DNA of 64,000 nucleotides, from the NCBI RefSeq assembly GCF_009862785.1, contig NZ_WWHU01000001.1:2294001-2358000 (forward strand), read 5' to 3'. Within the stretch, counting starts at the first letter, position 1. Every line of letters starts with the position of its first letter. The translations under genes were made by a program, and so were the position numbers. A model generated the notes under the pieces. The model saw nothing but the letters and a program-made list of their open reading frames with translations. It searched no databases and had not been told where the DNA came from. Below are positions 1 to 64,000 of this stretch, one piece after another. Origin of the DNA: Gordonia sp. SID5947. Its GTDB lineage: Bacteria > Actinomycetota > Actinomycetes > Mycobacteriales > Mycobacteriaceae.

Positions 1-59
1 AGCGCGAAATGCTCTGCGAACGGCGTCATCCCGGCGCCTACGATCGCCACTCTCTTCAT
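1..59 (-). CDS. Thiolase-family protein, N-terminal fragment cut by window edge
   Basis: Only the first 19 codons are inside the window. They read MKRVAIVGAGMTPFAEHFA, the usual beginning of thiolase/lipid-transfer-type acetyl-CoA acetyltransferases. The ATG (57-59) overlaps the stop of the preceding gene as ATGA, so the two are translationally coupled. The preceding gene carries a DUF35-like domain, and DUF35 proteins commonly partner thiolases, which supports the call. The catalytic part is outside the window. Confidence 0.75.
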   Translation of the reverse strand, partial: MKRVAIVGAGMTPFAEHFA

Positions 60-1228
60 GCGGTCAATCCTTCCGGCTCGAAGGCGTAGCCGTAGTCGGG
101 TACGCCGGACCGGACGGCCAGCCGGCGCAGCACCAGACGCCCCCGGTCCCCGATCCCCACCAATCCCACGTGCGCGCCCGTCACCTTCACCAACGCACGC
201 ACGCCGACTTCGTCGAGCTCGACGAGGACAAGCGAATAGGGCGACGGCAGGCCCGGGATGGGGACATGAACGGTGGCCTCCGAATAGACGACGCCGGAAC
301 GGGGCAACGGTACGAGCTCATAGTCGGTGCGCAGTTCACCTCCGGCGGCCACGTGATACCGGGGCGGGAAGTCGAGGACGTCACTGTCGGCGAACCTCCC
401 TGCCTCCCAGCGCACCTTGGCGACAAAGGCTCGCTCGTAGGCGGCCAGCGAGATCCGCAGTTCGTCGTCGGACGCCATCGGCTCCTCCGACTTCGGACGT
501 GCCGACGGCTCCCGGCGATGCACCGTGACATCGCCTTCGGTGGCGGTCACTCCCGACAGACTCGCCTGTTCGACGGCCACCAGCCGGCCGTCGAGACCGT
601 GCTCGGCCATGTACGCCAGTGCGAACAGGACCGAACTGGCGCCGATGGTCGGCAGGCCGGCATCGACCTCGGCAAGGTCGGCGGCGTGTTTGTCCTCGAC
701 CCCGGCCACCACAGTCGGCCGATCCAGCCAGGACTCGGCCAGCGATGCGACCAGGCCGCGATCGTGCAGAAGTCGGGGATCACCGTAATCGTGCACGGCA
801 CCAGTGGATTTACGTGTACGCACCGGGAGGCTGCGGGCGATCCGGCCGGATGTGCGCACGCCGAGCCCTCGGTCCGCGGTGAGAACCGCTGAGGCGCCGG
901 CCGGATCGAGATCGACGCCGATGATCAGCGTCCGGGATCGGGCGGAACTCAACGCATCCAGCGTGGCCGGTGCGCCGCCGAGACGCTCGACCACCTCGAG
1001 CTCCGGATCGAGATCCAACCCGGCCAACAGCACTGCGGCGTTGCTACTCTCGAGCAGAGGGAGTTCTCGACTGACCACGACGACGGAATCGACCGATCCG
1101 CCCGATTCCAACGCGGCACGTCCGGCCTCGACCGCCAGCGTGATCGCATCTTCGTCGTCGCCGGCCACGCGGCGATTCCCCGAACCCCATCTGGGCAGAT
1201 ATGTACCTATCGTGGTGATGAACGGCAT
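56..1228 (-). CDS. HMG-CoA synthase-like / DUF35 OB-fold fusion protein
   Basis: 390 aa. Roughly residues 1-225 resemble the thiolase-fold HMG-CoA synthase-like half (start MPFITTIGTYLPRW). The C-terminal third, from about residue 265, resembles a DUF35 OB-fold (RYHVAAGGEL, then VLVELDEVGVRALVKVTG). No Cys is visible at the usual nucleophile region (RLGGAPATLDAL), and the DUF35-like part lacks the CxxC zinc-ribbon pairs, so both halves may be structural or non-condensing. The start is supported by GAGGAAC six bases upstream. It lies between a CoA-transferase (19-base gap) and a thiolase (ATGA overlap) and probably forms a complex with that thiolase. The exact reaction is unknown. Confidence 0.7.
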   Translation of the reverse strand: MPFITTIGTYLPRWGSGNRRVAGDDEDAITLAVEAGRAALESGGSVDSVVVVSRELPLLESSNAAVLLAGLDLDPELEVVERLGGAPATLDALSSARSRTLIIGVDLDPAGASAVLTADRGLGVRTSGRIARSLPVRTRKSTGAVHDYGDPRLLHDRGLVASLAESWLDRPTVVAGVEDKHAADLAEVDAGLPTIGASSVLFALAYMAEHGLDGRLVAVEQASLSGVTATEGDVTVHRREPSARPKSEEPMASDDELRISLAAYERAFVAKVRWEAGRFADSDVLDFPPRYHVAAGGELRTDYELVPLPRSGVVYSEATVHVPIPGLPSPYSLVLVELDEVGVRALVKVTGAHVGLVGIGDRGRLVLRRLAVRSGVPDYGYAFEPEGLTA

Positions 1229-1247
1229 GGGTGTTCCTCGTCCGATC

Positions 1248-2453
1248 TCAGGTGACCGCGCCCGCGGTCTTCAATTCGATGATCCGGTCCCAGTCCATCC
1301 CGAGTTCCTGGAGGATCTCGTCGGTGTGCTCGGCGAACTCGGGTGCGGCGGTGACCGCCGCCGCAGCGACGTCGAACTGGACCGGATTTCCCACCAGTTC
1401 GAGTTCACCCGCGTTCACGATGTAGTCGTTGGCCCGGATCTGGGGATCGTCACCGACCTGCCGCGAATCCTGCACCGGCGCCCACGGACCCGCCAGGGTC
1501 GCGAATCGTTCCGTCCAGTCTCCGAGGGTGCGTTCGGCGATGATCTCCCGCAGGATGGCCACCGCCTCGGACGTGTTCTCCGCCAGCAACTCTGCGCTGG
1601 CAAACCTCGGGTCCTCAGCGAGTTCCGGACGTTCGACGTGTTTACATACGTCGGGCCAGAACTTCCCGGCCTGCAGCATGACGAATGAGATGTAGCGGTT
1701 GTCGGCGGTCTTGTAGAGCCCCGACAACGGGTTGGTCGGCGACCCGTGGCCGCCCTGCGCAGGCGCCTCCATCGGCTTGTCGAGATGCAGCGAGAGGGCC
1801 ACGGTGTGACCCATCGACCACAGGCCGCTGCCCAGGAGAGAGACGTCGACCACCGAGGGCTCACCGGTCCGTTCCCGCTTGAGCAGCGCGGCGGCGATAC
1901 CCCCGGCCAGGTTGGTTCCCGAGATCGTGTCACCGAACGCCGGGCCGGGCGGGCTGATGAGGCCCTCGGTGCCAGATGGTGTCAGCGTCGCCGCGATGCC
2001 ACCGCGTGACCAGAAGGCGGTCATGTCATAACCACCCTTGTCGGACTCGGCACCCCTCGGACCGAGCGCGCTCCCCCGCGCATAGACGATCGACGGGTTC
2101 ACGTCTCGGATGTCGTCGACATCGATCCCGAACCTCGCCCGCGGCCCCGGCAGGAAACTGGTGAGGAAGACGTCGGCCTTGCGCACCAGCTCGTAGACCA
2201 CCTCGCGCCCCTCCGGACGCGACATGTCGATGCCGATACTGCGCTTACCCCGGTTGGCATGTTCGACATTGGGATTGGGATCGCCCTCGACGCGGAAGGT
2301 ACCGGTCTGGCGCAGTCCGCGCTGCGGGTCGCCGGTCACCGCGTGCTCGACCTTGATGACCTCGGCTCCCCACTCGCGCAGGACCGCACCCGCGGAGGGC
2401 ACGAACCCGTACATCGCGACCTCGAGGATGGTGAAACCCTCCAGCGGCTTCAT
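1248..2453 (-). CDS. Class III (CaiB/BaiF) CoA-transferase
   Basis: 401 aa, normal family length. It should move CoA between acyl groups in the cytoplasm and so activate the pathway acid without ATP. The N-terminal Rossmann part is clear (GAVLREWGAEVIKVE). Asp175 in FGDTISGTN matches the catalytic Asp position of formyl-CoA transferase. The ATG overlaps the aldehyde dehydrogenase stop (ATGA), so an aldehyde may be oxidised to an acid and then CoA-loaded. It is the second gene of a four-gene operon reading out of the window. Confidence 0.88.
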   Translation of the reverse strand: MKPLEGFTILEVAMYGFVPSAGAVLREWGAEVIKVEHAVTGDPQRGLRQTGTFRVEGDPNPNVEHANRGKRSIGIDMSRPEGREVVYELVRKADVFLTSFLPGPRARFGIDVDDIRDVNPSIVYARGSALGPRGAESDKGGYDMTAFWSRGGIAATLTPSGTEGLISPPGPAFGDTISGTNLAGGIAAALLKRERTGEPSVVDVSLLGSGLWSMGHTVALSLHLDKPMEAPAQGGHGSPTNPLSGLYKTADNRYISFVMLQAGKFWPDVCKHVERPELAEDPRFASAELLAENTSEAVAILREIIAERTLGDWTERFATLAGPWAPVQDSRQVGDDPQIRANDYIVNAGELELVGNPVQFDVAAAAVTAAPEFAEHTDEILQELGMDWDRIIELKTAGAVT

Positions 2454-3943
2454 GATTCCACCGCCTCGGCGAAGGCCTTGATCTCGGTGAACTCGTGCAG
2501 CCCCGCGACGCCCATCTCCCGGCCGATTCCGGACTCCTTGTATCCACCGAACGGCACGTCGGCGGAGAAGTAGTTGCCGCCGTTGATGCTGAACGTACCC
2601 GTCCGGATCGCCCGGCCGACCGCGGCACCTCGAGCCGAATCCGTGGTGAGGACACCGCCCGACAACCCGTATCTCGAGTTGTTGGCGATCGCGATGGCGT
2701 GCTCGTCTCCGTCATGCGGGATCATTGCCAGCACCGGGCCGAAGACCTCTTCCTGCGCGATCTCGCTGTCGGGATCGACACCGGCGAGAAGCGTAGGCGC
2801 GTAGAAGAATCCGGGATCGATGCGCTGTCCGCCACGGACGAGGCGAGCGCCGGCCTCGACGGCACGCTGGACCAGCCCGTCGACCTTGTCACGCTGGCGC
2901 TCACTGATCAGCGGTCCCATGTAGGTCTTGTCGTCGGTCGGGTCACCGACGGTCACATGGTCGAGCATCGCCCCGACCATCTCCGCGAGCTGATCGTGCT
3001 TGTCGCGCGGCACGATCAGCCGAGTGGTCAGTGCACACCCCTGGCCCGCGTGACTGCAGATCGTGAACGCCGCGAACTGAGCTGCCTTCATCAGGTCCGC
3101 GTCGTCGAGGACGATGAGTGCCGACTTTCCGCCCAGTTCGAGGAAGACCCGCTTCAGCGAGCCGGCTGCATCGGCCATGATCTGCTTGCCCACCGGTGTC
3201 GACCCGGTGAAGGTGACGACGTCCACATCGGGATGTGCCACCATCGTCTGGCCGACCTCGACCTTCGACGAGGTGATGATGTTGACGACGCCTGCCGGGA
3301 TGTCGGTGTGCTCGGCGATGATCTCACCCAGCGCCAGCGTCACCAGGGGTGTGTCCGGAGCACCCTTGAGGACCACCGTGCAACCTGCCGCCAGCGAGGG
3401 CGCGAGCTTCGCCAGCGCCAACTGGTTCGGGTAGTTGTAGGCGATGATGGCCGAAACCACACCCGCGGGTTCGCGTTCGGTCCAGCGACGGTGCTGCTGC
3501 CCGCGGATCTCGATCTCCCCGAGATCCTCGGTGAACGAGTGGTTCTCCAGGAGATCGGCGTAATAGCGGACGATCTCGATGGGGGCGTCGAGCTGGTTGC
3601 CCTTCGTGAGCATCTTGGTGGCGCCGACCTCGGCGATCGTCAGGTCACGGAGTTCCTCCGCGTGCTCGAGCAGCGCCTTGTGCAGTTGATCGAGGCACCG
3701 TGCGCGGAGCGCGATGTCGGTGGCCCACCCTGACTTCTCGAATGCCGTTCGCGCAGCGGCGATCGCGGCATTCGCGTCGTCCACGCCGGCGTCCGGTGCC
3801 GAGCCCAGCACCTCACCTGTTGCCGGATTGATCGTCTCGAAGGTTTCCGCCGATGTGACGAGCTGCCCGTCGATCAACAGTCGCTTCTGGATACCGCCGG
3901 AAACCTGCCTCGAATCGACCGCATTCGAGCCGCTGGTCGTCAT
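2450..3943 (-). CDS. NAD(P)-dependent aldehyde dehydrogenase
   Basis: 497 aa from ATG 3943, which has AGGA four bases upstream. GTG codons just upstream (about 3958-3961, preceded by GGGAGGG) are an alternative start. The ORF extends to 3994, but that part runs into the operator and is unlikely to be translated. ALDH hallmarks are present: the LELGGKS glutamate motif, GQGCALTTR with the catalytic Cys, and EEVFGPVLAM. It is the first gene of the leftward operon (ALDH, CoA-transferase, HMGCS-like/DUF35, thiolase). The operator-like site 3984-3998 lies about 40 bp before the start. Substrate unknown. Confidence 0.88.
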   Translation of the reverse strand: MTTSGSNAVDSRQVSGGIQKRLLIDGQLVTSAETFETINPATGEVLGSAPDAGVDDANAAIAAARTAFEKSGWATDIALRARCLDQLHKALLEHAEELRDLTIAEVGATKMLTKGNQLDAPIEIVRYYADLLENHSFTEDLGEIEIRGQQHRRWTEREPAGVVSAIIAYNYPNQLALAKLAPSLAAGCTVVLKGAPDTPLVTLALGEIIAEHTDIPAGVVNIITSSKVEVGQTMVAHPDVDVVTFTGSTPVGKQIMADAAGSLKRVFLELGGKSALIVLDDADLMKAAQFAAFTICSHAGQGCALTTRLIVPRDKHDQLAEMVGAMLDHVTVGDPTDDKTYMGPLISERQRDKVDGLVQRAVEAGARLVRGGQRIDPGFFYAPTLLAGVDPDSEIAQEEVFGPVLAMIPHDGDEHAIAIANNSRYGLSGGVLTTDSARGAAVGRAIRTGTFSINGGNYFSADVPFGGYKESGIGREMGVAGLHEFTEIKAFAEAVES

Positions 3944-3983
3944 CGTGTCCTGGGCCACCACGCGCCCTCCCACTCCCTTGATT

Positions 3984-3998
3984 GAAAATGTCATTCTC
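3984..3998. promoter_or_regulatory. Operator-like palindrome GAAAATGTCATTCTC
   Basis: It matches the recurrent motif GAGAAY-N3-RTTCTC with one mismatch. It sits 40 bp upstream of the aldehyde dehydrogenase start, in the divergent region with the TauD gene. Probable TetR-type repressor site for the leftward operon. Confidence 0.6.
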
Positions 3999-4140
3999 GT
4001 ATATGACTAACGTCACATTCGCATACAATGACCGAGGACGCAAGGGAGGCGGCCGGCCACAGATGCCACACAGGCCGCAAGTCGGACAGTGGCTTCACGA
4101 CAGATCAACCCCATCTGACACTTGCCGATTACTATTTTTC

Positions 4141-4155
4141 GAGAGTACCGTTCTC
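4141..4155. promoter_or_regulatory. Operator-like palindrome GAGAGTACCGTTCTC
   Basis: One mismatch to GAGAAY-N3-RTTCTC. It ends 21 bp before the TauD GTG start, where a bound repressor would block initiation of the rightward operon. The 142 bp between this site and 3984-3998 holds both divergent promoters. I see no unambiguous -35/-10 pair. Confidence 0.65.
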
Positions 4156-4176
4156 ACCTATGGAAGGGAGATTCTT

Positions 4177-4983
4177 GTGATCGAGACCTCAGCCCTCACC
4201 CCCGCGATGGGCGTGAAAGTGTCCGGAATCGACGATCTACGCGATCCTGCGGTGATCGGTCGGTGCCTCGAAGCGTTGAAATGGCGCGGCGTCCTGCTCA
4301 TCCGGGGCCTGCACCTCGACGACGAGGCCCAGGTGGCGTTCAGCAAACAGCTCGGACCGGTCCTCGCACCTGCCGGCAAAGAGGTCTTCGTGGTGTCACT
4401 CGATCCGGCGAAGTCCCGGTCGGCGGAGTACCTCAAAGGCACCTTCCACTGGCATATCGACGACACCACCAACGACGTCCCCGCGCGGGCGACCATGCTG
4501 ACGGCGCGTCATGTGGCGATGGTCGGCGGCGGCACCGAGTTCGCCAGCACCTACGCCGCCTACGAGAACCTGCCCGAACAGGATCGCAAGCGGTACGACG
4601 GCCTCCGCGTCGTACACACCTTCGAGGCGTCACAGCGGCTGGTGCATCCGGATCCGACCGACGAGCAGCTCTCCGCCTGGCGCACCCTGCCCTCGCATGA
4701 GAGTGCTTTGGTGTGGCAGCGACGGGACGGACGACGGTCGCTGGTGATCGGGGCGACCGCTGATCACATCGTCGGCATGCGCCCGGAAGAGAGTCGCGAG
4801 TTGCTCGACGAGCTACTCGCCTGGTCGACTCAGGAGCGGTTCTCCTATGTCCACGAGTGGGAAAAGGACGACGTGGTGATCTGGGACAACACCGGGATGC
4901 TACATCGCGCACTGCCCTACGACCCGTCGTCGGAACGGACCATGCACCGGACGACCATAGCCGGAGACGAGGCGTGGTCGTGA
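4177..4983 (+). CDS. TauD/TfdA-family Fe(II)/2-oxoglutarate dioxygenase
   Basis: 268 aa from GTG 4177, with GGGAG six bases upstream. The reading frame is open further 5' but would cross the operator. The facial triad is visible: WHIDD (His-x-Asp) near the centre and the distal His in TGMLHRALPYD, followed by the 2-oxoglutarate-binding Arg region. The family hydroxylates or cleaves ethers, sulfonates and similar substrates with O2 and 2-oxoglutarate. A paralogue lies at 62941-63786. It is the first gene of the rightward operon and overlaps the next SDR by GTGA. Substrate unknown. Confidence 0.87.
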   Translation: MIETSALTPAMGVKVSGIDDLRDPAVIGRCLEALKWRGVLLIRGLHLDDEAQVAFSKQLGPVLAPAGKEVFVVSLDPAKSRSAEYLKGTFHWHIDDTTNDVPARATMLTARHVAMVGGGTEFASTYAAYENLPEQDRKRYDGLRVVHTFEASQRLVHPDPTDEQLSAWRTLPSHESALVWQRRDGRRSLVIGATADHIVGMRPEESRELLDELLAWSTQERFSYVHEWEKDDVVIWDNTGMLHRALPYDPSSERTMHRTTIAGDEAWS

Positions 4984-5684
4984 AGAACGCTGTCGTCACC
5001 GGCGGCGGCTCCGGAATCGGGCTCGCGGTCGCCGAACGCCTCCGCAGTCAGGGCTATCACGTGGCGACCATCGATCTCCGACCCGGTGACGAGTCGTCGG
5101 CCGAGGCCGCCGACGTCACCGACCGCGAGCAGGTGGACACCGCCATGGGGAAGATCCGCGAAAACCTCGGACCGATCACCATTCTGGTCAACGCGGCAGG
5201 AGTCGACGGGTTCAAGCGATTCGCGAAACTCGACTTCGCCGAATGGCAGAAGGTCATCGACGTCAACCTCAACGGCGTCTTCCATTGCACCCAGGCGGTA
5301 CTACCGGACATGGTCGACGCGGGTTGGGGACGGATCGTCAACATCTCGTCCTCGAGCGCCCATTCAGGTCAGCCGTATATGACGCATTACGTCGCAGCCA
5401 AGTCCGCGGTCAACGGACTGACCAAGGCACTGGCCCTCGAGCTGGGCCCGCAGGGCATCACCGTCAACGCGGTACCACCCGGGTTCATCGACACCCCGAT
5501 GCTGCGAAATGCCGAGGGGCACAAGCGTCTCGGTGGAACGGTCGACGATCACATCGAGCGGACACCGGTGCGACGGGTCGGTCGACCCGAAGACATCGCC
5601 GCCGCGTGCGCCTTTCTCATCTCCGACGAGGCCAGCTACATCACCGGACAGATCCTCGGCGTCAACGGAGGCCGGAACACCTGA
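4980..5684 (+). CDS. Short-chain dehydrogenase/reductase (FabG-like)
   Basis: 234 aa. GTG 4980 overlaps the TauD stop as GTGA; GTG 4974 is an alternative. The N-terminal TGGGSGIG cofactor loop, the NAAG motif, Ser in ISSSSAHSG and the YVAAK active site are all present, so a catalytically complete NAD(P)H SDR is expected. The C-terminus ends with the usual ITGQILGVNGG. It probably oxidises the hydroxyl formed by the coupled dioxygenase, or a beta-hydroxyacyl intermediate. Confidence 0.85.
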   Translation: MKNAVVTGGGSGIGLAVAERLRSQGYHVATIDLRPGDESSAEAADVTDREQVDTAMGKIRENLGPITILVNAAGVDGFKRFAKLDFAEWQKVIDVNLNGVFHCTQAVLPDMVDAGWGRIVNISSSSAHSGQPYMTHYVAAKSAVNGLTKALALELGPQGITVNAVPPGFIDTPMLRNAEGHKRLGGTVDDHIERTPVRRVGRPEDIAAACAFLISDEASYITGQILGVNGGRNT

Positions 5685-5770
5685 TCACCCGGTTTCCCCG
5701 AGTCGGCCGGAAACCGTCCACCCAACGCCGCGGATCGAACACGACGCGGCCCCACAGAAGGAGATTCGAC

Positions 5771-6631
5771 ATGGGACGCGTTCAGGACAAGGTGGCGTTC
5801 ATCACCGGCGCGGCGCGCGGCCAGGGCCGCAGTCACGCCGTACGGCTGGCCGAAGAGGGCGCCGACATCATCGCCGTCGACCTCTGCAAGAACATCGACA
5901 CGATCGGCTACCCCATGGCCGCCCCCGAAGACCTCGAGGAGACCGCCCGACTGGTCGAGAAGGAGGGGCGGCGGGTCGTGGCCATCGAGGCCGACGTCCG
6001 CGAGGCCTCACAACTGCGCAGTGCACTCGAGCGCGGCATCAACGAACTCGGCAAGCTCGACATCGTCGTCGCGCAGGCCGGCGTGGCCGGGATGAAGGGA
6101 GAGCCCGCGACTCAGGCCTGGTGCGACGTGGTGGACACCAATCTCATCGGCACCATGAACGCAGTGCAGGTCGCACTCCCCCATCTGCGCGAGGGCGCAT
6201 CGATCATCGCCACCGGATCGATTGCGGCGCTGATGGACATCAGCAAGACCGACGTGCCCGGCAAGGATCTGGGCGGCGTCGCCTACGTCTTCTCGAAACG
6301 AGCTCTCTCCCAGTACATCCATGAGCTCGCGACGCATCTTGCCCCTTCCGGTATCCGTGCGAACGTCATCCATCCCACCAACTGCAACACCGACATGCTG
6401 CAGAGCGAACCGATGTATCGGTCCTTCCGGCCCGACCTGGAGAACCCCACCCGCGAGGACGCGACACCCGCCTTCTATGTGCAGCAGGCGATGAAGACTC
6501 CGTGGATCGAGCCCTCCGACATCAGCAACACGGTGCTCTACCTGGCCTCCGAGGAGGCGCGGTACGTGACCGGCATGCAGATGCGGGTCGACGCAGGCGG
6601 CTATCTCAAGTGGTACGACTTCAAGATCTGA
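5771..6631 (+). CDS. Mycofactocin-coupled SDR (carveol dehydrogenase-like)
   Basis: 286 aa. The signature GAARGQGRSHAVRLAEEGAD after the N-terminal strand, and the insertion after the second strand, are typical of the SDR subfamily that keeps its NAD bound and hands electrons to mycofactocin (LimC-like carveol dehydrogenases). Ser in ATGSIAAL and YVFSK complete the active site. The start has a strong AAGGAG 7 bp upstream. It lies just before a ferredoxin and P450, so it may oxidise the P450-made alcohol. No mycofactocin biosynthesis genes are in the window. Confidence 0.85.
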   Translation: MGRVQDKVAFITGAARGQGRSHAVRLAEEGADIIAVDLCKNIDTIGYPMAAPEDLEETARLVEKEGRRVVAIEADVREASQLRSALERGINELGKLDIVVAQAGVAGMKGEPATQAWCDVVDTNLIGTMNAVQVALPHLREGASIIATGSIAALMDISKTDVPGKDLGGVAYVFSKRALSQYIHELATHLAPSGIRANVIHPTNCNTDMLQSEPMYRSFRPDLENPTREDATPAFYVQQAMKTPWIEPSDISNTVLYLASEEARYVTGMQMRVDAGGYLKWYDFKI

Positions 6632-6688
6632 GCGCATACCCCATGACCAGCCCGACAACACCTTTCACTCACCGATAGGAGGACGATC

Positions 6689-6904
6689 GTGAAGGTTCAC
6701 ATCGACGGCGACCGCTGCCAGGGACACACCCTCTGCGCCATGATCGCTCCCGAGATCTTCGAGCTCAGCGATATCGACGGCCACGCCTCGCCGGTCTCCG
6801 AGGACGTGCCTGCCGGATTCGAGGACAAGGTCCGCGAGGCCTCGCGATCCTGTCCGGAACAAGCGATATCGGTGTCCGAGCGCATCTCATCGGGCACCGA
6901 GTGA
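6689..6904 (+). CDS. [3Fe-4S] ferredoxin, P450 redox partner
   Basis: 71 aa. C10-QGHTL-C16 and C55-P give the three-cysteine pattern (CxxHxxC ... CP) of actinobacterial 3Fe-4S ferredoxins in which the fourth ligand position is not Cys. It lies 25 bp before a P450 gene on the same strand, the standard arrangement for an electron donor. The dedicated reductase is not adjacent; the reductase at 60835-61917 has its own 2Fe-2S domain and is more likely to serve the Rieske enzyme. Confidence 0.9.
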   Translation: MKVHIDGDRCQGHTLCAMIAPEIFELSDIDGHASPVSEDVPAGFEDKVREASRSCPEQAISVSERISSGTE

Positions 6905-6929
6905 CCACACGACGACAGGAGACGACACG

Positions 6930-8294
6930 ATGAGCCTTGACAGCGTCACAGATGACGACGCGCGAAAGCGGAATCGCTATCTCTTCGAACGCCATTCGAC
7001 CGAGTATCGGGAGAAGTTCCTCGAGACCACCCAGGAGATGCACGAAAAGTGCCCGGTGGCGTGGAGCGACTCCTACGGCGGGCATTGGGTGGCGGCGAGC
7101 AGTGACGCCGTGTTCGAGCTGGCGCGGTGCCCATACGTGTCCAACGACCACGACGTCCGGGATGAACGACGTGGGTACAAGGGCATCAGCATCCCGACCG
7201 CCGATCGTGCGGCCGGAGTTCGTGGTGGCATCCTGGAAATGGACGAACCCGAACACAAGTTCTTCCGCTCGATCCTCAATCCGTATCTCGCTCCCGCCGC
7301 CGTCAAGCGATGGATTCCGTTCATCGACAAGGTCATCCACGCATGCATCGACGAGAAGATCGAGAGTGGTCACATCGACTTCGTCGATGAGCTCGCGAAT
7401 GTGGTGCCGGCGGTGCTCACCTTGGCGATGCTCGGTATCCCGGTGGAGAAGTGGACGATATACAACGAGCCGGTTCACGCGGCGGTCTACACACCGCCCG
7501 ACTCCCCCGATGCGCCGCGTGTCGCCGAGCTGCATCGGCAACTCGGCATCGACCTGATCACAAACCTCTTCGAGATCCGGGAGAATCCCCGTCCCGGGAT
7601 GATCAACGCCGTCGCGAACGCGAGTTTTGACGGTGGTGCGCCCGACGACATGGAACTGCTGGGAATCCTGAGCCTCGTGATCGGCGGCGGTTTCGACACC
7701 ACGACCGCCCTCACCGCGCACTCGCTGGAGTGGCTCTCGGAGAACCCTGACGAACGCGAACGTCTCAGCGCTCACCGGGACGAACTGCTCGACGGCGCAA
7801 CCGAGGAGTTCCTGCGCTACTTCACCCCGGCTGCCGGCGACGGCCGGACCATCGCCGAGGACTTCTCGGCGACCGACGGCACCGATTTCCGTGAAGGCGA
7901 CCGACTCTGGCTGTCGTGGGCGATGGCCAATCGCGACACGGAGCTCTTCGAGGATCCGAATCACGTCCATCTCGACCGGACCGGCAACCGTCACTTCAGT
8001 TTCGGCCTCGGCATCCATCGCTGCATCGGGTCCAATGTGGCCCGTACCGTCTTCAAGCGCATGCTGATCGCCGTGCTCGACCGGATGCCCGACTATCGCT
8101 GCGATCCCGAGGGTGCCGTGCACTATGACTCGATCGGCGTGATCCAGGGTATGCGCCACCTGCCCGCAACGTTCACGCCCGGTCCGCGTACACATTCGAG
8201 TCTCGCCGACACCCTCGTCGAGGTCCAGAGGATGGTGGACGAGGAGAACCTCGCCGAGCCGCTCGCCCTGTCCCGAATGCAGCAGAAGGGGTAG
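6930..8294 (+). CDS. Cytochrome P450 monooxygenase
   Basis: 454 aa, a soluble bacterial class I P450. The I-helix GGGFDTTTA (about 252-260), ExxR (Glu293-Arg296) and heme loop FSFGLGIHRCIG with Cys365 are all intact. The C-terminus runs about 30 residues past the usual end (after LPATFTPGPR). It is preceded by its ferredoxin and followed 5 bp later by the DUF35-thiolase fusion. It probably hydroxylates the pathway substrate, with the alcohol passing to a neighbouring SDR. Confidence 0.93.
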   Translation: MSLDSVTDDDARKRNRYLFERHSTEYREKFLETTQEMHEKCPVAWSDSYGGHWVAASSDAVFELARCPYVSNDHDVRDERRGYKGISIPTADRAAGVRGGILEMDEPEHKFFRSILNPYLAPAAVKRWIPFIDKVIHACIDEKIESGHIDFVDELANVVPAVLTLAMLGIPVEKWTIYNEPVHAAVYTPPDSPDAPRVAELHRQLGIDLITNLFEIRENPRPGMINAVANASFDGGAPDDMELLGILSLVIGGGFDTTTALTAHSLEWLSENPDERERLSAHRDELLDGATEEFLRYFTPAAGDGRTIAEDFSATDGTDFREGDRLWLSWAMANRDTELFEDPNHVHLDRTGNRHFSFGLGIHRCIGSNVARTVFKRMLIAVLDRMPDYRCDPEGAVHYDSIGVIQGMRHLPATFTPGPRTHSSLADTLVEVQRMVDEENLAEPLALSRMQQKG

Positions 8295-8299
8295 GGCGC

Positions 8300-9961
8300 G
8301 TGCCCGAGACCCCCACGCGGCCGCTTCCCCAGCTGACCCCGGCCAACGAGTTCTACTGGAAATCCGGCGCCGACGATCGGTTGCGGATCCAGGAGTGCAC
8401 CGACTGTCATGAACTCCTCCACCCTCCGCAACCGGTCTGCCGGTACTGTCAGGGGACCGCGCTCGGCGAGCGGGTGGTGTCCGGTCACGGGATCGTGGCC
8501 GGCTTCACCGTCAATCACCGGTTCGCACTGCCCGGCCTGTCGCCGCCGTACGTCGTCGCCCAGGTCGCGTTGGCCGAGGATTCACGTATCCGGCTGACCA
8601 CCAACATCATCGGCTGCGATCCCGACGACATCTACCTGGGGATGGGTGTCGAGGTGGACTTCCTCCACCTCGACGACGTCTGGTTACCACTGTTCCGGCC
8701 CTGTGCCGACCAGCCGCCCGAACCCGCTGCGCTGCCCGAGGACGAGATCGACCCCGCCGACTTCGCGCGGCACGTCCGCCCGATGGTGACCAGCGACAAG
8801 TTCGAGGACAAGGTCGCCCTCACCGGCGTGGGGATGTCGCAGATCGGCCGGCGACTGATGCGACCACCCCTTTCGCTGACCATCGAGGCCGCGCAGGCGG
8901 CGGTCGCCGATGCCGGTCTCACCATGGCCGACATCGACGGGATCGCCACGTATCCCGGTGGCGGTAACATGGGCGGCTTCGGCGAGGGTGGCGTCACCCC
9001 CGTCGAGGCGGCGCTCGGCATCCGGCCGACCTGGCACAACGGCGGCATCGAGACCTTCGGTCCGGGTGGCTCGGTCATCGCGGCCATGCTCGCCGTCGCG
9101 GGCGGCCTTGCGCGGCACGTGCTGTGCTACCGCACGGTGTGGGAATCCACCTACGGTGAACTGCTGAAGAACGGCACGATCGTACAACCTTCCGGCCGCA
9201 CCGCCAGCTGGATGGTCCCTTTCGGTGCGACGTCTGCCGCACACACCCTGGCGCAAAACGCCCAGCGGCATTTCCACCGATACGGCACCACCAAGGAGAC
9301 ATTGGGCTGGATCGCGCTCAACCAGCGTGCCAACGCCGGGCTCAATCCGACTGCGGTGTACCGCGAACCGATGACGATGGACGACTACCTCGGCGCGCGC
9401 CCGATCACCACTCCGTTCGGTCTCTACGACTGTGACGTCCCCTGCGACGGAGCCGTCGCGGTGATCGTGTCCGCCCGCGACGCGGCGGCGGATCTGGCGC
9501 ATCCCCCGATCCTCGTGGAGGCCGTCGGCACCCAGATCATCGATCGGATGGATTGGGACCAGAGCACATTGACCCACGAGCCCCAGGTGCTCGGTCAGGC
9601 GGCACATCTCTGGACGCGCACCACGATGCGTCCCGAAGATGTCGACGTGGCCGAACTCTACGACGGGTTCACGGTGAATTGCCTGTCCTGGATCGAGGGC
9701 CTCGGCTTCTGCGGTATCGGGGAGTCCAAGGAGTTCCTCGACGGTGGGAAGAACATCTCGCTCCAGGGACAGATCCCGCTCAACACTCATGGCGGGCAGC
9801 TCTCGCACGGCCGCACCCACGGTATGGGACTCCTGCACGAGGCGATCGTGCAGTTGCGCGGAGACGCCGGTGAAAGACAGGTCACCGACGCACGCGTCGG
9901 GGTGGTCAGCAGCGGCGGACTCACGCCGAGCGGGGTCATCCTGCTGCGGAGCGCGGCGTGA
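8300..9961 (+). CDS. DUF35 (zinc ribbon/OB-fold)-thiolase fusion, possible retro-aldolase or thiolase
   Basis: 553 aa from GTG 8300. Residues 1-165 form a DUF35 protein with a four-Cys zinc ribbon (CTDC ... CRYC) then an OB-fold. From about residue 170 (KVALTGVGMSQIGRR) it is an SCP2/lipid-transfer-type thiolase ending in THGGQLSHGRTHGMG. In steroid degradation, separate Ltp2 and ChsH2-DUF35 subunits form an aldolase that cleaves a beta-hydroxyacyl-CoA. Here both parts are one polypeptide, so aldol cleavage is a plausible role, inferred from that precedent. The start lies 5 bp after the P450 stop, and the next gene overlaps by GTGA. Confidence 0.8.
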   Translation: MPETPTRPLPQLTPANEFYWKSGADDRLRIQECTDCHELLHPPQPVCRYCQGTALGERVVSGHGIVAGFTVNHRFALPGLSPPYVVAQVALAEDSRIRLTTNIIGCDPDDIYLGMGVEVDFLHLDDVWLPLFRPCADQPPEPAALPEDEIDPADFARHVRPMVTSDKFEDKVALTGVGMSQIGRRLMRPPLSLTIEAAQAAVADAGLTMADIDGIATYPGGGNMGGFGEGGVTPVEAALGIRPTWHNGGIETFGPGGSVIAAMLAVAGGLARHVLCYRTVWESTYGELLKNGTIVQPSGRTASWMVPFGATSAAHTLAQNAQRHFHRYGTTKETLGWIALNQRANAGLNPTAVYREPMTMDDYLGARPITTPFGLYDCDVPCDGAVAVIVSARDAAADLAHPPILVEAVGTQIIDRMDWDQSTLTHEPQVLGQAAHLWTRTTMRPEDVDVAELYDGFTVNCLSWIEGLGFCGIGESKEFLDGGKNISLQGQIPLNTHGGQLSHGRTHGMGLLHEAIVQLRGDAGERQVTDARVGVVSSGGLTPSGVILLRSAA

Positions 9962-10863
9962 GCGCCGAGCCGTGGATCGATGACACACGCGACGTCGTGG
10001 TCCCCGGCGTCGTCGACGTCGGCGGCGTACCGATGTCCGGCCTCATCGCGGCGGTGCCGGACCCTCGCGCCGTCATCGTCGCCATCCACGGAGGCGCCAC
10101 CACCTCCGCCTATTTCGACTGTCCCGGTCATCCGGAGAGCTCGCTCCTTCGCCTGGCGAGCGCCGCGGGATACACGGTCCTGGCGCTCGACCGTCCCGGC
10201 TACGGGACGTCGCGGTCACACGCGGCCGACATGGACGCCGCCCGACGGGTGGACCTGACCTTCGGTGCGATCACCGGCCATCTGTCGGGGCTCTCCACCG
10301 GCGCAGGCATCTTCGTGATGGCTCACTCGGTCGGGTGCGAACTCGCCGTCCGGCTGGCCGCCGACGAGTCGCGTGGTGTCGGGTTGTTGGGCCTCGAGTT
10401 GTCCGGTACCGGACTGGAGCATCCCGCCCCGGCCCGCGAGATACTCGGTGATCACGACCGCAATGCTCCCCCGGCCGGGGTACGAAAGTTGCTGTGGGAA
10501 CCGGCCGCTCTGTACCCTCCGGACATACCTGGCGGCACGGCGCTCGCGTCTCGGACCCCGCCGTTCGAGGGTGCGATGATCCGTTCCTGGGCGCGGGAGG
10601 ACTTTCCCGCGCTGGCGCCCTCGGTTCGGATACCGGTGCATTTCACCGCTGCCGAGCACGAGCGGGTCTGGCGCACGGATGCGCCGGCGTTGCGCGATAT
10701 CGCCGCCATCTTCAGTGGCGCTCCGCGCGTGGTGATCGACGAAGTGGCCGGCGGCCACAACCTCAGTCTCGGCCACCTGGCCCGCGCTTACCACCTGCAC
10801 GTGCTTTCGTTCGTCGAGAGTTGCATCGTCGGACGCGCGCACCCGGATCTACCGTTCTCCTGA
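9958..10863 (+). CDS. Alpha/beta hydrolase
   Basis: 301 aa from GTG 9958, overlapping the previous stop. It has the HGGATT oxyanion region, a nucleophile elbow AHSVG (Ala replacing the first Gly of GxSxG) and a C-terminal His in GGHNLS, so the triad looks intact. The family hydrolyses esters, thioesters or C-C bonds, and the target is not evident. Position between a thiolase-type and two beta-hydroxyacid dehydrogenase genes suggests release of an acid from an intermediate. Confidence 0.75.
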   Translation: MSAEPWIDDTRDVVVPGVVDVGGVPMSGLIAAVPDPRAVIVAIHGGATTSAYFDCPGHPESSLLRLASAAGYTVLALDRPGYGTSRSHAADMDAARRVDLTFGAITGHLSGLSTGAGIFVMAHSVGCELAVRLAADESRGVGLLGLELSGTGLEHPAPAREILGDHDRNAPPAGVRKLLWEPAALYPPDIPGGTALASRTPPFEGAMIRSWAREDFPALAPSVRIPVHFTAAEHERVWRTDAPALRDIAAIFSGAPRVVIDEVAGGHNLSLGHLARAYHLHVLSFVESCIVGRAHPDLPFS

Positions 10864-10889
10864 CGTCGACCCGGAAAGGGATGAGAGAC

Positions 10890-11711
10890 ATGCGAACCGG
10901 ATTCATCGGATTGGGCAGTCAAGGCGGCCCCATGGCGCGGCGGATCATCGACGCCGGACAAGACGTGGCCATCTGGGGTCGGCGGCCCGAGACGCTGGCC
11001 CCGTACGTCGACACCGGCGCAAAGATCGTCGGCAGTCCTGCCGAGGTCGGCGCCGCGAGCGACGTCGTCTGCCTCTGCGTGGTAGCCGACCAGGACGTTC
11101 TCGACGTCGCCACCGGGCCAGACGGTGTTCTGTCCGGGATGGCGGCGGGCGGGATCATCGTGGTGCACAGCACGGTTCACCCGGATACATGTCGCCGGCT
11201 CGCGGAGGTGGCAGGCGACGTCGGCGTCACCGTGGTCGATGCGCCGGTCAGCGGTGGTGGTCGGGCCGCCGACGCCGGCAACCTCCTGGTGATGGTCGGT
11301 GGCGCCGACGACGACGTGGCCCGGTGTATGCCGATCTTCGAGATCTACGGGGATCCGGTGGTCCACCTCGGAGAACTGGGCAGCGGACAGACCACCAAAC
11401 TGTTGAACAACCTCCTCTTCACCGCCAACCTGGCCACCGCCGTCGAGACACTGTCCCTCGGCAGTGCCCTCGGGGTGGACACCACTCGCCTGGCCGAGGT
11501 GATCACCCGCGGGTCCGCGAACAGTTTTGCTCTCGGCCGCGTCGCCGCCGCCGGTGGCACTCTCGATCAGTTGGCGAAACACGCGGGCGGACTACTGCGA
11601 AAGGATGTCGGACTACTCGAGGGCATCGCCGGCGACCGCGGTCGAGAACACGGCGACGCCGTTCTCGCCGCGGCCCACGCGGCACTCGATCGGATGGGAC
11701 CGGCATCATGA
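10890..11711 (+). CDS. Beta-hydroxyacid dehydrogenase (3-hydroxyisobutyrate dehydrogenase family)
   Basis: 273 aa from ATG 10890 (an in-frame ATG at 10881 is possible but too close to the ribosome site). It has an N-terminal NAD(P) loop FIGLGSQGGPMA, substrate motif DAPVSGGGRAADAG and catalytic Lys170 in GQTTKLLNN. It should oxidise a beta-hydroxy acid or reduce the semialdehyde. It overlaps its tandem paralogue by ATGA. Both keep all catalytic residues, so they may act on different intermediates or form a heteromer. Confidence 0.83.
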   Translation: MRTGFIGLGSQGGPMARRIIDAGQDVAIWGRRPETLAPYVDTGAKIVGSPAEVGAASDVVCLCVVADQDVLDVATGPDGVLSGMAAGGIIVVHSTVHPDTCRRLAEVAGDVGVTVVDAPVSGGGRAADAGNLLVMVGGADDDVARCMPIFEIYGDPVVHLGELGSGQTTKLLNNLLFTANLATAVETLSLGSALGVDTTRLAEVITRGSANSFALGRVAAAGGTLDQLAKHAGGLLRKDVGLLEGIAGDRGREHGDAVLAAAHAALDRMGPAS

Positions 11712-12514
11712 CCGAGGTCGGGTGCATCGGCGTCGGACGGATGGGTATGCCGATCGTGGACCGTCTCGTCGCAGCAGGCCATTGCGTGTCCGCGATGGGG
11801 CGTACCGCGGGGACTCGTGACCGGCTGACAGCTGCCGGCGCATACGCCTTCGCCGACCTGTCCGGGGTCGTTACGGCGAGCACCGAGTTCGTCGTCGTCA
11901 CCGTGCTCACCGACGCACAGGTCCGCGAGGTGTGCCTGTCGGGCCCTCTCGCCTCTCGGCTGTCGCCCGGGTCCACGATCATCATCCACACCACCGGCAG
12001 CCCCACCACGGCCGAAGAGGTAGCCGAGGCGATGGCGCCGCACGACATCCGCGTGATCGACGCCGCGGTCAGCGGCGGGCCCCACAACATCGCCGCGGGT
12101 GAGCTCACCCTCTTCGTCGGAGGCGATCCCAGCGCCGTCGACGACGCGCGGGCCGTGCTCGCCGCCTACGCCGACCCCGTGTTGCACATCGGACCGGTCG
12201 GTGACGGACAACGCGTCAAGCTCGTCAACAATGCGTTGTTCGCCGCCCAGATCGGACTCGTCCGCGCGGGTGTGACTCTCGGCGCCCGACTTGGTATTCC
12301 GGAGTCGGTCCTGCTCTCTGCACTGCCCCATGGAAGCTCCGACAGCCGCGCTCTGGCCGGGATTGCGCGGCGCGGCTCGGTCGACGCGTTCGCCGCCGCT
12401 GTGGGCGAGTTCGTCGGCAAGGACGTGGAGATCGTCCGGAACGTGGCGACCGAACTCGGCGGCGACCTGGGGCTCCTCGAGGGCCTGCTGCCCGAACACG
12501 TGCGCTCGACGTGA
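11708..12514 (+). CDS. Beta-hydroxyacid dehydrogenase, tandem paralogue
   Basis: 268 aa. NAD loop CIGVGRMGMP, substrate motif DAAVSGGPHNIAAG and catalytic Lys171 in GQRVKLVNN are present. The start overlaps the preceding dehydrogenase stop (ATGA). It is divergent enough from its neighbour to be an old duplication. It is followed one base later by a TetR gene in the same operon. Confidence 0.83.
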   Translation: MTEVGCIGVGRMGMPIVDRLVAAGHCVSAMGRTAGTRDRLTAAGAYAFADLSGVVTASTEFVVVTVLTDAQVREVCLSGPLASRLSPGSTIIIHTTGSPTTAEEVAEAMAPHDIRVIDAAVSGGPHNIAAGELTLFVGGDPSAVDDARAVLAAYADPVLHIGPVGDGQRVKLVNNALFAAQIGLVRAGVTLGARLGIPESVLLSALPHGSSDSRALAGIARRGSVDAFAAAVGEFVGKDVEIVRNVATELGGDLGLLEGLLPEHVRST

Positions 12515-12515
12515 G

Positions 12516-13133
12516 ATGCCGGGGGTGACCGTGAGTTCGGACTTCCGTCCTGTCCACGCCGAGGACGCACCAGCGGTTCGAGACCTGCTGCTGGATGCGA
12601 CACTCGCGGTACTGCAGTCCGACGGCTATCCCGCTGTGACGCACCGGAGGATCGCCGTCACATCTGGCGTCGCACAGACCGTCGTACATTGTCACTTCCC
12701 GACGTTGGACGCGCTCTTTGTCGCAGTCCTGCGCCGCGACGCCGAGGCGGGGCTGGGTCGGTGGCGGCGGGCGCTGATCGACGACGATCCCCTCGGTGCT
12801 CTGTGGCTGATCAACAGCGAGAGTCGAACGACTCGGCTGAACACCGAGTTCACCGCCCTCGCCCTGCATCGTGAGGCGGTGGCCGCCGAACTGAGAACCT
12901 ACGCACAGCGTGTACGCGAGATCGAGACCGACGCATTCGACAAGGTGTTGCGTGCGCGCGGCATCGACATCGAGAGGTATCCCCCGATCGTCATGGCGAC
13001 GATCCTCAGCGGCATCGGTCGGGCCATGACCGCCGAGGCGGCGCTCGGTGTCACCTCAAGCCGCGCGGAGACGATGGAGTTCATCGAACGGTGTCTTCGC
13101 CAGTTCGAGATCGCCTCGGCCTCGGACCGATAG
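12516..13133 (+). CDS. TetR/AcrR-family regulator
   Basis: 205 aa from ATG 12516; GTG 12531 with GGGGG upstream is an alternative. The N-terminal helix-turn-helix (THRRIAVTSGVAQTVVHCHF) matches the TetR fold, and the C-terminal ligand domain is not recognisable. As last gene of the rightward operon it may sense an intermediate and control that operon. I see no operator copy at its own start. Confidence 0.75.
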   Translation: MPGVTVSSDFRPVHAEDAPAVRDLLLDATLAVLQSDGYPAVTHRRIAVTSGVAQTVVHCHFPTLDALFVAVLRRDAEAGLGRWRRALIDDDPLGALWLINSESRTTRLNTEFTALALHREAVAAELRTYAQRVREIETDAFDKVLRARGIDIERYPPIVMATILSGIGRAMTAEAALGVTSSRAETMEFIERCLRQFEIASASDR

Positions 13134-13143
13134 GCCGAGGCGA
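13111..13143. terminator. Bidirectional hairpin, 11-bp perfect stem
   Basis: TCGCCTCGGCC (13111-13121) pairs perfectly with GGCCGAGGCGA (13133-13143) around an 11-nt loop. It overlaps the stop of the TetR gene and lies between convergent genes. There is no U-tract, as is usual for high-GC actinobacterial terminators. Confidence 0.6.
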
Positions 13144-13151
13144 CTCGGGAA

Positions 13152-13991
13152 CTACTTGAGCAGACTTCCGCCGTCGACCGGCAGGGCGACACCGGTGATG
13201 AAGCGCGACTCGTCGGATGCCAGGAACAGCACCGCGTTGCTGATGTCCTCGGGCTCGACCCACCCGATAGGCAGCACGTGCATCATCTGCGCGACGACCT
13301 TCAGATCCTCGGGACCCGGGTTCTCGAGATCGGGGCGGAACAGCTTCATCGTGCCCTCGTTCATGAACATCGGGGTGTTGACGTTCGTGGGGAGAACGGA
13401 GTTGACCCGGATCGACTCGGCGCCGAGTTCCACGGCGAAGGCCTTCATCAGACCGATCACGCCGTGCTTTGCAGCGATGTAGTGGCCGGTGTTCGGATAC
13501 GCCTTGGCGCCTCCCACCGAGCTCGTCAACACGACCGAGCCACCGTTGCCCGACGCGAGAAGGTGTGGCACCGCTGATTTCACGGTCTTCCAGACACCGG
13601 CCAAGTTGACGTCGATCATGTCCTGCCAGTCCGACTCGCTGGTCTTGTCCAGCGTCTCACCACCGTTGCCGATGCCGGCGTTGGCCACCACGACGTCGAG
13701 ATGACCCAGTTGCTCCACGCCGTTGTCGACCGCGGCCTGCAACGAATCGAAGTCCCGGACATCCACCTCGGACGCGACGATACGGCGGTTCTGCCCCTTC
13801 ACCAGTTCGACCGTCTCGGCGAGATCCGCCGACGTGGCGGCCGCGATCGCCGAGTCGGCGGTGACCGGACCGCACACATCGACCGCGATGATGTCCGCGC
13901 CTTCCGCCGCCAACCGGACCGCATGACTGCGTCCTTGCCCGCGTGCCGCCCCGCTGATGAAGGCGACCTTTCCCTCTAGTCGACCACCCAT
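13152..13991 (-). CDS. Mycofactocin-coupled SDR (carveol dehydrogenase-like)
   Basis: 279 aa from ATG 13991; a TTG three codons upstream is less likely. It shares the subfamily signature GAARGQGRSHAVRLAAEGAD with the SDR at 5771. The active site has Ser in LTSSVGGAK and YIAAK, and it ends ITGVALPVDGG. Last gene of the four-gene ligase operon (18171-13152). A second mycofactocin-type alcohol dehydrogenase in one locus suggests two alcohol oxidations in the pathway. Confidence 0.86.
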   Translation of the reverse strand: MGGRLEGKVAFISGAARGQGRSHAVRLAAEGADIIAVDVCGPVTADSAIAAATSADLAETVELVKGQNRRIVASEVDVRDFDSLQAAVDNGVEQLGHLDVVVANAGIGNGGETLDKTSESDWQDMIDVNLAGVWKTVKSAVPHLLASGNGGSVVLTSSVGGAKAYPNTGHYIAAKHGVIGLMKAFAVELGAESIRVNSVLPTNVNTPMFMNEGTMKLFRPDLENPGPEDLKVVAQMMHVLPIGWVEPEDISNAVLFLASDESRFITGVALPVDGGSLLK

Positions 13992-14029
13992 GTACTCCAA
14001 CCTTTCGTCATCAATTGCTCTCGGTCTGT

Positions 14030-15100
14030 TCAGGTTCCGTCGCGCCGAACGACACCTCTCGGCAGGATCGACGGAAGGTCGTTGTAGGTGACGATCCCCG
14101 GTGGCGCCGCGACGACGGCAGGGATTGCGTTCAACGGTGGGGTTGCGGTCATGATGTGACCGAGCACCATGAACTCCTCCATGGTCGTCGCCTCGAAATC
14201 CGGCGGTGGCAGAAAACCCACCGTCATCGTCACCGTCGGTCTACCGGCCACCTCGATGACCCAGCCATCCTGTTCGATCTTCCAATCCGGCTGCAATGAC
14301 TGACCTTTGCGCCACCGCACGTTGATCTCCACCACCGTCTGGTCGCCGACCACGCCCTTCCAGCCGGCGTGGACGCCGGCCACGCACCCGGCCGGGATCG
14401 TCCAGGACCCCAGGTCCAGATCCTCGGTCGTCTGCGCATACTCGGCCTCACAACGCACCTCGTCGAGTTCGATCCCGAGCGCGTCCGCGACCATTCGCAC
14501 GGCCTCACCGAAGACGCCGGTGCCCTGCGCGGTCATCGACTGCAGTTCCGGATCGTCGATCGGCCGGCCGAATCCCACCGGCTTCTCGGTATCCGGAGAA
14601 TCGTAGAAGGTGGTATCGGCGGCCTCGTTGACAGTGATCCGGTCGACCCGATCACAGATGCCGGCGGCCACGATCGACAACTGATTGACGTATCCCGGGC
14701 TGATCCCCGAACCGAACATGCTGGAGCCGCCGCGCCGGCATGCCGCCGCGATGCGTTCGCGACCCTCGCCCTGATTGTGTCCGGTGATGAACGACGCCGT
14801 GGCCACGACGTTGATGCCGGCCTCGAGGATCCGAACCAGCTCGTCGACATCGAGCCACATCGGGTTGTAGACCACCACATCGGGTTTGAGCCGCAAGAGC
14901 GCAGCGACATCGTCGGTCGCCACGATCCCCAGGGGGCCGACACCGGCGAGTTCGCCGACATCCCTGCCGACCTTGTCGCTCGACCAGGCGTAGCACCCGA
15001 CGAGCTCGTAGTTGGGATTCGCCGCGATCGCGGCGACCGAGCTTCGGCCGACGTTGCCGGTGGTCCACTGCACCACCCGGTGAACGGGATTGTCGGACAT
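14030..15100 (-). CDS. DapB-like NAD(P)-binding reductase of unknown substrate
   Basis: 356 aa. The N-terminus RVVQWTTGNVGRSSVAAIA is the Rossmann loop of proteins annotated as dihydrodipicolinate reductase-like or 2,4-diaminopentanoate dehydrogenase-like. FGSGISPGYVNQL is a conserved motif of that group. It is not a lysine biosynthesis enzyme in this setting. A diverged paralogue is at 50078-51151, also inside this regulon, so this family has a recurring but unassigned role here. It lies between an aldehyde dehydrogenase and an SDR in one operon. Confidence 0.7.
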   Translation of the reverse strand: MSDNPVHRVVQWTTGNVGRSSVAAIAANPNYELVGCYAWSSDKVGRDVGELAGVGPLGIVATDDVAALLRLKPDVVVYNPMWLDVDELVRILEAGINVVATASFITGHNQGEGRERIAAACRRGGSSMFGSGISPGYVNQLSIVAAGICDRVDRITVNEAADTTFYDSPDTEKPVGFGRPIDDPELQSMTAQGTGVFGEAVRMVADALGIELDEVRCEAEYAQTTEDLDLGSWTIPAGCVAGVHAGWKGVVGDQTVVEINVRWRKGQSLQPDWKIEQDGWVIEVAGRPTVTMTVGFLPPPDFEATTMEEFMVLGHIMTATPPLNAIPAVVAAPPGIVTYNDLPSILPRGVVRRDGT

Positions 15101-15124
15101 GGGGTCTGCTCTCTTCTCGTCGGA

Positions 15125-16579
15125 TCAGATCTTGGTGTAGACCGTCTTGGTCTGCAGGTAGGCCTCGATCCCGGCACGTCCGAACTCGTGCCCCCACCCG
15201 GACTGCTTGTAGCCGCCGAACGGCATCGAGTGGTCGTAGACCATCTGGCAGTTGAGGGTGACCGTGCCCGCCTCCAGTCGCTTGGCCAGGCGGTGCGCAC
15301 GACCCACGTCGTTCGTCCACGCGGTGGCGGCGAGCCCGTAATCCGAATTGTTGGCCATCGCCAGGACCTCGTCGTCCTCGTCGAACGGCAACACCGCGAC
15401 CACCGGACCGAAGATCTCTCGCTGGTAGAGGTTCATCGCCGGATCGACGTCGGTGACCACCGTCGGGTGCACGAAGTATCCGCGTCGATCCAGCCGGTGT
15501 CCGCCGGTGACCACCTCTACCCCGTCCTTGCGGCCCTCGTCGATGAATCCCATGACGCGCTTGAGTTGCTTCTCACTGATCAGCGGTCCGATGTGGACGC
15601 CCTCTTCTTTGGGGCCGCCGAGTTGGAGACCATTGGCCACCCCCGAAAGACCCTCGACCACCTGGTCGTAGACACCTCGTTGGACGAAGATCCGTGAACC
15701 GCAGATACATCCCTGGCCGGAATGGATGAAGATCCCCATCGCAGCGGTCATGACCGCCATGTCGACGTCGGCGTCGTCGTAGATGAGCACGGGAGACTTG
15801 CCGCCCAGTTCGAGCGTGACCCGCTTGAGGTCGCCCGACGCGGCGCGCACGATCTGCTTGCCGACCTCCGTGGAGCCGGTGAACGCGATCTTGTCGACAT
15901 CCGGATGCTCGGTCAGCGCCTTGCCTGCGGTGTGTCCGTAACCCTGGACGAGATTCACCACGCCCTCGGGGACGCCACCCTGCTCGAGGAGCTTGTGCAG
16001 CAACATCGCCGACAACGGTGTCTCCTCGGCTGGTTTGACCACGCAACTACATCCTGCTGCCAGGGCAGGAGCCAACTTGGCCGCCCAGTTGAAGACCGGG
16101 CCGTTCCACGGGAAGATCAGTCCCACCACCCCGTAGGGTTCCTTCAGCGTGTACCCGTGCATGTCCGAGAAGAGCTGGGCGACACCGCCTGTCATCTGGA
16201 TGTCGTGGGCGATGCCGTTGAGCTTGGTGCACCAGCCCGCGTAGTAGCGGAACATCTCGGCAGCCGTACCCATGATCGCCTGGGCCTGCTCGAACGGCAT
16301 ACCGGTGTTCGCCGAGTCCAGTTCGGCCAGATCCGCCGCACGGTCATCGATCAGATCCGCGACACGCCACAACACCTTCGCGCGCTCACTCGGCGGCTTT
16401 CCTTGCCAGACACCGGATTCAAAGGCTTCGCGGGCCTTGGCCACGGCCTCGTCGACAGCCTTGGCTCCGCCGTCGGTGAACTCGGCGATCTGCTCCTCGG
16501 TGACCGGGTCGATGACCGGGATGACGTCGCCGTATCCGGTGCGTTCGGCGAGCTCGTCGATTATTGCCTTGACAACCAT
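15125..16579 (-). CDS. NAD(P)-dependent aldehyde dehydrogenase
   Basis: 484 aa from ATG 16579, GAGG nine bases upstream. LELGGKS (general-base Glu), GQGCICGSR (nucleophile Cys) and REIFGPVVAV are intact; FPWNGPVFNWAAKLAPALAAG is the usual NAD-binding stretch. Second gene of the ligase operon, 38 bp after the ligase and 24 bp before the DapB-like gene. Probably oxidises an aldehyde made from an SDR-generated alcohol. Substrate unknown. Confidence 0.88.
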   Translation of the reverse strand: MVVKAIIDELAERTGYGDVIPVIDPVTEEQIAEFTDGGAKAVDEAVAKAREAFESGVWQGKPPSERAKVLWRVADLIDDRAADLAELDSANTGMPFEQAQAIMGTAAEMFRYYAGWCTKLNGIAHDIQMTGGVAQLFSDMHGYTLKEPYGVVGLIFPWNGPVFNWAAKLAPALAAGCSCVVKPAEETPLSAMLLHKLLEQGGVPEGVVNLVQGYGHTAGKALTEHPDVDKIAFTGSTEVGKQIVRAASGDLKRVTLELGGKSPVLIYDDADVDMAVMTAAMGIFIHSGQGCICGSRIFVQRGVYDQVVEGLSGVANGLQLGGPKEEGVHIGPLISEKQLKRVMGFIDEGRKDGVEVVTGGHRLDRRGYFVHPTVVTDVDPAMNLYQREIFGPVVAVLPFDEDDEVLAMANNSDYGLAATAWTNDVGRAHRLAKRLEAGTVTLNCQMVYDHSMPFGGYKQSGWGHEFGRAGIEAYLQTKTVYTKI

Positions 16580-16617
16580 TCTCGATACCTCACTTGACTC
16601 GGATGACCACTCGTGGA

Positions 16618-18171
16618 CTACCGCACGAGTGAATCTCGATCGGACCAATATTGTTTGCGCAGCGAGCGTTTGTAGAGCTTTCCGTTCGGATCCCTGGGGA
16701 GCGAACCGACGAATTCGATGGCGCGCGGACACTTGTATCCGGCGAGCCCGGAACGGGCGTACCCCAGTAGTTCCGCGACGAACTCCTCGCTCGCGACGAC
16801 GCCTTCGGCAGGCTGGACGAGCGCGAGGACCGATTCCCCCATCTCCTCATCGGGCACCCCGATCACGGCGACATCGGCCACCTCCGGGTGGGTGGCCAAG
16901 ATGTTCTCTGCCTCCTGCGGATAGATGTTCACCCCGCCCGAGATGATCATGTGCGCAGCCCGGTCGGTCAGGTAGAGGTACCCGTCCTCATCGAGCCGCC
17001 CGATGTCACCGAGCGTTCGCCAGCCCTTGTCGTTGGTTGCCGCCGCTGTCTTGTCGGGATCGTTGTGGTACTCGAACCCTCGTCCGCCCTCGAAGTAGAC
17101 CAAACCGGTCTCGCCGGGAGGAAGTTCATCACCGTCGGGTCCGACGATGTGACACGTCTCCATCGGCCGTCCCACCGATCCGCGATGCGACAGCCATTCC
17201 TGTGCGGTGATGAAGGTGGTACCCACATCTTCGGTGCCGGAGTAGTACTCGCTGATGATCGGCCCCCACCATGCGATCATCTGTTCCTTCACACCGATCG
17301 GACACGGCGCGGCGGAGTGGATCACACTGCGGAGGCTCGACAGATCATGGCGTTCCCGCTCGTCCTCGGGAAGGCGAAGAAGTCGAGTGAACATCGTCGG
17401 TACGAACTGCCCGGTGGAGACGCGGTGGCGGTCGATGAGTTCCAGGGCCTTCGCGGGGTCGAAGCGTTCCATCACGACCACGGTCGCACCCAGCCGGTGC
17501 CACGACATCGAGAAGATCAGGGGTGCACCGTGATACAGCGGAGCAGGACACAGATACACGGCGTCGCTTGTCTCGCCGGTCATGGCAAGGCCCGCTGCGA
17601 TCTGCACCGTCGGCGCGGTCGGGTCCCCGAGAGGGGTCAGCGGTAGCGGCTTCTGGACGCCTTTCGGCCTGCCGGTGGTGCCGGAGGAATAGAGCATCTC
17701 GCGACCCTCGCACTCCTCGTCGAGCGGGGTGCCCGGCGTCTCCAGCAGGAGTTCCTCATAGGACTCGAACCCGTCGACCTCTCCGCACGCCGAGATCCGT
17801 ACCGGAACACGGCTCAGATCGAGATCACCGACCACCCCGGCCATCTGCGCACTCGCGACCAGGGCGACAGCTCCGCTGTCGTCGAGGATGTACTGGATCT
17901 CGCCGGCCGTCAGATGCCGGTTGACGGCGGTGAAGTACAGGCCGCTGCGCTGGGCCGCCCAGGTCACCTCGAGATAGGACCGGTTGTTCTCCATGAGGAT
18001 CGCGACGACTTCGCCGGTCCCGATCCCCCTGCGCCGCAACGCCCTGGCGAGTTGCCGCGACCGCAACTCGAGATCCCCGAACGTCGCCGACTCGCCCGAC
18101 CCCATGACGATCGCGGGCTTCGCGGGTGTTCGTAGCGCATGCCAGGCGAGAGTCATCGGCGCGGCGGTCAC
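16618..18171 (-). CDS. AMP-dependent acyl-CoA ligase
   Basis: 517 aa from GTG 18171, chosen because GAGGGG lies about 8 bp upstream and the operator 18191-18205 then falls before the gene. ATG 18201 lies inside the operator and has no ribosome site. Core motifs are intact: YSSGTTGRPKGV (P-loop), YYSGTEDVG, GDIGRLDEDGYLY and a C-terminal DPNGKLYKR with the catalytic Lys. It forms acyl-CoA from acid, ATP and CoA. First gene of a four-gene operon. Confidence 0.88.
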   Translation of the reverse strand: MTAAPMTLAWHALRTPAKPAIVMGSGESATFGDLELRSRQLARALRRRGIGTGEVVAILMENNRSYLEVTWAAQRSGLYFTAVNRHLTAGEIQYILDDSGAVALVASAQMAGVVGDLDLSRVPVRISACGEVDGFESYEELLLETPGTPLDEECEGREMLYSSGTTGRPKGVQKPLPLTPLGDPTAPTVQIAAGLAMTGETSDAVYLCPAPLYHGAPLIFSMSWHRLGATVVVMERFDPAKALELIDRHRVSTGQFVPTMFTRLLRLPEDERERHDLSSLRSVIHSAAPCPIGVKEQMIAWWGPIISEYYSGTEDVGTTFITAQEWLSHRGSVGRPMETCHIVGPDGDELPPGETGLVYFEGGRGFEYHNDPDKTAAATNDKGWRTLGDIGRLDEDGYLYLTDRAAHMIISGGVNIYPQEAENILATHPEVADVAVIGVPDEEMGESVLALVQPAEGVVASEEFVAELLGYARSGLAGYKCPRAIEFVGSLPRDPNGKLYKRSLRKQYWSDRDSLVR

Positions 18172-18190
18172 GTTCGACACCCCCTCGGAA

Positions 18191-18227
18191 AAGAATTTCA
18201 TTCTGTTATCGAAAGAATGCCATTCCG
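18191..18227. promoter_or_regulatory. Tandem operator-like palindromes AAGAATTTCATTCTG and AAGAATGCCATTCCG
   Basis: Two 15-bp sites at 18191-18205 and 18213-18227, centres 22 bp apart (about two helical turns). They share the AAT-N3-ATT core with the GAGAAY motif but have AAGAAT/ATTCTG arms like the site at 19049. They lie 20 bp before the ligase start. The spacing suggests co-operative repressor binding. Confidence 0.55.
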
Positions 18228-18260
18228 CACGGCGATCGACAAGGCTTTCCGAGAAAAATC

Positions 18261-18276
18261 CTGAGCGATCGCTCAG
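18261..18276. promoter_or_regulatory. Perfect 16-bp palindrome CTGAGCGATCGCTCAG
   Basis: A perfect inverted repeat in the 225-bp gap between the ligase start and the TetR stop. It is unrelated to the GAGAAY motif. It could be a second regulator's operator for the ligase operon, or a hairpin downstream of the TetR gene. Confidence 0.4.
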
Positions 18277-18396
18277 CAGCCCGCGATCCGTCGACGACCT
18301 GCGCTGTTGGCGTGGCCGACGCAGCTCACGCGGGCCCACCGGGCGAACGCGGGCCGTCGACTGCCCGCGGGACCGGAACCGACCCGCGTCACCAGC

Positions 18397-19020
18397 TCAG
18401 TCGACGAGGCGCAGGCAGGCCGCGACGATCCGCGAGATGTCGCGCGCAGTCGGCGACTCCTTGCGCCACAGGTAATCCGACAGCGCGCCGACCGTTGCGT
18501 TGGAGATCAGCCGTGCGTCGAAAACGTGGTCACCGCTACCGAGTTCACGCAGCGGTTCATGCAGCAGTTCGGCGAGTCGCGCGTTGACAGACGGGGGCGA
18601 CGACATCACTTCCTGGTTCACGCTGCCGACGTTCCACAGCACCGCGCGGGTCGTCTGCGCCGAATCGGTCTGAGCCTGGGACAACACACCTTCCACCCAC
18701 CGCACCACTCGCTCTCGCGGCTCCTGCGCCTTGCCCATCTGATGGCCGAGATAACTGCACAGGCGATCGGTGCCGTCCTCGAGGATGGCCGCGATCAGGT
18801 CGTCCTTCGAGCGAAAGTGCCGATAGAAGGCGTCGTTCGACAGGCCGGCCGCGCCCACGATGTCGGCCACCCGGGGCCGCGAAGCAGATCCGGACCGCGC
18901 CATCACCTGACGGCCGGCGTCGATGAGCCTGCCGACCTCGTCGGCATAGTCCGACTCGCGCTTCGCGATGGACCGCGCCGCGATCCGGCGAGCCACCTGT
19001 GACCCGTTCACCATGTCCAT
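18397..19020 (-). CDS. TetR/AcrR-family regulator, candidate local repressor
   Basis: 207 aa from ATG 19020, AAGGA seven bases upstream. The HTH (PRVADIVGAAGLSNDAFYRHF) is classical TetR. It is the only regulator here bracketed by paired operator-like sites: 18191-18227 downstream, before the ligase, and 19049-19084 in its own divergent promoter. That fits an autoregulated repressor of the ligase and ACAD operons. The ligand is probably a pathway acyl-CoA, by analogy with KstR-type regulators. Confidence 0.82.
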   Translation of the reverse strand: MDMVNGSQVARRIAARSIAKRESDYADEVGRLIDAGRQVMARSGSASRPRVADIVGAAGLSNDAFYRHFRSKDDLIAAILEDGTDRLCSYLGHQMGKAQEPRERVVRWVEGVLSQAQTDSAQTTRAVLWNVGSVNQEVMSSPPSVNARLAELLHEPLRELGSGDHVFDARLISNATVGALSDYLWRKESPTARDISRIVAACLRLVD

Positions 19021-19048
19021 CGTCGATCCTTCGCTGGTTCTGTGAATT

Positions 19049-19063
19049 AAGAATTGCATTCTG
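19049..19063. promoter_or_regulatory. Operator-like palindrome AAGAATTGCATTCTG
   Basis: It is of the same variant as 18191-18205 (AAGAAT-N3-ATTCTG), 29 bp upstream of the TetR start. Probably the autoregulatory site. Confidence 0.55.
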
Positions 19064-19069
19064 TGTTGA

Positions 19070-19084
19070 GAGAACTCTATTCTC
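19070..19084. promoter_or_regulatory. Operator palindrome GAGAACTCTATTCTC
   Basis: Exact match to GAGAAY-N3-RTTCTC. It ends 20 bp before the ACAD start, and its centre is 21 bp from the neighbouring variant site, so both lie on one DNA face in this divergent promoter. Confidence 0.7.
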
Positions 19085-19104
19085 ACCACAGAGAGGAGCA
19101 CAAC

Positions 19105-20405
19105 ATGGCATGGGATTTCGAGACCGATCCGGATTATCAGCAGCAACTGGACTGGGCGGACGAGTTCGTCCGTACCGAGGTCGAACCTCTGGACCTCGTC
19201 TGGCCGCACGAACAGTTCGTCCCGTTGGACGGCAGACGCCGACAGGCGATCGACCCACTGAAAACGCACGTGCGCCAGAAGGGGCTGTGGGCCACCCACC
19301 TGGGATCCGAGCTCGGCGGCCAGGGGCACGGACAGCTCAAGCTGGCACTTCTCAACGAGATCCTCGGGCGATCGTCATGGGCCCCGGTGATCTTCGGTTG
19401 TCAGGCACCCGACACCGGCAACGCCGAGATCATCGCGCACTTCGGCACCGATGCGCAGAAGGAGCGCTACCTGCGCCCGTTGCTGGAGGGCGAGATCTTC
19501 TCGTCGTATTCGATGACCGAACCGCAGGCAGGCGCGGATCCGGCCAGATTCGAGACGCGCGCCACGCGGGACGGCGACGGGTGGGTCATCAACGGCTGGA
19601 AGTACTTCTCCTCCAACGCGGCCACGTCGTCGTTCCTCATCGTGATGGCCGTGACCGATCCCGATGTCACCGTGTACAAGGGCATGTCCATGTTCCTCGT
19701 CCCGTCGGACACACCTGGCATCGAGATCGTCCGCAATGTCGGCTTGTACGGCGAACCGATCAACGGCGGGTCACATGCTCTCATCCACTATGACAACGTC
19801 CGCGTTCCCGACGCCGACCTTCTCGGCGGTGCCGGACAAGCGTTCGCGATAGCCCAGACCCGCCTGGGGGCGGACGGATCCATCACGCGATGCGCACGAT
19901 CGGCCTTGCGCAGAAGGCACTCGACATGATGTGCGAGCGCGCGTTGAGTCGGGTCACCGCCGGAAGCTCGCTGTCGGACAAGCAGTTCGTCCAGGGGTAT
20001 ATCGCCGACTCGTACGCACAGCTGAAGCAGTTCCGGTTGTTGGTGCTGTACACGGCATGGGAGATCGACAAGTACCAGGACTACAAGAAGGTGCGCAAAG
20101 ACATTGCCGCGGTCAAGGTCGTGATGCCCACCGTGCTGCACGACATCGCCTGGCGGGCCATGCAGGTGCACGGCGCACTCGGCGTCACCAACGAGATGCC
20201 GTTCTTCGGGATGATCCACGGCGCGGGGGTCATGGGTCTCGCGGATGGTCCCACCGAGGTCCACAAGACGACGGTCGCGCGCCAGGTACTCCGCGATCAC
20301 ACACCGACCGACGACGTCTGGCCGACGGAGTGGATCCCCAAGAAGCAAGCGGCCGCACGCGAGAAGTACGCCGAGTTCCTCGAACACGAAGTGGGCAACC
20401 GATGA
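19105..20405 (+). CDS. Acyl-CoA dehydrogenase, ACAD10/11-like, frameshifted
   Basis: About 433 aa if one G is restored in the G5 run 19866-19870, where the expected RLGGGRIHH reads RLGAD and leaves frame. Part 1 (19105-19929) has the N-terminal and middle domains (YSMTEPQAGADP). Part 2 continues AMRTIGLAQKALDMM to the catalytic end VHGALGVTNEMPF. The break is probably a sequencing error because total length and domain order are complete. It is coupled (ATGA) to an APH-type kinase, the same pairing fused in mammalian ACAD10/ACAD11 and found in the bacterial levulinate (lva) route, where a 4-hydroxyacyl-CoA is phosphorylated and then rearranged. Confidence 0.85.
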
Positions 20406-21421
20406 TCGACACCAACCGACTCGCGGACTGGATGGACAAGGCCGAGCTGCCCGGCAGAGGCGAGCCCATCGAGGCCCGGTACCTTTCCGGTGGGACGCAG
20501 AACGAGATCTACGAGATCCGACGTGGTGAAGAACGCTGCGTGATCCGCATCCCACCGGCCGCCGCGCCACCGGACCGGGACAAGGGCATCATGCGTGAAT
20601 GGCGCATCATCGAGGCGCTCGAGGGTTCCGACGTCCCACATACCACCGCGATAGCAGCGTGTGAAGACGCCTCCGTCCTCGGCAGAGCGTTCTACCTCAT
20701 GGGATTCGTGGACGGTTGGTCGCCCATGGAGCACAAGCATTGGACCGAGCCCTTCACCACCGATCTCACCGTGCGGCCACAACTCGGATACCAGCTTGCC
20801 GAGGGCATCGCCCTTCTCTCCGAGGTTGATTGGCGTGCCCGTGGCCTCGACGACCTCGGTCGGCCCGACGGATTCCATGAACGCCAGGTCAGCCGCTGGA
20901 CGGGATTCTTCCAGCGCATCAAGGGACGCGAACTCGACGGGATGGATGTCGCCACCCGATGGCTCGAGAACAACCGCCCGATCGACTACATCCCCGGGCT
21001 GATGCACGGCGACTACCAGTTCGCGAATGTCATGTTCCGTGACGGTGCGCCCGCGCGCCTTGCCGCCATCGTGGACTGGGAGATGGGGACGGTCGGCGAT
21101 CCCAAGCTCGACCTCGCCTGGATGGTCCAGGGGTGGCCGGATGACACATCAGCCGAATCAGCCTCGGAGGCAGGCTATGTCGATCTACGCGGTATGCCAT
21201 CACGAGACCAGATGGTGCAGCACTATGCCGACGTCTCCGGCCGTCAGGTCGACGACCTCGACTACTACCTCGTGCTCGCGAAGTGGAAGCTCGCCATCGT
21301 TCTCGAACAGGGCTTTCAACGCGCGGGCGACGATCACAAGTTGCAGGCATTCGGGACGATCGTGCCCGAGTTGATGCGGTCGGCCGCCGACCTCGCCGAA
21401 TCCACGGATTACCGGTCATGA
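20402..21421 (+). CDS. APH-family kinase, likely 4-hydroxyacyl-CoA kinase
   Basis: 339 aa. The aminoglycoside phosphotransferase/ACAD10-11 N-domain fold shows LSGGTQNEIYEIRR (nucleotide loop), MHGDYQFANVMF (catalytic loop with Asp and Asn) and VDWEMGTVGDP (metal Asp). It starts at ATG 20402, overlapping the ACAD stop, and ends overlapping the crotonase start. From its pairing with an ACAD10/11-like dehydrogenase I infer phosphorylation of a hydroxyacyl-CoA rather than antibiotic resistance. Confidence 0.8.
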   Translation: MIDTNRLADWMDKAELPGRGEPIEARYLSGGTQNEIYEIRRGEERCVIRIPPAAAPPDRDKGIMREWRIIEALEGSDVPHTTAIAACEDASVLGRAFYLMGFVDGWSPMEHKHWTEPFTTDLTVRPQLGYQLAEGIALLSEVDWRARGLDDLGRPDGFHERQVSRWTGFFQRIKGRELDGMDVATRWLENNRPIDYIPGLMHGDYQFANVMFRDGAPARLAAIVDWEMGTVGDPKLDLAWMVQGWPDDTSAESASEAGYVDLRGMPSRDQMVQHYADVSGRQVDDLDYYLVLAKWKLAIVLEQGFQRAGDDHKLQAFGTIVPELMRSAADLAESTDYRS

Positions 21422-22199
21422 CCGCCACGACCGAGGACCTCGTGCATGAGCGGCACGGTGACATCGTGATGCTGAGATTCAATCGTCCGGAAGCGCGCAA
21501 TGCCCTGCACGGAAGCCTGATCCGAGCGTTGGGTGAGGCCTTGCTCAGCGCCGAATCAGATCCAGAAATCCGCGCCATGGTCCTCACCGCAACCGGCGAT
21601 CGGGCCTTCTGCGCAGGAATGGACCTCCGCAGTTTCACCGGCGACGGGGACATCGGTTTCGGCGACGACCCGGCCACCACCGCCTACTACCGGCTCACCC
21701 GGGGTGAGACGACGGTCCCGGTGGTTGCCGCGGTGAACGGTGCCGCAATCGGCGGAGGACTCGAGTTGCTACTCGGGTGCGACCTCATCGTCGCCTGCCC
21801 CGAGGCCCGGTTCGGACTCCCCGAGGCCAGACGCGGACTGTTTCCGGGTGGAGGGGGACGAACATCGGCACCCGCATCCCACTCGGCGCCGCACTGGAGA
21901 TGACCTTGACCGGTGAATTCATCAGTGCACAAAGGGGTTTCGATCTAGGGCTGGTGAACGCCCTGGTGGACACCGACGACCTGGTCCCCACCGCACTCGA
22001 CTACGCCCACAAGATCGGCGCATGCGCACCGCTCGGCCTCGCCGCCTGCAAAGAACTCGTCCGTCTCGCCGTCACCGATCCGGCCAGTGTCTCCGACCGC
22101 ATGGCGCATTGGCAGTCGGTTGTCTTCACCAGCGACGACGCGATCGAAGGTGCGACGGCGTTCGTCGAAAAACGCGAACCGCGTTGGAAGGGGCGGTGA
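21418..22199 (+). CDS. Enoyl-CoA hydratase/isomerase (crotonase), frameshifted
   Basis: 260 aa after adding one G to the G5 run 21853-21857 (LFPGGGGR should continue LFPGGGGTNIGTR). Crotonase features are FNRPEARNAL, the AFCAGMDLRS oxyanion loop, and both catalytic glutamates of hydratases (GLPEARRG and ALEMTLTG), so true hydratase activity is likely. The start overlaps the kinase stop (ATGA). It would hydrate the enoyl-CoA produced by the ACAD/kinase pair. Confidence 0.85.
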
Positions 22200-22200
22200 C

Positions 22201-23178
22201 GTGGGCATCCGCGCCGTCGTCTGCGAACGGTACGGGACACCGGAATCGTTGACGGTCACCGAGATCCCGGCACGGCCCCTCGACTCGGGCTCCGTACGGA
22301 TCGCCGTGCACTATGCAGCGGTGAACTTCCCCGACGTCCTCTTGATGGCCGATGACTACCAGATCAGCGTCCCGACGCCGTTCGTCCCGGGTAGCGAATT
22401 CGCCGGCACCGTCACCGAGGTGGCAGACGAGGACAGCGGGATCGCAGTGGGCGACCGGGTGATGGGAACGGGATTGTTCGGCGCTTTTGCCGAGGAGGTG
22501 ATGATGCCGGCGCGGTCATTGCGTCACTTACCCGTGGGTGTGTCGATGCGGCAGGCCGCCGCGGCGGGCGTCGCGTATCGCACGGCCTACCACTCCCTGC
22601 GGTCGGTCGCCCGCGTTGCGCCGGATGACCCCGTCGTGGTGCTAGGGGCCGGCGGCGGCGTGGGGCTCGCGGCCGTCACCCTCGGTACCGCGCTCGGCAC
22701 CGACGTATACGCCGTCGCCTCCTCTCAGGAAAAGCTCGACGCTGCAAGGGAACACGGCGCACGACACGTCATCAATCACCGTGCGGTGCAGTTGCGAACG
22801 GCCCTCCGGGAGGTCCTCACCGACGGGGCCGCGGCGGTCATCGATCCGGTGGGCGGCAGCCTGTCGGAGCCTGCCCTGCGCTCGCTTCGTCGTGGTGGTC
22901 GCTTCGTGACCGTGGGCTTCGCTTCTGGCGAGATACCGCGGATCCCACTGAATCTTGTCCTGGTCAAGGGCGTTCGGATCCTCGGATTCCAATTCGGCGA
23001 CATCGCACCTGACGAGTTCACCCGGAACGAGGAGGAGTTGCGAGAACTCCTCCGCTCGGGACGGGTGGTCCCCCACGTGGGAGCGGAGTTCTCCCTCGAC
23101 CAAACCGGCGAGGCACTGCGCTTGGTCGCCGACGGCCATGCGATCGGAAAGGTCCTCATCCGCATATCCGGCGACTGA
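22201..23178 (+). CDS. Zinc-less MDR-family oxidoreductase (quinone reductase-like)
   Basis: 325 aa from GTG 22201. It has the N-terminal GroES-like fold (YAAVNFPDVLLM), FVPGSEFAGTVTEV, the cofactor loop VLGAGGGVGLAAVTLG and no structural or catalytic zinc cysteines. The family reduces quinones or enoyl/enal groups with NADPH. Last gene of the ACAD-kinase-crotonase operon, perhaps reducing a conjugated double bond. Confidence 0.82.
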   Translation: MGIRAVVCERYGTPESLTVTEIPARPLDSGSVRIAVHYAAVNFPDVLLMADDYQISVPTPFVPGSEFAGTVTEVADEDSGIAVGDRVMGTGLFGAFAEEVMMPARSLRHLPVGVSMRQAAAAGVAYRTAYHSLRSVARVAPDDPVVVLGAGGGVGLAAVTLGTALGTDVYAVASSQEKLDAAREHGARHVINHRAVQLRTALREVLTDGAAAVIDPVGGSLSEPALRSLRRGGRFVTVGFASGEIPRIPLNLVLVKGVRILGFQFGDIAPDEFTRNEEELRELLRSGRVVPHVGAEFSLDQTGEALRLVADGHAIGKVLIRISGD

Positions 23179-23194
23179 CCACCGCTGGGCCCAT

Positions 23195-23220
23195 GGTGCG
23201 ACACCGTACGTCGCCGCACC
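23195..23220. terminator. Possible weak hairpin between convergent genes
   Basis: GGTGCGAC and GTCGCCGCACC can pair with a small bulge around accgtac. It lies in the 87-bp convergent gap after the oxidoreductase and the unknown gene at 23266. Nothing else is seen in the gap. Confidence 0.35.
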
Positions 23221-23265
23221 ACTCCCTTGATGGCGCGGCCACGCCGCCCGCGCGCGATACGAAGA

Positions 23266-23775
23266 TCAGCTCGCCGGCACCAGACTGACGGGCGGCGGTG
23301 TCATCGCGTGGTCGGCCGCGACCCGGAACGACTCGACCGCGGCGAGCGATTCCGGGTCGACGCCGGCCGCTGTCAGCGCCTGACGTTTGAATGCCCGTGC
23401 TGCGCAGCTCAGTCGGTGTGACGTGGTGAGACAGCGGCTGTCCAGGTCCGAAGACAGGCCCTCACCCCACAACCGGATGTCGGCGAGGCCCCGGTCGATC
23501 ACCGACGTTGCCCCGTCCCTGATTCGCTCGTCGGCCGCGAAGGCCTTCGCCGACACCGCCAGGGCCTGTGGCCATGGACCGGCGCCCGGCTGATCGAAGG
23601 CCTTCCGGTTCCCCAGCGAATCCCGGAGATCGAAAAGTGGTGCGCCGAGAATCGCCATCGGCCTCGTGTCCCCGTCTTCGAGTACGTGGACCGAGACGTC
23701 CCATCCGGCCATCGATTGGTCGAACAACCAGCCACCCGCGTGTTCGATCGCCTCCAGTGGATCCGCAGCGATCAC
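23266..23775 (-). CDS. Unknown protein coupled to TetR gene
   Basis: 169 aa from GTG 23775, which overlaps the TetR stop as GTGA; longer starts inside the TetR gene exist. The opening VIAADPLEAIEHAGGWLFDQ, an Asp-rich strand (DVSVHVLEDGD) and two C-terminal Cys (SRCLTT, LSCAARAF) are visible, with no signal peptide or membrane segment. I do not recognise the family. Tight coupling to a regulator suggests a partner or antagonist of that regulator, but this is a guess. Confidence 0.6.
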   Translation of the reverse strand: MIAADPLEAIEHAGGWLFDQSMAGWDVSVHVLEDGDTRPMAILGAPLFDLRDSLGNRKAFDQPGAGPWPQALAVSAKAFAADERIRDGATSVIDRGLADIRLWGEGLSSDLDSRCLTTSHRLSCAARAFKRQALTAAGVDPESLAAVESFRVAADHAMTPPPVSLVPAS

Positions 23776-24404
23776 GGCGAGCCGGTAACGCAAGGGCCGA
23801 CGCCGCGCGACAGTTCGCACTCGAGAGACCTCGTGTACTCCCGGAACACGGGCACCAGTGGAATTGACGGATCGAGCAACCATGATGTTTCCATTCCGTT
23901 GATGAAGGCGATGACTTCCACGGCCTTGGCGGCCACGTCCAGGTCCGAACGGAAGCGCCCCTCACGCTGACCGCGCCGAATACCCTCGGCCACGGTCTCC
24001 ACCGCTGCGTGATAGCGGAACAACAGCCGGTCGTGGAGCGGGGTGTCCGGGTCGAGGTTCTCCGCCTGTAGCACGGTGAACATCCGGACCTGCTCGGGTG
24101 ACCGTTCGAACCGCGATGCGACGTTCCCGAGTTGCTCGATGATGTCGCCTGTGCGGTCCGCGTGCTCGTCGTCGTCGGCGTCGCGCAGCTCCAACACCGC
24201 ATGGAGCAACTGCGCCTTCGACTCGAAATGATGCAGGAGACCTGCAGGCGTCACACCCGCCTCCGCCGCGATCTGGGCCAGCGTCGTATTGCGCCATCCA
24301 TTGCGGCCCAGCAACTGCTGCGCCACTTCCAGAATGCGCCGCTTGCGCTCCTCCCCTTTGGCGAGGAGCGCATCATACGGACGTGTACCAGACGCCTGAC
24401 TCAC
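23772..24404 (-). CDS. TetR/AcrR-family regulator
   Basis: 210 aa. The HTH TLAQIAAEAGVTPAGLLHHF is a canonical TetR DNA-binding segment and is followed by a long helical ligand domain. It is divergent from the luciferase-like gene; repeated AGTGAACA sequences 20-60 bp upstream are candidate self-operators. It is coupled to the unknown 169-aa gene. Confidence 0.85.
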   Translation of the reverse strand: MSQASGTRPYDALLAKGEERKRRILEVAQQLLGRNGWRNTTLAQIAAEAGVTPAGLLHHFESKAQLLHAVLELRDADDDEHADRTGDIIEQLGNVASRFERSPEQVRMFTVLQAENLDPDTPLHDRLLFRYHAAVETVAEGIRRGQREGRFRSDLDVAAKAVEVIAFINGMETSWLLDPSIPLVPVFREYTRSLECELSRGVGPCVTGSP

Positions 24405-24424
24405 AATTTCGTTCCTGACTCACC

Positions 24425-24470
24425 AGTGAACATGTTCGGGGGGCTGCCCGAATCCAACCTAGTGAACACA
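24425..24470. promoter_or_regulatory. AGTGAACA direct repeats with GAACATGTTC palindrome
   Basis: AGTGAACATGTTCG (containing perfect palindrome GAACATGTTC, 24428-24437) and AGTGAACACATAG occur about 36 bp apart just upstream of the TetR gene. This pattern differs from GAGAAY-N3-RTTCTC and may be the binding site of this regulator. Confidence 0.4.
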
Positions 24471-24575
24471 TAGTAGGTAGGTTCCGACGATGTGACAAGC
24501 GTCTCACTTAACATCGATCGCTGTCACGGTCACATCTATCGTCGGTCGTGGCACGAGAACGAATATCACACCTTC

Positions 24576-24612
24576 GAGAACATTCCTCTCCTTCAGAGAT
24601 ATCATTGTTCTC
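24576..24612. promoter_or_regulatory. Two degenerate operator-like sites before the luciferase-like gene
   Basis: GAGAACATTCCTCTC (24576-24590) and GATATCATTGTTCTC (24598-24612) each match 10 of the 12 defined positions of the motif, with centres 22 bp apart as in the tandem sites at 18191. They lie 84-120 bp before the start at 24696. The rest of the 291-bp gap shows no gene. Confidence 0.4.
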
Positions 24613-24695
24613 GTCATCAGGTCGCATCGGCGTCGACGACGCACAGCGAGGACGAATCGAAACGCTGCACGTCAAACGCCTACTACGAGGAGATC

Positions 24696-25606
24696 ATGCG
24701 CTTCATCTTTCACTACCCGGAGACCAGCGGCCCGGACGGTGACCTGTTTGCCGCCGGCGGGATCAAAGACGTGGCCCAGCGAGCCGAGGGTGCGGGGTTC
24801 GACGCGTTCTCACTCAGCGAGCACCCCGCTCCGGGAGCACGTTGGTTGGCCGCCGGCGGTCATCAGACGCTCGATCCCTTCGTCACGCTCGGATACGTGG
24901 CCGCCGCCACCGAACGGTTGCGACTGCTCACCTACCTCGCCGTGGCGCCGTACCGGAACCCCCTGTTGTTGGCGAAGTCGGCAGCCACCCTCGACATCCT
25001 CTCGGGGGTCGGCTGATCCTCGGTCTCGGCGCCGGCTACCAGAAGAGTGAGTTCCACGCACTCGGCGTCGACATCACCGAACGCAACGCGCTGCTCGACG
25101 AGGCCCTCGAGGTTCTCCCGCTGCATTGGCGTGGCGAGACGTTCAGCTTTGCCGGTGAGCACTTCAACGCGAGGGACGTGATGTGTCGCCCGCGGCCCGT
25201 GCAGTCGCCGATACCGATCTGGATCGGCGGGAACTCTCGGCTCAGCCGTCGACGCGTCGCCCGTGCGGCCCAGGGGTGGATGCCGATGACCGGTGGCGCG
25301 CAGCTGAGTTCGACGGCCCGGACCCCCATGCTCGACCCGGATTCGGAACTCGACGACATCATCACCGAATTGCGTGGTGCCGCCGACGCCGCCGGGCGAA
25401 CCGAGCCGATCGACGTGCTGTACTCCTACCAGGCAGAAGGTATCGCCGATCCCGCGGCTGATGCCGACCGGCACCGGGAAGCATTCGCGCAGCTCGAGAA
25501 GGCCGGCGTCACCTGGATCCTGGTGTCGAGCGGGACCACCGACTTCTCCGCCACCACCGATTTCCTGGATGCCTTCGGCGCCACGTATCTCGGCACCGGG
25601 CGGTGA
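24696..25606 (+). CDS. Luciferase-like (LLM-class) flavin monooxygenase, frameshifted
   Basis: 303 aa after adding one G to the G5 run 25004-25008 (TLDILSG then GRLILGLGAGY). ATG 24696 has GAGGAG five bases upstream. LLM features are the LSEHPAPGARW loop, LAVAPYRNPLLLAKSAATLD, GRLILGLGAGY and PIPIWIGGNS. F420 or FMN could be the cofactor; this actinobacterial subgroup is often F420-linked. It is followed 8 bp later by an SDR. The break is likely a sequencing error. Confidence 0.82.
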
Positions 25607-25613
25607 CCGTCCG

Positions 25614-26456
25614 GTGAGGTGGTTCGAAGAACGAAGTGGACTCGACGGTGCCGTTGCCGTCATCACCGGCGGCGCAGGTGGACTCGGGGAGGCCATTGTC
25701 CTGGATCTCGCCGCGAACGGGGTTCGACCAGCCGTGATCGACATCGACGGTGCAGCCGCGGAAACCCTGTACGGCACCCTCACCGAAGCGGGACACGACG
25801 CGATCGTACATCCGGGAGACGCTCGCGACCCGGCGCTACTCGAGGAACTGTTCGACGCGGCAACCGACCGTTGGGGCCGGATCGACATCGTGGTGAACAT
25901 AGTGGGCGGCACCTTTCGTGCCGAGTTCGTCGACAGCACCCCCAAGGGATGGGACGCACTCCTGCGCACGAACTTCCACCACGTCCTCCATGCCTGCTCG
26001 CTGGCGGTTCCACGTATGCGGGCGGGCGGTCGGGGTGGCAGCATCATCAACATCACCACCATCGAGGCCCACCGCGCGGCACCGGGGTTCGCGGTATACG
26101 CGGCCGCAAAAGCTGCCGTCGAGCAATTCTCCCGAACCCTTGCGGTCGAGGTCGCACCCGAGGGGATCCGCGTCAACAACGTGGCACCCGACTTCGTGCC
26201 GACCCCGAATCTCGCGAAGTTCGGCCAGGGAGCGATCCCGCCGATGGCCACACCGGGCGGCGCCCGGATCGCGATCCCGATGGGACGCGTCGGCGACGTG
26301 TCAGACGTCTCCAACGCCGTCGTCTTCCTGGCATCGGGTCTGTCGAGCTATATCACCGGCACCACCCTGCACCCCGACGGTGGCACTCTCGCGTCATCGG
26401 GATGGTTCAACTGGCCCGACCACGGCTGGGCGAACTACGCTCCGGCGCAGTACTGA
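25614..26456 (+). CDS. SDR-family oxidoreductase with Thr at the catalytic Ser position
   Basis: 280 aa from GTG 25614. It has cofactor loop TGGAGGLGE, YAAAK and the C-terminal ITGTTLHPDGG. Counting 13 residues back from the catalytic Tyr gives Thr (INITTIEAHR) where SDRs normally have Ser. NNAG is replaced by NIVGG. Thr can substitute in some SDRs, so activity is plausible. It sits in a two-gene operon with the luciferase-like protein and ends 8 bp from the convergent ACAD gene. Confidence 0.8.
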   Translation: MRWFEERSGLDGAVAVITGGAGGLGEAIVLDLAANGVRPAVIDIDGAAAETLYGTLTEAGHDAIVHPGDARDPALLEELFDAATDRWGRIDIVVNIVGGTFRAEFVDSTPKGWDALLRTNFHHVLHACSLAVPRMRAGGRGGSIINITTIEAHRAAPGFAVYAAAKAAVEQFSRTLAVEVAPEGIRVNNVAPDFVPTPNLAKFGQGAIPPMATPGGARIAIPMGRVGDVSDVSNAVVFLASGLSSYITGTTLHPDGGTLASSGWFNWPDHGWANYAPAQY

Positions 26457-26464
26457 CCGAACTG

Positions 26465-27612
26465 TCACAGCCCCAGTGATTTCGCGACGATCGTCCGCAT
26501 GACCTCACTGGTGCCCGCATAGATCCGGGCCACGCGTGCGTCGGTGTACAGGCGGGCGATCGGGTATTCGGTCATGTACCCGTACCCGCCGAACAGTTGT
26601 AGACACCGGTCGACGGCCCGCGCCTGCATCTCGGTACAGAACAGCTTGACGCGAGCGGCATCGGCACCCGAGAGTTCGCCGTCGACCAGGGCGAGCACTG
26701 CCTGATCGAGCATCGCCTGTGCGGCCTCCACCTCCGTCGAGACCGACGCCAGTTCGAACTTGGTGTTCTGGAATCCGGCGACCGGTTTCCCGAATGCCTT
26801 ACGCTCCGAAACATATTCGATCGTCGCCGTCAATGCGGCCCGCGCCTGCGCGACCGAACCGGCGGCCACCGTCATTCTCTCCTGGGGCAGATTGTGGCCC
26901 AGGTAGCCGAATGCCGCACCCTCCTCCCCAGGATGTTGGCCACCGGCACCCGCACATCGGTGAAGGACAATTCGACGGTGTCCTGCACCTTGCAACCCAT
27001 CTTGTCGAGCACCCGGCCCCGCTCGAATCCGTCCATGCCGTCCTCGACCACGAGGAGACTCAACCCGGCCCTGCGGTTGTCCGGATCGGTCGACGTCCGT
27101 GCCACCACGATCACCAGGTCGGCCAGCAGACCCCCGGTGATGAACGTCTTGGCACCGTTGACGACGAAATGCTCACCGTCGCGGACGGCGGTGGTACTCA
27201 CACCCGCGAGATCGGAACCGGTTCCCGGCTCCGTCATCGCGATCGCGGTGAGCGACTCTCCACTCGCCAACCCCGGGAACCAGCGGCCACGTTGCTCGGT
27301 GTTCGCATAGCGCAGGAAATACGGCAGGATCACGTCCAGCTGGGTGCGCACGGTGGACAAGGTGACCATCGCACGCGAGGCCTCCTCTTGGAGGATCACG
27401 TTGTAGCGGAAGTCCTCCTGGCCCGCCCCGCCATACTCTTCTGGGATCGCCATGCCCAGGACTCCCAACTCACCGAGCCGGGTGAACACGTCCCGGGGCA
27501 TCTGCCCTGCCTTCTCCCACTTCGGGTACTCGCCGACGACCTCCTTGTCGACGAAGTCCCGGACGAGCGCCCGGAACGCTTCGTGATCCTCGTGGTAGAT
27601 GCCACGTCGCAT
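26465..27612 (-). CDS. Acyl-CoA dehydrogenase, frameshifted
   Basis: 382 aa after adding one C to the C4 run 26936-26939 on the plus strand (VPVANILG then EEGAAFGYLGHNLPQERM). Typical homotetrameric ACAD: IPEEYGGAG, AMTEPGTGSDLAG, RKAFGKPVAGFQNTKF and QLFGGYGYMTEYP, near the end IYAGTSEVMRTIVAKSLGL. ATG 27612 has GAGAGGA upstream. Last gene of the leftward beta-oxidation operon that begins at 32800. Sequencing error is the likely cause of the break. Confidence 0.86.
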
Positions 27613-27624
27613 GTCGCAGTCCTC

Positions 27625-28770
27625 TCAGGCCGTCAGCTCGACGAGTGTTGCGTTGGCGGTGCCGCCGCCCTCGCACATCGTCTGCAATCCGTATCGGATG
27701 TCGTTGTCGCGCATGTGGTGCAACATCCGGGTCATCAAGATCGCACCGGATCCGCCGAGTGGATGTCCGAGAGCGATGGCACCGCCCAACGGGTTCAGTC
27801 GGTCGCCCCGCGCTCCTGTCTCCGCGAGCCAGGCCAACGGCACCGGCGCGAAGGCCTCGTTGACCTCGAAAGTTCCCACATCGTCGACCGACACACCGGC
27901 TTTCGCGAGAACCTTCGCGGTTGCCGGGATGGGTCCGGTCAGCATGAGTATCGGATCCGCGCCGGCCACCGCGCCGCCCCGGTAGCGCGCGATCGGCGTG
28001 AGGCCGAGGTCGCGAGCACGTTCGGGTGTGGTGACGAGTAGGGCGGCCGCACCGTCGGAGATCTGGGACGAATTCCCGGCGTGGATCACGCCGTCGTCGC
28101 GGAACGCCGGTTTCAGCCCGGCCAGCTTCTCGACGGTGGAACCGCGCCGGACCCCTTCATCGACGGTGACCGTCCCGGTACCCGTGTCGACCGGCACGAT
28201 CTGATCGACGAACGCACCCCGATCGATCGCCGCAGCCGCAAGTTCGTGTGATCGAACCGCGTACTCGTCGAGGAGGGCGCGGGACAAACCCCACTTCTCG
28301 GCGATCAGCTCCGCCGAGATCCCCTGATTGAAGGAGAAGTCATCGTAACGGGCAAAGACTTTCGGCCCATACGGCACTCCGGTGGAGCGCGCCGCTCCCA
28401 GCGGAACCCGGCTCATCACCTCCACGCCGCCCGCGACCACCACGTCCTGCTGTCCCGACATCACGCCCTGCGCGGCGAAATCGAGAGCCTGTTGGCTGGA
28501 GCCGCACGCGCGGTTGATCGTCGTACCCGGAATCGATTCCGGCCATCCCGCTGCAAGCACCGAGTACCGCCCGATGTTGCTCGACTGGTCACCGACCTGC
28601 GAGACACATCCCCACACCACATCATCGACGATCGACGGATCGATGCCGGTGCGATGGGCCAACTCCTGCAACACCAGCGCCGAGAGATCCGCGGCATGCA
28701 TCTCCGACAGCCCACCGTTGCGCTTGCCGACCGCGGTACGAACGGCCTCGACGATGACGACTTCACGCAT
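27625..28770 (-). CDS. Acetyl-CoA C-acyltransferase (thiolase)
   Basis: 381 aa from ATG 28770 preceded by GGAGAGAG. The active-site Cys in NRACGSSQQAL, the His in ALGHPLGGSGA and the second Cys in QTMCEGGGTANA are all present, so it should be a degradative thiolase cleaving 3-ketoacyl-CoA. It lies between the crotonase (3-bp gap) and the ACAD, completing a beta-oxidation set. Confidence 0.92.
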   Translation of the reverse strand: MREVVIVEAVRTAVGKRNGGLSEMHAADLSALVLQELAHRTGIDPSIVDDVVWGCVSQVGDQSSNIGRYSVLAAGWPESIPGTTINRACGSSQQALDFAAQGVMSGQQDVVVAGGVEVMSRVPLGAARSTGVPYGPKVFARYDDFSFNQGISAELIAEKWGLSRALLDEYAVRSHELAAAAIDRGAFVDQIVPVDTGTGTVTVDEGVRRGSTVEKLAGLKPAFRDDGVIHAGNSSQISDGAAALLVTTPERARDLGLTPIARYRGGAVAGADPILMLTGPIPATAKVLAKAGVSVDDVGTFEVNEAFAPVPLAWLAETGARGDRLNPLGGAIALGHPLGGSGAILMTRMLHHMRDNDIRYGLQTMCEGGGTANATLVELTA

Positions 28771-28772
28771 TT

Positions 28773-29609
28773 TCACTCTCTCCGATCTCGTTGCGTGGCG
28801 CTTCCCGGCGGCGGCACAGCCCACCGTCCCGTGAACGCCGGTTCCGTCTTCTGCGCGAACGCGGTGTAGGCGGTCGCCACGTCCGAGGTGCCGAAGTTGA
28901 TCACCTGTGCGCGCGACTCACGGGCGACGGCCTCTCGCAGCGAACCGTCGACCCCCTCGTTCAGCAGCGACTTGATCTGCGCGAGTGCGACGGGCGGACC
29001 GGTGGCCAGTTGTCGGGCGATCGCGTCGACGAGATCATGGATCTCGTCGGCGTCGACCACCCAGGTCACCAGACCCATCGTGTGTGCCTGCTCGGCGTCG
29101 ATCATCTCGGCCAGCAGCGCAAGACGTTTCGCCTGCTGTAGCCCGACCAGCCTCGGAAGGTGCCACGACCCTCCGAGATCCATGGACAGACCACGTCGCG
29201 CAAAGATCTGCGAGAAACGCGCCTCGGGGGTGGCGGCAACCAGGTCGCAACCGAGAGCCAGATTCCATCCCGCGCCGACTGCGACACCGCACACCTTCGC
29301 GATCGTCGGGATCGTGAGGTCGTGCAGCGCCATCGTGACGTCGGTGAGGATGCGCATCTTGTCGACAGGATGGCGCGCATCGGGTTTCGAGATATCCGCA
29401 CCCGAACAGAACGCGCCGCCGGCTCCGGTCAGGACCAGTGCTCGAGGGCCCTGCGACCGTGCAGAGTCTTCCAGGACGTCGCGGAGCACGCACCACGCCG
29501 CCCAGTCGAGCGCATTCTTGCGGTCCGGCCGGTTCAGTGTCACGGTGCGAACACCGGTCGCATCGTCGGTGACCAGCACCGCCGAATCGTCGGTGGGGCC
29601 TGCGCTCAT
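28773..29609 (-). CDS. Crotonase-family enoyl-CoA hydratase/isomerase, PaaG-like active site
   Basis: 278 aa. LNRPDRKNALD, the AFCSGADISK oxyanion loop and CGVAVGAGWNLALGCD mark the family. Instead of the hydratase PE motif it has SQIFARRGLSMDLGGSW, with an Asp in the place used by PaaG-type isomerases, so isomerisation or another reaction is as likely as hydration. The start overlaps the CoA-transferase stop (ATGA). Confidence 0.85.
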   Translation of the reverse strand: MSAGPTDDSAVLVTDDATGVRTVTLNRPDRKNALDWAAWCVLRDVLEDSARSQGPRALVLTGAGGAFCSGADISKPDARHPVDKMRILTDVTMALHDLTIPTIAKVCGVAVGAGWNLALGCDLVAATPEARFSQIFARRGLSMDLGGSWHLPRLVGLQQAKRLALLAEMIDAEQAHTMGLVTWVVDADEIHDLVDAIARQLATGPPVALAQIKSLLNEGVDGSLREAVARESRAQVINFGTSDVATAYTAFAQKTEPAFTGRWAVPPPGSATQRDRRE

Positions 29610-30858
29610 CGGTCGAACGCCGGGCCGACGGCCCCCTGTGCGCGCAGCCCGGCGATCTCAGCCGCACCCAACCCGAGTCCGGCGAGCACGGTGTCGGTGT
29701 GCTCCCGAGCCCGGGGACCGGACCCATCACCGGATCGAAACCGGTGATCACCGGCGGGGGCAGCACTGCGGGGATCGGTCCGTTCGGTGTATCGACCTCC
29801 CGCCACCGGTCACGCTCGGCGAGATGCGGATGGGCTATCACGTCGCTCGGTCGATTGAAGCGTGCGTTGCCGATCCCGGCCGCGTCCGCCGCCTTCTGGA
29901 TGTCGACGAGATCATGCTGCGCGCACCAGTCGGCGATGGCCGCATCGAGGACGTCCCGATGCGCGACACGCCCTGCGTTGGTGGTGAACCGTGCGTCATC
30001 GGCGAGATCGTTCCGCTGCAGTATCTCGGTCGAGAGTCGCTGCCATTCGCGATCGTTGGTGGTGCCCAACACAACCGTCTGTCCGTCACCGGTCCGATAG
30101 GCGCCGTACGGCGCGACCGCGGGCGATCCCATGCCACGTGGTTGCTGATCGATGCCCGTGTGCCGGGTGTAGTTGAGCGCGTACCCCATCAGTTCGGCCA
30201 TCGTGTCGAACAAGCTGACGGCCACTGCACCACCACGGTCACGGCCTTCACCATTGCGGCTGTGCCCGACCATCAACGACAGGATGGAGATCGCCGAATA
30301 CAGTCCTGAGCAGACGTCGGCCATCGGTGGCCCCGGCTTGGCCGGCGCATCGGGGTGGCCGGTGATCGCGCACGCCCCCGATTCCGCTTGGGCGAGAAGG
30401 TCGTAGGCACGTTTGTGTGACAGCGGACCACCTGGCCCGTACCCGTCGATCTCCACCACGATCAGATCCGGGTGACGATCGGCGAGATCATTGGGCGCGA
30501 GGCCCATCTTCGCCGTGGAACCGGGCGCCAGGTTGGAGACCAACACGTCGGCGTCGTCGAGCAACCGATGGAGCACCGCCATCCCGGCCGCCGACTTGAG
30601 ATCGATGGTGACCGACTCCTTGCCACGGTTCACCCAAACGAAGTGTGCCGCCATGCCATTGACGACGTCGTCGTAATGGCGCGCGAAGTCTCCGCCCTTG
30701 GGGTTCTCCACCTTGATCACCCGCGCACCGAGGTCGGCCAGCGTCCGCGTGCACATCGGCGCGGAGACAGCTTGCTCGAGCGCGACGACGGTGACACCGC
30801 TCAACGGCCCGGCCTGCTCCTGTCCCCCGCTGTCGATCTGCTCGATCGGTGTCGACAT
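29606..30858 (-). CDS. Class III CoA-transferase, frameshifted near C-terminus
   Basis: 417 aa after adding one C to CCC 29704-29706 on the plus strand (GPVPGLG then EHTDTVLAGLGL). That restores a normal end and an ATGA overlap with the next gene. Without it the frame reads far into the crotonase gene, which is implausible. The CaiB/BaiF signature includes DLGARVIKVENPKGGDFAR and Asp181 in PPMADVCSG. ATG 30858 overlaps the SDR stop as TGATG. Confidence 0.86.
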
Positions 30859-31622
30859 CACATCACCATGCCACCGTCGACCGGCAGCACCTGTCCCGTG
30901 ATGAACGACGCGGCATCGGAGGCCAGGAAGACGAATGCGCCGGCAACCTCGGACGGTTCGGCCCAGCGGCGCAGTGGAATTCGATTGAGCATGGTCGGTG
31001 CAAAGCGCTCGTCGGTACGGATGGTCTCGGTCATCGGCGTCGCCGCCAACGGCGCCAGCGCATTGACCAGGATGTTCTTGCGCGCCAACTCACGCGCGAG
31101 GGACTTGGTGAGTCCGATGATCCCGGCTTTCGCAGCCGAGTAGTTCACCTGCCCGAGCGTTCCGGTGATCCCGGCCGACGACGTCACGTTGATGATGCGT
31201 CCCGTACCGTCGGTGGCGAGATGAGGCAACGCCGCCTGCGCGCAATTGAACGCACCCATGAGATGGATGTCGAGCATCCGGCGGATGCTGTCCTGGCTGG
31301 TGTCGGCGAACATGGCCGGAGCCGTGACCCCGGCATTGTTGACCACGATGTGGACATGCCCGTCTCCCAACGCGGCGGCTCGACTCATCACGCCGTCGGC
31401 GGCGTCCCGGTCACTGACGTCGAGCGCCATGCTGTCGGCTTTGCCACCTGCAACCGAGATCTGCTCGGCCACCTCGGCGGCCGCGGATTCGTTCACGTCG
31501 GTCACCATGACCGCCGCGCCCGCCGTCGCCAATGCGGCGGCGACCGCCGACCCGATGCCACCGGCGGCACCGGTGACCACAGCCGCACGGCCGGTCAGGT
31601 CGAACATCGTGTTGTGGCTCAT
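30858..31622 (-). CDS. SDR-family oxidoreductase (FabG/HSD-like)
   Basis: 254 aa. TGAAGGIG, NNAG, Ser in NVTSSAGITG and YSAAK are intact; C-terminus ITGQVLPVDGG. Likely a 3-hydroxyacyl-CoA dehydrogenase in this operon, which otherwise lacks one. Start and stop both overlap neighbours by one base (TGATG), so the six-gene operon is tightly coupled. Confidence 0.87.
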   Translation of the reverse strand: MSHNTMFDLTGRAAVVTGAAGGIGSAVAAALATAGAAVMVTDVNESAAAEVAEQISVAGGKADSMALDVSDRDAADGVMSRAAALGDGHVHIVVNNAGVTAPAMFADTSQDSIRRMLDIHLMGAFNCAQAALPHLATDGTGRIINVTSSAGITGTLGQVNYSAAKAGIIGLTKSLARELARKNILVNALAPLAATPMTETIRTDERFAPTMLNRIPLRRWAEPSEVAGAFVFLASDAASFITGQVLPVDGGMVM

Positions 31623-32800
31623 CAGTAGCTCCTCGGCATGCCCAATGTGTGCGATCCCAGATAGTTGAGGATCATTTCCTGACTGATCGGCGCGATCCGC
31701 ATGACCCGAGCCTCGCGGAAGTAGCGCGCGACGTTGTACTCCTCCGAGTATCCCATGCCGCCGTGGGTCTGCAGCGCACGGTCGGCCGCCGTGAAACCTG
31801 CTTCCGCACAAAGATATTTGGCAGTGTTCGCCTCGCGGCCACACGGCTTCCCGTTGTCGTAGAGCCAGGTCGCCTTGCGCAACACCAACTCCGCCGCGTC
31901 CAGCTGCGCGAGGGAGTCGGCCAGCGGGAACTGGATGCCCTGGTTCATGCCGATCGGCCGGTCGAACACCTCGCGCTGCTTCGCGTAGGTCACCGCCCGG
32001 TCGAGCGCCACCCGGCCGATGCCGAGCGCCTCTGCAGCGATGAGCATGCGCTCCGGGTTCAGGCCGTCGAGCAGGTACTTGAAGCCCTTGCCCTCCTCTC
32101 CTACCCGGTCCTCCTCGGGTACGTAGAGGTCGTCGATGAACAGCTCGTTCGAGGTGACCGCATTGCGGCCCATCTTCTTGATCGGCCGGATCTCGACGTG
32201 CGCAGGATCGAGGTCGGTGAGGAACAGCGTCATCCCGTCGGTCTTCTTCTCGACCTGGTCATACGGGGTCGTGCGGGTGAGCAGAAGAATCTTCTCCGAC
32301 TCCATCGCCTTGGAGATCCACACCTTGCGCCCGTTGATCACATAGCCGTCGCCTTTGCGGCGAGCCGAGGTGGTGATGCGTGAGGTGTCCAGGCCCGCTC
32401 CGGGTTCGGTCACCCCGAAACACACGTGCAGGTCACCGTTCACCACCCGGGGCAGCGTTCGCTGCTTGAGCTCGTCGGAACCGTGTACGACGACCGGCTG
32501 CATACCGAAGATCGAGAGGTGGATGGCGGTCGCGGCGTTCATCGCACCACCAGAGCGCGAGACCTGCTCGAGAAGGATGGTGGCCTCGGTGATGCCCAGG
32601 CCGTGTCCGCCGTACTCCTCCGGGATCGTCATGCCGAGCCAGCCGCCGTCGGCAATGGCCTGATAGAACTCGGTCGGGAACTCGTGCGCGAGATCCTTTT
32701 CCATCCAATACTGGTCGTCGAAGCGTCCCGCGAGTTCGGCCACTGCCTTGCGGATCAGTTCCTGATCCTCCGACAGCTCGAAACTCATCCCTTGAGACAT
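31622..32800 (-). CDS. Acyl-CoA dehydrogenase
   Basis: 392 aa from ATG 32800 with GGAAGG upstream. It has IPEEYGGHGLG, GVTEPGAGLDTSRI and THGGMGYSEEYNVARYFREAR with the catalytic region. First gene of the leftward operon ACAD-SDR-CoA-transferase-crotonase-thiolase-ACAD (32800-26465). No copy of the GAGAAY operator is seen in the 83 bp upstream, so the operon may be driven by another control or by read-through from the transporter operon. Confidence 0.9.
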   Translation of the reverse strand: MSQGMSFELSEDQELIRKAVAELAGRFDDQYWMEKDLAHEFPTEFYQAIADGGWLGMTIPEEYGGHGLGITEATILLEQVSRSGGAMNAATAIHLSIFGMQPVVVHGSDELKQRTLPRVVNGDLHVCFGVTEPGAGLDTSRITTSARRKGDGYVINGRKVWISKAMESEKILLLTRTTPYDQVEKKTDGMTLFLTDLDPAHVEIRPIKKMGRNAVTSNELFIDDLYVPEEDRVGEEGKGFKYLLDGLNPERMLIAAEALGIGRVALDRAVTYAKQREVFDRPIGMNQGIQFPLADSLAQLDAAELVLRKATWLYDNGKPCGREANTAKYLCAEAGFTAADRALQTHGGMGYSEEYNVARYFREARVMRIAPISQEMILNYLGSHTLGMPRSY

Positions 32801-32840
32801 ACGTCGAACCTTCCTGTTCTGCTGGTGGGCGACATGTGCT

Positions 32841-32871
32841 CGCACCGGCCTCCTCTGCGGTGGCCGGTGCG
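32841..32871 (-). terminator. Hairpin after the transporter operon
   Basis: CGCACCGGCC (32841-32850) and GGCCGGTGCG (32862-32871) form a perfect 10-bp stem with an 11-nt loop, just past the stop of the last transporter-operon gene and before the ACAD operon start. No U-tract. Confidence 0.6.
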
Positions 32872-32883
32872 ATCAGTCGCCGG

Positions 32884-33201
32884 TCAATCCGATGCCGGAA
32901 GCGCTTTGGCGGTCTTGATGGTCATCGTCGTACCGTCACACGTCAGTGGTCCCGAGCCTGCCGCGGTGCACAGAAGTTCCACCGTCTCCTCGGCGTTGAC
33001 GTATCGCTTGCCGATCAGGACACCGGGTTCCGATCCGTCCCTGCCCGGCTGGGTGACCGACTTGGCCGGCTGCAGTGTGGTCCCGCCACAGGTGATCTCG
33101 GCTGCACCGTCGGCAGGAGCCGTGACCACCACCACCTTGGTGGAACAGGTCTCACACGCCAGCTGTTCACCCGCGCGCAACTGCGGCACTTTCGTGGTCA
33201 T
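32884..33201 (-). CDS. Small CxxC (zinc-ribbon-like) protein of the ABC operon
   Basis: 105 aa from ATG 33201, overlapping the preceding gene by 35 bp; a GTG a few codons later would shorten this. The N-terminal half has CETC and a later Cys in EITCGG, and the second half has two more (ELLCTAAG, LTCDG), suggesting a metal-binding or disulfide fold. No signal peptide or membrane segment. I do not recognise the family. Its position in the importer operon suggests an accessory role in uptake or the first catabolic step. Confidence 0.55.
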   Translation of the reverse strand: MTTKVPQLRAGEQLACETCSTKVVVVTAPADGAAEITCGGTTLQPAKSVTQPGRDGSEPGVLIGKRYVNAEETVELLCTAAGSGPLTCDGTTMTIKTAKALPASD

Positions 33202-33589
33202 GCTGAATCTGATCCTCCACTGTGGTGGTGTGTTTGCCGGTTGCCGGCGCCGGGGCGAGACGTTCACCGAAGGTGTTGAGATCGAAGGCCTGCCGCGCCA
33301 ACCAGAACCGGAGGAAGTTGGTCAGGGAGTACCGCAGGAACACGGCCGATCCGACCACCGCCACCGCGATGCCGGTGAGCGCGATCGTCAACGCATCCCG
33401 CTGCACCAACGGGTCGGAGGTGTTGTGCGACATCAGGTAGGCGATCACCCCGAGTGCGACGCCGAGCACCATCCCGACCACACCGAGCCGGATCCAGAGC
33501 TGCGACCTGGCCGCGGCCGGATCCGGGATCTTCAGCTTCTCGAGTTCCTGCGTGAAGCGTTGCGTCCTGTCATCAGATGTGGCCGTCAT
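33167..33589 (-). CDS. Small membrane protein of the ABC operon
   Basis: 140 aa from ATG 33589. A charged, helical N-terminus (about 30 aa) precedes two predicted membrane helices (around VVGMVLGVALGVIAYLM and IALTGIAVAVVGSAVFL), then a soluble tail rich in His/Thr/Glu. The ATG overlaps the LivF-like stop (ATGA). No family recognised. It may help assemble the importer. Confidence 0.65.
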   Translation of the reverse strand: MTATSDDRTQRFTQELEKLKIPDPAAARSQLWIRLGVVGMVLGVALGVIAYLMSHNTSDPLVQRDALTIALTGIAVAVVGSAVFLRYSLTNFLRFWLARQAFDLNTFGERLAPAPATGKHTTTVEDQIQHDHESAAVARG

Positions 33590-34296
33590 GTGGCACTCCC
33601 TAGGTAGAGGTTGGCGAGTTCTTTTCTGAGTGATTCTCCTGGTGGACCCTGGTATTCGACCTGACCACGAACCAGCACCGACGCGTGGTCGGCCATGTCG
33701 AGCACCGCCGACGCGAACTGCTCGACCACCAGCACGGCGACTCCCTCGCGCGCGATCTGCGCGACATGTTCGTAGAGTCTCTCCACCACCAGCGGGGCCA
33801 ATCCCATGGAGAGCTCGTCGAGGAGCAGAACCGCGGGGTCCGTCACCAGCCCCCGGGTGAGGGCGAGCATCTGCTGCTCGCCGCCCGACAAGGTGCCCGC
33901 GGTCTGCGAGGCGCGTTCCTTGAGGATCTGGAACCTGGAGAACGCGAGATCTTCGACCTCCTCCCGCGACTTCCCGGTGAAGGTCATCATCCAGAGGTTC
34001 TCGCGGACCGTCAGATTCGGGAACACCCCGCGGCCCTCGGGAATCAGACACACACCGGCCAGCGCGGCATCCCTGGAGGCGATACCGGTCACGTCACGAC
34101 CGCCGTACAGAATCCGGCCCGAGTCGGCCGGATGCACTCCCGCAGCCACTTTCTGGGTCGTGGTCTTGCCTGCGCCGTTGGGCCCCAGCAGCGCAACCAC
34201 CTGGCCCGCACCGACACTGATGTCGACACCGTGCAGCGCGGTGATGCCTCCGTAGCCGGCACGGACGTCGCGGAGTTCGAGTAACGGTGGAATCAT
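33586..34296 (-). CDS. ABC transporter ATPase, LivF type
   Basis: 236 aa. Walker A GPNGAGKTT, signature LSGGEQQML, Walker B VLLLDELSMGL. The short C-terminus and LIPEGRGVFPNLTV loop are those of LivF-class ATPases in branched-chain amino acid/carboxylate importers. It overlaps the LivG-type gene by ATGA. It energises import with its LivG-type partner. Confidence 0.92.
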   Translation of the reverse strand: MIPPLLELRDVRAGYGGITALHGVDISVGAGQVVALLGPNGAGKTTTQKVAAGVHPADSGRILYGGRDVTGIASRDAALAGVCLIPEGRGVFPNLTVRENLWMMTFTGKSREEVEDLAFSRFQILKERASQTAGTLSGGEQQMLALTRGLVTDPAVLLLDELSMGLAPLVVERLYEHVAQIAREGVAVLVVEQFASAVLDMADHASVLVRGQVEYQGPPGESLRKELANLYLGSAT

Positions 34297-35006
34297 GCTG
34301 TCCCCAGATAGGCGTCGAGTACGGCGGCGTTTTGTCGCACCGATTCCGGTGGACCAGAGGTGATGATCGCACCCAGGTCGAGGACATGGACCTTGTCACA
34401 GACGCTCATGACCAGTTCCATGTCGTGCTCGACCAGCAGGATCGCGACACCGTCCTGCGCGACGGTCCGCAGGATCTGGGCGAACCGCTCGGTCTCCTCG
34501 GCGTCCTGTCCGGCCGCAGGCTCGTCCAGCAGGATCAGATCCGGTCGCGTGGTGAGAGCCCGTGCCACCTCCACCTGACGGCCGACACCGGTCGGCAGGG
34601 AATCGGCGAGCCGGTCCGCATACGCCCCGAGCTGAGCCCGGTCTATCACGCCGTCGACGAGTTCGGCCGCGGCCCGGCCGTTGCGTCGGAGTTCGGCTGC
34701 GACGAGCAGGTTGTCGCGGACGCTGAGCCGACCGAACAACTCGAGGCCCTGGAATGTCCGTGCCATCCCACGCTTGGCGCGCTGGGCCGGTCCGAGACGG
34801 GTGATGTCTTCGCCGTCGAGGAACACAGACCCAGAACTCGGCCGCCGCAACCCGCCGATGACGTCGAACAGCGTGCTCTTCCCGGCACCGTTCGGGCCGA
34901 TCAGCCCGGTGATGTGTCCGCGCTCGGCGGTCAGCTCGACGCCGGAGAGCGCGCGATGCGCGCCGAACGACACCGACACATCGTCAACTCTGAGCAGCGA
35001 CGGCAC
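34293..35006 (-). CDS. ABC transporter ATPase, LivG type
   Basis: 237 aa from GTG 35006, with AGGAGG about 10 bp upstream; the upstream in-frame ATG contains that ribosome site. Walker A GPNGAGKST, GMARTFQGLELF and Walker B LILLDEPAAGQ are clear. The signature is LPTGVGRQVE rather than LSGGQ, as in many LivG proteins. It overlaps the end of the fused permease by 23 bp. Confidence 0.92.
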   Translation of the reverse strand: MPSLLRVDDVSVSFGAHRALSGVELTAERGHITGLIGPNGAGKSTLFDVIGGLRRPSSGSVFLDGEDITRLGPAQRAKRGMARTFQGLELFGRLSVRDNLLVAAELRRNGRAAAELVDGVIDRAQLGAYADRLADSLPTGVGRQVEVARALTTRPDLILLDEPAAGQDAEETERFAQILRTVAQDGVAILLVEHDMELVMSVCDKVHVLDLGAIITSGPPESVRQNAAVLDAYLGTA

Positions 35007-37131
35007 GATCCAACACCTCCTCATCGTCATCCGTCCACGGACGGTTGATTCCCCACCATTCGACGGGGATCTCGGCCTCGGGTCCGCCCGGACCATCGCC
35101 TGCAGGATGCGCGCGGCGGTCACGCCAGATGGCGATCATCGGGGTCAGCAACCCGGCCGCGAGCATCGCGACGAAGAAGACGTATCCATTGATCACATCG
35201 GCGAGCCGCAGCAGCCAGAAGACCAGCGTCCACCCCAGCAACGCCGCCATGACGAGTCGATCGGCGAATGCCGTGTTCCACTGCTTGCGCAGCGCCGCGA
35301 TCCCGCCCTCCTTGACCGCTCGCGCACCGAAAGCGATACCCAGCAGCGCCGGGATCGCCTGCGAGACCTCACGAAGGCCAGGCCACAGAACTCCGATCGC
35401 GTTGAGCGGTCCTGCGAGTGCGGCACCGGTGAACATCCCGCTACCCACTGTGCCGAGGCCTGCCAGCACCACCACCAGGAAGATCGGCAGACCTGAGATG
35501 AAGTTGAACTGGTCACCGGTGACCGACTGGAGTTGCATGCCGTACAACGCACCCCCGAGGCCGGCGAGCGCGGAGCTGAGCCCGAAGACCAGCATCTTCG
35601 AGGTGAGGAGATTTCCGCCGAGAGTCGCGTATGCGGCTTCGCTGTCGCGCAGCGCGATCAGCTTGCGGCCCAGCCGACCTCGCCGCAACAGCGCGACGGC
35701 AACGGTCGCCGCGGCGAGGACGACGGCGGCGAACACGGTGGTGCGCTGCGGGGTGTCGATGGCGTAGCCGAACAGCGTCGGCCCCGGCACCTCGACCGAT
35801 CCCTGGTCGAAGAACGAGATCCGCAAGCCGAACAGGTCGAAGGCCGGCAGGGTGAAGATCCACCGATCGAAGATCACCGCGATCGCCGCGGTGCCCAACG
35901 CCAGGTAGACCCCGGAGAGCCGAAGCGCGGGCAACGCGATCGCGGCTCCCACGATCCCGGCGATCACCATGGCCGCGATGATCGCCCACCACTGCCCGTC
36001 CGCACCCAGATGTCCGCAGACGATCGCACCGATACCGGCAAGGGTGATCTGGCACAACGAGATCTGGCCGGCGTAGCCCGCCAGCGGGACGTACGAGAGC
36101 GCCAGGACACCGAACGCGAAGATCTGGCCGTAGGTGATCAGGTCACTGTCGCTGAGCACCGTCGCCAGGATCAGCCCCGACCAGACGACAACGAGGGCGA
36201 AGAAGATCGTCCCACGAAGCGACGGCAGTGGCACCGGGCTCAGCTGGCGATCGCGGCCTCGGAGCCGTCCGTGCGGGAACGCGAGCAGTGCGAGCAGCAG
36301 CAGGATGGCCGGGGCGGCCAGCCGTAGACCTGGCAGATACGCATTCTGCGGCAGATAGCCGGTCAGGTAACTCTCCATGCAGCCCACCACGACAGCACCG
36401 AGGAACGTCAGCGGCAAGCTCTTCAACCGTCCGAAGATCGCTGCCGCGTACGCACTGACGATCACCAACGAGAGTGACATCGCGTCGAGGGCGACCACCG
36501 GGGCGATCAGGACACCACCGATCGCAGCCAGCTCGATCCCGAGAATCCATGCGATCCGGTTGGCGCGCACCGGATCTGCACCGGTGAGACCGACCAGTGA
36601 CCGGTCGTCGACGGTTGCGCGCATCTCGGTACCGGCCCTGGTCCGGAACAACAGGACACGCAATCCCACCGCCACCAGGATGGCGACGACCATGGTGAGC
36701 GCCTGATGCCACGTCACCGTGGCACCGAAGACGTGGAACGGCTGCTGGTCGGCGAAGAACGTGGGCAGGTTCCGGGGTTCGTTCGGATCCCAGATCCACC
36801 GCGCCAGCGCGATGAGACCACTCAGCAGCGCGACTGTCATCACCAGCTTCTCGGCCTCACCGAGAGCCTGCACCGGCCGCAGCGCCACCTCGACGAACAG
36901 TCCGAACAGTGGCGTCAGCACCCCGAGCACCACCACGAGCGACAACCAGATCGGCCATCCCCATCCGACGCTGAACTGCCAGTAGGTGAATGCCGCCATC
37001 ATGCCGGCGGCCCCGTGTGCGAAGTTGAACACGCCGGTGGTGGTGTAGGTGACGACCAGCCCGCCGCTGATCACTGCGTAGATCGCGGCGGTGCTGAGTC
37101 CGACCACGCCGAAGGCGAGGAATTGGTCCAT
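34984..37131 (-). CDS. Fused LivH-LivM permease
   Basis: 715 aa, about twice a normal permease. Residues 1-290 match LivH (FNFAHGAAGMMAAF near the N-terminus). From about residue 310 a LivM-like half follows (LAGYAGQISLCQITLAGIGA; ALRDSEAAYATLGGN). A cytoplasmic tail of about 60 mostly hydrophilic residues ends the protein. The fusion supplies both membrane subunits in fixed ratio. It overlaps the binding-protein stop by one base (TAATG). Confidence 0.92.
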   Translation of the reverse strand: MDQFLAFGVVGLSTAAIYAVISGGLVVTYTTTGVFNFAHGAAGMMAAFTYWQFSVGWGWPIWLSLVVVLGVLTPLFGLFVEVALRPVQALGEAEKLVMTVALLSGLIALARWIWDPNEPRNLPTFFADQQPFHVFGATVTWHQALTMVVAILVAVGLRVLLFRTRAGTEMRATVDDRSLVGLTGADPVRANRIAWILGIELAAIGGVLIAPVVALDAMSLSLVIVSAYAAAIFGRLKSLPLTFLGAVVVGCMESYLTGYLPQNAYLPGLRLAAPAILLLLALLAFPHGRLRGRDRQLSPVPLPSLRGTIFFALVVVWSGLILATVLSDSDLITYGQIFAFGVLALSYVPLAGYAGQISLCQITLAGIGAIVCGHLGADGQWWAIIAAMVIAGIVGAAIALPALRLSGVYLALGTAAIAVIFDRWIFTLPAFDLFGLRISFFDQGSVEVPGPTLFGYAIDTPQRTTVFAAVVLAAATVAVALLRRGRLGRKLIALRDSEAAYATLGGNLLTSKMLVFGLSSALAGLGGALYGMQLQSVTGDQFNFISGLPIFLVVVLAGLGTVGSGMFTGAALAGPLNAIGVLWPGLREVSQAIPALLGIAFGARAVKEGGIAALRKQWNTAFADRLVMAALLGWTLVFWLLRLADVINGYVFFVAMLAAGLLTPMIAIWRDRRAHPAGDGPGGPEAEIPVEWWGINRPWTDDDEEVLDRAVAAQS

Positions 37132-38513
37132 TACTGCACGTCACTCATGCTCTTGCCGACGTCCGACAGCTTCATCCCGTTCCCGTATTGACCGGTCCAG
37201 CGCTTCACCGGGATGTTGCAGCGGTACGCACCCTGATCAGGACCGAAATCGGCTGCTTCCCAACCGCTCCGAGTTGCCTTCTCCACGTTGAAGCACGGTG
37301 AGGGCGCGGCCCCCGGGGTGAGATTCTGCGGCGCCTGCAACCCGCCTGCGGTCCAGGCCGCCTCCTTGGTCGCGGCCGACATCACGCATGCCCGGGTCAC
37401 ATTGTCGCCGCAGCTCGCAGCCGATTTCGCGAACACCAGCCACGCCGAGAAGGCCCGAAGCGCAGGGAGGGTGATGGTCGCATCCGGAGCGTACTTCTTG
37501 TACAGATCCTTGAGCTGGTTCATCACCGGGTCCGTGCTCTCGATCGGCAGGACACCGCCGAGGTCGACGAGGTTGTTCTGCTTCTCGGCCGATGAACCGA
37601 GCAGGTCGAGGAACGACTGACTGTAGGCGTTGTTGTTCGCGTCGATCCAGTCGGGCTTGTAGTTCATCCCGCTCAGCGTGCTCTCGAGCTTGGCGAGCTG
37701 CTTGTAGTCCCCGAAGAAGATCAGGCCTTTCACGCCCTTGTTCTTGATCGACTGCGCGTAGGGCGTCCAATCGGACACCCCCGATGCCGGGTAGAGGTCG
37801 TTGTAGACGAACTTGCCTCCGGCCGCCTCGGTCGACTCGACCTGGATGTCGCCGAGGACCTTCGTGACCGGCGAGTCACCGTTGATGATGCCGACCGCGT
37901 TCGCGGACTGCGGGTACGCGTCCTTCAACAACCACGTGCGGAACTGGTAGTAGGGCAGATAGCCGATGGACTGCGACGGTGAGGCCTGCACGCTCAGATC
38001 CGCACCGAGTTCGGTCAATTGCGCGACCTGCGCCGGGAAGTTCGGGAGCAGACAGGTCAGCCGTTCCTTGGTACCGAGCGCATCGAGGGCCGCTCCACCG
38101 CCGACCAGTGCGAAGTCCTGCTTGCACGCCTCGGACATCTGTTGCCGAACCGCCATGAGCTTCGTGTCACGCGTCGTCGCCACGAGTTTGCGACCGTTGA
38201 TCCCACCGTTGTCGTTGCACCACGACGTGAACACCTTTGCCGCGTCACCGAACTCCGAGTTCTTGGTGAAGCCGACGTCGGAGAGCACGCCGACCTGGAT
38301 CTGGTCGTCGGTGACCCCCTGCGCAGTTGCCCCCTTCGCGGACCCGTCCTGGCACACATCTGTCAGATCGCCGAACGAACTCGAGACGCTCGACGAGGAC
38401 CCTGTCCCCTCCGCCCCGGTCTCCTCGGTCCCGCTGCCGTCACGGCCACCACAACCTGCGGCCGCAAACGCGACCACCACCATGGCCGTCGCGAATATTC
38501 GCTGTGCTCTCAC
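37131..38513 (-). CDS. Substrate-binding lipoprotein of the Liv-type ABC importer
   Basis: 460 aa from GTG 38513, GAGGAG six bases upstream. A signal peptide ends in a lipobox AAAGC with Cys21, so it is membrane-anchored. A Ser/Gly/Glu-rich linker precedes the periplasmic-binding fold (IQVGVLSDVGFTKNSEFGD). First gene of the importer operon. Related binding proteins take amino acids, aromatic acids or other small carboxylates, and the ligand here is unknown. Confidence 0.88.
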   Translation of the reverse strand: MRAQRIFATAMVVVAFAAAGCGGRDGSGTEETGAEGTGSSSSVSSSFGDLTDVCQDGSAKGATAQGVTDDQIQVGVLSDVGFTKNSEFGDAAKVFTSWCNDNGGINGRKLVATTRDTKLMAVRQQMSEACKQDFALVGGGAALDALGTKERLTCLLPNFPAQVAQLTELGADLSVQASPSQSIGYLPYYQFRTWLLKDAYPQSANAVGIINGDSPVTKVLGDIQVESTEAAGGKFVYNDLYPASGVSDWTPYAQSIKNKGVKGLIFFGDYKQLAKLESTLSGMNYKPDWIDANNNAYSQSFLDLLGSSAEKQNNLVDLGGVLPIESTDPVMNQLKDLYKKYAPDATITLPALRAFSAWLVFAKSAASCGDNVTRACVMSAATKEAAWTAGGLQAPQNLTPGAAPSPCFNVEKATRSGWEAADFGPDQGAYRCNIPVKRWTGQYGNGMKLSDVGKSMSDVQ

Positions 38514-38630
38514 CTGATTCTCCTCAATGACGTCTCCGGGCCGGCGAATCCCACCGGGATTCGAGAGCGTCTGGCGAAGGCTGTCGGACCAGTACCGAAG
38601 CGCAGCCGTGGCATCCCTGCTCTCGCTAAT

Positions 38631-38646
38631 GAGAAACTAGCTTCTC
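38631..38646. promoter_or_regulatory. Operator-like palindrome GAGAAACTAGCTTCTC
   Basis: It has GAGAA/TTCTC arms with a 6-bp spacer rather than the usual 5. It lies about 120 bp upstream of the importer operon start. Likely a variant site or one for a different repressor. Confidence 0.45.
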
Positions 38647-38832
38647 CTAAACGAAGAATCAACAGATTGGGAGATCCAGGTCACAGATTCTCGGCACCTG
38701 CGAGCGCGCGACGTCGTAGAACGGCATGCACCTCCACGGAATCCGCCTCGGAACGGCACGGGGCACAACCACGAAAGATGCGCCGATGGATTGACTCACG
38801 AGGCAACTCATGAAAACGTAGTATCCGTCAAT

Positions 38833-38847
38833 GAGAATATGATTCTC
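38833..38847. promoter_or_regulatory. Operator palindrome GAGAATATGATTCTC
   Basis: Exact match to GAGAAY-N3-RTTCTC. It ends 14 bp before the CMD start. TATGAT within it resembles a -10 element, so repressor binding would occlude RNA polymerase. Confidence 0.72.
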
Positions 38848-38861
38848 CGAAGGAGGGCCGG

Positions 38862-39410
38862 ATGCGGCTGACACCCTTGCCGGGCGACCAGTGGGACGAC
38901 GACGTCGATGCCGCACTGGCAGGCATGCTGCCGAAGAGACGCCGGAATCCCGAGGGCGCCGGCAATGCGCTGGCAACTCTCGTACGTCACCCCGATCTCA
39001 CGAAGGCGTTCATGCCGTTCAACGTGCACCTTCTGTTCGGGTCCACGCTGTCGGACCGGATCCGGGAGGTCGCGATCCTCCGGGTGGCCGAACTCAGCGA
39101 ATCGCCCTACGAACTCGAGCACCACACAGGCATGGGCCAGGCCGCCGGGATGACGCTCGAGGAAATCGAGGACGCCCGCCGAGGGGCCGCGCTCGAACCC
39201 GTCGAACAACTCGTCCTCGATGCGGTCGGTGAGTTGCACCGTCACCACGCGATCCTCGACGAGACCTGGGCCTTGCTCGCCGAACAGCTCACCGACCGAC
39301 AGGTGATGGACCTGGTCTTCACGGTCGGCGCCTACTCCACTCTGTCCATGGCATTCAACACGTTCGGCATCGAGCCGGATCGCGAACTCCAGCCTGAATA
39401 CGAAAGGTAA
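38862..39410 (+). CDS. Carboxymuconolactone decarboxylase-family (AhpD-fold) protein, Cys-less
   Basis: 182 aa, AAGGAGG ribosome site. RIREVAILRVAELSESPYELEHH is the family core, but the redox Cys are absent: SPYELEHH stands where CxYxWxHH or CxxC is usual. Peroxidase activity is therefore unlikely. Decarboxylase, hydrolase or binding roles remain. The paralogue at 62300-62821 keeps one Cys there. First gene of the seven-gene Rieske operon. Confidence 0.82.
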   Translation: MRLTPLPGDQWDDDVDAALAGMLPKRRRNPEGAGNALATLVRHPDLTKAFMPFNVHLLFGSTLSDRIREVAILRVAELSESPYELEHHTGMGQAAGMTLEEIEDARRGAALEPVEQLVLDAVGELHRHHAILDETWALLAEQLTDRQVMDLVFTVGAYSTLSMAFNTFGIEPDRELQPEYER

Positions 39411-39414
39411 ACCG

Positions 39415-40685
39415 TTGGCACACTTCAAGAAACCAGAAGCCGGTAGTTGGACCGAGCACTTCTCCTTCCTCGGCACCGAGCCCGTCGACTACACGGACTC
39501 GATCGACCCCGAGTTCTACGAGGCGGAGCGCGAGGCCATCTTCAAGAAGACGTGGCTACACGTCGGCCGGGTCGAGCGCCTTCCCAAGAAGGGCAGTTAC
39601 TTCACCCGCGAACTGCCGGTGGTCAACACTTCGTTGATCATCGTCAAGGGCAAGGACGACGTGGTGCGCGCATTCCACAACGTCTGCCGCCACCGCGGCA
39701 ACAAGCTGGTATGGGACGACTTCCCCAACGAGGAGACCTCCGGCACCTGCCGGCAGTTCACCTGCAAGTACCACGCCTGGCGTTATGACCTCACCGGCGA
39801 TCTGAGCTACGTCCAGCAGGAGGGCGAGTTCTTCGATCTCGACAAGAACGAGTTCGGCCTCAAGTCGGTCCGGTGCGAGATCTGGGAAGGTTTCATCTTC
39901 ATCAACCTCGACCCGGACGCCGAATCCCTCGCCGATTACCTGGGTGCCTATGGCGAAGGCATCAAGGGATACCCGTTCCACGAGATGACCGAGGTCTACA
40001 GCTACCGTGCGGAGGTCGGAAGCAACTGGAAGCTGTTCATCGACGCCTTCGCGGAGTTCTATCACGCGCCGGTTCTGCACCAGAAGCAGGCGGTGAAGGA
40101 CGAAGCCGACAAGCTGATGAAGGTGGGATTCGAAGCGCTGCACTACGACCTGCAGAGTCCGCATTCGATGATCTCCTCATGGGGCGGGATGGCCCCACCC
40201 AAGGATCTCGGAATGGTCAAGCCGATCGAGCGCATCCTGCGTTCCGGTCTGTTCGGTCCGTGGGATCGCCCCGACATCGAGGGCCTCGACCCGTTGCCGC
40301 CTGCCATCAACCCGGCGGGCGCGGTCCCGTGGGGCGTCGACGAGTTCGAGTTCTTCCCCAACATGTCCCTGCTCTTCTGGGCTCCGGGCTGGGTCATCAC
40401 CTACCAGTACTGGCCGACCGCGGTGGACAAGCACATCTTCGAGGCCAATCTCTACTTCGTGCCCCGAAGACCGTCCGTGAGCGCCTCGCGCAGGAACTCG
40501 CCGCGGTCACGTTCAAGGAGTACGCGCTCCAGGATGCGAACACGCTCGAGGCCACCCAGAAGATGATCGAGACCCGCACCGTCACCGAATTCCCGCTCTG
40601 CGACCAGGAGATCCTCCTGCGTCACCTGCACAAGATGGCCGTCGATCACGTCAAGGAGTACGAAAATGCCAAAGCTGCCAGCTGA
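39415..40685 (+). CDS. Rieske non-heme iron oxygenase, alpha subunit, frameshifted
   Basis: 423 aa after adding one C to CCCC 40462-40465 (LYFVP then PKTVRERLAQEL). It starts at TTG 39415 with AAAGG 8 bp upstream. The Rieske cluster ligands are C91-R-H93 and C117-K-Y-H120. The mononuclear iron His217 and His222 lie in EFYHAPVLH. Ring- or side-chain hydroxylation is expected, fed by the reductase at 60835. No beta subunit is present; a small unknown gene overlaps the 3' end instead. Confidence 0.88.
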
Positions 40686-40992
40686 ATTCGCTGATCTGGA
40701 GAAGTTCTCCGACTGGTGCCTCGCCACCGAGGCGGAGCGTTACGCGAAGCGCCTCGACTCGACAATGGACGAGATGCAGGAACTCTATGATGCGGCCATG
40801 CCGCGCCTCGAGGACGCCTGCGCGTTCGGGGACAAGTTCCCTCTCGACGATCTGCCCGAGGACGTGCGTTCGCTGATCCATCTCATGCAATCGCTTGTGA
40901 TGGTGTCCTTCCCAGTGGAGGTCTGGAAGCAACCGCGTGTCCCGGACAGCGGCGCGGCCTGGGCCGAGCTCGTCGTCGAACCCGTGGTCTGA
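40666..40992 (+). CDS. Small protein linked to the Rieske oxygenase, family not recognised
   Basis: 108 aa, overlapping the Rieske gene by 20 bp. It is acidic and helical, with a conserved-looking core DKFPLDDLPEDV and SLVMVS. A paralogue about half identical over its last 55 residues lies at the right edge (63833-64000), so this is a real, repeated family. The tight coupling suggests an assembly factor or small subunit of the oxygenase. It is shorter than known beta subunits and lacks their fold signature. Confidence 0.65.
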   Translation: MPKLPAEFADLEKFSDWCLATEAERYAKRLDSTMDEMQELYDAAMPRLEDACAFGDKFPLDDLPEDVRSLIHLMQSLVMVSFPVEVWKQPRVPDSGAAWAELVVEPVV

Positions 40993-42203
40993 TGGTCACT
41001 CTCAAGGCGGCCGGTCTGGTCGACGTCGACACGGGTGAGCTGATCACCCCGGGCATCATCCGTGTCGACGGCGATCGGATCGTCGGTGTCGGTGGTGAAC
41101 CGGAAGGCGAGGTCATCGACCTCGGGGACAACATCCTTCTTCCCGGCCTGATGGACATGGAGGTCAACCTCCTGATGGGCGGCCGGGGCGAACGTCCCGT
41201 CTACTCCACTGTGCAGGATGACCCCCCGACCCGGATGCTGCGTGCGGTCGGCAACTCCCGCCGCACGCTGCGGGCCGGCTTCACCACAGTGCGAAATCTC
41301 GGATTGTTCGTCAAGACCGGCGGTTACCTGCTCGACGTCGCACTCGGCAAAGCCATCGACAAGGGCTGGATCGACGGTCCGCGCATCGTGCCGGCCGGCC
41401 ACGCGATCACCCCTACCGGTGGCCATCTCGACCCCACGATGTTCGCCGCGTTCGCACCGAACGTCTTGGATCTCACCCTCGAAGAGGGCATCGCCAACGG
41501 TGTCGACGAGGTCCGTAAAGCCGTTCGCTATCAGATCAAGCACGGTGCGCAGCTGATCAAGGTGTGCGTCTCCGGTGGCGTCATGTCGCTCACCGGAGAG
41601 CCTGGAGCGCAGCACTACTCGTTCGACGAGTTGTGCGCGATCGTCGACGAGGCTCATCGTCGCGGCCTGCGGGTGGCCTCGCACACGCACGGTGCCGAAG
41701 CCGTCAAACAGGCCGTGAAGGCCGGCATCGACTGCATCGAGCACGGTTTCCTGATGGACGACGAAGCCATCGAGATGCTCGTCGCCAACGACACCTTCCT
41801 GGTTCCGACGACCCGTTTGGCCGACGCCATGGATGTCTCGCACTCTCCTCCGGAGCTGCAGGCCAAAGCGGCCGAGATGTTCCCGAAGGCCCGCATCTCG
41901 GTGAAGAAGGCATACGACGCCGGTGTCAAGATCGCCGTGGGTACCGACGCTCCGGCAATCCCGCACGGCAAGAATGCCGACGAACTCGTCGCACTCGTCG
42001 AGCGCGGTATGCCGGCATCCGCGGTCTTGCGCGCAGCCACCGTCACCGCCGCCGAGTTGATCCGGGTCGACGACCGCGGGCGCATTGCCGAAGGACTGCT
42101 CGCCGACATCATCGCGGTGCCCGGAAATCCTTTGGACGACATCACTGTGACGCAGGATGTCCGCTTTGTGATGAAAGGTGGCAAGGTCTTTGTCCAGAAG
42201 TGA
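40992..42203 (+). CDS. Amidohydrolase-family protein lacking the N-terminal HxH
   Basis: 403 aa. It follows the prolidase-like amidohydrolase pattern: Lys190 (LIKVCVSGG), His231 and His233 (SHTHG), His251 (CIEHGF), Asp319 (VGTDAPA). The first metal motif, normally HxH after strand 1 (GLIDxHxH), reads GLMDMEVNL with Glu57 and Asn59. A changed metal site, or a different reaction such as ring opening or lactone hydrolysis, is possible. It overlaps the small gene by one base (TGATG). Confidence 0.8.
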   Translation: MVTLKAAGLVDVDTGELITPGIIRVDGDRIVGVGGEPEGEVIDLGDNILLPGLMDMEVNLLMGGRGERPVYSTVQDDPPTRMLRAVGNSRRTLRAGFTTVRNLGLFVKTGGYLLDVALGKAIDKGWIDGPRIVPAGHAITPTGGHLDPTMFAAFAPNVLDLTLEEGIANGVDEVRKAVRYQIKHGAQLIKVCVSGGVMSLTGEPGAQHYSFDELCAIVDEAHRRGLRVASHTHGAEAVKQAVKAGIDCIEHGFLMDDEAIEMLVANDTFLVPTTRLADAMDVSHSPPELQAKAAEMFPKARISVKKAYDAGVKIAVGTDAPAIPHGKNADELVALVERGMPASAVLRAATVTAAELIRVDDRGRIAEGLLADIIAVPGNPLDDITVTQDVRFVMKGGKVFVQK

Positions 42204-42633
42204 TGCATCCAGAAACGACGACCTCCTCGAGATCCAACAGCTGTTGGCGAAGTACGCGGTCACGATGACCCAGGCCGACACCGACGGGGTGGTCTCGGTG
42301 TTCACGCCCGACGGCAACTACAGCGCCTTCGGTGAGGTCTATTCGCTTGATCAGTTTCCCCGGTTGGTGCAGGCCGCCCCCAAGGGTCTCTTCCTGACCG
42401 GCACCGCGCTCATCGACCTCGACGGAGACGACGACAGGAACACGGCGACGGGCACCCAGCCCCTCTGCTTCATCGATCACACCCAGCAGGACATGCGGAT
42501 CGGCTACTACAACGACACCTACGTCCGAACCGAGGACGGCTGGCGCCTGCGCACCAGGGCGATGACGTTCATCCGCCGTAACGGTGAGCACAATTCGGGC
42601 CGCCCGCACGCGATCTCCTTCACGGGAGAATGA
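42178..42633 (+). CDS. SnoaL-like (NTF2-fold) protein
   Basis: 151 aa from GTG 42178, overlapping the amidohydrolase by 26 bp; TTG 42190 is an alternative. The sequence LLAKYAVTMTQADTDGVVSVF and the later GWRLRTRAMTFIRR are typical of small NTF2-fold isomerases/dehydratases. A dehydration or isomerisation after the ring oxidation is plausible. Its stop overlaps the ACAD start (ATGA). Confidence 0.75.
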   Translation: MARSLSRSDASRNDDLLEIQQLLAKYAVTMTQADTDGVVSVFTPDGNYSAFGEVYSLDQFPRLVQAAPKGLFLTGTALIDLDGDDDRNTATGTQPLCFIDHTQQDMRIGYYNDTYVRTEDGWRLRTRAMTFIRRNGEHNSGRPHAISFTGE

Positions 42634-43733
42634 ACACCCAGGAGTTCCGGGCCGCGGTGCGCGGGTGGCTCGACAGTCATGACCTGTCACCTGGCGACGA
42701 CCATTCGTTCGACGCCCAGGTCGCGCAACTGTCGCGTGTCCGGCGGGCCCTCTACGAAGCGGACTGGATGCGCTACGGCTGGCCTACCGAGGTCGGCGGC
42801 CTCGGAGGCCCGGCGGTCCTGCGAGCCGTACTCGGTGAAGAGGTCGCGACGCGCAATCTCGCCGAACCCGGCATCTACTCGATGATCGAGGTGCTCGCGC
42901 CGACCGTGATCTCCTACGCCCGTCCCGAACTGGCGGCCGAGATGGTGCCGCGCCTGCTCAACGGCGACGAACAGTGGTGTCAGGGGTTTTCCGAACCCGG
43001 GTCGGGCAGCGACCTGGCGTCGTTGAGCACCCGAGCCGCGCCCGACCACGGCAATGACACGTGGATCATCAACGGGCAGAAGGTGTGGACCAGTCTCGCC
43101 CAGTTCGCGGCCCGCTGTGTACTGCTGACACGGACGGGGCCCGGACACGAGGGAATCACGGCGTTCTTCGTCGACATGGACACGCCCGGCATCACGGTGC
43201 GTCCGCTGCGGACGATGCACGGTGTCGACGAGTTCGCCGAGGTCTGGTTCGACGACGTCGTGGTGCCGGCCGATCGGATGCTGGGCCGCCCCGGCGACGG
43301 CTGGCGGGTCGCCATGGACCTGCTGCCACACGAGCGGTCGACATGCTTCTGGCATCGCATCGCCTACCTGTACTCCATCCTGGACAACCTGGTGCAGCAG
43401 TCGGATCCCACCGACGACCTCGACCTCGGTGCCGCCTACCTCGCCGCGCACACCGTGCGTTCCCGGTCATATGCGACGCAGCAACGACTCGGCGCGGGCG
43501 GGCGCCTCGGCCCGGAGACGTCGATCGACAAGGTCCTGCTTGCGACCGCCGAGCAACAGCTCTTCGACACCTGTCGCGATCTCGTACCCGGCGCCGTGGA
43601 ATGGACCGATCCGGTGCTGCGATCGGAGTACCTCTATTCACGTGCGGCCACGATCTATGGCGGGACCGCCGAGATACAGCGCAACATCATCGCACGCCGA
43701 CTACTCGATCTGGGAAAGGGCGACAGTGGATAG
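42630..43733 (+). CDS. Acyl-CoA dehydrogenase, large subunit of a heteromeric pair
   Basis: 367 aa. GFSEPGSGSDLASLST, TEIQRNIIARRLLDLGKG-like ending and a normal mid-domain are present. It is coupled to a shorter, divergent ACAD gene with an 8-bp overlap. Such tandem ACADs form alpha2beta2 enzymes in steroid side-chain degradation. It acts late in the Rieske operon. Confidence 0.87.
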   Translation: MNTQEFRAAVRGWLDSHDLSPGDDHSFDAQVAQLSRVRRALYEADWMRYGWPTEVGGLGGPAVLRAVLGEEVATRNLAEPGIYSMIEVLAPTVISYARPELAAEMVPRLLNGDEQWCQGFSEPGSGSDLASLSTRAAPDHGNDTWIINGQKVWTSLAQFAARCVLLTRTGPGHEGITAFFVDMDTPGITVRPLRTMHGVDEFAEVWFDDVVVPADRMLGRPGDGWRVAMDLLPHERSTCFWHRIAYLYSILDNLVQQSDPTDDLDLGAAYLAAHTVRSRSYATQQRLGAGGRLGPETSIDKVLLATAEQQLFDTCRDLVPGAVEWTDPVLRSEYLYSRAATIYGGTAEIQRNIIARRLLDLGKGDSG

Positions 43734-44511
43734 CGCCGAACAGGACCTCTTCGCCGACACCCTCCGCAAGGTCATGTCCGCGAATTCCGGGCCGGCCCTC
43801 GACAAGGCGCTGGCCGAACTCGGGTGGTCGGAGATGCTCGCCGACATCCCGGACGTCGCGATTCCGCTCGTGTTCCGACTACTCGGCGAATCCGGCTCAC
43901 ACAGTTCGATTCTCAACGACGTGCTACTCCTCGACCACCGCGGCGAGCCCGGCTCCGTGGTGCCCCTGGCGTTCGTGGGACGCCGTTGGGTTGAGTGGTC
44001 GCGCGACAGCATGGACGGCCAGGACTCGATCGATCCCGAGCTGCCGTTGCGCGAGGTTGACAGGGGCATCGACCTGCCGATTGCCCAGGCACGTCTGGCG
44101 CTCGGCTGGTGGCTGGTCGGATCCAGCCGCGCCATGCTCGATCTCGCGCGCACCCATGCACTGGACCGCACACAGTTCGGACGGCCGATCGCCTCGTTCC
44201 AGGCAGTGCGTCACCGCCTCGCCGAGACCTTGGTGGCGATCGAGGGCGCTGAGGCCACCCTCCGTGTCGCCCGGGACGACTTCGGTGCATTGCTGGCGAA
44301 AGCGGCGGCCGGCCGGGCGGCCACGGTCACGTCACGTCATGCGCAGCAGGTACTCGGCGGCATCGGATTCACCGCGGAGCACCCCTTTCATCGGCATGCC
44401 CGCCGGGTCATCATGCTCGACTCGATGCTGGGCAGTAGCCGAGAGCTGACACGCGAGGCGGGCGCTCACATCCGCGCCTCGCAGAACGCGCCGCGGTTGA
44501 TCGATCTCTGA
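43726..44511 (+). CDS. Acyl-CoA dehydrogenase, short divergent partner subunit
   Basis: 261 aa from GTG 43726 (AAAGGG five bases upstream). The N-terminal domain is shortened and degenerate, while the C-terminal helical domain keeps DRTQFGRPIASFQAVRHR and QVLGGIGFTAEHPFHRHAR. This fits the second chain of a heteromeric ACAD with the gene before it. Last gene of the seven-gene operon. Confidence 0.82.
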   Translation: MDSAEQDLFADTLRKVMSANSGPALDKALAELGWSEMLADIPDVAIPLVFRLLGESGSHSSILNDVLLLDHRGEPGSVVPLAFVGRRWVEWSRDSMDGQDSIDPELPLREVDRGIDLPIAQARLALGWWLVGSSRAMLDLARTHALDRTQFGRPIASFQAVRHRLAETLVAIEGAEATLRVARDDFGALLAKAAAGRAATVTSRHAQQVLGGIGFTAEHPFHRHARRVIMLDSMLGSSRELTREAGAHIRASQNAPRLIDL

Positions 44512-44574
44512 GCACCGCCGAAACCTCACATCGGTTGTCCCACAACAGTTATCACACAAACGGTCCACACATGC

Positions 44575-44610
44575 TTCGGGCCGGCCTCGAATCCGAGGCC
44601 GGCCCGAAGT
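44575..44610. terminator. Strong bidirectional hairpin, 16-bp perfect stem
   Basis: CTTCGGGCCGGCCTCG (44575-44590), loop AATC, CGAGGCCGGCCCGAAG (44595-44610). It lies between the convergent ACAD and lipoprotein genes and is the clearest terminator in the window. Confidence 0.85.
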
Positions 44611-44615
44611 GGGTG

Positions 44616-45137
44616 TCACGCGCAGGCGGGTATCTGCCCTCCGTCGCCCTGGACCGCCATCAGCGCGCAGAAGGTGTCAGCGGACACCTTCCACTTGCCA
44701 TCCTCCTTGATCGCCTGACCGGTCTGGCCGGGCATCACCGGATTACCCTGCATCAGAAGGTCATACGTCACTTCCGCATTGTTGGCGTCCGTGACCTTCA
44801 CGTCCTTCACGGCCACCGTCGTCTGCATGGACTGCGGATTCTGCGTGAGTCCCTGCAACACCGGCTGGAATGCGGCACCGTTCTCGATCAACGCAGCGCG
44901 CTCAGGGGGTGGGGTCTGACCGTTGAAGAACACCACGTAGGCGTCGGTGATCTCCTTGGTGGTGGCCGGGTCCGAGGCAGCAGCCTCGGCCACCGAAGCC
45001 GACGTCGCCGCCATCGAACTGGTTGCGCTCGAATCGGAGTCACTCGAGTCCGAGTCGCTGCAGCCCGCCGCGACGCCGACGATCATGACCGCCCCCGCAC
45101 ACATGGCCAGGGCCCGCGCGGTGAATGTCTTGCGCAT
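44616..45137 (-). CDS. MTB12-like low-molecular-weight antigen lipoprotein
   Basis: 173 aa from ATG 45137, AAAGGA seven bases upstream. Signal peptide with lipobox VAAGC (Cys26), a Ser/Asp repeat linker, then a domain with VKVTDANNAEVTYDLLMQG matching the mycobacterial MTB12 family. These surface lipoproteins are characteristic of mycolic-acid actinobacteria; function unknown. It is unusual to find one under a catabolic-type operator (45228-45242). Confidence 0.8.
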   Translation of the reverse strand: MRKTFTARALAMCAGAVMIVGVAAGCSDSDSSDSDSSATSSMAATSASVAEAAASDPATTKEITDAYVVFFNGQTPPPERAALIENGAAFQPVLQGLTQNPQSMQTTVAVKDVKVTDANNAEVTYDLLMQGNPVMPGQTGQAIKEDGKWKVSADTFCALMAVQGDGGQIPACA

Positions 45138-45227
45138 GGTGGTGTCCTTTCTCGTGGACGCCCGATATCCCGAGACGCCCAACTGATTTCATGAAGATCG
45201 ACGACACCGGAGCCGACGACCGAGTCT

Positions 45228-45303
45228 GATAATTCCATTCTCATGTATGAGAATAAGCCAATCACCTGCTCGTTTCCGGCGATTCTGAGAATTTCTCATC
45301 GCC
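45228..45303. promoter_or_regulatory. Cluster of GAGAA/TTCTC inverted elements upstream of the lipoprotein
   Basis: It includes GATAATTCCATTCTC (45228-45242, one mismatch to the motif), an overlapping 18-bp near-palindrome ATTCTCATGTATGAGAAT (45237-45254) and TGAGAATTTCTCA (45286-45298) inside a GGCGAT/ATCGCC stem (45278-45303). The last may also be the terminator of the crotonase gene ending at 45346. Confidence 0.5.
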
Positions 45304-45345
45304 AATCTTGTTGCTGTGTGGATGATCTGAACCGTCCGGTCCCCC

Positions 45346-46128
45346 TCAGTTCATCCGGCCCTTCATCTCTTCGAGATCGACGAGGACAGGGAACCCATTG
45401 ACGCTCAATGCGTTACCATGACCGGTCTGATGAATGTCGAACACGGACTGGATTGCCGCATAGAAGCCCTGGATGTCGAGGGTCTGGTTGACCGCACGCT
45501 TGGCCTGGCGCACCGCGAACGATGGCATCGTGGCGATCCGGGCCGCCATCTCGATCGTTCGCGCATCGAGCTCTTCCCGGGGCACCACGAGGTTCACCAT
45601 CCCGGTCTGCTCCGCTTCGGCGGCCGTGACCGGTCGCCCGGTGAACAGGATCTCCTTGGCCTTGCGCGGTCCCAGTTCCCAGGTGTGCCCGTGATACTCG
45701 ACGCCGCCGATGCCCATCATGACGACCGGATCGGAGAACTTGGCATCCTCCGAGGCGATGATGAGATCGCACGGCCAGCAGAGCAGCAACCCGCCGGCAA
45801 TGCAACGCCCCTGCACCGCGGCGATACTGGGTTTCGGGATGTTGCGCCAGCGCAGGCTGTAGTCGAGGTATCGCCGGGCTTCGGTCCCGTACACCATCTC
45901 CAGGGTGATCTTGTCGGGCCTCGGTCCGCCACCGGTCAGATCGTGACCGGACGAGAAGTGCTTGCCCTCGCCACGCAGGACGATCACGCTCACGTCTGGA
46001 TCGTCGGCGGCCCGTGTCCAGGCTGCGTCGAGTTCGTCGAGAAGCTCCGCGTTCTGAGCGTTGGCCACCTCGGGGCGATTCAGCGTGATGGTAGCGATCT
46101 TGTCCTTCACGTCATACAGGATGTTCAT
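45346..46128 (-). CDS. Crotonase-family enoyl-CoA hydratase/isomerase
   Basis: 260 aa. LNRPEVANAQN, HFSSGHDLTGGG (oxyanion loop with His) and GRCIAGGLLLCWPCD mark the family. The active-site region reads SDPVVMMGIGGVEYHG, without the PE glutamate of classical hydratases, so the reaction may differ (hydratase, retro-Claisen or isomerase). Last gene of the leftward ACAD-ACAD-crotonase operon. Confidence 0.85.
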   Translation of the reverse strand: MNILYDVKDKIATITLNRPEVANAQNAELLDELDAAWTRAADDPDVSVIVLRGEGKHFSSGHDLTGGGPRPDKITLEMVYGTEARRYLDYSLRWRNIPKPSIAAVQGRCIAGGLLLCWPCDLIIASEDAKFSDPVVMMGIGGVEYHGHTWELGPRKAKEILFTGRPVTAAEAEQTGMVNLVVPREELDARTIEMAARIATMPSFAVRQAKRAVNQTLDIQGFYAAIQSVFDIHQTGHGNALSVNGFPVLVDLEEMKGRMN

Positions 46129-46151
46129 CTGTGTCCTTCATCGATTCCGCC

Positions 46152-47327
46152 TCAGCGCCTGGGCAATCCGAGCACGCGCTCGGCGATGACGTTCCGTTGG
46201 ATCTCTGACGTGCCGCCGGCGATGGTGTAACCGAAACTGCGGGCATAACGTTCGAACCAACTGGTGTAGAGCATCTCGAGGTCCATGTGGTCATACGGCG
46301 CGGTGAGACCGGGATGTGACAGTCCGTTCTCACCGGCGGCCGTGAGCGCACGCTCTGTCGCGTTCTGAACCGCTTCCGAACCCATCAGCTTGAGCACCGA
46401 CAGCGCCGGCACATCCTGCTCGCCTCTGGCCGCCCTGCCCAATGCCTGCGACCCCAGCAACCGGAGTGCATGGGAGTCCATCACGAGAGTCGCGTACCGG
46501 TCGCGGTCGAGGACGGTCTCCGGACGGTAATCACGGAGCAGATCCTCCAGACGCTCGGCAAAGCTCAGCCACAACAGAGTTCGCTCATGGCCCAACGAAC
46601 CGTTCGCCACATGCCAGCCCCCGTTGAGCTCGCCTATCAGATTCTCGGCGGGAACCCGTACGTCCTCGAAGAAGACCTCGTTGAAATCCAGATCCGTCGG
46701 GGACGAGATCGCCCCGAACGGGCGCCGCGTGACGCCTGGCAGGTCCGTCGGGATGAGGATCGCGCTGATGCCCTTGTGTTTTGGCGCGTCGGGATCGGTC
46801 CGCACGAACGTCAGCAGCACGTCGGCGTCGTGCGCGCCCGACGTCCACACCTTCTGACCGTTCACCACGAACTCGTCACCCTCGAGCCGGGCCTTGGTGC
46901 GCAGAGACGCCAGATCCGACCCGGCTCCGGGCTCGCTCATGCCCAGTGACGCGGTGATCTCGGCCCGCAGGATACGTACCGCCCATTTGTTCTTCTGCTC
47001 CGGCGTTCCGAAAGTGAGCAACGATGCGGCGATGATGCCAAGGCCCTGTGGGTTGTAACTGTGGTAGATACGTCGTCGCGACAATTCGACCAGATGGACG
47101 TACTGCTGCAGGATGCTCGCGTTGCGACCGCCGAACTCCGGCGGGTTCCCCGGCTGCAACCACCCGTTGTCGAACTGCAGGCGCTGCCAGGTGCGCGCCC
47201 AATCCGGGATGTCCGAACTGGATTTCGCCCGCCGGCCGGCGTCCGCCTCGGTGGGCAGATGCTCGTCGAGAAACGCGATGAACTCCGCTCGGAACTCCTC
47301 GACGTCGGTGTCAAAGTTGAGTTGCAC
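46152..47327 (-). CDS. Acyl-CoA dehydrogenase, large subunit of a heteromeric pair
   Basis: 391 aa from GTG 47327 (GAGGAG upstream). SLGMSEPGAGSDLASLRTKA, VNGQKVWTSGAHDAD and the ending AGGTSEIQRNVIAERVLGL are well conserved. It overlaps the short ACAD gene before it by 17 bp. This arrangement matches FadE-type alpha2beta2 enzymes. Confidence 0.89.
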   Translation of the reverse strand: MQLNFDTDVEEFRAEFIAFLDEHLPTEADAGRRAKSSSDIPDWARTWQRLQFDNGWLQPGNPPEFGGRNASILQQYVHLVELSRRRIYHSYNPQGLGIIAASLLTFGTPEQKNKWAVRILRAEITASLGMSEPGAGSDLASLRTKARLEGDEFVVNGQKVWTSGAHDADVLLTFVRTDPDAPKHKGISAILIPTDLPGVTRRPFGAISSPTDLDFNEVFFEDVRVPAENLIGELNGGWHVANGSLGHERTLLWLSFAERLEDLLRDYRPETVLDRDRYATLVMDSHALRLLGSQALGRAARGEQDVPALSVLKLMGSEAVQNATERALTAAGENGLSHPGLTAPYDHMDLEMLYTSWFERYARSFGYTIAGGTSEIQRNVIAERVLGLPRR

Positions 47328-48318
47328 GATACTCCTCGGTGATCAATGCCCGGTGTTCGTCCGAACCCCCGAGCATCAGCTCTCCTGCCTTTGCGCGCTT
47401 GAGTGGGAACTGCAGATCGTTCTCCCACGTGTAGCCCATCGCGCCGAACAGCTGATAGCCGTTGCGGAACACCACTGATTGGCACTCCCCTGCCGAGGCT
47501 TTCGCCATCGACGCCGCCAGTCTCATGTCGGTGCTGCCGGTCGAGATCGTCAGTGCGCTGTAATAGGCGAGCGCGCGGGCCCGTTCGATCGCTACGTGCA
47601 TGTCGGCGGCCTTGTGTTTCACGGCCTGGAAGCTGCCGATCGCGACGCCGAATTGCTGCCGGTTGGTGACGTGTTCGAGGGCGAGGTCGAGGATGCGCTG
47701 GCATGCACCGACCATCGTGATGGCCATCCCCATCAATGCGACGGCTCGCGCACGGGCGACGTCGGGCACCGGATTGCGGCGGGAATCCGACACCCGGACA
47801 GACGGGAACGTCACGTCCGCGATGTGCATCAACGGGTCGAAGCACGGTACCCGGGTCACGATGGCGGCATCGGCCGGGATCACGAACACACCGGCGGCAG
47901 TCACCACGGCGAACTGCTCGGCACGGTCACCGTCCAGAACGGTCCGACAGGTACCCGACAGCAGCCAGCCCTCGTCGTCGAGGTGCGCGATCACCCCCGT
48001 GGGGACCGCCGCTCCCGTGTGGCCGGGTTCCGCGAGTTCCCCGGCCAGCGGCGCGAACTGTGTCACGGTCGCCAGGAACGGTGTGGGATCGGTCGCCGAT
48101 CCCATCGCTTCCAGTGCGATGGCCAGTTCGACCGATTCGGCGGGCTCGACCAACTCCGTCCAGCCCTGGTCCACGTAGGTCGCCCAGAGCGGTGCAGGGT
48201 CGACATCGTCGTCGACCACCCGCCGGACCCATGCGGGCGAGCACTCCTTGGCCAGCAATTCCCGCACGGTCTTACCCCAGAGCCGCTGGTCGGAATCGAA
48301 CTCTACGAGCACGGACAC
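47311..48318 (-). CDS. Acyl-CoA dehydrogenase, divergent partner subunit
   Basis: 335 aa from GTG 48318; GTG 48312 is equally possible. The N-terminal and middle domains are diverged. The C-terminal domain keeps TNRQQFGVAIGSFQAVKHK and QLFGAMGYTWENDLQFPLKR. First gene of the leftward operon, about 70 bp after the operator 48389-48403. Confidence 0.84.
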   Translation of the reverse strand: MSVLVEFDSDQRLWGKTVRELLAKECSPAWVRRVVDDDVDPAPLWATYVDQGWTELVEPAESVELAIALEAMGSATDPTPFLATVTQFAPLAGELAEPGHTGAAVPTGVIAHLDDEGWLLSGTCRTVLDGDRAEQFAVVTAAGVFVIPADAAIVTRVPCFDPLMHIADVTFPSVRVSDSRRNPVPDVARARAVALMGMAITMVGACQRILDLALEHVTNRQQFGVAIGSFQAVKHKAADMHVAIERARALAYYSALTISTGSTDMRLAASMAKASAGECQSVVFRNGYQLFGAMGYTWENDLQFPLKRAKAGELMLGGSDEHRALITEEYRATQL

Positions 48319-48388
48319 TCTCCTCTCGGCTTCCCTTGTGCCCCGACGGCCGATGACGACGACGGAGAGACTGATCTATCCACAAACT

Positions 48389-48403
48389 GAGAATAGCGTT
48401 CTC
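48389..48403. promoter_or_regulatory. Operator palindrome GAGAATAGCGTTCTC
   Basis: Exact match to GAGAAY-N3-RTTCTC in the 194-bp divergent gap between the ACAD operon and the TetR gene; an extra half-site GAGAAT follows at 48410. It could control both directions. Confidence 0.7.
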
Positions 48404-48512
48404 CATTTGAGAATGGAACACTTTCATCTTGTAGAGTCCCCTTCGCCGCGATGCAGTGTTCACTCAGCTAAACTCGCCCTATGCATAGGCAACTCGGCGG
48501 AAAACGGGCGCT

Positions 48513-49169
48513 ATGACAAGCGCGAACGAAGAGCCCGCATGGAAGCAGCGTGCCGTGGAACGGTCCATCAAGACCGCGAAACTGCGCGCCGAACAGCGTG
48601 TGCAACGCTTTCTCGACGCCGCGCAGGCGATCATCACCGAGAAGGGCACCACCGAGTTCACGGTGCAGGAGGTCGTCGAACGGTCGAAGCAGTCGCTGCG
48701 CAGTTTCTACCTGCAGTTCGACGGCAAGCACGAGTTGCTCCTCGCGTTGTTCGAAGATGCACTCAGCAAGTCCGCCGACCAGATCCGGGCAGCCGCGGCC
48801 ACCGAGACCGATCCCATCGAACGGGTCCGGGTAGCGGTGACCCTGCTGTTCGAGCTGTCACGTCCGGACCCGAATGCCAAGCGGCCGTTGTTCAGCGACT
48901 TTGCGCCACAGCTACTCCTCACGCACCCGACCGAGGTGCGGGTCGCGCACGCCCCACTCGTCGCACTGCTGTCGGAGTTCCTCGAGGAGGCCTCTGCCGC
49001 AGACGAATTGCGCGAGGGACTCAATCCCCGGCGGATGGCCGCGATGGTGATGCAGACGGTCATGTTCATCGCACAGTCCAGCGCGCCCACCGACGACCCG
49101 GACAACCACCCCATCAGTGCCGATGAGGTCTGGGAGTTCTGCGCACGAGGCTTCAGCCGCCCGGCGTAA
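48513..49169 (+). CDS. TetR/AcrR-family regulator, second candidate regulon repressor
   Basis: 218 aa. A basic N-terminal extension (about 25 aa) precedes the HTH FTVQEVVERSKQSLRSFYLQF. Exact operator copies lie on both sides (48389-48403 upstream, 49176-49190 downstream, before TesB). That makes it the best candidate for recognising the GAGAAY form of the motif, while the regulator at 18397 may bind the AAGAAT form. Ligand unknown. Confidence 0.84.
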   Translation: MTSANEEPAWKQRAVERSIKTAKLRAEQRVQRFLDAAQAIITEKGTTEFTVQEVVERSKQSLRSFYLQFDGKHELLLALFEDALSKSADQIRAAAATETDPIERVRVAVTLLFELSRPDPNAKRPLFSDFAPQLLLTHPTEVRVAHAPLVALLSEFLEEASAADELREGLNPRRMAAMVMQTVMFIAQSSAPTDDPDNHPISADEVWEFCARGFSRPA

Positions 49170-49175
49170 CGCCGT

Positions 49176-49190
49176 GAGAATCATATTCTC
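49176..49190. promoter_or_regulatory. Operator palindrome GAGAATCATATTCTC
   Basis: Exact match to the motif, 30 bp before the TesB start. TetR-gene stop is only 7 bp upstream, so TesB has its own regulated promoter. Confidence 0.72.
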
Positions 49191-49220
49191 ATTTTCGGAA
49201 TCTTTGATTACACTGCCGTC

Positions 49221-50081
49221 ATGGCAAATGACTGGCGTGAGCTGATCTCCGTTCTCGAACTGCGCGACTGCACTCCGGTGGGTGCCCGTGCGGTCGACCG
49301 CTCGCCGGTCACCGGCGCCGCTTCCACGGCCGCCACGAGTTGCTATCGAGGGCACAATCTCTCGCTGCCCTACCGACGACTGTTCGGTGGGCAACTACTC
49401 GCACAGTTCGTGGCGGCAGCAGGAATCGCGAGTCCGGACAAGTCCATCCGGTCGATCCATGCCAACTTCTTGCGAGAGGGCCTGGTCGACGAGGACGTCA
49501 CCTACGAGGTGGACCACCGGCACCGCGGACGATCTTTCGACACACTTCAGATCAGTGCGACCCAGCCGGACCGCCTCATCGCCGTGGCGACGATCGCGAT
49601 GCATGTCCCCGATCACGGGCCGGACGTCCAGACGATCGATCCGATACCCGAACTACCCGGCTCCGATCGTCAGATCACCGTCGGGCTGTTGCCCTGGGAG
49701 ATCCGTTCGTTCGATGATCTCGACGACCCCGCCGCCGCCACCCCGCATCACGAGATGTGGATGCGCACACCGGCCGCCGAGGACGACAGTGCCTACCCCT
49801 CTGTTGCGGCGTACGCAACGGATCTCACCGTGATCGGGACGGCCCTGCGTCCGTTGGACGGCTACAGCCAGGGCGGCAACGGAACCGCCTTTCATTCGGC
49901 GGTGACCTCCCACACGATGTGGTTCCATCGCCCGGTGCGCACCGACGACTGGCTCCTGATACGGCAGGACAGCCCGATCATCGCCGGCGGTAGATGCTAC
50001 GGACGTGGAGACATCATCACCGAAAGTGGCTCTCTGATAGCCTCTTTCGCGCAGGAGGCGGTTGTCAGGATGCCCTCGTGA
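49221..50081 (+). CDS. Acyl-CoA thioesterase II (TesB-like)
   Basis: 286 aa, double hot-dog length. LFGGQLLAQFVAAA, IRSIHANFLREG and TMWFHRPVRTDDWLL are family landmarks. At the position of the catalytic Asp of E. coli TesB (SLDHSMWFH) it reads VTSHTMWFH, so Ser replaces Asp and activity may be altered. It would release CoA from dead-end intermediates. It overlaps the next gene by GTGA. Confidence 0.85.
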   Translation: MANDWRELISVLELRDCTPVGARAVDRSPVTGAASTAATSCYRGHNLSLPYRRLFGGQLLAQFVAAAGIASPDKSIRSIHANFLREGLVDEDVTYEVDHRHRGRSFDTLQISATQPDRLIAVATIAMHVPDHGPDVQTIDPIPELPGSDRQITVGLLPWEIRSFDDLDDPAAATPHHEMWMRTPAAEDDSAYPSVAAYATDLTVIGTALRPLDGYSQGGNGTAFHSAVTSHTMWFHRPVRTDDWLLIRQDSPIIAGGRCYGRGDIITESGSLIASFAQEAVVRMPS

Positions 50082-51151
50082 CCGCGACCGCCCCGTCACC
50101 GGCGGCGACCGCGACAGTCCCACGAGAACCTCGGTGTGTTCAGTGGGCGACCGGCAACATCGGCGCCCGGTCGCTACGCGCGATCATCGAGCATCCGCAC
50201 CTCGACCTCGTCGGTGTGTACGTGACATCACCGGCGAAAGCCGGCGCTGATGTGGGCGACCTCTGCGGCCTGCCCCTGATCGGGCTGACGGCGACCGACA
50301 GCGTCGACGACGTGATCGCCCTGGCACCCGATTGCGTCGTCTACATGCCCGCGGCCCTCGACCCCGACGAGGTGGTCCGGCTTCTCGAGGCCGGGATCAA
50401 CATCGTCACCACTCGCGGCGAGTTCCACCGACCGGCGAGCATGGACACCGAGTTGCGCGGCCGCATCGAGCGGGCCTGTGCTGCCGGTGGCACGTCGATT
50501 CACTCGACCGGCAGCAGCCCGGGATTCATCACCGAGGCAATTCCGCTGGTGCTCAGCTCGATACAGCGTCGAGTCGACCTGATCGCCATCGACGAGTTCG
50601 CCGATCTCTCCCGACGGGATTCGCCGGACCTGCTGTTCGGCATCATGGGCTTCGGTGGCCAGGCGCGGGATTTCGAGGACTTTCGTCTCGAGCATCTCCG
50701 CGGCAGCTTCGGCCCGTCGCTGCAACTCGTCGCCGAGGCGATCGGACTGGCCCTGGACTCGGTCGAGGTCCACGGTGAGGTCGGCCTGACGACACGGGAG
50801 GTGTCCATCGCCGCCGGCACACTACGCGCAGGGTCGGTGGGCGCCCAGCGGATCACGGTCGCCGGGATGCGAGACGGCGTCGAGATCATTCGATTCCGCG
50901 CCAACTGGTACTGCACGCCGGACATCGAGCCACACTGGGACCTGCTGGCGACCGGCTGGCGCGTCGTGGTCGACGGTGACGCGCCGCTGTCGGTCGACAT
51001 CAACATGCCGATCGATCTGGAGCACATGGCGGAGACCACCCCCGGGTACACCGCCAACCGTGCGGTGAACGCGGTGCGCCATGTCTGCGCCGCCGCCCCA
51101 GGCATCCGCACGTCGATCGATCTGCCGCAGATCGTCGCCGACCTCTCCTGA
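50078..51151 (+). CDS. DapB-like NAD(P)-binding reductase of unknown substrate
   Basis: 357 aa from GTG 50078 (AGGA upstream). VQWATGNIGARSLRAIIEHP is the cofactor loop and STGSSPGFITEAIPL the conserved second motif. Paralogue of 14030-15100 with the same architecture. Coupled to TesB by GTGA overlap. A role in handling acids or amides after CoA release is possible, but unsupported by known chemistry of the group. Confidence 0.7.
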   Translation: MTATAPSPAATATVPREPRCVQWATGNIGARSLRAIIEHPHLDLVGVYVTSPAKAGADVGDLCGLPLIGLTATDSVDDVIALAPDCVVYMPAALDPDEVVRLLEAGINIVTTRGEFHRPASMDTELRGRIERACAAGGTSIHSTGSSPGFITEAIPLVLSSIQRRVDLIAIDEFADLSRRDSPDLLFGIMGFGGQARDFEDFRLEHLRGSFGPSLQLVAEAIGLALDSVEVHGEVGLTTREVSIAAGTLRAGSVGAQRITVAGMRDGVEIIRFRANWYCTPDIEPHWDLLATGWRVVVDGDAPLSVDINMPIDLEHMAETTPGYTANRAVNAVRHVCAAAPGIRTSIDLPQIVADLS

Positions 51152-51154
51152 TCT

Positions 51155-51252
51155 CGCCGACAGCAACCGATTCTCCGCCGACAGCAACCGGAAAGTCACC
51201 CACAGCAACCTGCATGCCGCCGACAGCAACCGGAAAGTCGCCGAGAGCAACC
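51155..51252 (+). repeat. Five direct 21-bp repeats (CGCCGACAGCAACC core)
   Basis: Cores begin at 51155, 51176, 51197, 51218 and 51239, exactly 21 bp apart. The third (CACCCACAGCAACC) and fifth (CGCCGAGAGCAACC) vary slightly. The 7-bp spacers include GGAAAGT twice. This is the left arm of an inverted array starting just after the stop of the DapB-like gene. Confidence 0.92.
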
Positions 51253-51311
51253 TGCCTGTCGTCGCGCGTGCGCTAGGCACGTCGACGGGGCCGTCTCGCC
51301 CCGCCATCGGT

Positions 51312-51388
51312 CGTTGCTGTCGGCGCGTTTTCGGTTGCTGTCGACGCATTTTCGGTTGCTGTCGGCGAGATGGTGGTTGCTGTCGGCG
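51312..51388 (-). repeat. Four inverted copies of the 21-bp repeat (GGTTGCTGTCGGCG core)
   Basis: Cores begin at 51312, 51333, 51354 and 51375, again exactly 21 bp apart. They are the reverse complement of the left arm. The 59-bp centre (51253-51311) is not repeated. The two arms could fold into a long stem of alternating paired cores and unpaired spacers. The array ends 20 bp before the MeaB-like gene, which is convergent. Confidence 0.92.
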
Positions 51389-51408
51389 GGGCTAGGACGG
51401 GGTGAACC

Positions 51409-52302
51409 CTAGACGGGTGCGATGAGCTTCTCGGCCGCCGTGTACGGATCCATTCCGCCGGCCACCACGGCGTCGACGAGTTCGGCCAATGCCGGGTGCG
51501 TGCGCAGCCGGGTCATGGCGAGAGACAGGATCTGGCCACGCAGTCGGGCCGCCCTCCGAACCGGATCGTCGTCGCGCCGATGGTTCTCGACCGCCTCGAC
51601 GAGTGCGTCCACCCCCTCGCCGCGCGAGGCGATCAGTGTCATCACCGGCACCGACGACTCCATACGCAGATCACGCACGGTCTGATCGGCGCCCTCGCGA
51701 TCGGCCTTGTTGACGACCAGCAGATCGGCGACCTCGAGCAGGCCAGCCTTGGCCGCCTGAACCGCATCTCCCGCACCGGGATTGAGGATGACGACAGTGG
51801 GGTCCGCGACGGCGGAGACCTCCACCTCCGACTGGCCCACTCCCACGGTCTCGACGAGGACGACGTCGTAATGGAGCGCTTCCAGGAGCCGGATGGCGGC
51901 CGGTACCGCGGAGGCGAGACCTCCGAGGTGACCGCGTGTCGCCATCGACCGGATGAGCACGTCTCGGTCGTCGATGTGCTGGGTCATCCGGATCCGATCG
52001 CCCAGCAACGCACCACCGCTGTACGGCGAGGTGGGATCGACCGCCAGGACCGCGACGCGCTTGCCGTCTGAACGATAGGTGGCGACGAGCGCCGTGATCG
52101 TGGTCGATTTGCCGGCGCCCGGCGGTCCGGTTATCCCGATGGTCGAGACAGCGCCTGTCGCGGGCCCTATCGCTTCCAGCACGACATCCCGCTCGGTGCC
52201 CTCTACCAGGGAGAGGAGCCTTCCCGCTGCTCTGGCCGAGCCGCCGCGCGCGGCCGCCAACTGCTCGTCGACGGACGCACGCAACACACTCTTCTCAGCC
52301 AT
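51409..52302 (-). CDS. meaB: MeaB/ArgK-type G-protein chaperone
   Basis: 297 aa from ATG 52302, overlapping the thiolase gene by 8 bp. P-loop GPPGAGKSTT, DPTSPYSGGALLGDRIRM, ETVGVGQSE and VNKAD are intact. MeaB proteins load and protect B12-dependent acyl-CoA mutases such as methylmalonyl-CoA or isobutyryl-CoA mutase. No mutase lies in this window, so the partner is elsewhere or this paralogue has another client. Third gene of the ligase-thiolase-meaB operon. Confidence 0.85.
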   Translation of the reverse strand: MAEKSVLRASVDEQLAAARGGSARAAGRLLSLVEGTERDVVLEAIGPATGAVSTIGITGPPGAGKSTTITALVATYRSDGKRVAVLAVDPTSPYSGGALLGDRIRMTQHIDDRDVLIRSMATRGHLGGLASAVPAAIRLLEALHYDVVLVETVGVGQSEVEVSAVADPTVVILNPGAGDAVQAAKAGLLEVADLLVVNKADREGADQTVRDLRMESSVPVMTLIASRGEGVDALVEAVENHRRDDDPVRRAARLRGQILSLAMTRLRTHPALAELVDAVVAGGMDPYTAAEKLIAPV

Positions 52303-53434
52303 GGACCTCGACGACCGTCGCCGATCCGATGCCGCCACCGGCGCACATCGACGCGACGCCGATACCCCCTCCGCGCCTTCGCAATTCGTAGACCAGGGTG
52401 GTCAGCATGCGAGCGCCGCTCGCCGCCACCGGGTGTCCCAGCGAACAGCCGCTACCACTAACGTTGACGATCTCCGGATCGATGTCGAGCAGCTTGACAC
52501 ACGCCAGACAGTTCGCGGCGAAGGCCTCGTTGATCTCGAAGAGGTCGACGTCGGACAACGAGAGTCCGGCGCGGTCGAGCGCCTTCGGGATCGCCGTCAC
52601 CGGCGACAGCCCGGTCTGGGCCGGATCGACACCCACCGACGACCACGAACGTATCGTGGCCAGCGCCGGCAGGCCCAGTCCGTCGCTGGCGATCGCCAGC
52701 ACCGCGGCAGCGTCGTTCGCCCCGCTCGCATTACCCGCGGTGATCGAGAAGCCGTCGATCTCGGGGTGCAGGGGCTTGAGCGATGCCAGCTTCTCCATGC
52801 TCGTCTCGCGCCGCGGGTGTTCGTCGACGGAGAACAGGCCGTGCACGGTCTTGATCGGCACGACCTCGTCGTCGAACCGCCCCGCGTCGATCGCTGCGAT
52901 CGCATTGCGGTGCGACCGCAGCGCCCACTCGTCCATCTCGGTTCGCGAGATTCCGGCTGCGACAGCCGAATTCCATCCAACAGTGATCGACATGTCCTTG
53001 TTCGGCGCATCCGGCTGGTTGGGATGCGTCGGCGACATCCACGGCTCGATCCAATCCTCGCCCACGCGGAACTTCGACTTCGGCGACGTGGACGCGGAAT
53101 TGACACCCCCGGCCAGGATCAAGGTGTCCATGCCCGCCCGGATACTGCCCGCAGCGGTCTGCACCGCAGCCAGACCTGCCGCACAGTGGCGGTTGACCGC
53201 GAGCCCCGGCACGTCGACCAGACCGGCGGTGATCGCGGCGTGCCGGGCGATCACGCCACCGCCGTACAGACCTTCGCCCAGGATGACGTCGTCGACGGGC
53301 GCCGAACCCAGATCCTCGACCACGGCGGCAACGGCGTGCTCGGCGAGATCGAAGGCATCGGTGTCTCGGAGCGATCCTTTGAATGCGGTTCCGATCGGCG
53401 TCCGCCGGGCGGACACGATGACGGCTTCAGGCAT
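52295..53434 (-). CDS. Acetyl-CoA C-acyltransferase (thiolase)
   Basis: 379 aa. Nucleophile Cys in NRHCAAGLAAV, His in SLGHPVAASGAR and second Cys in SMCAGGGIGSA are present, together with NEAFAAN. It should be a functional degradative thiolase. It overlaps the ligase by 8 bp and meaB by 8 bp. Confidence 0.92.
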   Translation of the reverse strand: MPEAVIVSARRTPIGTAFKGSLRDTDAFDLAEHAVAAVVEDLGSAPVDDVILGEGLYGGGVIARHAAITAGLVDVPGLAVNRHCAAGLAAVQTAAGSIRAGMDTLILAGGVNSASTSPKSKFRVGEDWIEPWMSPTHPNQPDAPNKDMSITVGWNSAVAAGISRTEMDEWALRSHRNAIAAIDAGRFDDEVVPIKTVHGLFSVDEHPRRETSMEKLASLKPLHPEIDGFSITAGNASGANDAAAVLAIASDGLGLPALATIRSWSSVGVDPAQTGLSPVTAIPKALDRAGLSLSDVDLFEINEAFAANCLACVKLLDIDPEIVNVSGSGCSLGHPVAASGARMLTTLVYELRRRGGGIGVASMCAGGGIGSATVVEVHG

Positions 53435-54875
53435 GATTCTTCTCCAGTTCGGGGTTCTGATCAGCTATTGCCAGGTCATTCATCAGGTTCCGGCGCAACA
53501 GCTTTCCGGTCTCTGTGCGTGGTAGCACGGGTGTGAAGACGATCGAATCCGGCGTCTTCGACGAGCGCAGCCGCGCACGGACCCACGACCTGATCTCCTC
53601 GACGTCACCCTCGCCTACGACGACGGCGACGAGCCGTTGTCCCCATTCCGGGTCGGCGACACCGACGACGGCGGCCTCGGCCACACCGGGATGCTCCATC
53701 AACACGTCCTCGATCTCGGCGGGTGCGATGTTCTCACCGCCGCGGATGATGGTGTCGTCGGCACGGCCCTCGATGTAGAGATAGCCATCGGCGTCGAGTC
53801 GGCCGAGATCCCTTGTCGGGAACCACCCCTCGGCGTCGAGCACGCTGCGCGTGCCGTACTCACCCGAGATCTGGTCGCCCCGGACGAAGACGAGTCCCTC
53901 GGTACCCACAGGCAGCGTCTCACCGTTCTCGTCACGGATGGCGACCTCGATGCCCGGAAGCGGCCGCCCCACGGATCCGAGACGACCGCGGATCGCGACG
54001 TCGTCGGAATCGATGGCCACCCGGTGGTCGTCGGGTGCGAGAACCGCGATCGACGACGCCGTCTCGGTGAGTCCGTAGGCGTTCACGAAATCCGTGTCGG
54101 GCAGCGCTCTGAGCGCGCCCTCGATGACGGATCGAGGTGTCCGCGCACCGCCGTAGGCCAGGTTCCGCAACGACGGCAGGCCAACGCCGTCAGGAGGCAG
54201 CGCGTCGATCACCCGGGCGAGCATCGTGGGCACCAGCATCGCGTGCGTGACCGACTCCGACCGGACGGTATCGATCCATTGCGTGGCATCGAATCCCGTG
54301 GCGTAGACGATGCGCCGCCCGGTGTACAGATTCGACATGAGGTTCGTCAGCCCGGCGATGTGATACGGCGGCACCGCCACGAGCGCCGCGTCCTCGACCG
54401 CTGCCGAGTTGAACTCGAGCGTGTTGAACACATACGCGAGCAGGTGCCGCTGACGCAGGACAGCGGCCTTGGGCTCCGACGTGGTGCCGCTCGTATAGAT
54501 CACAACGGCGACGGCGTCCGGATCCGACAGGTCCGCGACCAGATCCTCCGGTCGCGGATCGGGGAGGTCGTCGAGTTCCGCGAGCCAGCCGTCGAGGTCG
54601 TCGGAACGCAGAATCACCGCGTCGGGGTGCTTGCCCTCAAGCCCCGCAAGTGCCGTGTCGCTGAGCCGGTAGTTGAGCGGCACGAACGGGATACCGGCGA
54701 ATGCCGCCCCGAACAACGCAACGGGGTATGCGAGGTCGTTGACGCCTTCATAGAGAACGGCCGAATGCCCGGCGAACGAATGCGCCGCCCGCCGCGCCAG
54801 GGCGGAGAGTTCCACCGCGGTCACGGAGCGCCCGCCGGAGGTGACGACCAATCTGTCATCGACTTCTGACGTCAT
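53427..54875 (-). CDS. AMP-dependent acyl-CoA ligase
   Basis: 482 aa from ATG 54875. In-frame ATGs at 54887 and 54899 would add 4-8 residues and abut the operator; none has a clear ribosome site, so the start is uncertain. VVIYTSGTTSEPKAAVL, NAYGLTETASS, RADDTIIRGGENIAPAEIED and the C-terminal PRTETGKLLRR Lys motif are intact. First gene of the ligase-thiolase-meaB operon, divergent from an SDR pair. Confidence 0.87.
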   Translation of the reverse strand: MTSEVDDRLVVTSGGRSVTAVELSALARRAAHSFAGHSAVLYEGVNDLAYPVALFGAAFAGIPFVPLNYRLSDTALAGLEGKHPDAVILRSDDLDGWLAELDDLPDPRPEDLVADLSDPDAVAVVIYTSGTTSEPKAAVLRQRHLLAYVFNTLEFNSAAVEDAALVAVPPYHIAGLTNLMSNLYTGRRIVYATGFDATQWIDTVRSESVTHAMLVPTMLARVIDALPPDGVGLPSLRNLAYGGARTPRSVIEGALRALPDTDFVNAYGLTETASSIAVLAPDDHRVAIDSDDVAIRGRLGSVGRPLPGIEVAIRDENGETLPVGTEGLVFVRGDQISGEYGTRSVLDAEGWFPTRDLGRLDADGYLYIEGRADDTIIRGGENIAPAEIEDVLMEHPGVAEAAVVGVADPEWGQRLVAVVVGEGDVEEIRSWVRARLRSSKTPDSIVFTPVLPRTETGKLLRRNLMNDLAIADQNPELEKNHA

Positions 54876-54899
54876 TTCGAGGATCATAATGATGTTCAT

Positions 54900-54914
54900 G
54901 AGAACATTATTCTC
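54900..54914. promoter_or_regulatory. Operator palindrome GAGAACATTATTCTC
   Basis: Exact match to the motif in the 77-bp divergent gap. It is 24 bp from the ligase start and 38 bp from the SDR start, so one site can shut both promoters. Confidence 0.72.
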
Positions 54915-54952
54915 TCAGAGAGAGAGTCGTAGTCGCAAGAAGGGAAATGCGA

Positions 54953-55714
54953 ATGGATATCGCGGGCACTTCAGCACTGGTGGTCGGTGGCGCCGGCGGA
55001 CTGGGCGAGGCCACGGTCCGCCGGCTACACGCCGCGGGAGCGCGTGTGGTGGTGGCAGACCTCGCCGACGAGAAGGGCAAGGAACTCGAGGCCGAACTCG
55101 GCGTCCGGTACGTCCGGACCGACGCGACATCGACCGAGGACGTCAACGCCGCGATCGCCGAGGCCGAGGAAGCCGCCCCGCTGCGGATTTCCGTGGACAC
55201 CCACGGCGGCCCGGCCTCCGGTGGACGTCTTGTCGGAAAAGACGGTAGCCCTTTGGATCTCGACGGCTTCCGGACCACGATCGACGTCTATCTCACGGGT
55301 GTGTTCAACGTCATGCGCTTGTCGGCGGCCGCGATCGCTCGTCAGGAGGCCACCGACACGGGCCGCGGCGTGATCGTCAACACCGCGTCGATCGCGGCGT
55401 ACGAGGGTCAGATCGGGCAGCTCCCCTACTCGGCGGCCAAGGGAGGTGTCGTCGGCATGACGCTGGTCGCCGCACGTGACCTCTCCCCGTTGGGTATCCG
55501 GGTGGTCACCATCGCGCCGGGAACGTTCAACACCCCGGCCTACGGCAAGCACGCCGACCAGCTCGAGGAACACTGGGGCAAACAGGTGCCATGGCCAAAG
55601 CGCATGGGGCAGTCACCGGAGTACGCCGGACTGGTCGAGCACATCTGCGCGAACGACTACCTCAACGGCGAGGTGATCCGTCTCGACGGCGCGCTGCGGT
55701 TCCCGCCGAAGTGA
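54953..55714 (+). CDS. HSD10-like SDR (3-hydroxyacyl-CoA dehydrogenase type 2-like)
   Basis: 253 aa from ATG 54953 with AAGGG 8 bp upstream; ATG 54947 is possible. VVGGAGGLGEATVRRLH, the inserted loop ending GRLVGKDGSPLDLDGF, Ser in NTASIAAYEG, YSAAK and the ending RLDGALRFPPK fit type 2 hydroxyacyl-CoA dehydrogenases. The usual NCAG/NAAG motif is replaced by VDTHGG, an odd change at a structural cofactor site. It overlaps the next SDR by GTGA. Confidence 0.86.
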   Translation: MDIAGTSALVVGGAGGLGEATVRRLHAAGARVVVADLADEKGKELEAELGVRYVRTDATSTEDVNAAIAEAEEAAPLRISVDTHGGPASGGRLVGKDGSPLDLDGFRTTIDVYLTGVFNVMRLSAAAIARQEATDTGRGVIVNTASIAAYEGQIGQLPYSAAKGGVVGMTLVAARDLSPLGIRVVTIAPGTFNTPAYGKHADQLEEHWGKQVPWPKRMGQSPEYAGLVEHICANDYLNGEVIRLDGALRFPPK

Positions 55715-56463
55715 CCCTCCTCGACGGCAAGGTCGCCCTTGTCGCCGGCGCGAGCCGGGGTATCGGGGCGGCCGTCGCCGCGGCACTGGCCTCGGCCGGT
55801 GCCGCGGTGGCGGTGGCGGCCCGCACCGAGACGGCGGGGCGTGTGCCCGGCACGATCCACGATGTCGCCGAGTCGATCACGGCGTCCGGCGGTGCCGCCC
55901 TCGCCGTCGCGTGCGACATCACCGACGAACAATCGGTGGCATCCGCGTTCGATGCCACCATCGGCGAGTTCGGCGGCGTCGACATCGTGGTCGCGAACGC
56001 CGGCGTCTTGTGGCTCGGCCCGGTGGAGTCGACGCCACTCAAACGATGGCAACTCTGCCTCGACGTGAACCTGACCGGCACGTTTCTGGTGACCAAAGCC
56101 GCGATCCCGCATCTGCGCGCCCAGGGCGGCGGATCGCTCATCGCGGTCACCACCAGCGGCGTCGGGATGATCGATCGCGGCGCGAATGCGTACTGGGTGT
56201 CCAAGGCCGCCGTCGAGCGGCTCTATCTCGGCCTGGCACATGACCTTCGCGACGACGACGTCGCGGTCAACTGCCTGAGCCCCGCCCGTGTGGTCCTCAC
56301 CGAGGGATGGCAGGCGGCCGGCGGCGGACAAGAGATGCCACCGGAGATGGTGGAGGCCCCGGAGACGATGGGCCGAGCCGCGACGATCCTTGCCGCACAG
56401 CGTGCCGACGGCATCACCGGCACAATCCAACGTTCCGAGGACCTGCTCGCCACCCTTCGGTGA
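55711..56463 (+). CDS. SDR-family oxidoreductase
   Basis: 250 aa from GTG 55711, overlapping the previous stop. GASRGIGAAVA, NAGVLW, TTSGVGMIDR and YWVSK are present. A longer segment after the second strand (TETAGRVPGTIHD) and the shorter C-terminus lacking the usual VDGG set it apart from the FabG-like SDRs here. Probably the second dehydrogenase of a two-step oxidation. Confidence 0.82.
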   Translation: MTLLDGKVALVAGASRGIGAAVAAALASAGAAVAVAARTETAGRVPGTIHDVAESITASGGAALAVACDITDEQSVASAFDATIGEFGGVDIVVANAGVLWLGPVESTPLKRWQLCLDVNLTGTFLVTKAAIPHLRAQGGGSLIAVTTSGVGMIDRGANAYWVSKAAVERLYLGLAHDLRDDDVAVNCLSPARVVLTEGWQAAGGGQEMPPEMVEAPETMGRAATILAAQRADGITGTIQRSEDLLATLR

Positions 56464-56475
56464 GTATCCACAGGA

Positions 56476-56544
56476 TTCTGGCCGCACTTGCGTGTTCCGG
56501 CTTGCAGCTGATGCTGCGGCCGGACACGGAAAGTGCGGCCAGAA
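56476..56544. terminator. Long nested hairpin between convergent genes
   Basis: TTCTGGCCGCACTT (56476-56489) pairs perfectly with AAGTGCGGCCAGAA (56531-56544). Inside it CGTGTTCCGGC pairs with GCCGGACACG (one bulge), and GCAGC/GCTGC closes a TGAT loop. The 69-nt structure fills the gap between the SDR and crotonase stops. Confidence 0.7.
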
Positions 56545-56548
56545 CGTT

Positions 56549-57316
56549 CTAGCTCTTGGGTGCGGTCAGCCGCTCGATGGTGGCCCGGAAGTCGTCGGTC
56601 TGGAACGAGAGATCCTCTGCCGCGTTCGCGTAGTCGAGGCTCGCCAGCACCGACCGTTCCAGGTGGATGTTCAGCATCCGCTTGGTGGACTCGACGGCCT
56701 GCTGCGGCAGCTCCATCATCTTTTTCGCACACCCGATCGCGGCCTCGAACGGGTCGTCGACCACGTGATTCGCCAGTCCGAGCGCAACCGCTCGCTCGGC
56801 GGTGATCCGTGTGCCGGTCAGCGCGAACTCCTTGGCCTGCAACAGACTGATCTGCAGCGGCCACGTCAGTGGTCCGCCGTCGGCCGCCACCAGGCCGACC
56901 TGGACGTGCGGGTCTGCCAGGTAGGCCGTCGGATTCATGAACACCATGTCACTCAGGGCGACGAGGCTGCATCCGAGACCGACCGCCGGTCCGTTGACGG
57001 CGCTGATCACCGGGACCCGGCACCTGGCCATGCCCAGCACGAGTTCGCGGCCGTGACGAATGGTCTTGGCCCGCAAGGTCGAATCCTCGCCGAGTTCCTT
57101 GAGATAGCCGAAGTCGCCACCTGCCGAGAACGCCTTTCCCCGGCCGGTGAGGACTGCGGCCCGGACGTCGGGATCCTCACTCAGTCGCGTCCACAGTGCG
57201 GCCAGGCCCGAATGTAGGGCGTCGTTGACGGCATTGAGCGCATCCGGACGGTTCAGCGTGATGATCCGTAGCGGCCCCTGCGCGGTGACCTCGATCTCCT
57301 CGGGCATCCCGTACAT
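56549..57316 (-). CDS. Crotonase-family enoyl-CoA hydratase/isomerase
   Basis: 255 aa from ATG 57316, GGGAG seven bases upstream, one base after the ACAD stop. LNRPDALNAVN and AFSAGGDFGYLK (oxyanion loop) are present. The active-site stretch is ADPHVQVGLVAADGG, with Asp rather than the hydratase PE pair, so isomerase-type chemistry is possible. Last gene of the ligase-ACAD-ACAD-crotonase operon. Confidence 0.86.
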   Translation of the reverse strand: MYGMPEEIEVTAQGPLRIITLNRPDALNAVNDALHSGLAALWTRLSEDPDVRAAVLTGRGKAFSAGGDFGYLKELGEDSTLRAKTIRHGRELVLGMARCRVPVISAVNGPAVGLGCSLVALSDMVFMNPTAYLADPHVQVGLVAADGGPLTWPLQISLLQAKEFALTGTRITAERAVALGLANHVVDDPFEAAIGCAKKMMELPQQAVESTKRMLNIHLERSVLASLDYANAAEDLSFQTDDFRATIERLTAPKS

Positions 57317-57317
57317 G

Positions 57318-58403
57318 TCACACTCCCAATCCGAGCAGTCGCGATGAGATGATGTTCTTCTGGATCTGCGACGTACCACCCATGACACTCTGCGCACGGC
57401 TGTACAGGTACGCGCTCAACAACTCCGGGTCCTTCGTCCCGCCGACCGACACGGCCGCATGACCGACGGACTGATCGACCCAGGTCATCAACAGTTTGTC
57501 CAGGGAGCCCTCCGAGGTGTGCGACACCCCGTCGAGCTGCTCGGACAGACGTCGGCGGACATGCAGCCGAAGCATCTCGGTCTGCACTGCGGCCCAGGCG
57601 ATCTCCTCGGAATAATCCTCGGATCTCTTGGCCAGGTGCCGGACGAGCTTGCCGTACCGCGCGACGTAACCCAGCGTCGACGGTTCCCGCTCGTGCCCGA
57701 CCACAGTCATCGCGAGTGCCCAACCCTCGCCCGGCGCCCCGATCATCTGGTCTGCGGGCACGCGCGCGCCGTCGAACAGGACCTGACCGAATTCCGTGGT
57801 GATGCCGGACATCATCGTGAGTGGCCGCTGTTCGATCCCCTTTTGCTTCATCGAGATGATGAACGCCGAGATGCCCCGGTGCCGAGGTGCGTCGGGATCG
57901 GTGCGGGCCAGCAACAGACACCAGTCGGCGACATCGGAATAGCTCGTCCAGATCTTGTGCCCGTGGATGACGTAGTCGTCGCCCTCACGAGTCGCAGTGG
58001 TACGCAGCGACGCCAGGTCCGATCCCGCACCGGGTTCCGAGAATCCCTGGCACCAGCGTTCGGTGCCGTTGATCATCCCTGGTAGAAACCGTTCCTGCAG
58101 TTCGGGACTCGCGTGTCGCCCCAGCCCGTGCAAGAGGTAACCAAGGCTCGGTCGCGGTGGCGCCCCGGCCCGAGCGATCTCCTCGTCGAGGATCACGTCA
58201 TAGACCGGCGGCAGGTCGTGGCCGCCGAACCTCGCCGGCCAGGAGAGGCCGAAGAAGCCCGCCTCGTACAGCGCTTGATGCCATTCACCCTGGCGGGCCC
58301 AGTATTCGTCACCGGAGGTCGGGAAGTCGGTTGCGTGCTCGGCGAGCCAGGCCCGCAGCCGGTCGCGGAACGCGCCTTCGTCGGTGGAATCACGATAGTC
58401 CAA
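57318..58403 (-). CDS. Acyl-CoA dehydrogenase, large subunit of a heteromeric pair
   Basis: 361 aa from TTG 58403, GGAG eight bases upstream, so a rare start codon. GFSEPGAGSDLASLRTTA, HGHKIWTSYSDVADW and the ending MGGTSQIQKNIISSRLLGLGV are conserved. It overlaps the short ACAD by 14 bp. Third large/small ACAD pair in the window. Confidence 0.88.
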   Translation of the reverse strand: MDYRDSTDEGAFRDRLRAWLAEHATDFPTSGDEYWARQGEWHQALYEAGFFGLSWPARFGGHDLPPVYDVILDEEIARAGAPPRPSLGYLLHGLGRHASPELQERFLPGMINGTERWCQGFSEPGAGSDLASLRTTATREGDDYVIHGHKIWTSYSDVADWCLLLARTDPDAPRHRGISAFIISMKQKGIEQRPLTMMSGITTEFGQVLFDGARVPADQMIGAPGEGWALAMTVVGHEREPSTLGYVARYGKLVRHLAKRSEDYSEEIAWAAVQTEMLRLHVRRRLSEQLDGVSHTSEGSLDKLLMTWVDQSVGHAAVSVGGTKDPELLSAYLYSRAQSVMGGTSQIQKNIISSRLLGLGV

Positions 58404-59298
58404 GGTCGATCTCCTTCAGGCTCACCGGAAAGTTCTCGGCCGAGACCAGAACTCGCCGCAGGTGTACGTGTGCGAGGCATTCCCACGTGTTCCCGATGCC
58501 ACCGTGCACTTGAATCGAGTTCTCGCACACGGTTCGGGCGGATCGCGCGCAGTACAGTTTGGCCATCTGGGCGGCTCCGACGGCCGCGCCGGGTTCCAGT
58601 TCGTCCACCGCCCACGCGGCATGGCGGAGGATGCTAGCCGATCCCTCGAGGAGCGCGAGGCTCTCGGCAAGCATGTGTCCCACAGCCTGATACGAACCGA
58701 TCGTCTTTCCGTACTGCTCCCGGATCTTGGCGTAATCACAGGCCAGCGCCTGAGCGCCGCGGGCCGCACCGAGGATGTCGGCGGCGGTGACCACCAGCGC
58801 GAGCGCGCGGAAGCGTTGTGCGTCGTCGTCGGACAGCATCGCGATCGGCGGGTCACTCATCGCGCCCACGGTCTTTGCCACCCGAGTGAGGTCCTCCGAC
58901 GGCACGAGGCCGTCTGCCTGGCCCTGCCGAACGGTCACTCCGTCGAGGGTCACCACCCGATCGCGCCCCCCGGCATCGGGGGCGACGCCGTCGATCGCCA
59001 GGGTTGCGGCCGCCTCGGCGTCGCCGGTGTACCGGAGCAGGTCGTCGGCGAGAACCGGTCCGAAGAAGGCCGCGTCAACCAGTCCCCTGCCGAACTCCTC
59101 GGCGACGATCGCGACCTCGACACCGGAGGCCCCGTCGGAGCGAAGACTGCACCAGCCCGTCCGATCGATCGCGGCCGCCAGCCGGTCCCGGCGCGCGGAA
59201 TCGTCGAGATCGGCCACCGACCCCGGACCCAGGTCGTCGGCCAGTTTGGCTGCCGCATCACGCAATTGCGACTGCTCACTTGTCAGGCGTACATCCAT
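58390..59298 (-). CDS. Acyl-CoA dehydrogenase, short divergent partner subunit
   Basis: 302 aa. Reduced N-terminal and middle domains; the C-terminal domain retains REQYGKTIGSYQAVGHML and QVHGGIGNTWECLAHVHLRR. Probably the beta chain partnering the TTG-start ACAD. Follows the ligase by 9 bp. Confidence 0.84.
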   Translation of the reverse strand: MDVRLTSEQSQLRDAAAKLADDLGPGSVADLDDSARRDRLAAAIDRTGWCSLRSDGASGVEVAIVAEEFGRGLVDAAFFGPVLADDLLRYTGDAEAAATLAIDGVAPDAGGRDRVVTLDGVTVRQGQADGLVPSEDLTRVAKTVGAMSDPPIAMLSDDDAQRFRALALVVTAADILGAARGAQALACDYAKIREQYGKTIGSYQAVGHMLAESLALLEGSASILRHAAWAVDELEPGAAVGAAQMAKLYCARSARTVCENSIQVHGGIGNTWECLAHVHLRRVLVSAENFPVSLKEIDLGLS

Positions 59299-59307
59299 TG
59301 CTCTCCT

Positions 59308-60705
59308 TCAACGATCCGACTTCACTGCCGTGTCTCTCAGCACCCGGCGCAGCACCTTGCCGGACGGCAGCCGAGGGATGTCGTCGACGAAAGTGATCTC
59401 GCTCGGTCGTTTGTAGGTGGCCAGCGATGTGCCGACCAGGTCGATGAGCGCATCGGGCTCGATGGGTGTCACGGTCCGTACCGCCGCGACGATGCGCTCG
59501 CCGCCGACCCCGTCGTCGACACCGAACACCGCGCAATCGGCAACCGCGGGATGTCCATGCAGCACGGCCTCGATCTCCGCCGGCGCCACCTGGAACCCCC
59601 GGACCTTGATCATCTCCTTCGAGCGGTCGACGAGGGTGATCCAGCCGTCGTCCAACACACCGACGTCACCGGTGCGATACCAGCCCTCGACGAAGGCGTC
59701 GTCGTTCTCGGAGTCGGGCAGGTACCCGGCCATCAGCGACGGTGACCGCACCACGATCTCGCCGGGCACCCCGGGTGGTGTCGGCACGTGCGTCTCGAGG
59801 TCGACGACCCGCACCTCCACCCCCGGGACCACGCGGCCCACGGTGTCGAGCCGGACGTCATCGAGCGGGTTACACGCGATCACCGGAACCTCGCTGGCGC
59901 CATAGGCCGGCAGCCACCCGACACCGGTGCGCCGGGTGACCTCCTGTGCGACGCTCGACGTCACCGGCGTTGCGCCCCACATGATGTAGCGGAGAGAGGA
60001 GAGATCGAAACTCTCCAGATCCGGATGTGATGCGATCGCCAGCGCGATCGGTGCAACCGCCATCTCCACGGTGATCCGGTCGGTCACGATGTGTCCGAGC
60101 ATGGTGTCGAGGTCGAAACGACGGTGCAGGCGGACCCACGCCCCGGTGTCGAGTGCGGTGACGATGTTGAGGAGACCGAGGATGTGCGACGGCGGGGTGA
60201 GCACCTGGATGCGGTCCTCGGCGGTCAGCCCCAGCGCACCACGCCAATGCCGTACCGCGGCACCGAAGGACGCGTGGGTGTGCCGGACGGCCTTGGGCAT
60301 CCCGGTCGTTCCCGAACTGAACACGAGAACGGCGTCGTCGTCGGGATGCGGTTCGGCGAGGTCGGCGGCCCGCGGCACGATCGCCTCGTCGAGGTCGCGC
60401 ATCGTCATCAGGCCGGCGAGGACGCCGTTGTCCCCGACCGCGTGCGTTGCTTCCGAGACCGCGAGAGCGTGGGAGACCTCGGCGGTTCGCCACGCGGGAC
60501 TGATCAGCACCACGGCCGCTCGGAGCCGCCAGATGGCCCGCACCGCGACCACGAATTCGGGCCGATTGGACGACATCAGCGCCACCCGCGCGCCGCGTCC
60601 CACCCCGGTTGCCGAGAGTTCCGCCGCGAGGCCACCGGCGAGCTCATCGAGTTGCCGCAGGGTATAGGTCGCGTCGTCGAAGGCGAGGGCCACTGCCTCC
60701 GTCAC
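59308..60705 (-). CDS. AMP-dependent acyl-CoA ligase
   Basis: 465 aa, short for the family, from GTG 60705 with AAAGGGG eight bases upstream. VLVFSSGTTGMPKAVRH, YGASEVPVI, YRTGDVGVLDDGWI, KVRGFQVAPAEIEA and PSGKVLRR are intact. The N-terminal region lacks the usual first 30-40 residues, so it begins near the TYTLRQLDE strand. First gene of the operon, divergent from the ferredoxin reductase. Confidence 0.87.
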   Translation of the reverse strand: MTEAVALAFDDATYTLRQLDELAGGLAAELSATGVGRGARVALMSSNRPEFVVAVRAIWRLRAAVVLISPAWRTAEVSHALAVSEATHAVGDNGVLAGLMTMRDLDEAIVPRAADLAEPHPDDDAVLVFSSGTTGMPKAVRHTHASFGAAVRHWRGALGLTAEDRIQVLTPPSHILGLLNIVTALDTGAWVRLHRRFDLDTMLGHIVTDRITVEMAVAPIALAIASHPDLESFDLSSLRYIMWGATPVTSSVAQEVTRRTGVGWLPAYGASEVPVIACNPLDDVRLDTVGRVVPGVEVRVVDLETHVPTPPGVPGEIVVRSPSLMAGYLPDSENDDAFVEGWYRTGDVGVLDDGWITLVDRSKEMIKVRGFQVAPAEIEAVLHGHPAVADCAVFGVDDGVGGERIVAAVRTVTPIEPDALIDLVGTSLATYKRPSEITFVDDIPRLPSGKVLRRVLRDTAVKSDR

Positions 60706-60784
60706 GCCATCACCCCTTTCGGACAGGTCCCGGTCGGATCAGAGCGATCTCCGCGAGCACCTTGAGAAGATCGTACCTCAATGA

Positions 60785-60799
60785 GAGAATATAGTTCTC
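60785..60799. promoter_or_regulatory. Operator palindrome GAGAATATAGTTCTC
   Basis: Exact match to the motif in the divergent gap between the ligase (80 bp) and the reductase (35 bp). TATAGT inside it resembles a -10 box for the reductase. Confidence 0.72.
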
Positions 60800-60834
60800 A
60801 CAGAGGCAGAATCTCAATATCGAGAGGACGGACC

Positions 60835-61917
60835 GTGGCGAGACCTCCACTGTTCCAGCAAGCGACCGTGACGCGGGTGGTCAAGGAGACCGACGACGCA
60901 CGTACGTACGTGCTCGCTCCGGAGAGCGGGCCGGTGACCTACAGGGCGGGACAGTTCTGCACCTTCCGCGTGACCGTCGACGGCGAGGAGCTCTACCGCT
61001 CCTACTCGATGTCCAGCTCGCCCGAGACCGACAGCGAACTGGCGACCACCGTCAAACGGGTAGCGGGTGGCCGGGTGTCGAACTGGCTCCTGGACAACCT
61101 CGGGGAGGGTGACGTCATCGACATGTCCCGCCCCGCCGGTCTCTTCTGCCTCACCGAGAACACCACGCCGATCGTCGGCTTCAGCGGCGGTAGTGGCGTC
61201 ACCCCGATCTATTCGATCGTCAAGTCCGCCCTCGCGACCACCGACCGCCCGGTGCGGTTGCTCTGCGCCGACCGTGATCAGGAGTCCGTCATCTTCGATT
61301 CGGCGATGGCCGAACTGGAGACGCAGTATGCGGGCAGGCTTTCGGTGGTCCGTAGCCTCGACGAGCAGAACGGCTTTCTCACCGGATCGGCCGTCCGCGA
61401 CTTCATCGGCGACGACCTCGACGCCGACTTCTACGTATGCGGCCCCGAGCCGTTCATGGATCTGGTCGAAACGGTTCTGCCCGCAGGAGGATCCATCCAC
61501 ATCGAACGCTTCGGTGCCGTTGCGGCTCTGCCGGTCGCGGGCTCCGATGATGCGGGATCCGACGATGCGAGCTCCGACGCGGATGCTAACCGGGCGGAAT
61601 CCGGTACAGGGGCAACGACATCCGTGGATGCGGGCACCGTCACCGGCACGATCACCATAAAGCTCGGGCGCAAGAAGGTCACCGTCGACCGAAAGCCGAA
61701 TGAGACCTTGCTGGAGACCGGACGCCGCGCCGGGCTGACCCCACCGTTCTCGTGCGAGGCAGGAAACTGTGCGACCTGTATGGCCCACCTCGATGAAGGA
61801 ACCGCCACCATGCGTGTCAACGACGCACTCGAGGACGACGAGATCGAGGACGGGTACGTGCTGACCTGCCAGGCCGTCCCCGACACGGAGACGACCGTCG
61901 TCGATTACGACGCGTGA
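60835..61917 (+). CDS. KshB/PaaE-like oxygenase reductase (FAD, NAD, 2Fe-2S)
   Basis: 360 aa from GTG 60835, AGAGGA upstream. The FAD motif RSYSMSSSP, the NAD motif GFSGGSGVTPIYS and a C-terminal plant-type 2Fe-2S domain (CEAGNCATC, then LTCQ) appear in that order. A roughly 35-residue acidic Ser/Asp/Ala linker (GSDDAGSDDASSDADAN) joins the halves. It most likely delivers electrons to the Rieske oxygenase at 39415, as KshB does for KshA. Followed by a small ABM-type gene. Confidence 0.9.
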   Translation: MARPPLFQQATVTRVVKETDDARTYVLAPESGPVTYRAGQFCTFRVTVDGEELYRSYSMSSSPETDSELATTVKRVAGGRVSNWLLDNLGEGDVIDMSRPAGLFCLTENTTPIVGFSGGSGVTPIYSIVKSALATTDRPVRLLCADRDQESVIFDSAMAELETQYAGRLSVVRSLDEQNGFLTGSAVRDFIGDDLDADFYVCGPEPFMDLVETVLPAGGSIHIERFGAVAALPVAGSDDAGSDDASSDADANRAESGTGATTSVDAGTVTGTITIKLGRKKVTVDRKPNETLLETGRRAGLTPPFSCEAGNCATCMAHLDEGTATMRVNDALEDDEIEDGYVLTCQAVPDTETTVVDYDA

Positions 61918-61953
61918 TCAATCGGTAAACAGTTACACGAGAAGGAGAAACAG

Positions 61954-62268
61954 ATGGCAAAAGGCGCCCTGCTGGTCGAGAGTCGAGCGAGTTCCCCCGA
62001 GCGGGCCGAAGAGTTCGGCAAATGGTACGCAGAAGTACACATCCCGGAAGTGCTCGCGCTCGAGGGATTCGTGTCGGGACGCCTCATGAAGCAGCTCGAC
62101 GGCGACGGCTCGTTCATCTCGTACTACGAGATCGAGGCAGACGATCTCACCGACGTCGCCAAGCGGCTGTCCGCAGCAGCGCGCGACGGGTCGATCACGA
62201 TGTCGGACTCCATGCAGATGGACCCACCGCCGGCGATGAGGTTCCTGGAGGTGACCGCGGAGCACTGA
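61954..62268 (+). CDS. Small EthD/ABM-type dimeric alpha+beta barrel protein
   Basis: 104 aa, AAGGAG-type ribosome site. LLVESRASSPERAEEF, WYAEVHIPEVLALEGF and a central YYEIEADDL strand fit EthD-like stress/antibiotic-monooxygenase-fold proteins. These often protect or assist P450/oxygenase systems or catalyse small decarboxylations. Coupled to the oxygenase reductase gene. Confidence 0.72.
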   Translation: MAKGALLVESRASSPERAEEFGKWYAEVHIPEVLALEGFVSGRLMKQLDGDGSFISYYEIEADDLTDVAKRLSAAARDGSITMSDSMQMDPPPAMRFLEVTAEH

Positions 62269-62299
62269 CCGGCGTCCCTGGCCACGTCGGTCGCCGAGA

Positions 62300-62821
62300 T
62301 CATTCGTTCTCGATCCCGAATGTCTTGACCGCCATGGCCAGGAGGTCGTAACACCCCACGGTGAAGACGAGGTCCATCCGCTGCCGCTCGTCGAGGAAGT
62401 CTGCCAGACGCTCCCAGGTCTCGTCGGTCACCTCGGCGTCGGCGTGGAGCTCGTCCACCGCGGCCACCACGCAGTCATCAGACGCGTTGCTCGTCACCCC
62501 GCGCGCCAGGTCACCGATCTCTCTTCGAGAGAGACCGCCGCGTTCGGCGATCGGCACGTGGTGGTCCCAGAGATACGAGCATCGGCGCAAGTGGACGATC
62601 CGCAACACGGCGATCTCACGTATCCGGTCCGACAATGCCGAGGTACGCAGGACGTGCGCATTGAACTCCAGATATGCGCGCGTCAGTGCGGGATTGCGCA
62701 CCATGGTGCCCAACATGTTTCCGGCCGAGGCCGGGTTGATCCGGTCCGCGGTCAGCATCACCGACAGAGCACCGCGGACCGGATCATCCCATTCCTCGGC
62801 CGGCAAAGGTGTCAGCCGCAT
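62300..62821 (-). CDS. Carboxymuconolactone decarboxylase-family protein (single Cys)
   Basis: 173 aa. The N-terminus MRLTPLPAEEWDD and core RIREIAVLRIVHLRRCSYLWDHH are clearly paralogous to the gene at 38862. It keeps a Cys and CSYLWDHH where the other has SPYELEHH. A single-Cys AhpD fold can act as a decarboxylase or lactonase rather than a peroxidase. Last gene of the leftward TauD cluster. Confidence 0.83.
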   Translation of the reverse strand: MRLTPLPAEEWDDPVRGALSVMLTADRINPASAGNMLGTMVRNPALTRAYLEFNAHVLRTSALSDRIREIAVLRIVHLRRCSYLWDHHVPIAERGGLSRREIGDLARGVTSNASDDCVVAAVDELHADAEVTDETWERLADFLDERQRMDLVFTVGCYDLLAMAVKTFGIENE

Positions 62822-62825
62822 CGCG

Positions 62826-62894
62826 TCAGCACGAAGCTTCGGGGATCAGATCGACGCGCCTCGCCGTTTCGACGAGGAGAACCGTCTTGGACAT
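62826..62894 (-). pseudogene. 22-codon remnant of an ABM-type gene with intact ribosome site
   Basis: AAGGAG lies 7 bp before ATG 62894, and the frame reads MSKTVLLVETARRVDLIPEA and ends two residues later. Its start matches MAKGALLVES of the gene at 61954. It lies between TauD and CMD in the same direction, where a full small ABM gene would be expected. Probably the leftover N-terminus after an internal deletion; a functional leader peptide cannot be excluded. Confidence 0.5.
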
Positions 62895-62940
62895 CGATAA
62901 CTCCTTCTCACATGCGCATCGACGGTCGGTGGAACGCCGG

Positions 62941-63786
62941 TCACTGGATGGGTTCATCGCCGAGCACGGTGGTGCGCAGCATCTCCCGTGGGGAATCCGG
63001 GTCATACGGAGCGGCTCGATGGAGGACGCCGCGGTTGTCCCAGATGACCATGTCGCCCACCGACCAGCCGTGACTGTAGACCTTGTCGGTCTCCGTCGCC
63101 GTTGCCAACAGGTCCGCCAGCAGCGCACGACCCTCGTCGAGATCCAAGTCCACGACGTAGTCCGCAGAGGCACCCAATACCAATGATTTACGTCCACTTC
63201 GATGGGTCCACACGAGCGGGTGCTCGTGCGTCGGGCGCTCCCGCCACCGTGCCAGCAACTCCGGACCGGGGTCGGGGGTGACGCGCCGCTGGGATGCCTC
63301 GAGTGAGTGCACCACGCGCAACGAATCCACGCGTTCGCGCAGCTCGACACTCAGCGCCTCATACGCCTTGTAGGCGCTGGCGAACTCCGTCTCCCCTCCC
63401 CGGTCGGCAACCTGACGTGCCGACAGCACGGTGGCCCGCTGCGGACATTCGTCACCCATCGGCGTACATCCGTCGATGTGCCAATCGAACGTCCCGCGCA
63501 GATACGAGGCCGATGTCGTCTTCGACTTGTCGAGGGTGATCGGATAGATACCCGAAACCGGATGGTGCCCGTCGTTGCTCCGATCGATCTCACCCAGACG
63601 CCGGCAAAAGTCCACCTGCGTCTCTGGAGCGAGATGCAGCTCTGGAAACACCAGGACCCCGTTGTCCTCAAGGGCCTCGAGGATCGCGTCGGCGATCGGG
63701 TCGTCGGCCGCAAGGTTGCCCGGATCCAGACCGGTGACCTCGGCACCTACCGTATCGGTGAGTTTGTTGATGGTGAGCAGGCTCAT
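62941..63786 (-). CDS. TauD/TfdA-family Fe(II)/2-oxoglutarate dioxygenase
   Basis: 281 aa, AAGGGA ribosome site. FDWHIDGC (His-x-Asp) and RGVLHRAAPYD (distal His) give the iron triad; TPMGDECPQRATVLSARQVA follows the same plan as the paralogue at 4177. It stands in a leftward cluster with a paralogue of the small Rieske-linked gene upstream and a CMD downstream. Confidence 0.88.
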   Translation of the reverse strand: MSLLTINKLTDTVGAEVTGLDPGNLAADDPIADAILEALEDNGVLVFPELHLAPETQVDFCRRLGEIDRSNDGHHPVSGIYPITLDKSKTTSASYLRGTFDWHIDGCTPMGDECPQRATVLSARQVADRGGETEFASAYKAYEALSVELRERVDSLRVVHSLEASQRRVTPDPGPELLARWRERPTHEHPLVWTHRSGRKSLVLGASADYVVDLDLDEGRALLADLLATATETDKVYSHGWSVGDMVIWDNRGVLHRAAPYDPDSPREMLRTTVLGDEPIQ

Positions 63787-63832
63787 CGTTGTCCCTTCTG
63801 ACGGAGTGAACTCGAAATCGTTGTGGCGGAGG

Positions 63833-64000
63833 TCATGGCAGAGGCTCGAAGCTCCGAACCATGACGGCGTCCGCGGAGTCCACGGGCACAGGCTGATGCA
63901 TGATCTCGACTGCCATGGACACCATCACGAGCGAGTACACCAGCCGTAGGAGGTTGAGTACGTCCTCCGGCAGCTCGTTCAGATCGAACTTGTCGCAGTG
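63833..64000 (-). CDS. C-terminal part of a paralogue of the small Rieske-linked protein
   Basis: The last 55 codons are visible; the stop is at 63833-63835 and the rest lies beyond the window. DKFDLNELPEDV and SLVMVSMAVE align with DKFPLDDLPEDV and SLVMVSFPVE of the 108-aa protein at 40666-40992. By analogy, a second Rieske oxygenase gene probably lies just to the right. Confidence 0.75.
   Translation of the reverse strand, partial: HCDKFDLNELPEDVLNLLRLVYSLVMVSMAVEIMHQPVPVDSADAVMVRSFEPLP

Follow-up and report, generated by a model that had tools for sequence, protein, structure and literature searches.

A TetR-family regulator and its probable palindromic operator associated with a putative catabolic regulon in Gordonia and other actinobacteria

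The KstR and KstR2 steroid regulons of mycolic-acid actinobacteria are each controlled by a single TetR-type repressor, which acts through palindromic operators on catabolic genes rich in acyl-CoA enzymes. KstR is given as the regulator of 83 genes in PMC4881515, and PMC10398937 describes KstR3 of Mycolicibacterium neoaurum as a TetR-type protein that negatively regulates a catabolic operon. Here, we analyzed a 64,000-nucleotide stretch of the genome of Gordonia sp. SID5947 (the window; positions beyond it are genome coordinates, G000:C1). Sequence comparisons make it highly likely that a TetR-family protein encoded at position 48513, the palindrome GAGAAY-N3-RTTCTC, and a set of catabolic operons belong together as regulator, operator, and regulon.

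Distribution of the palindrome in the genome

The first-pass annotation of the window had listed 6 exact copies of the palindrome (at 19070, 38833, 48389, 49176, 54900, and 60785) and 3 one-mismatch copies (at 3984, 4141, and 45228), all of which are present. Its claim that such a motif should occur by chance less than once per 64 kb also holds, with 0.02 exact copies expected from 100 dinucleotide shuffles against the 6 found; when up to 2 mismatches are allowed, the window contains 24 matches against 5.86 expected. A scan of the 5.1-Mb genome returned 9 exact sites and 37 sites with one mismatch (46 matches less the 9 exact ones), compared with 0 and 2, respectively, for a reversed control pattern. 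Eight of the 9 exact sites lie within 89,566 bases around the window (2281084-2370649; binomial 8e-14, for an interval chosen post hoc), and the ninth, at 1812811, is remote from this cluster. The regulon does reach across the whole window, as had been proposed, but the proposed span was too small, further exact sites being located at G000:C1:2281084, 2370635, and 1812811.

By an ad hoc codon-score rule, 0 of the 9 exact sites score as coding; the site at 2281084 shares 2 bases with the end of a called stop codon. Among the one-mismatch sites outside the cluster, 20 of 29 score as coding and the remaining 9 fall below the threshold. Where the first-pass annotation had given mostly 14-40 bp to a first gene, 6 of the 8 exact cluster sites lie 0-38 bp from the nearest called start, but this does not extend to the sites at 48389 (called starts at 76 and 109 bp) and 60785 (68 and 79 bp); the site at 54900 directly abuts the called start codon of a ligase gene. 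The motif looks functional.

Sites and putative target operons

Motif sites occur at matching places in the syntenic clusters of relatives. At the left end of the window, a weak one-mismatch site in a conserved position (3984..3998) precedes a reverse-strand operon for an ALDH, a CoA-transferase III, and a DUF35-domain protein (56..3961). A conserved one-mismatch site (4141..4155), which has the identical deviant form GAGAGTA..GTTCTC in the relatives G152, G045, G135, and G123, precedes the forward-strand TauD-P450 operon (4177..12514) encoding a TauD dioxygenase, SDRs (one of them mycofactocin-coupled), a ferredoxin-like protein (by eye), a P450, a DUF35-thiolase fusion, an alpha/beta hydrolase, and two 6-PGDH-like dehydrogenases. 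An acyl-CoA ligase gene with a two-mismatch site at its called start (18191..18205) is a possible member, copies of 13 and 14 of 15 positions being found near this place in G152 and G045, and none in G052 and G147. The exact site at 19070..19084, with a weaker tandem copy (10 of 12 positions) 21 bp upstream at 19049..19063, precedes the forward-strand operon 19105..23178 for an acyl-CoA dehydrogenase (ACAD; the frame is split in the assembly), an APH-type kinase, an enoyl-CoA hydratase (split; by eye), and a quinone oxidoreductase. The spacing of this pair recurs in G152, G045, G135, and G123, both copies being degenerate in the latter 2. Two two-mismatch sites 22 bp apart (24576..24612) lie between a TetR gene (23772-24404) and an LLM oxidoreductase gene; G152 has a one-mismatch copy at this position, and G045, G135, G123, G052, and G147 have none.

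In the right half, the exact site at 38833..38847 precedes the forward-strand CMD-Rieske operon (38862..44511), which encodes a CMD protein, a Rieske oxygenase, a small protein without a Pfam match, an amidohydrolase, a SnoaL-like protein, and an ACAD pair. The exact site at 48389..48403, a putative auto-operator, is located between the TetR gene at 48513 and a divergent reverse-strand operon for an enoyl-CoA hydratase and an ACAD pair (45346..48312); a degenerate second site matching 9 of 12 positions follows 20 bp on (48409..48423), its partner in other genomes being spaced at 22 bp. The exact site at 49176..49190 precedes forward-strand genes for a TesB-type thioesterase and a DapB/DAPDH-like protein (49221..51151). 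Two further exact sites sit in divergons, each with a degenerate second site (9 of 12) 22 bp on. The first (54900..54914, with 54922..54936) separates a reverse-strand operon for an acyl-CoA ligase, a thiolase, and the B12-mutase chaperone MeaB (51409..54899) from two forward-strand SDR genes (54953..56463). The other (60785..60799, with 60807..60821) separates a reverse-strand operon for an acyl-CoA ligase, an ACAD pair, and an enoyl-CoA hydratase (56549..60705) from forward-strand genes for an oxygenase reductase (PaaE and GbcB models, scores under their cut-offs) and a small protein (60868..62268); in 3 genomes of another family, this ligase-reductase divergon is without an exact site.

The one-mismatch site at 45228..45242, which the first-pass annotation had assigned to a putative lipoprotein gene, is not conserved and doubtful: in the 3 relatives that carry the gene, the 220 bp upstream of it contain no counterpart, and the site is unsupported as a conserved lipoprotein operator.

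In many cases, the 15-bp palindrome forms one half of a double operator. A copy matching at least 9 of 12 positions lies 20-22 bp from 6 of the 9 exact sites of this genome (P 1.6e-9), and a second site at 22 bp accompanies 23.2% of 250 distinct sites, many of which are orthologous copies of a single operator, versus 0.3% after flank shuffling.

The probable regulator and its proposed mode of action

The regulator gene (48513..49169, forward strand) encodes a 218-aa protein assigned to the TetR family by its Pfam TetR_N helix-turn-helix domain (34.2 bits, cut-off 24) and its fold, and linked to the motif by the upstream site and by co-occurrence. The AlphaFold model (pLDDT 85.3, pTM 0.76) has the all-helical TetR fold, with EthR2 and YvdT as the best Foldseek matches (query-normalised TM 0.69-0.72), and the DNA-binding residues 7-84 are almost unchanged across 16 aligned orthologs (75-89% identity). 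The gene is present in Gordonia, Rhodococcus, Nocardia, and many mycobacteria as well as in more distant families; a plasmid search with the regulator gave no match. An exact site lies shortly upstream of the ortholog in each of the 80 named loci that the scan retained, at exactly 122 bp from the matched gene start in 52 of them. Regulator matches were found in 17 genomes of other families, and the 12 loci examined there (two families, 60-66% identity) have 11 exact upstream sites and one with a single mismatch. In distant actinobacteria, too, regulator and site are found together around a large degradation cluster. The upstream operator is absent in G076 and G092, and G156 and G098 have only 11- and 10-of-12 copies.

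Among 201 genomes of the family, the median number of sites is 9 in the 46 with an ortholog of the regulator and 1 in the 155 without. At least 6 exact sites are present in 37 of the 46 and in none of the 155 (Fisher 3e-32, a value that exaggerates independence because genomes within one family share kinship); the other 9 of the 46 have fewer than 6, and 4 ortholog-free genomes have 5 each, dispersed. From this co-occurrence and the conserved auto-operator, the protein encoded at 48513 is very probably the regulator. The first-pass annotation had named it as a candidate together with the TetR encoded at 18397..19020 on the reverse strand, the second TetR adjoining a site; the former choice is borne out on both grounds, and the latter is not.

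It is nevertheless conceivable, if very unlikely, that the local TetRs 18397, 23772, and 12516 use the motif jointly or that the main regulator is among them. TetR 18397 adjoins the 19070/19049 pair and aligns with the 48513 protein at 24% over 159 residues, and TetR 23772 has a weak site pair upstream in this genome and co-occurs with the cluster almost equally well. However, in the co-occurrence comparison, which covered 48513, 23772, and 18397, orthologs of 18397 (14 of 201 genomes) and 23772 (38 of 201) are confined to the 46 genomes with 48513. G031 and G121 have 7 sites each and the 48513 ortholog, with 23772 and 18397 absent at E 1e-40; degenerate copies persist at the 19070 position in G135 and G123, yet an 18397 ortholog was found in neither; and the region upstream of the 23772 ortholog holds no copy of at least 13 of 15 in G045, G135, G123, G052, and G147. 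TetR 18397 is dispensable for the motif. As main regulators, 18397 and 23772 were rejected on the grounds of co-occurrence and of their missing auto-operators. That the copies are chance palindromes or a dispersed repeat with no regulon behind them is exceedingly improbable: the 0-5 exact sites in each ortholog-free genome imply that isolated copies arise by chance, but the counts, clustering, non-coding placement, positions conserved across families, and variable spacer and flanks all speak against this reading.

An activator of the FasR type, or a dual regulator, in place of a repressor is unlikely. Activation is possible for TetR proteins, a FasR profile matches the 48513 protein weakly (38.8 bits, cut-off 330), and for two exact sites the called starts are 68-109 bp distant; against this, at 6 of the 8 exact cluster sites, 0-38 bp from a called start, binding would block initiation, and TetR repressors typically sit in autoregulatory divergons. 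Activation would still be compatible with the pairing of regulator, operator, and regulon, and the alternatives partly overlap the main explanation.

Under repression by the 48513 protein, one dimer would occupy each exact copy and, at many operators, a second dimer probably a degenerate copy 20-22 bp away, two helical turns along on the same DNA face. Since the sites lie between divergent genes or right before start codons, the ligand-free protein most likely keeps its own gene and roughly a dozen operons repressed. These operons would constitute a single catabolic pathway of CoA ligation, several paired acyl-CoA dehydrogenases, hydratases, thiolases, and Rieske, P450, and TauD oxygenases, probably including a B12-dependent acyl-CoA mutase, and the likely inducer is a CoA thioester from the pathway. 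The site statistics, the identity of the regulator, the double operator, and the conserved targets are computational results, and we infer the DNA binding, the repression rather than activation, and the inducer; of the earlier proposal of one repressor and one regulon, the comparative data support one catabolic regulon with a single TetR-type regulator.

Possible pathway and substrate, and relation to known systems

A B12-dependent acyl-CoA mutase encoded beyond the window probably belongs to the regulon. Its large subunit (G000:C1:2368903-2370342), which has a separate B12-binding partner, matches 2-hydroxyisobutyryl-CoA mutase and methylmalonyl-CoA mutase, and in alignment with the latter has Tyr and Arg at what we take to be the carboxylate-recognising pair. 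An amidohydrolase past the left window edge matches, in the PDB, the putative metal-dependent hydrolase 4dzi, then PtmU3 and, weakly, DitZ. The latter 2 presumably act on diterpenoids. The family of the oxidoreductase adjoining the mutase takes its name from MSMEG_4879. PMC4881515 lists two M. smegmatis clusters, MSMEG_4835-4843 and 4864-4873, as cholesterol-induced; like these matches, they are substrate leads only.

Tentatively, the cluster could be the master regulon, KstR-like in reach, of an undescribed actinobacterial pathway that degrades a terpenoid- or steroid-like cyclic compound containing a quaternary carbon. A dedicated B12-dependent mutase and its chaperone MeaB would then rearrange a branched dicarboxylic acyl-CoA, allowing beta-oxidation to proceed, and regulator, operators, and core enzymes would have been kept together across families of the class. 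Literature searches on the substrate gave no decisive result. In the open-licence PMC literature, no paper on the pathway or on resin acids was found, nothing relevant by title emerged on DitZ and abietanes, and a search with both half-motif strings, TetR, and Mycobacterium gave none relevant by title among the matches listed; PMC4482099 tabulates mycobacterial TetR motifs as logos. A catabolic supercluster spanning as much as ~90 kb can now be assigned a regulator and an operator.

The operator presumably differs from the KstR and KstR2 motifs. The NCBIfam model of KstR scores 21.3 bits on the 48513 protein against a cut-off of 280, and that of FasR likewise stays under its own; the KstR2 structure 4w97 is a distant fold match at 18% identity. 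FadR-type acyl-CoA-responsive TetR repressors and EthR2 are among the nearest predicted folds, a likeness at the level of fold only (~20% identity). For KstR3, PMC10398937 places a DUF35 gene in its operon, as in this regulon, whereas its deletion up-regulates four genes; neither "motif" nor "palindrome" occurs in the main text of that paper. The regulator itself is uncharacterised, and the regulon is KstR-like in kind, differing from that of KstR in having a B12 mutase and MeaB among its genes.

Distribution of the palindrome in the genome

Searching the window for the 15-bp palindrome GAGAAY-N3-RTTCTC (12 specified positions; pattern GAGAAYNNNRTTCTC) returned 6 exact copies against a shuffle mean of 0.02, and all six exact coordinates read in the first-pass annotation (19070, 38833, 48389, 49176, 54900, and 60785) matched the pattern. 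With up to 2 mismatches allowed, 24 copies were found versus 5.86 expected. The whole genome (5,099,185 bases, two contigs) contains 9 exact sites, 37 one-mismatch sites, and no copy of the reversed pattern. A stretch of 89,566 bases that includes the window holds 8 of the 9 exact sites (binomial 8e-14, for an interval chosen after the fact), 6 of them in the window itself and 1 on either side; the ninth, at contig position 1812811, lies approximately 145 bp upstream of a short-chain dehydrogenase gene, with a weaker copy 21 bp away. The genome-wide scan for copies inside genes, proposed earlier as a check, found none of the 9 exact sites to be coding by a simple codon-score rule; the same rule classes as coding 20 of the 29 one-mismatch sites that lie away from the cluster. 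The cluster and its surroundings hold the other 8 one-mismatch sites, 3 of which are within called genes (2276160, 2286457, and 2367742).

The probable cognate TetR-family protein and its proposed operator

Three TetR-family proteins encoded in the window, at 48513-49169 (+) (hereafter, the regulator), 23772, and 18397, were compared for co-occurrence with the sites across 201 genomes drawn from the family of the source genome. Orthologs of the regulator are encoded in 46 genomes (best match 65-100% identity; G044, with a 28% match only, was counted as ortholog-less), which carry 1-18 exact sites (median 9) versus 0-5 (median 1) in the 155 genomes without one. At least 6 exact sites are present in 37 of the 46 versus 0 of the 155. 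The proteins at 23772 and 18397 occur in 38 and 14 genomes, respectively, all among the 46, and 2 genomes (G031 and G121) have 7 sites each, yet encode neither. Counter-evidence comes from four ortholog-less genomes with 5 sites each, which are scattered. Four other genomes (G174, G022, G096, and G109) encode 2 or 3 regulator copies (55-74% identity) and carry 9-18 sites, possibly reflecting duplicated sub-regulons.

The site also accompanies the regulator gene itself. In the best 80 of 354 confirmed named relatives, the closest being from Gordonia hankookensis (98% identical), every regulator gene is preceded by an exact site at a distance of at most 250 bp, and in 52 of them that site is exactly 122 bp from the matched start. 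In a class-wide search, 35 of 296 genomes gave a match to the regulator, and 17 of these belong to other families. The 12 of the 17 that had loci (11 from one family and 1 from another, 60-66% identity) all carry the upstream site, in exact form in 11 cases and with one mismatch in the last. The upstream site is absent from the ortholog genomes G076 and G092 and present only in degraded form in G156 and G098.

Among 226 exact sites taken from the loci of named relatives, in which the twelve specified positions are fixed by construction, Y is T in 80%, with A/C and T/G preferred at the spacer ends and A then T preferred in the flanks. A second, degraded copy (at least 9/12 positions) occurs at 22 bp in 23.2% of 250 distinct exact sites versus 0.3% with shuffled flanks, many of the 250 being orthologs of the operator in front of the regulator gene itself; smaller excesses (1.6-3.6%) appear at 17, 20, 21, 26, and 40 bp. 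In the genome of the window, such a copy lies 20-22 bp from 6 of the 9 exact sites; at 2281084, 38833, and 49176 the second copy is below 9/12. The natural reading of the double operator is two dimers on one DNA face. The site at 19070 is indeed an exact copy, as first annotated, but constitutes half of a pair with 19049; a pair with this spacing occurs in G152, G045, G135, and G123 and was not found in G052 or G147.

Target operons in related genomes

The comparison of clusters covered eight genomes from the family (G082 with remnants only) and three of another family. Within the family, the site is conserved in the divergon between the regulator and the acyl-CoA dehydrogenase (ACAD)-ACAD-hydratase genes, ahead of the CMD-Rieske-amidohydrolase-SnoaL-ACAD pair genes, and between ligase/thiolase/MeaB and SDR genes. 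The site between the ligase-ACAD pair-hydratase operon and the reductase is exact in six genomes, including that of the window, with one mismatch in G135 and G123, and the 2281084 site, between a co-directional ligase and amidohydrolase, recurs in this genome, G152, and G045. The one-mismatch sites at 3984 and 4141 proposed previously are weak, with positions conserved in relatives, the latter in the same deviant form. By contrast, the proposed lipoprotein target at 45228 is not supported, as no such site was found in the three relatives that carry the lipoprotein gene. The other family retains exact sites beside the regulator and ahead of both the amidohydrolase-SnoaL-ACAD set and the ligase/amidohydrolase set; the exact site is missing from the ligase-reductase divergon in all three genomes, as is a counterpart of the Rieske gene from the regions read.

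Adjoining the CMD-Rieske site are branched-chain-amino-acid-type ABC transporter genes (33586-38483; binding protein and permease by Pfam, ATPases by eye), which are kept in G152, G045, and G031 and are a candidate uptake system. Two SDRs (5771-6631 and 13152-13991) score above the threshold for the mycofactocin-coupled family TIGR03971. At 19105-21421, an ACAD adjoins an APH-type kinase, an arrangement like that of human ACAD10/11, suggesting 4-hydroxyacid breakdown. Several genes are split over two frames (19105-20405, 21418-22199, 24696-25606, and 26465-27612 in the window; near 12342 in extracted region L042 and at L044:12583-14006 in another). For each of the four in the window, a single protein of the near relative G152 matches both halves, and an aldehyde dehydrogenase gene approximately 0.5 Mb away likewise looks split; this looks more like assembly indel errors than decay of one pathway.

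Beyond the right window edge, an operon at G000:C1:2366462-2370342 (G000, the genome of the window) encodes the large and B12-binding subunits of a mutase, an F420-type oxidoreductase, and a CoA-transferase. An exact site lies 292 bp upstream of the called start, which is too far inside the gene, given that the alignment starts at residue 96 of a related mutase and the G152 version has 525 residues. Among family relatives, an exact site is found at most 220 bp from the called start in G152 only; in 2 of the 3 genomes of the other family (G324 and G295), an exact site is followed by amidohydrolase and ligase genes and then the mutase genes, all in the same orientation. The gene for MeaB, a mutase chaperone, is located inside the ligase/thiolase operon of the window. 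The mutase operon is a probable, not certain, regulon member. The large subunit of this B12-dependent acyl-CoA mutase, which has a separate B12 subunit (L042:10505-12342), was located in the region in 9 of the 11 genomes compared, at 83-98% identity, with Tyr and Arg at the same aligned positions as in methylmalonyl-CoA mutase.

Proposed mechanism and relation to known regulons

TetR proteins with operators this near start codons are usually repressors freed by ligand. The regulator would probably repress its targets and release DNA upon ligand binding. Its fold, as predicted, falls among those of EthR2, YvdT, and FadR proteins, of which several have been solved with acyl-CoA, so that the inducer is likely a CoA thioester of the pathway. 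The ACAD pairs and the DUF35-thiolase fusion, which resembles the lipid-transfer-protein/ChsH2 complex 6ok1, recall steroid side-chain chemistry, and the mutase with MeaB would permit rearrangement of a branched acyl-CoA. A cyclic, terpenoid- or steroid-like substrate with a quaternary carbon is a tentative suggestion, and rather an unlikely one.

A search of open-licence papers found nothing on this regulator, which fails the KstR protein model (21.3 bits versus a cut-off of 280). For KstR3 of M. neoaurum, deletion is reported to have changed only seven genes, four of them upward (PMC10398937). The candidate regulon would, by analogy, work like the KstR and KstR2 systems.
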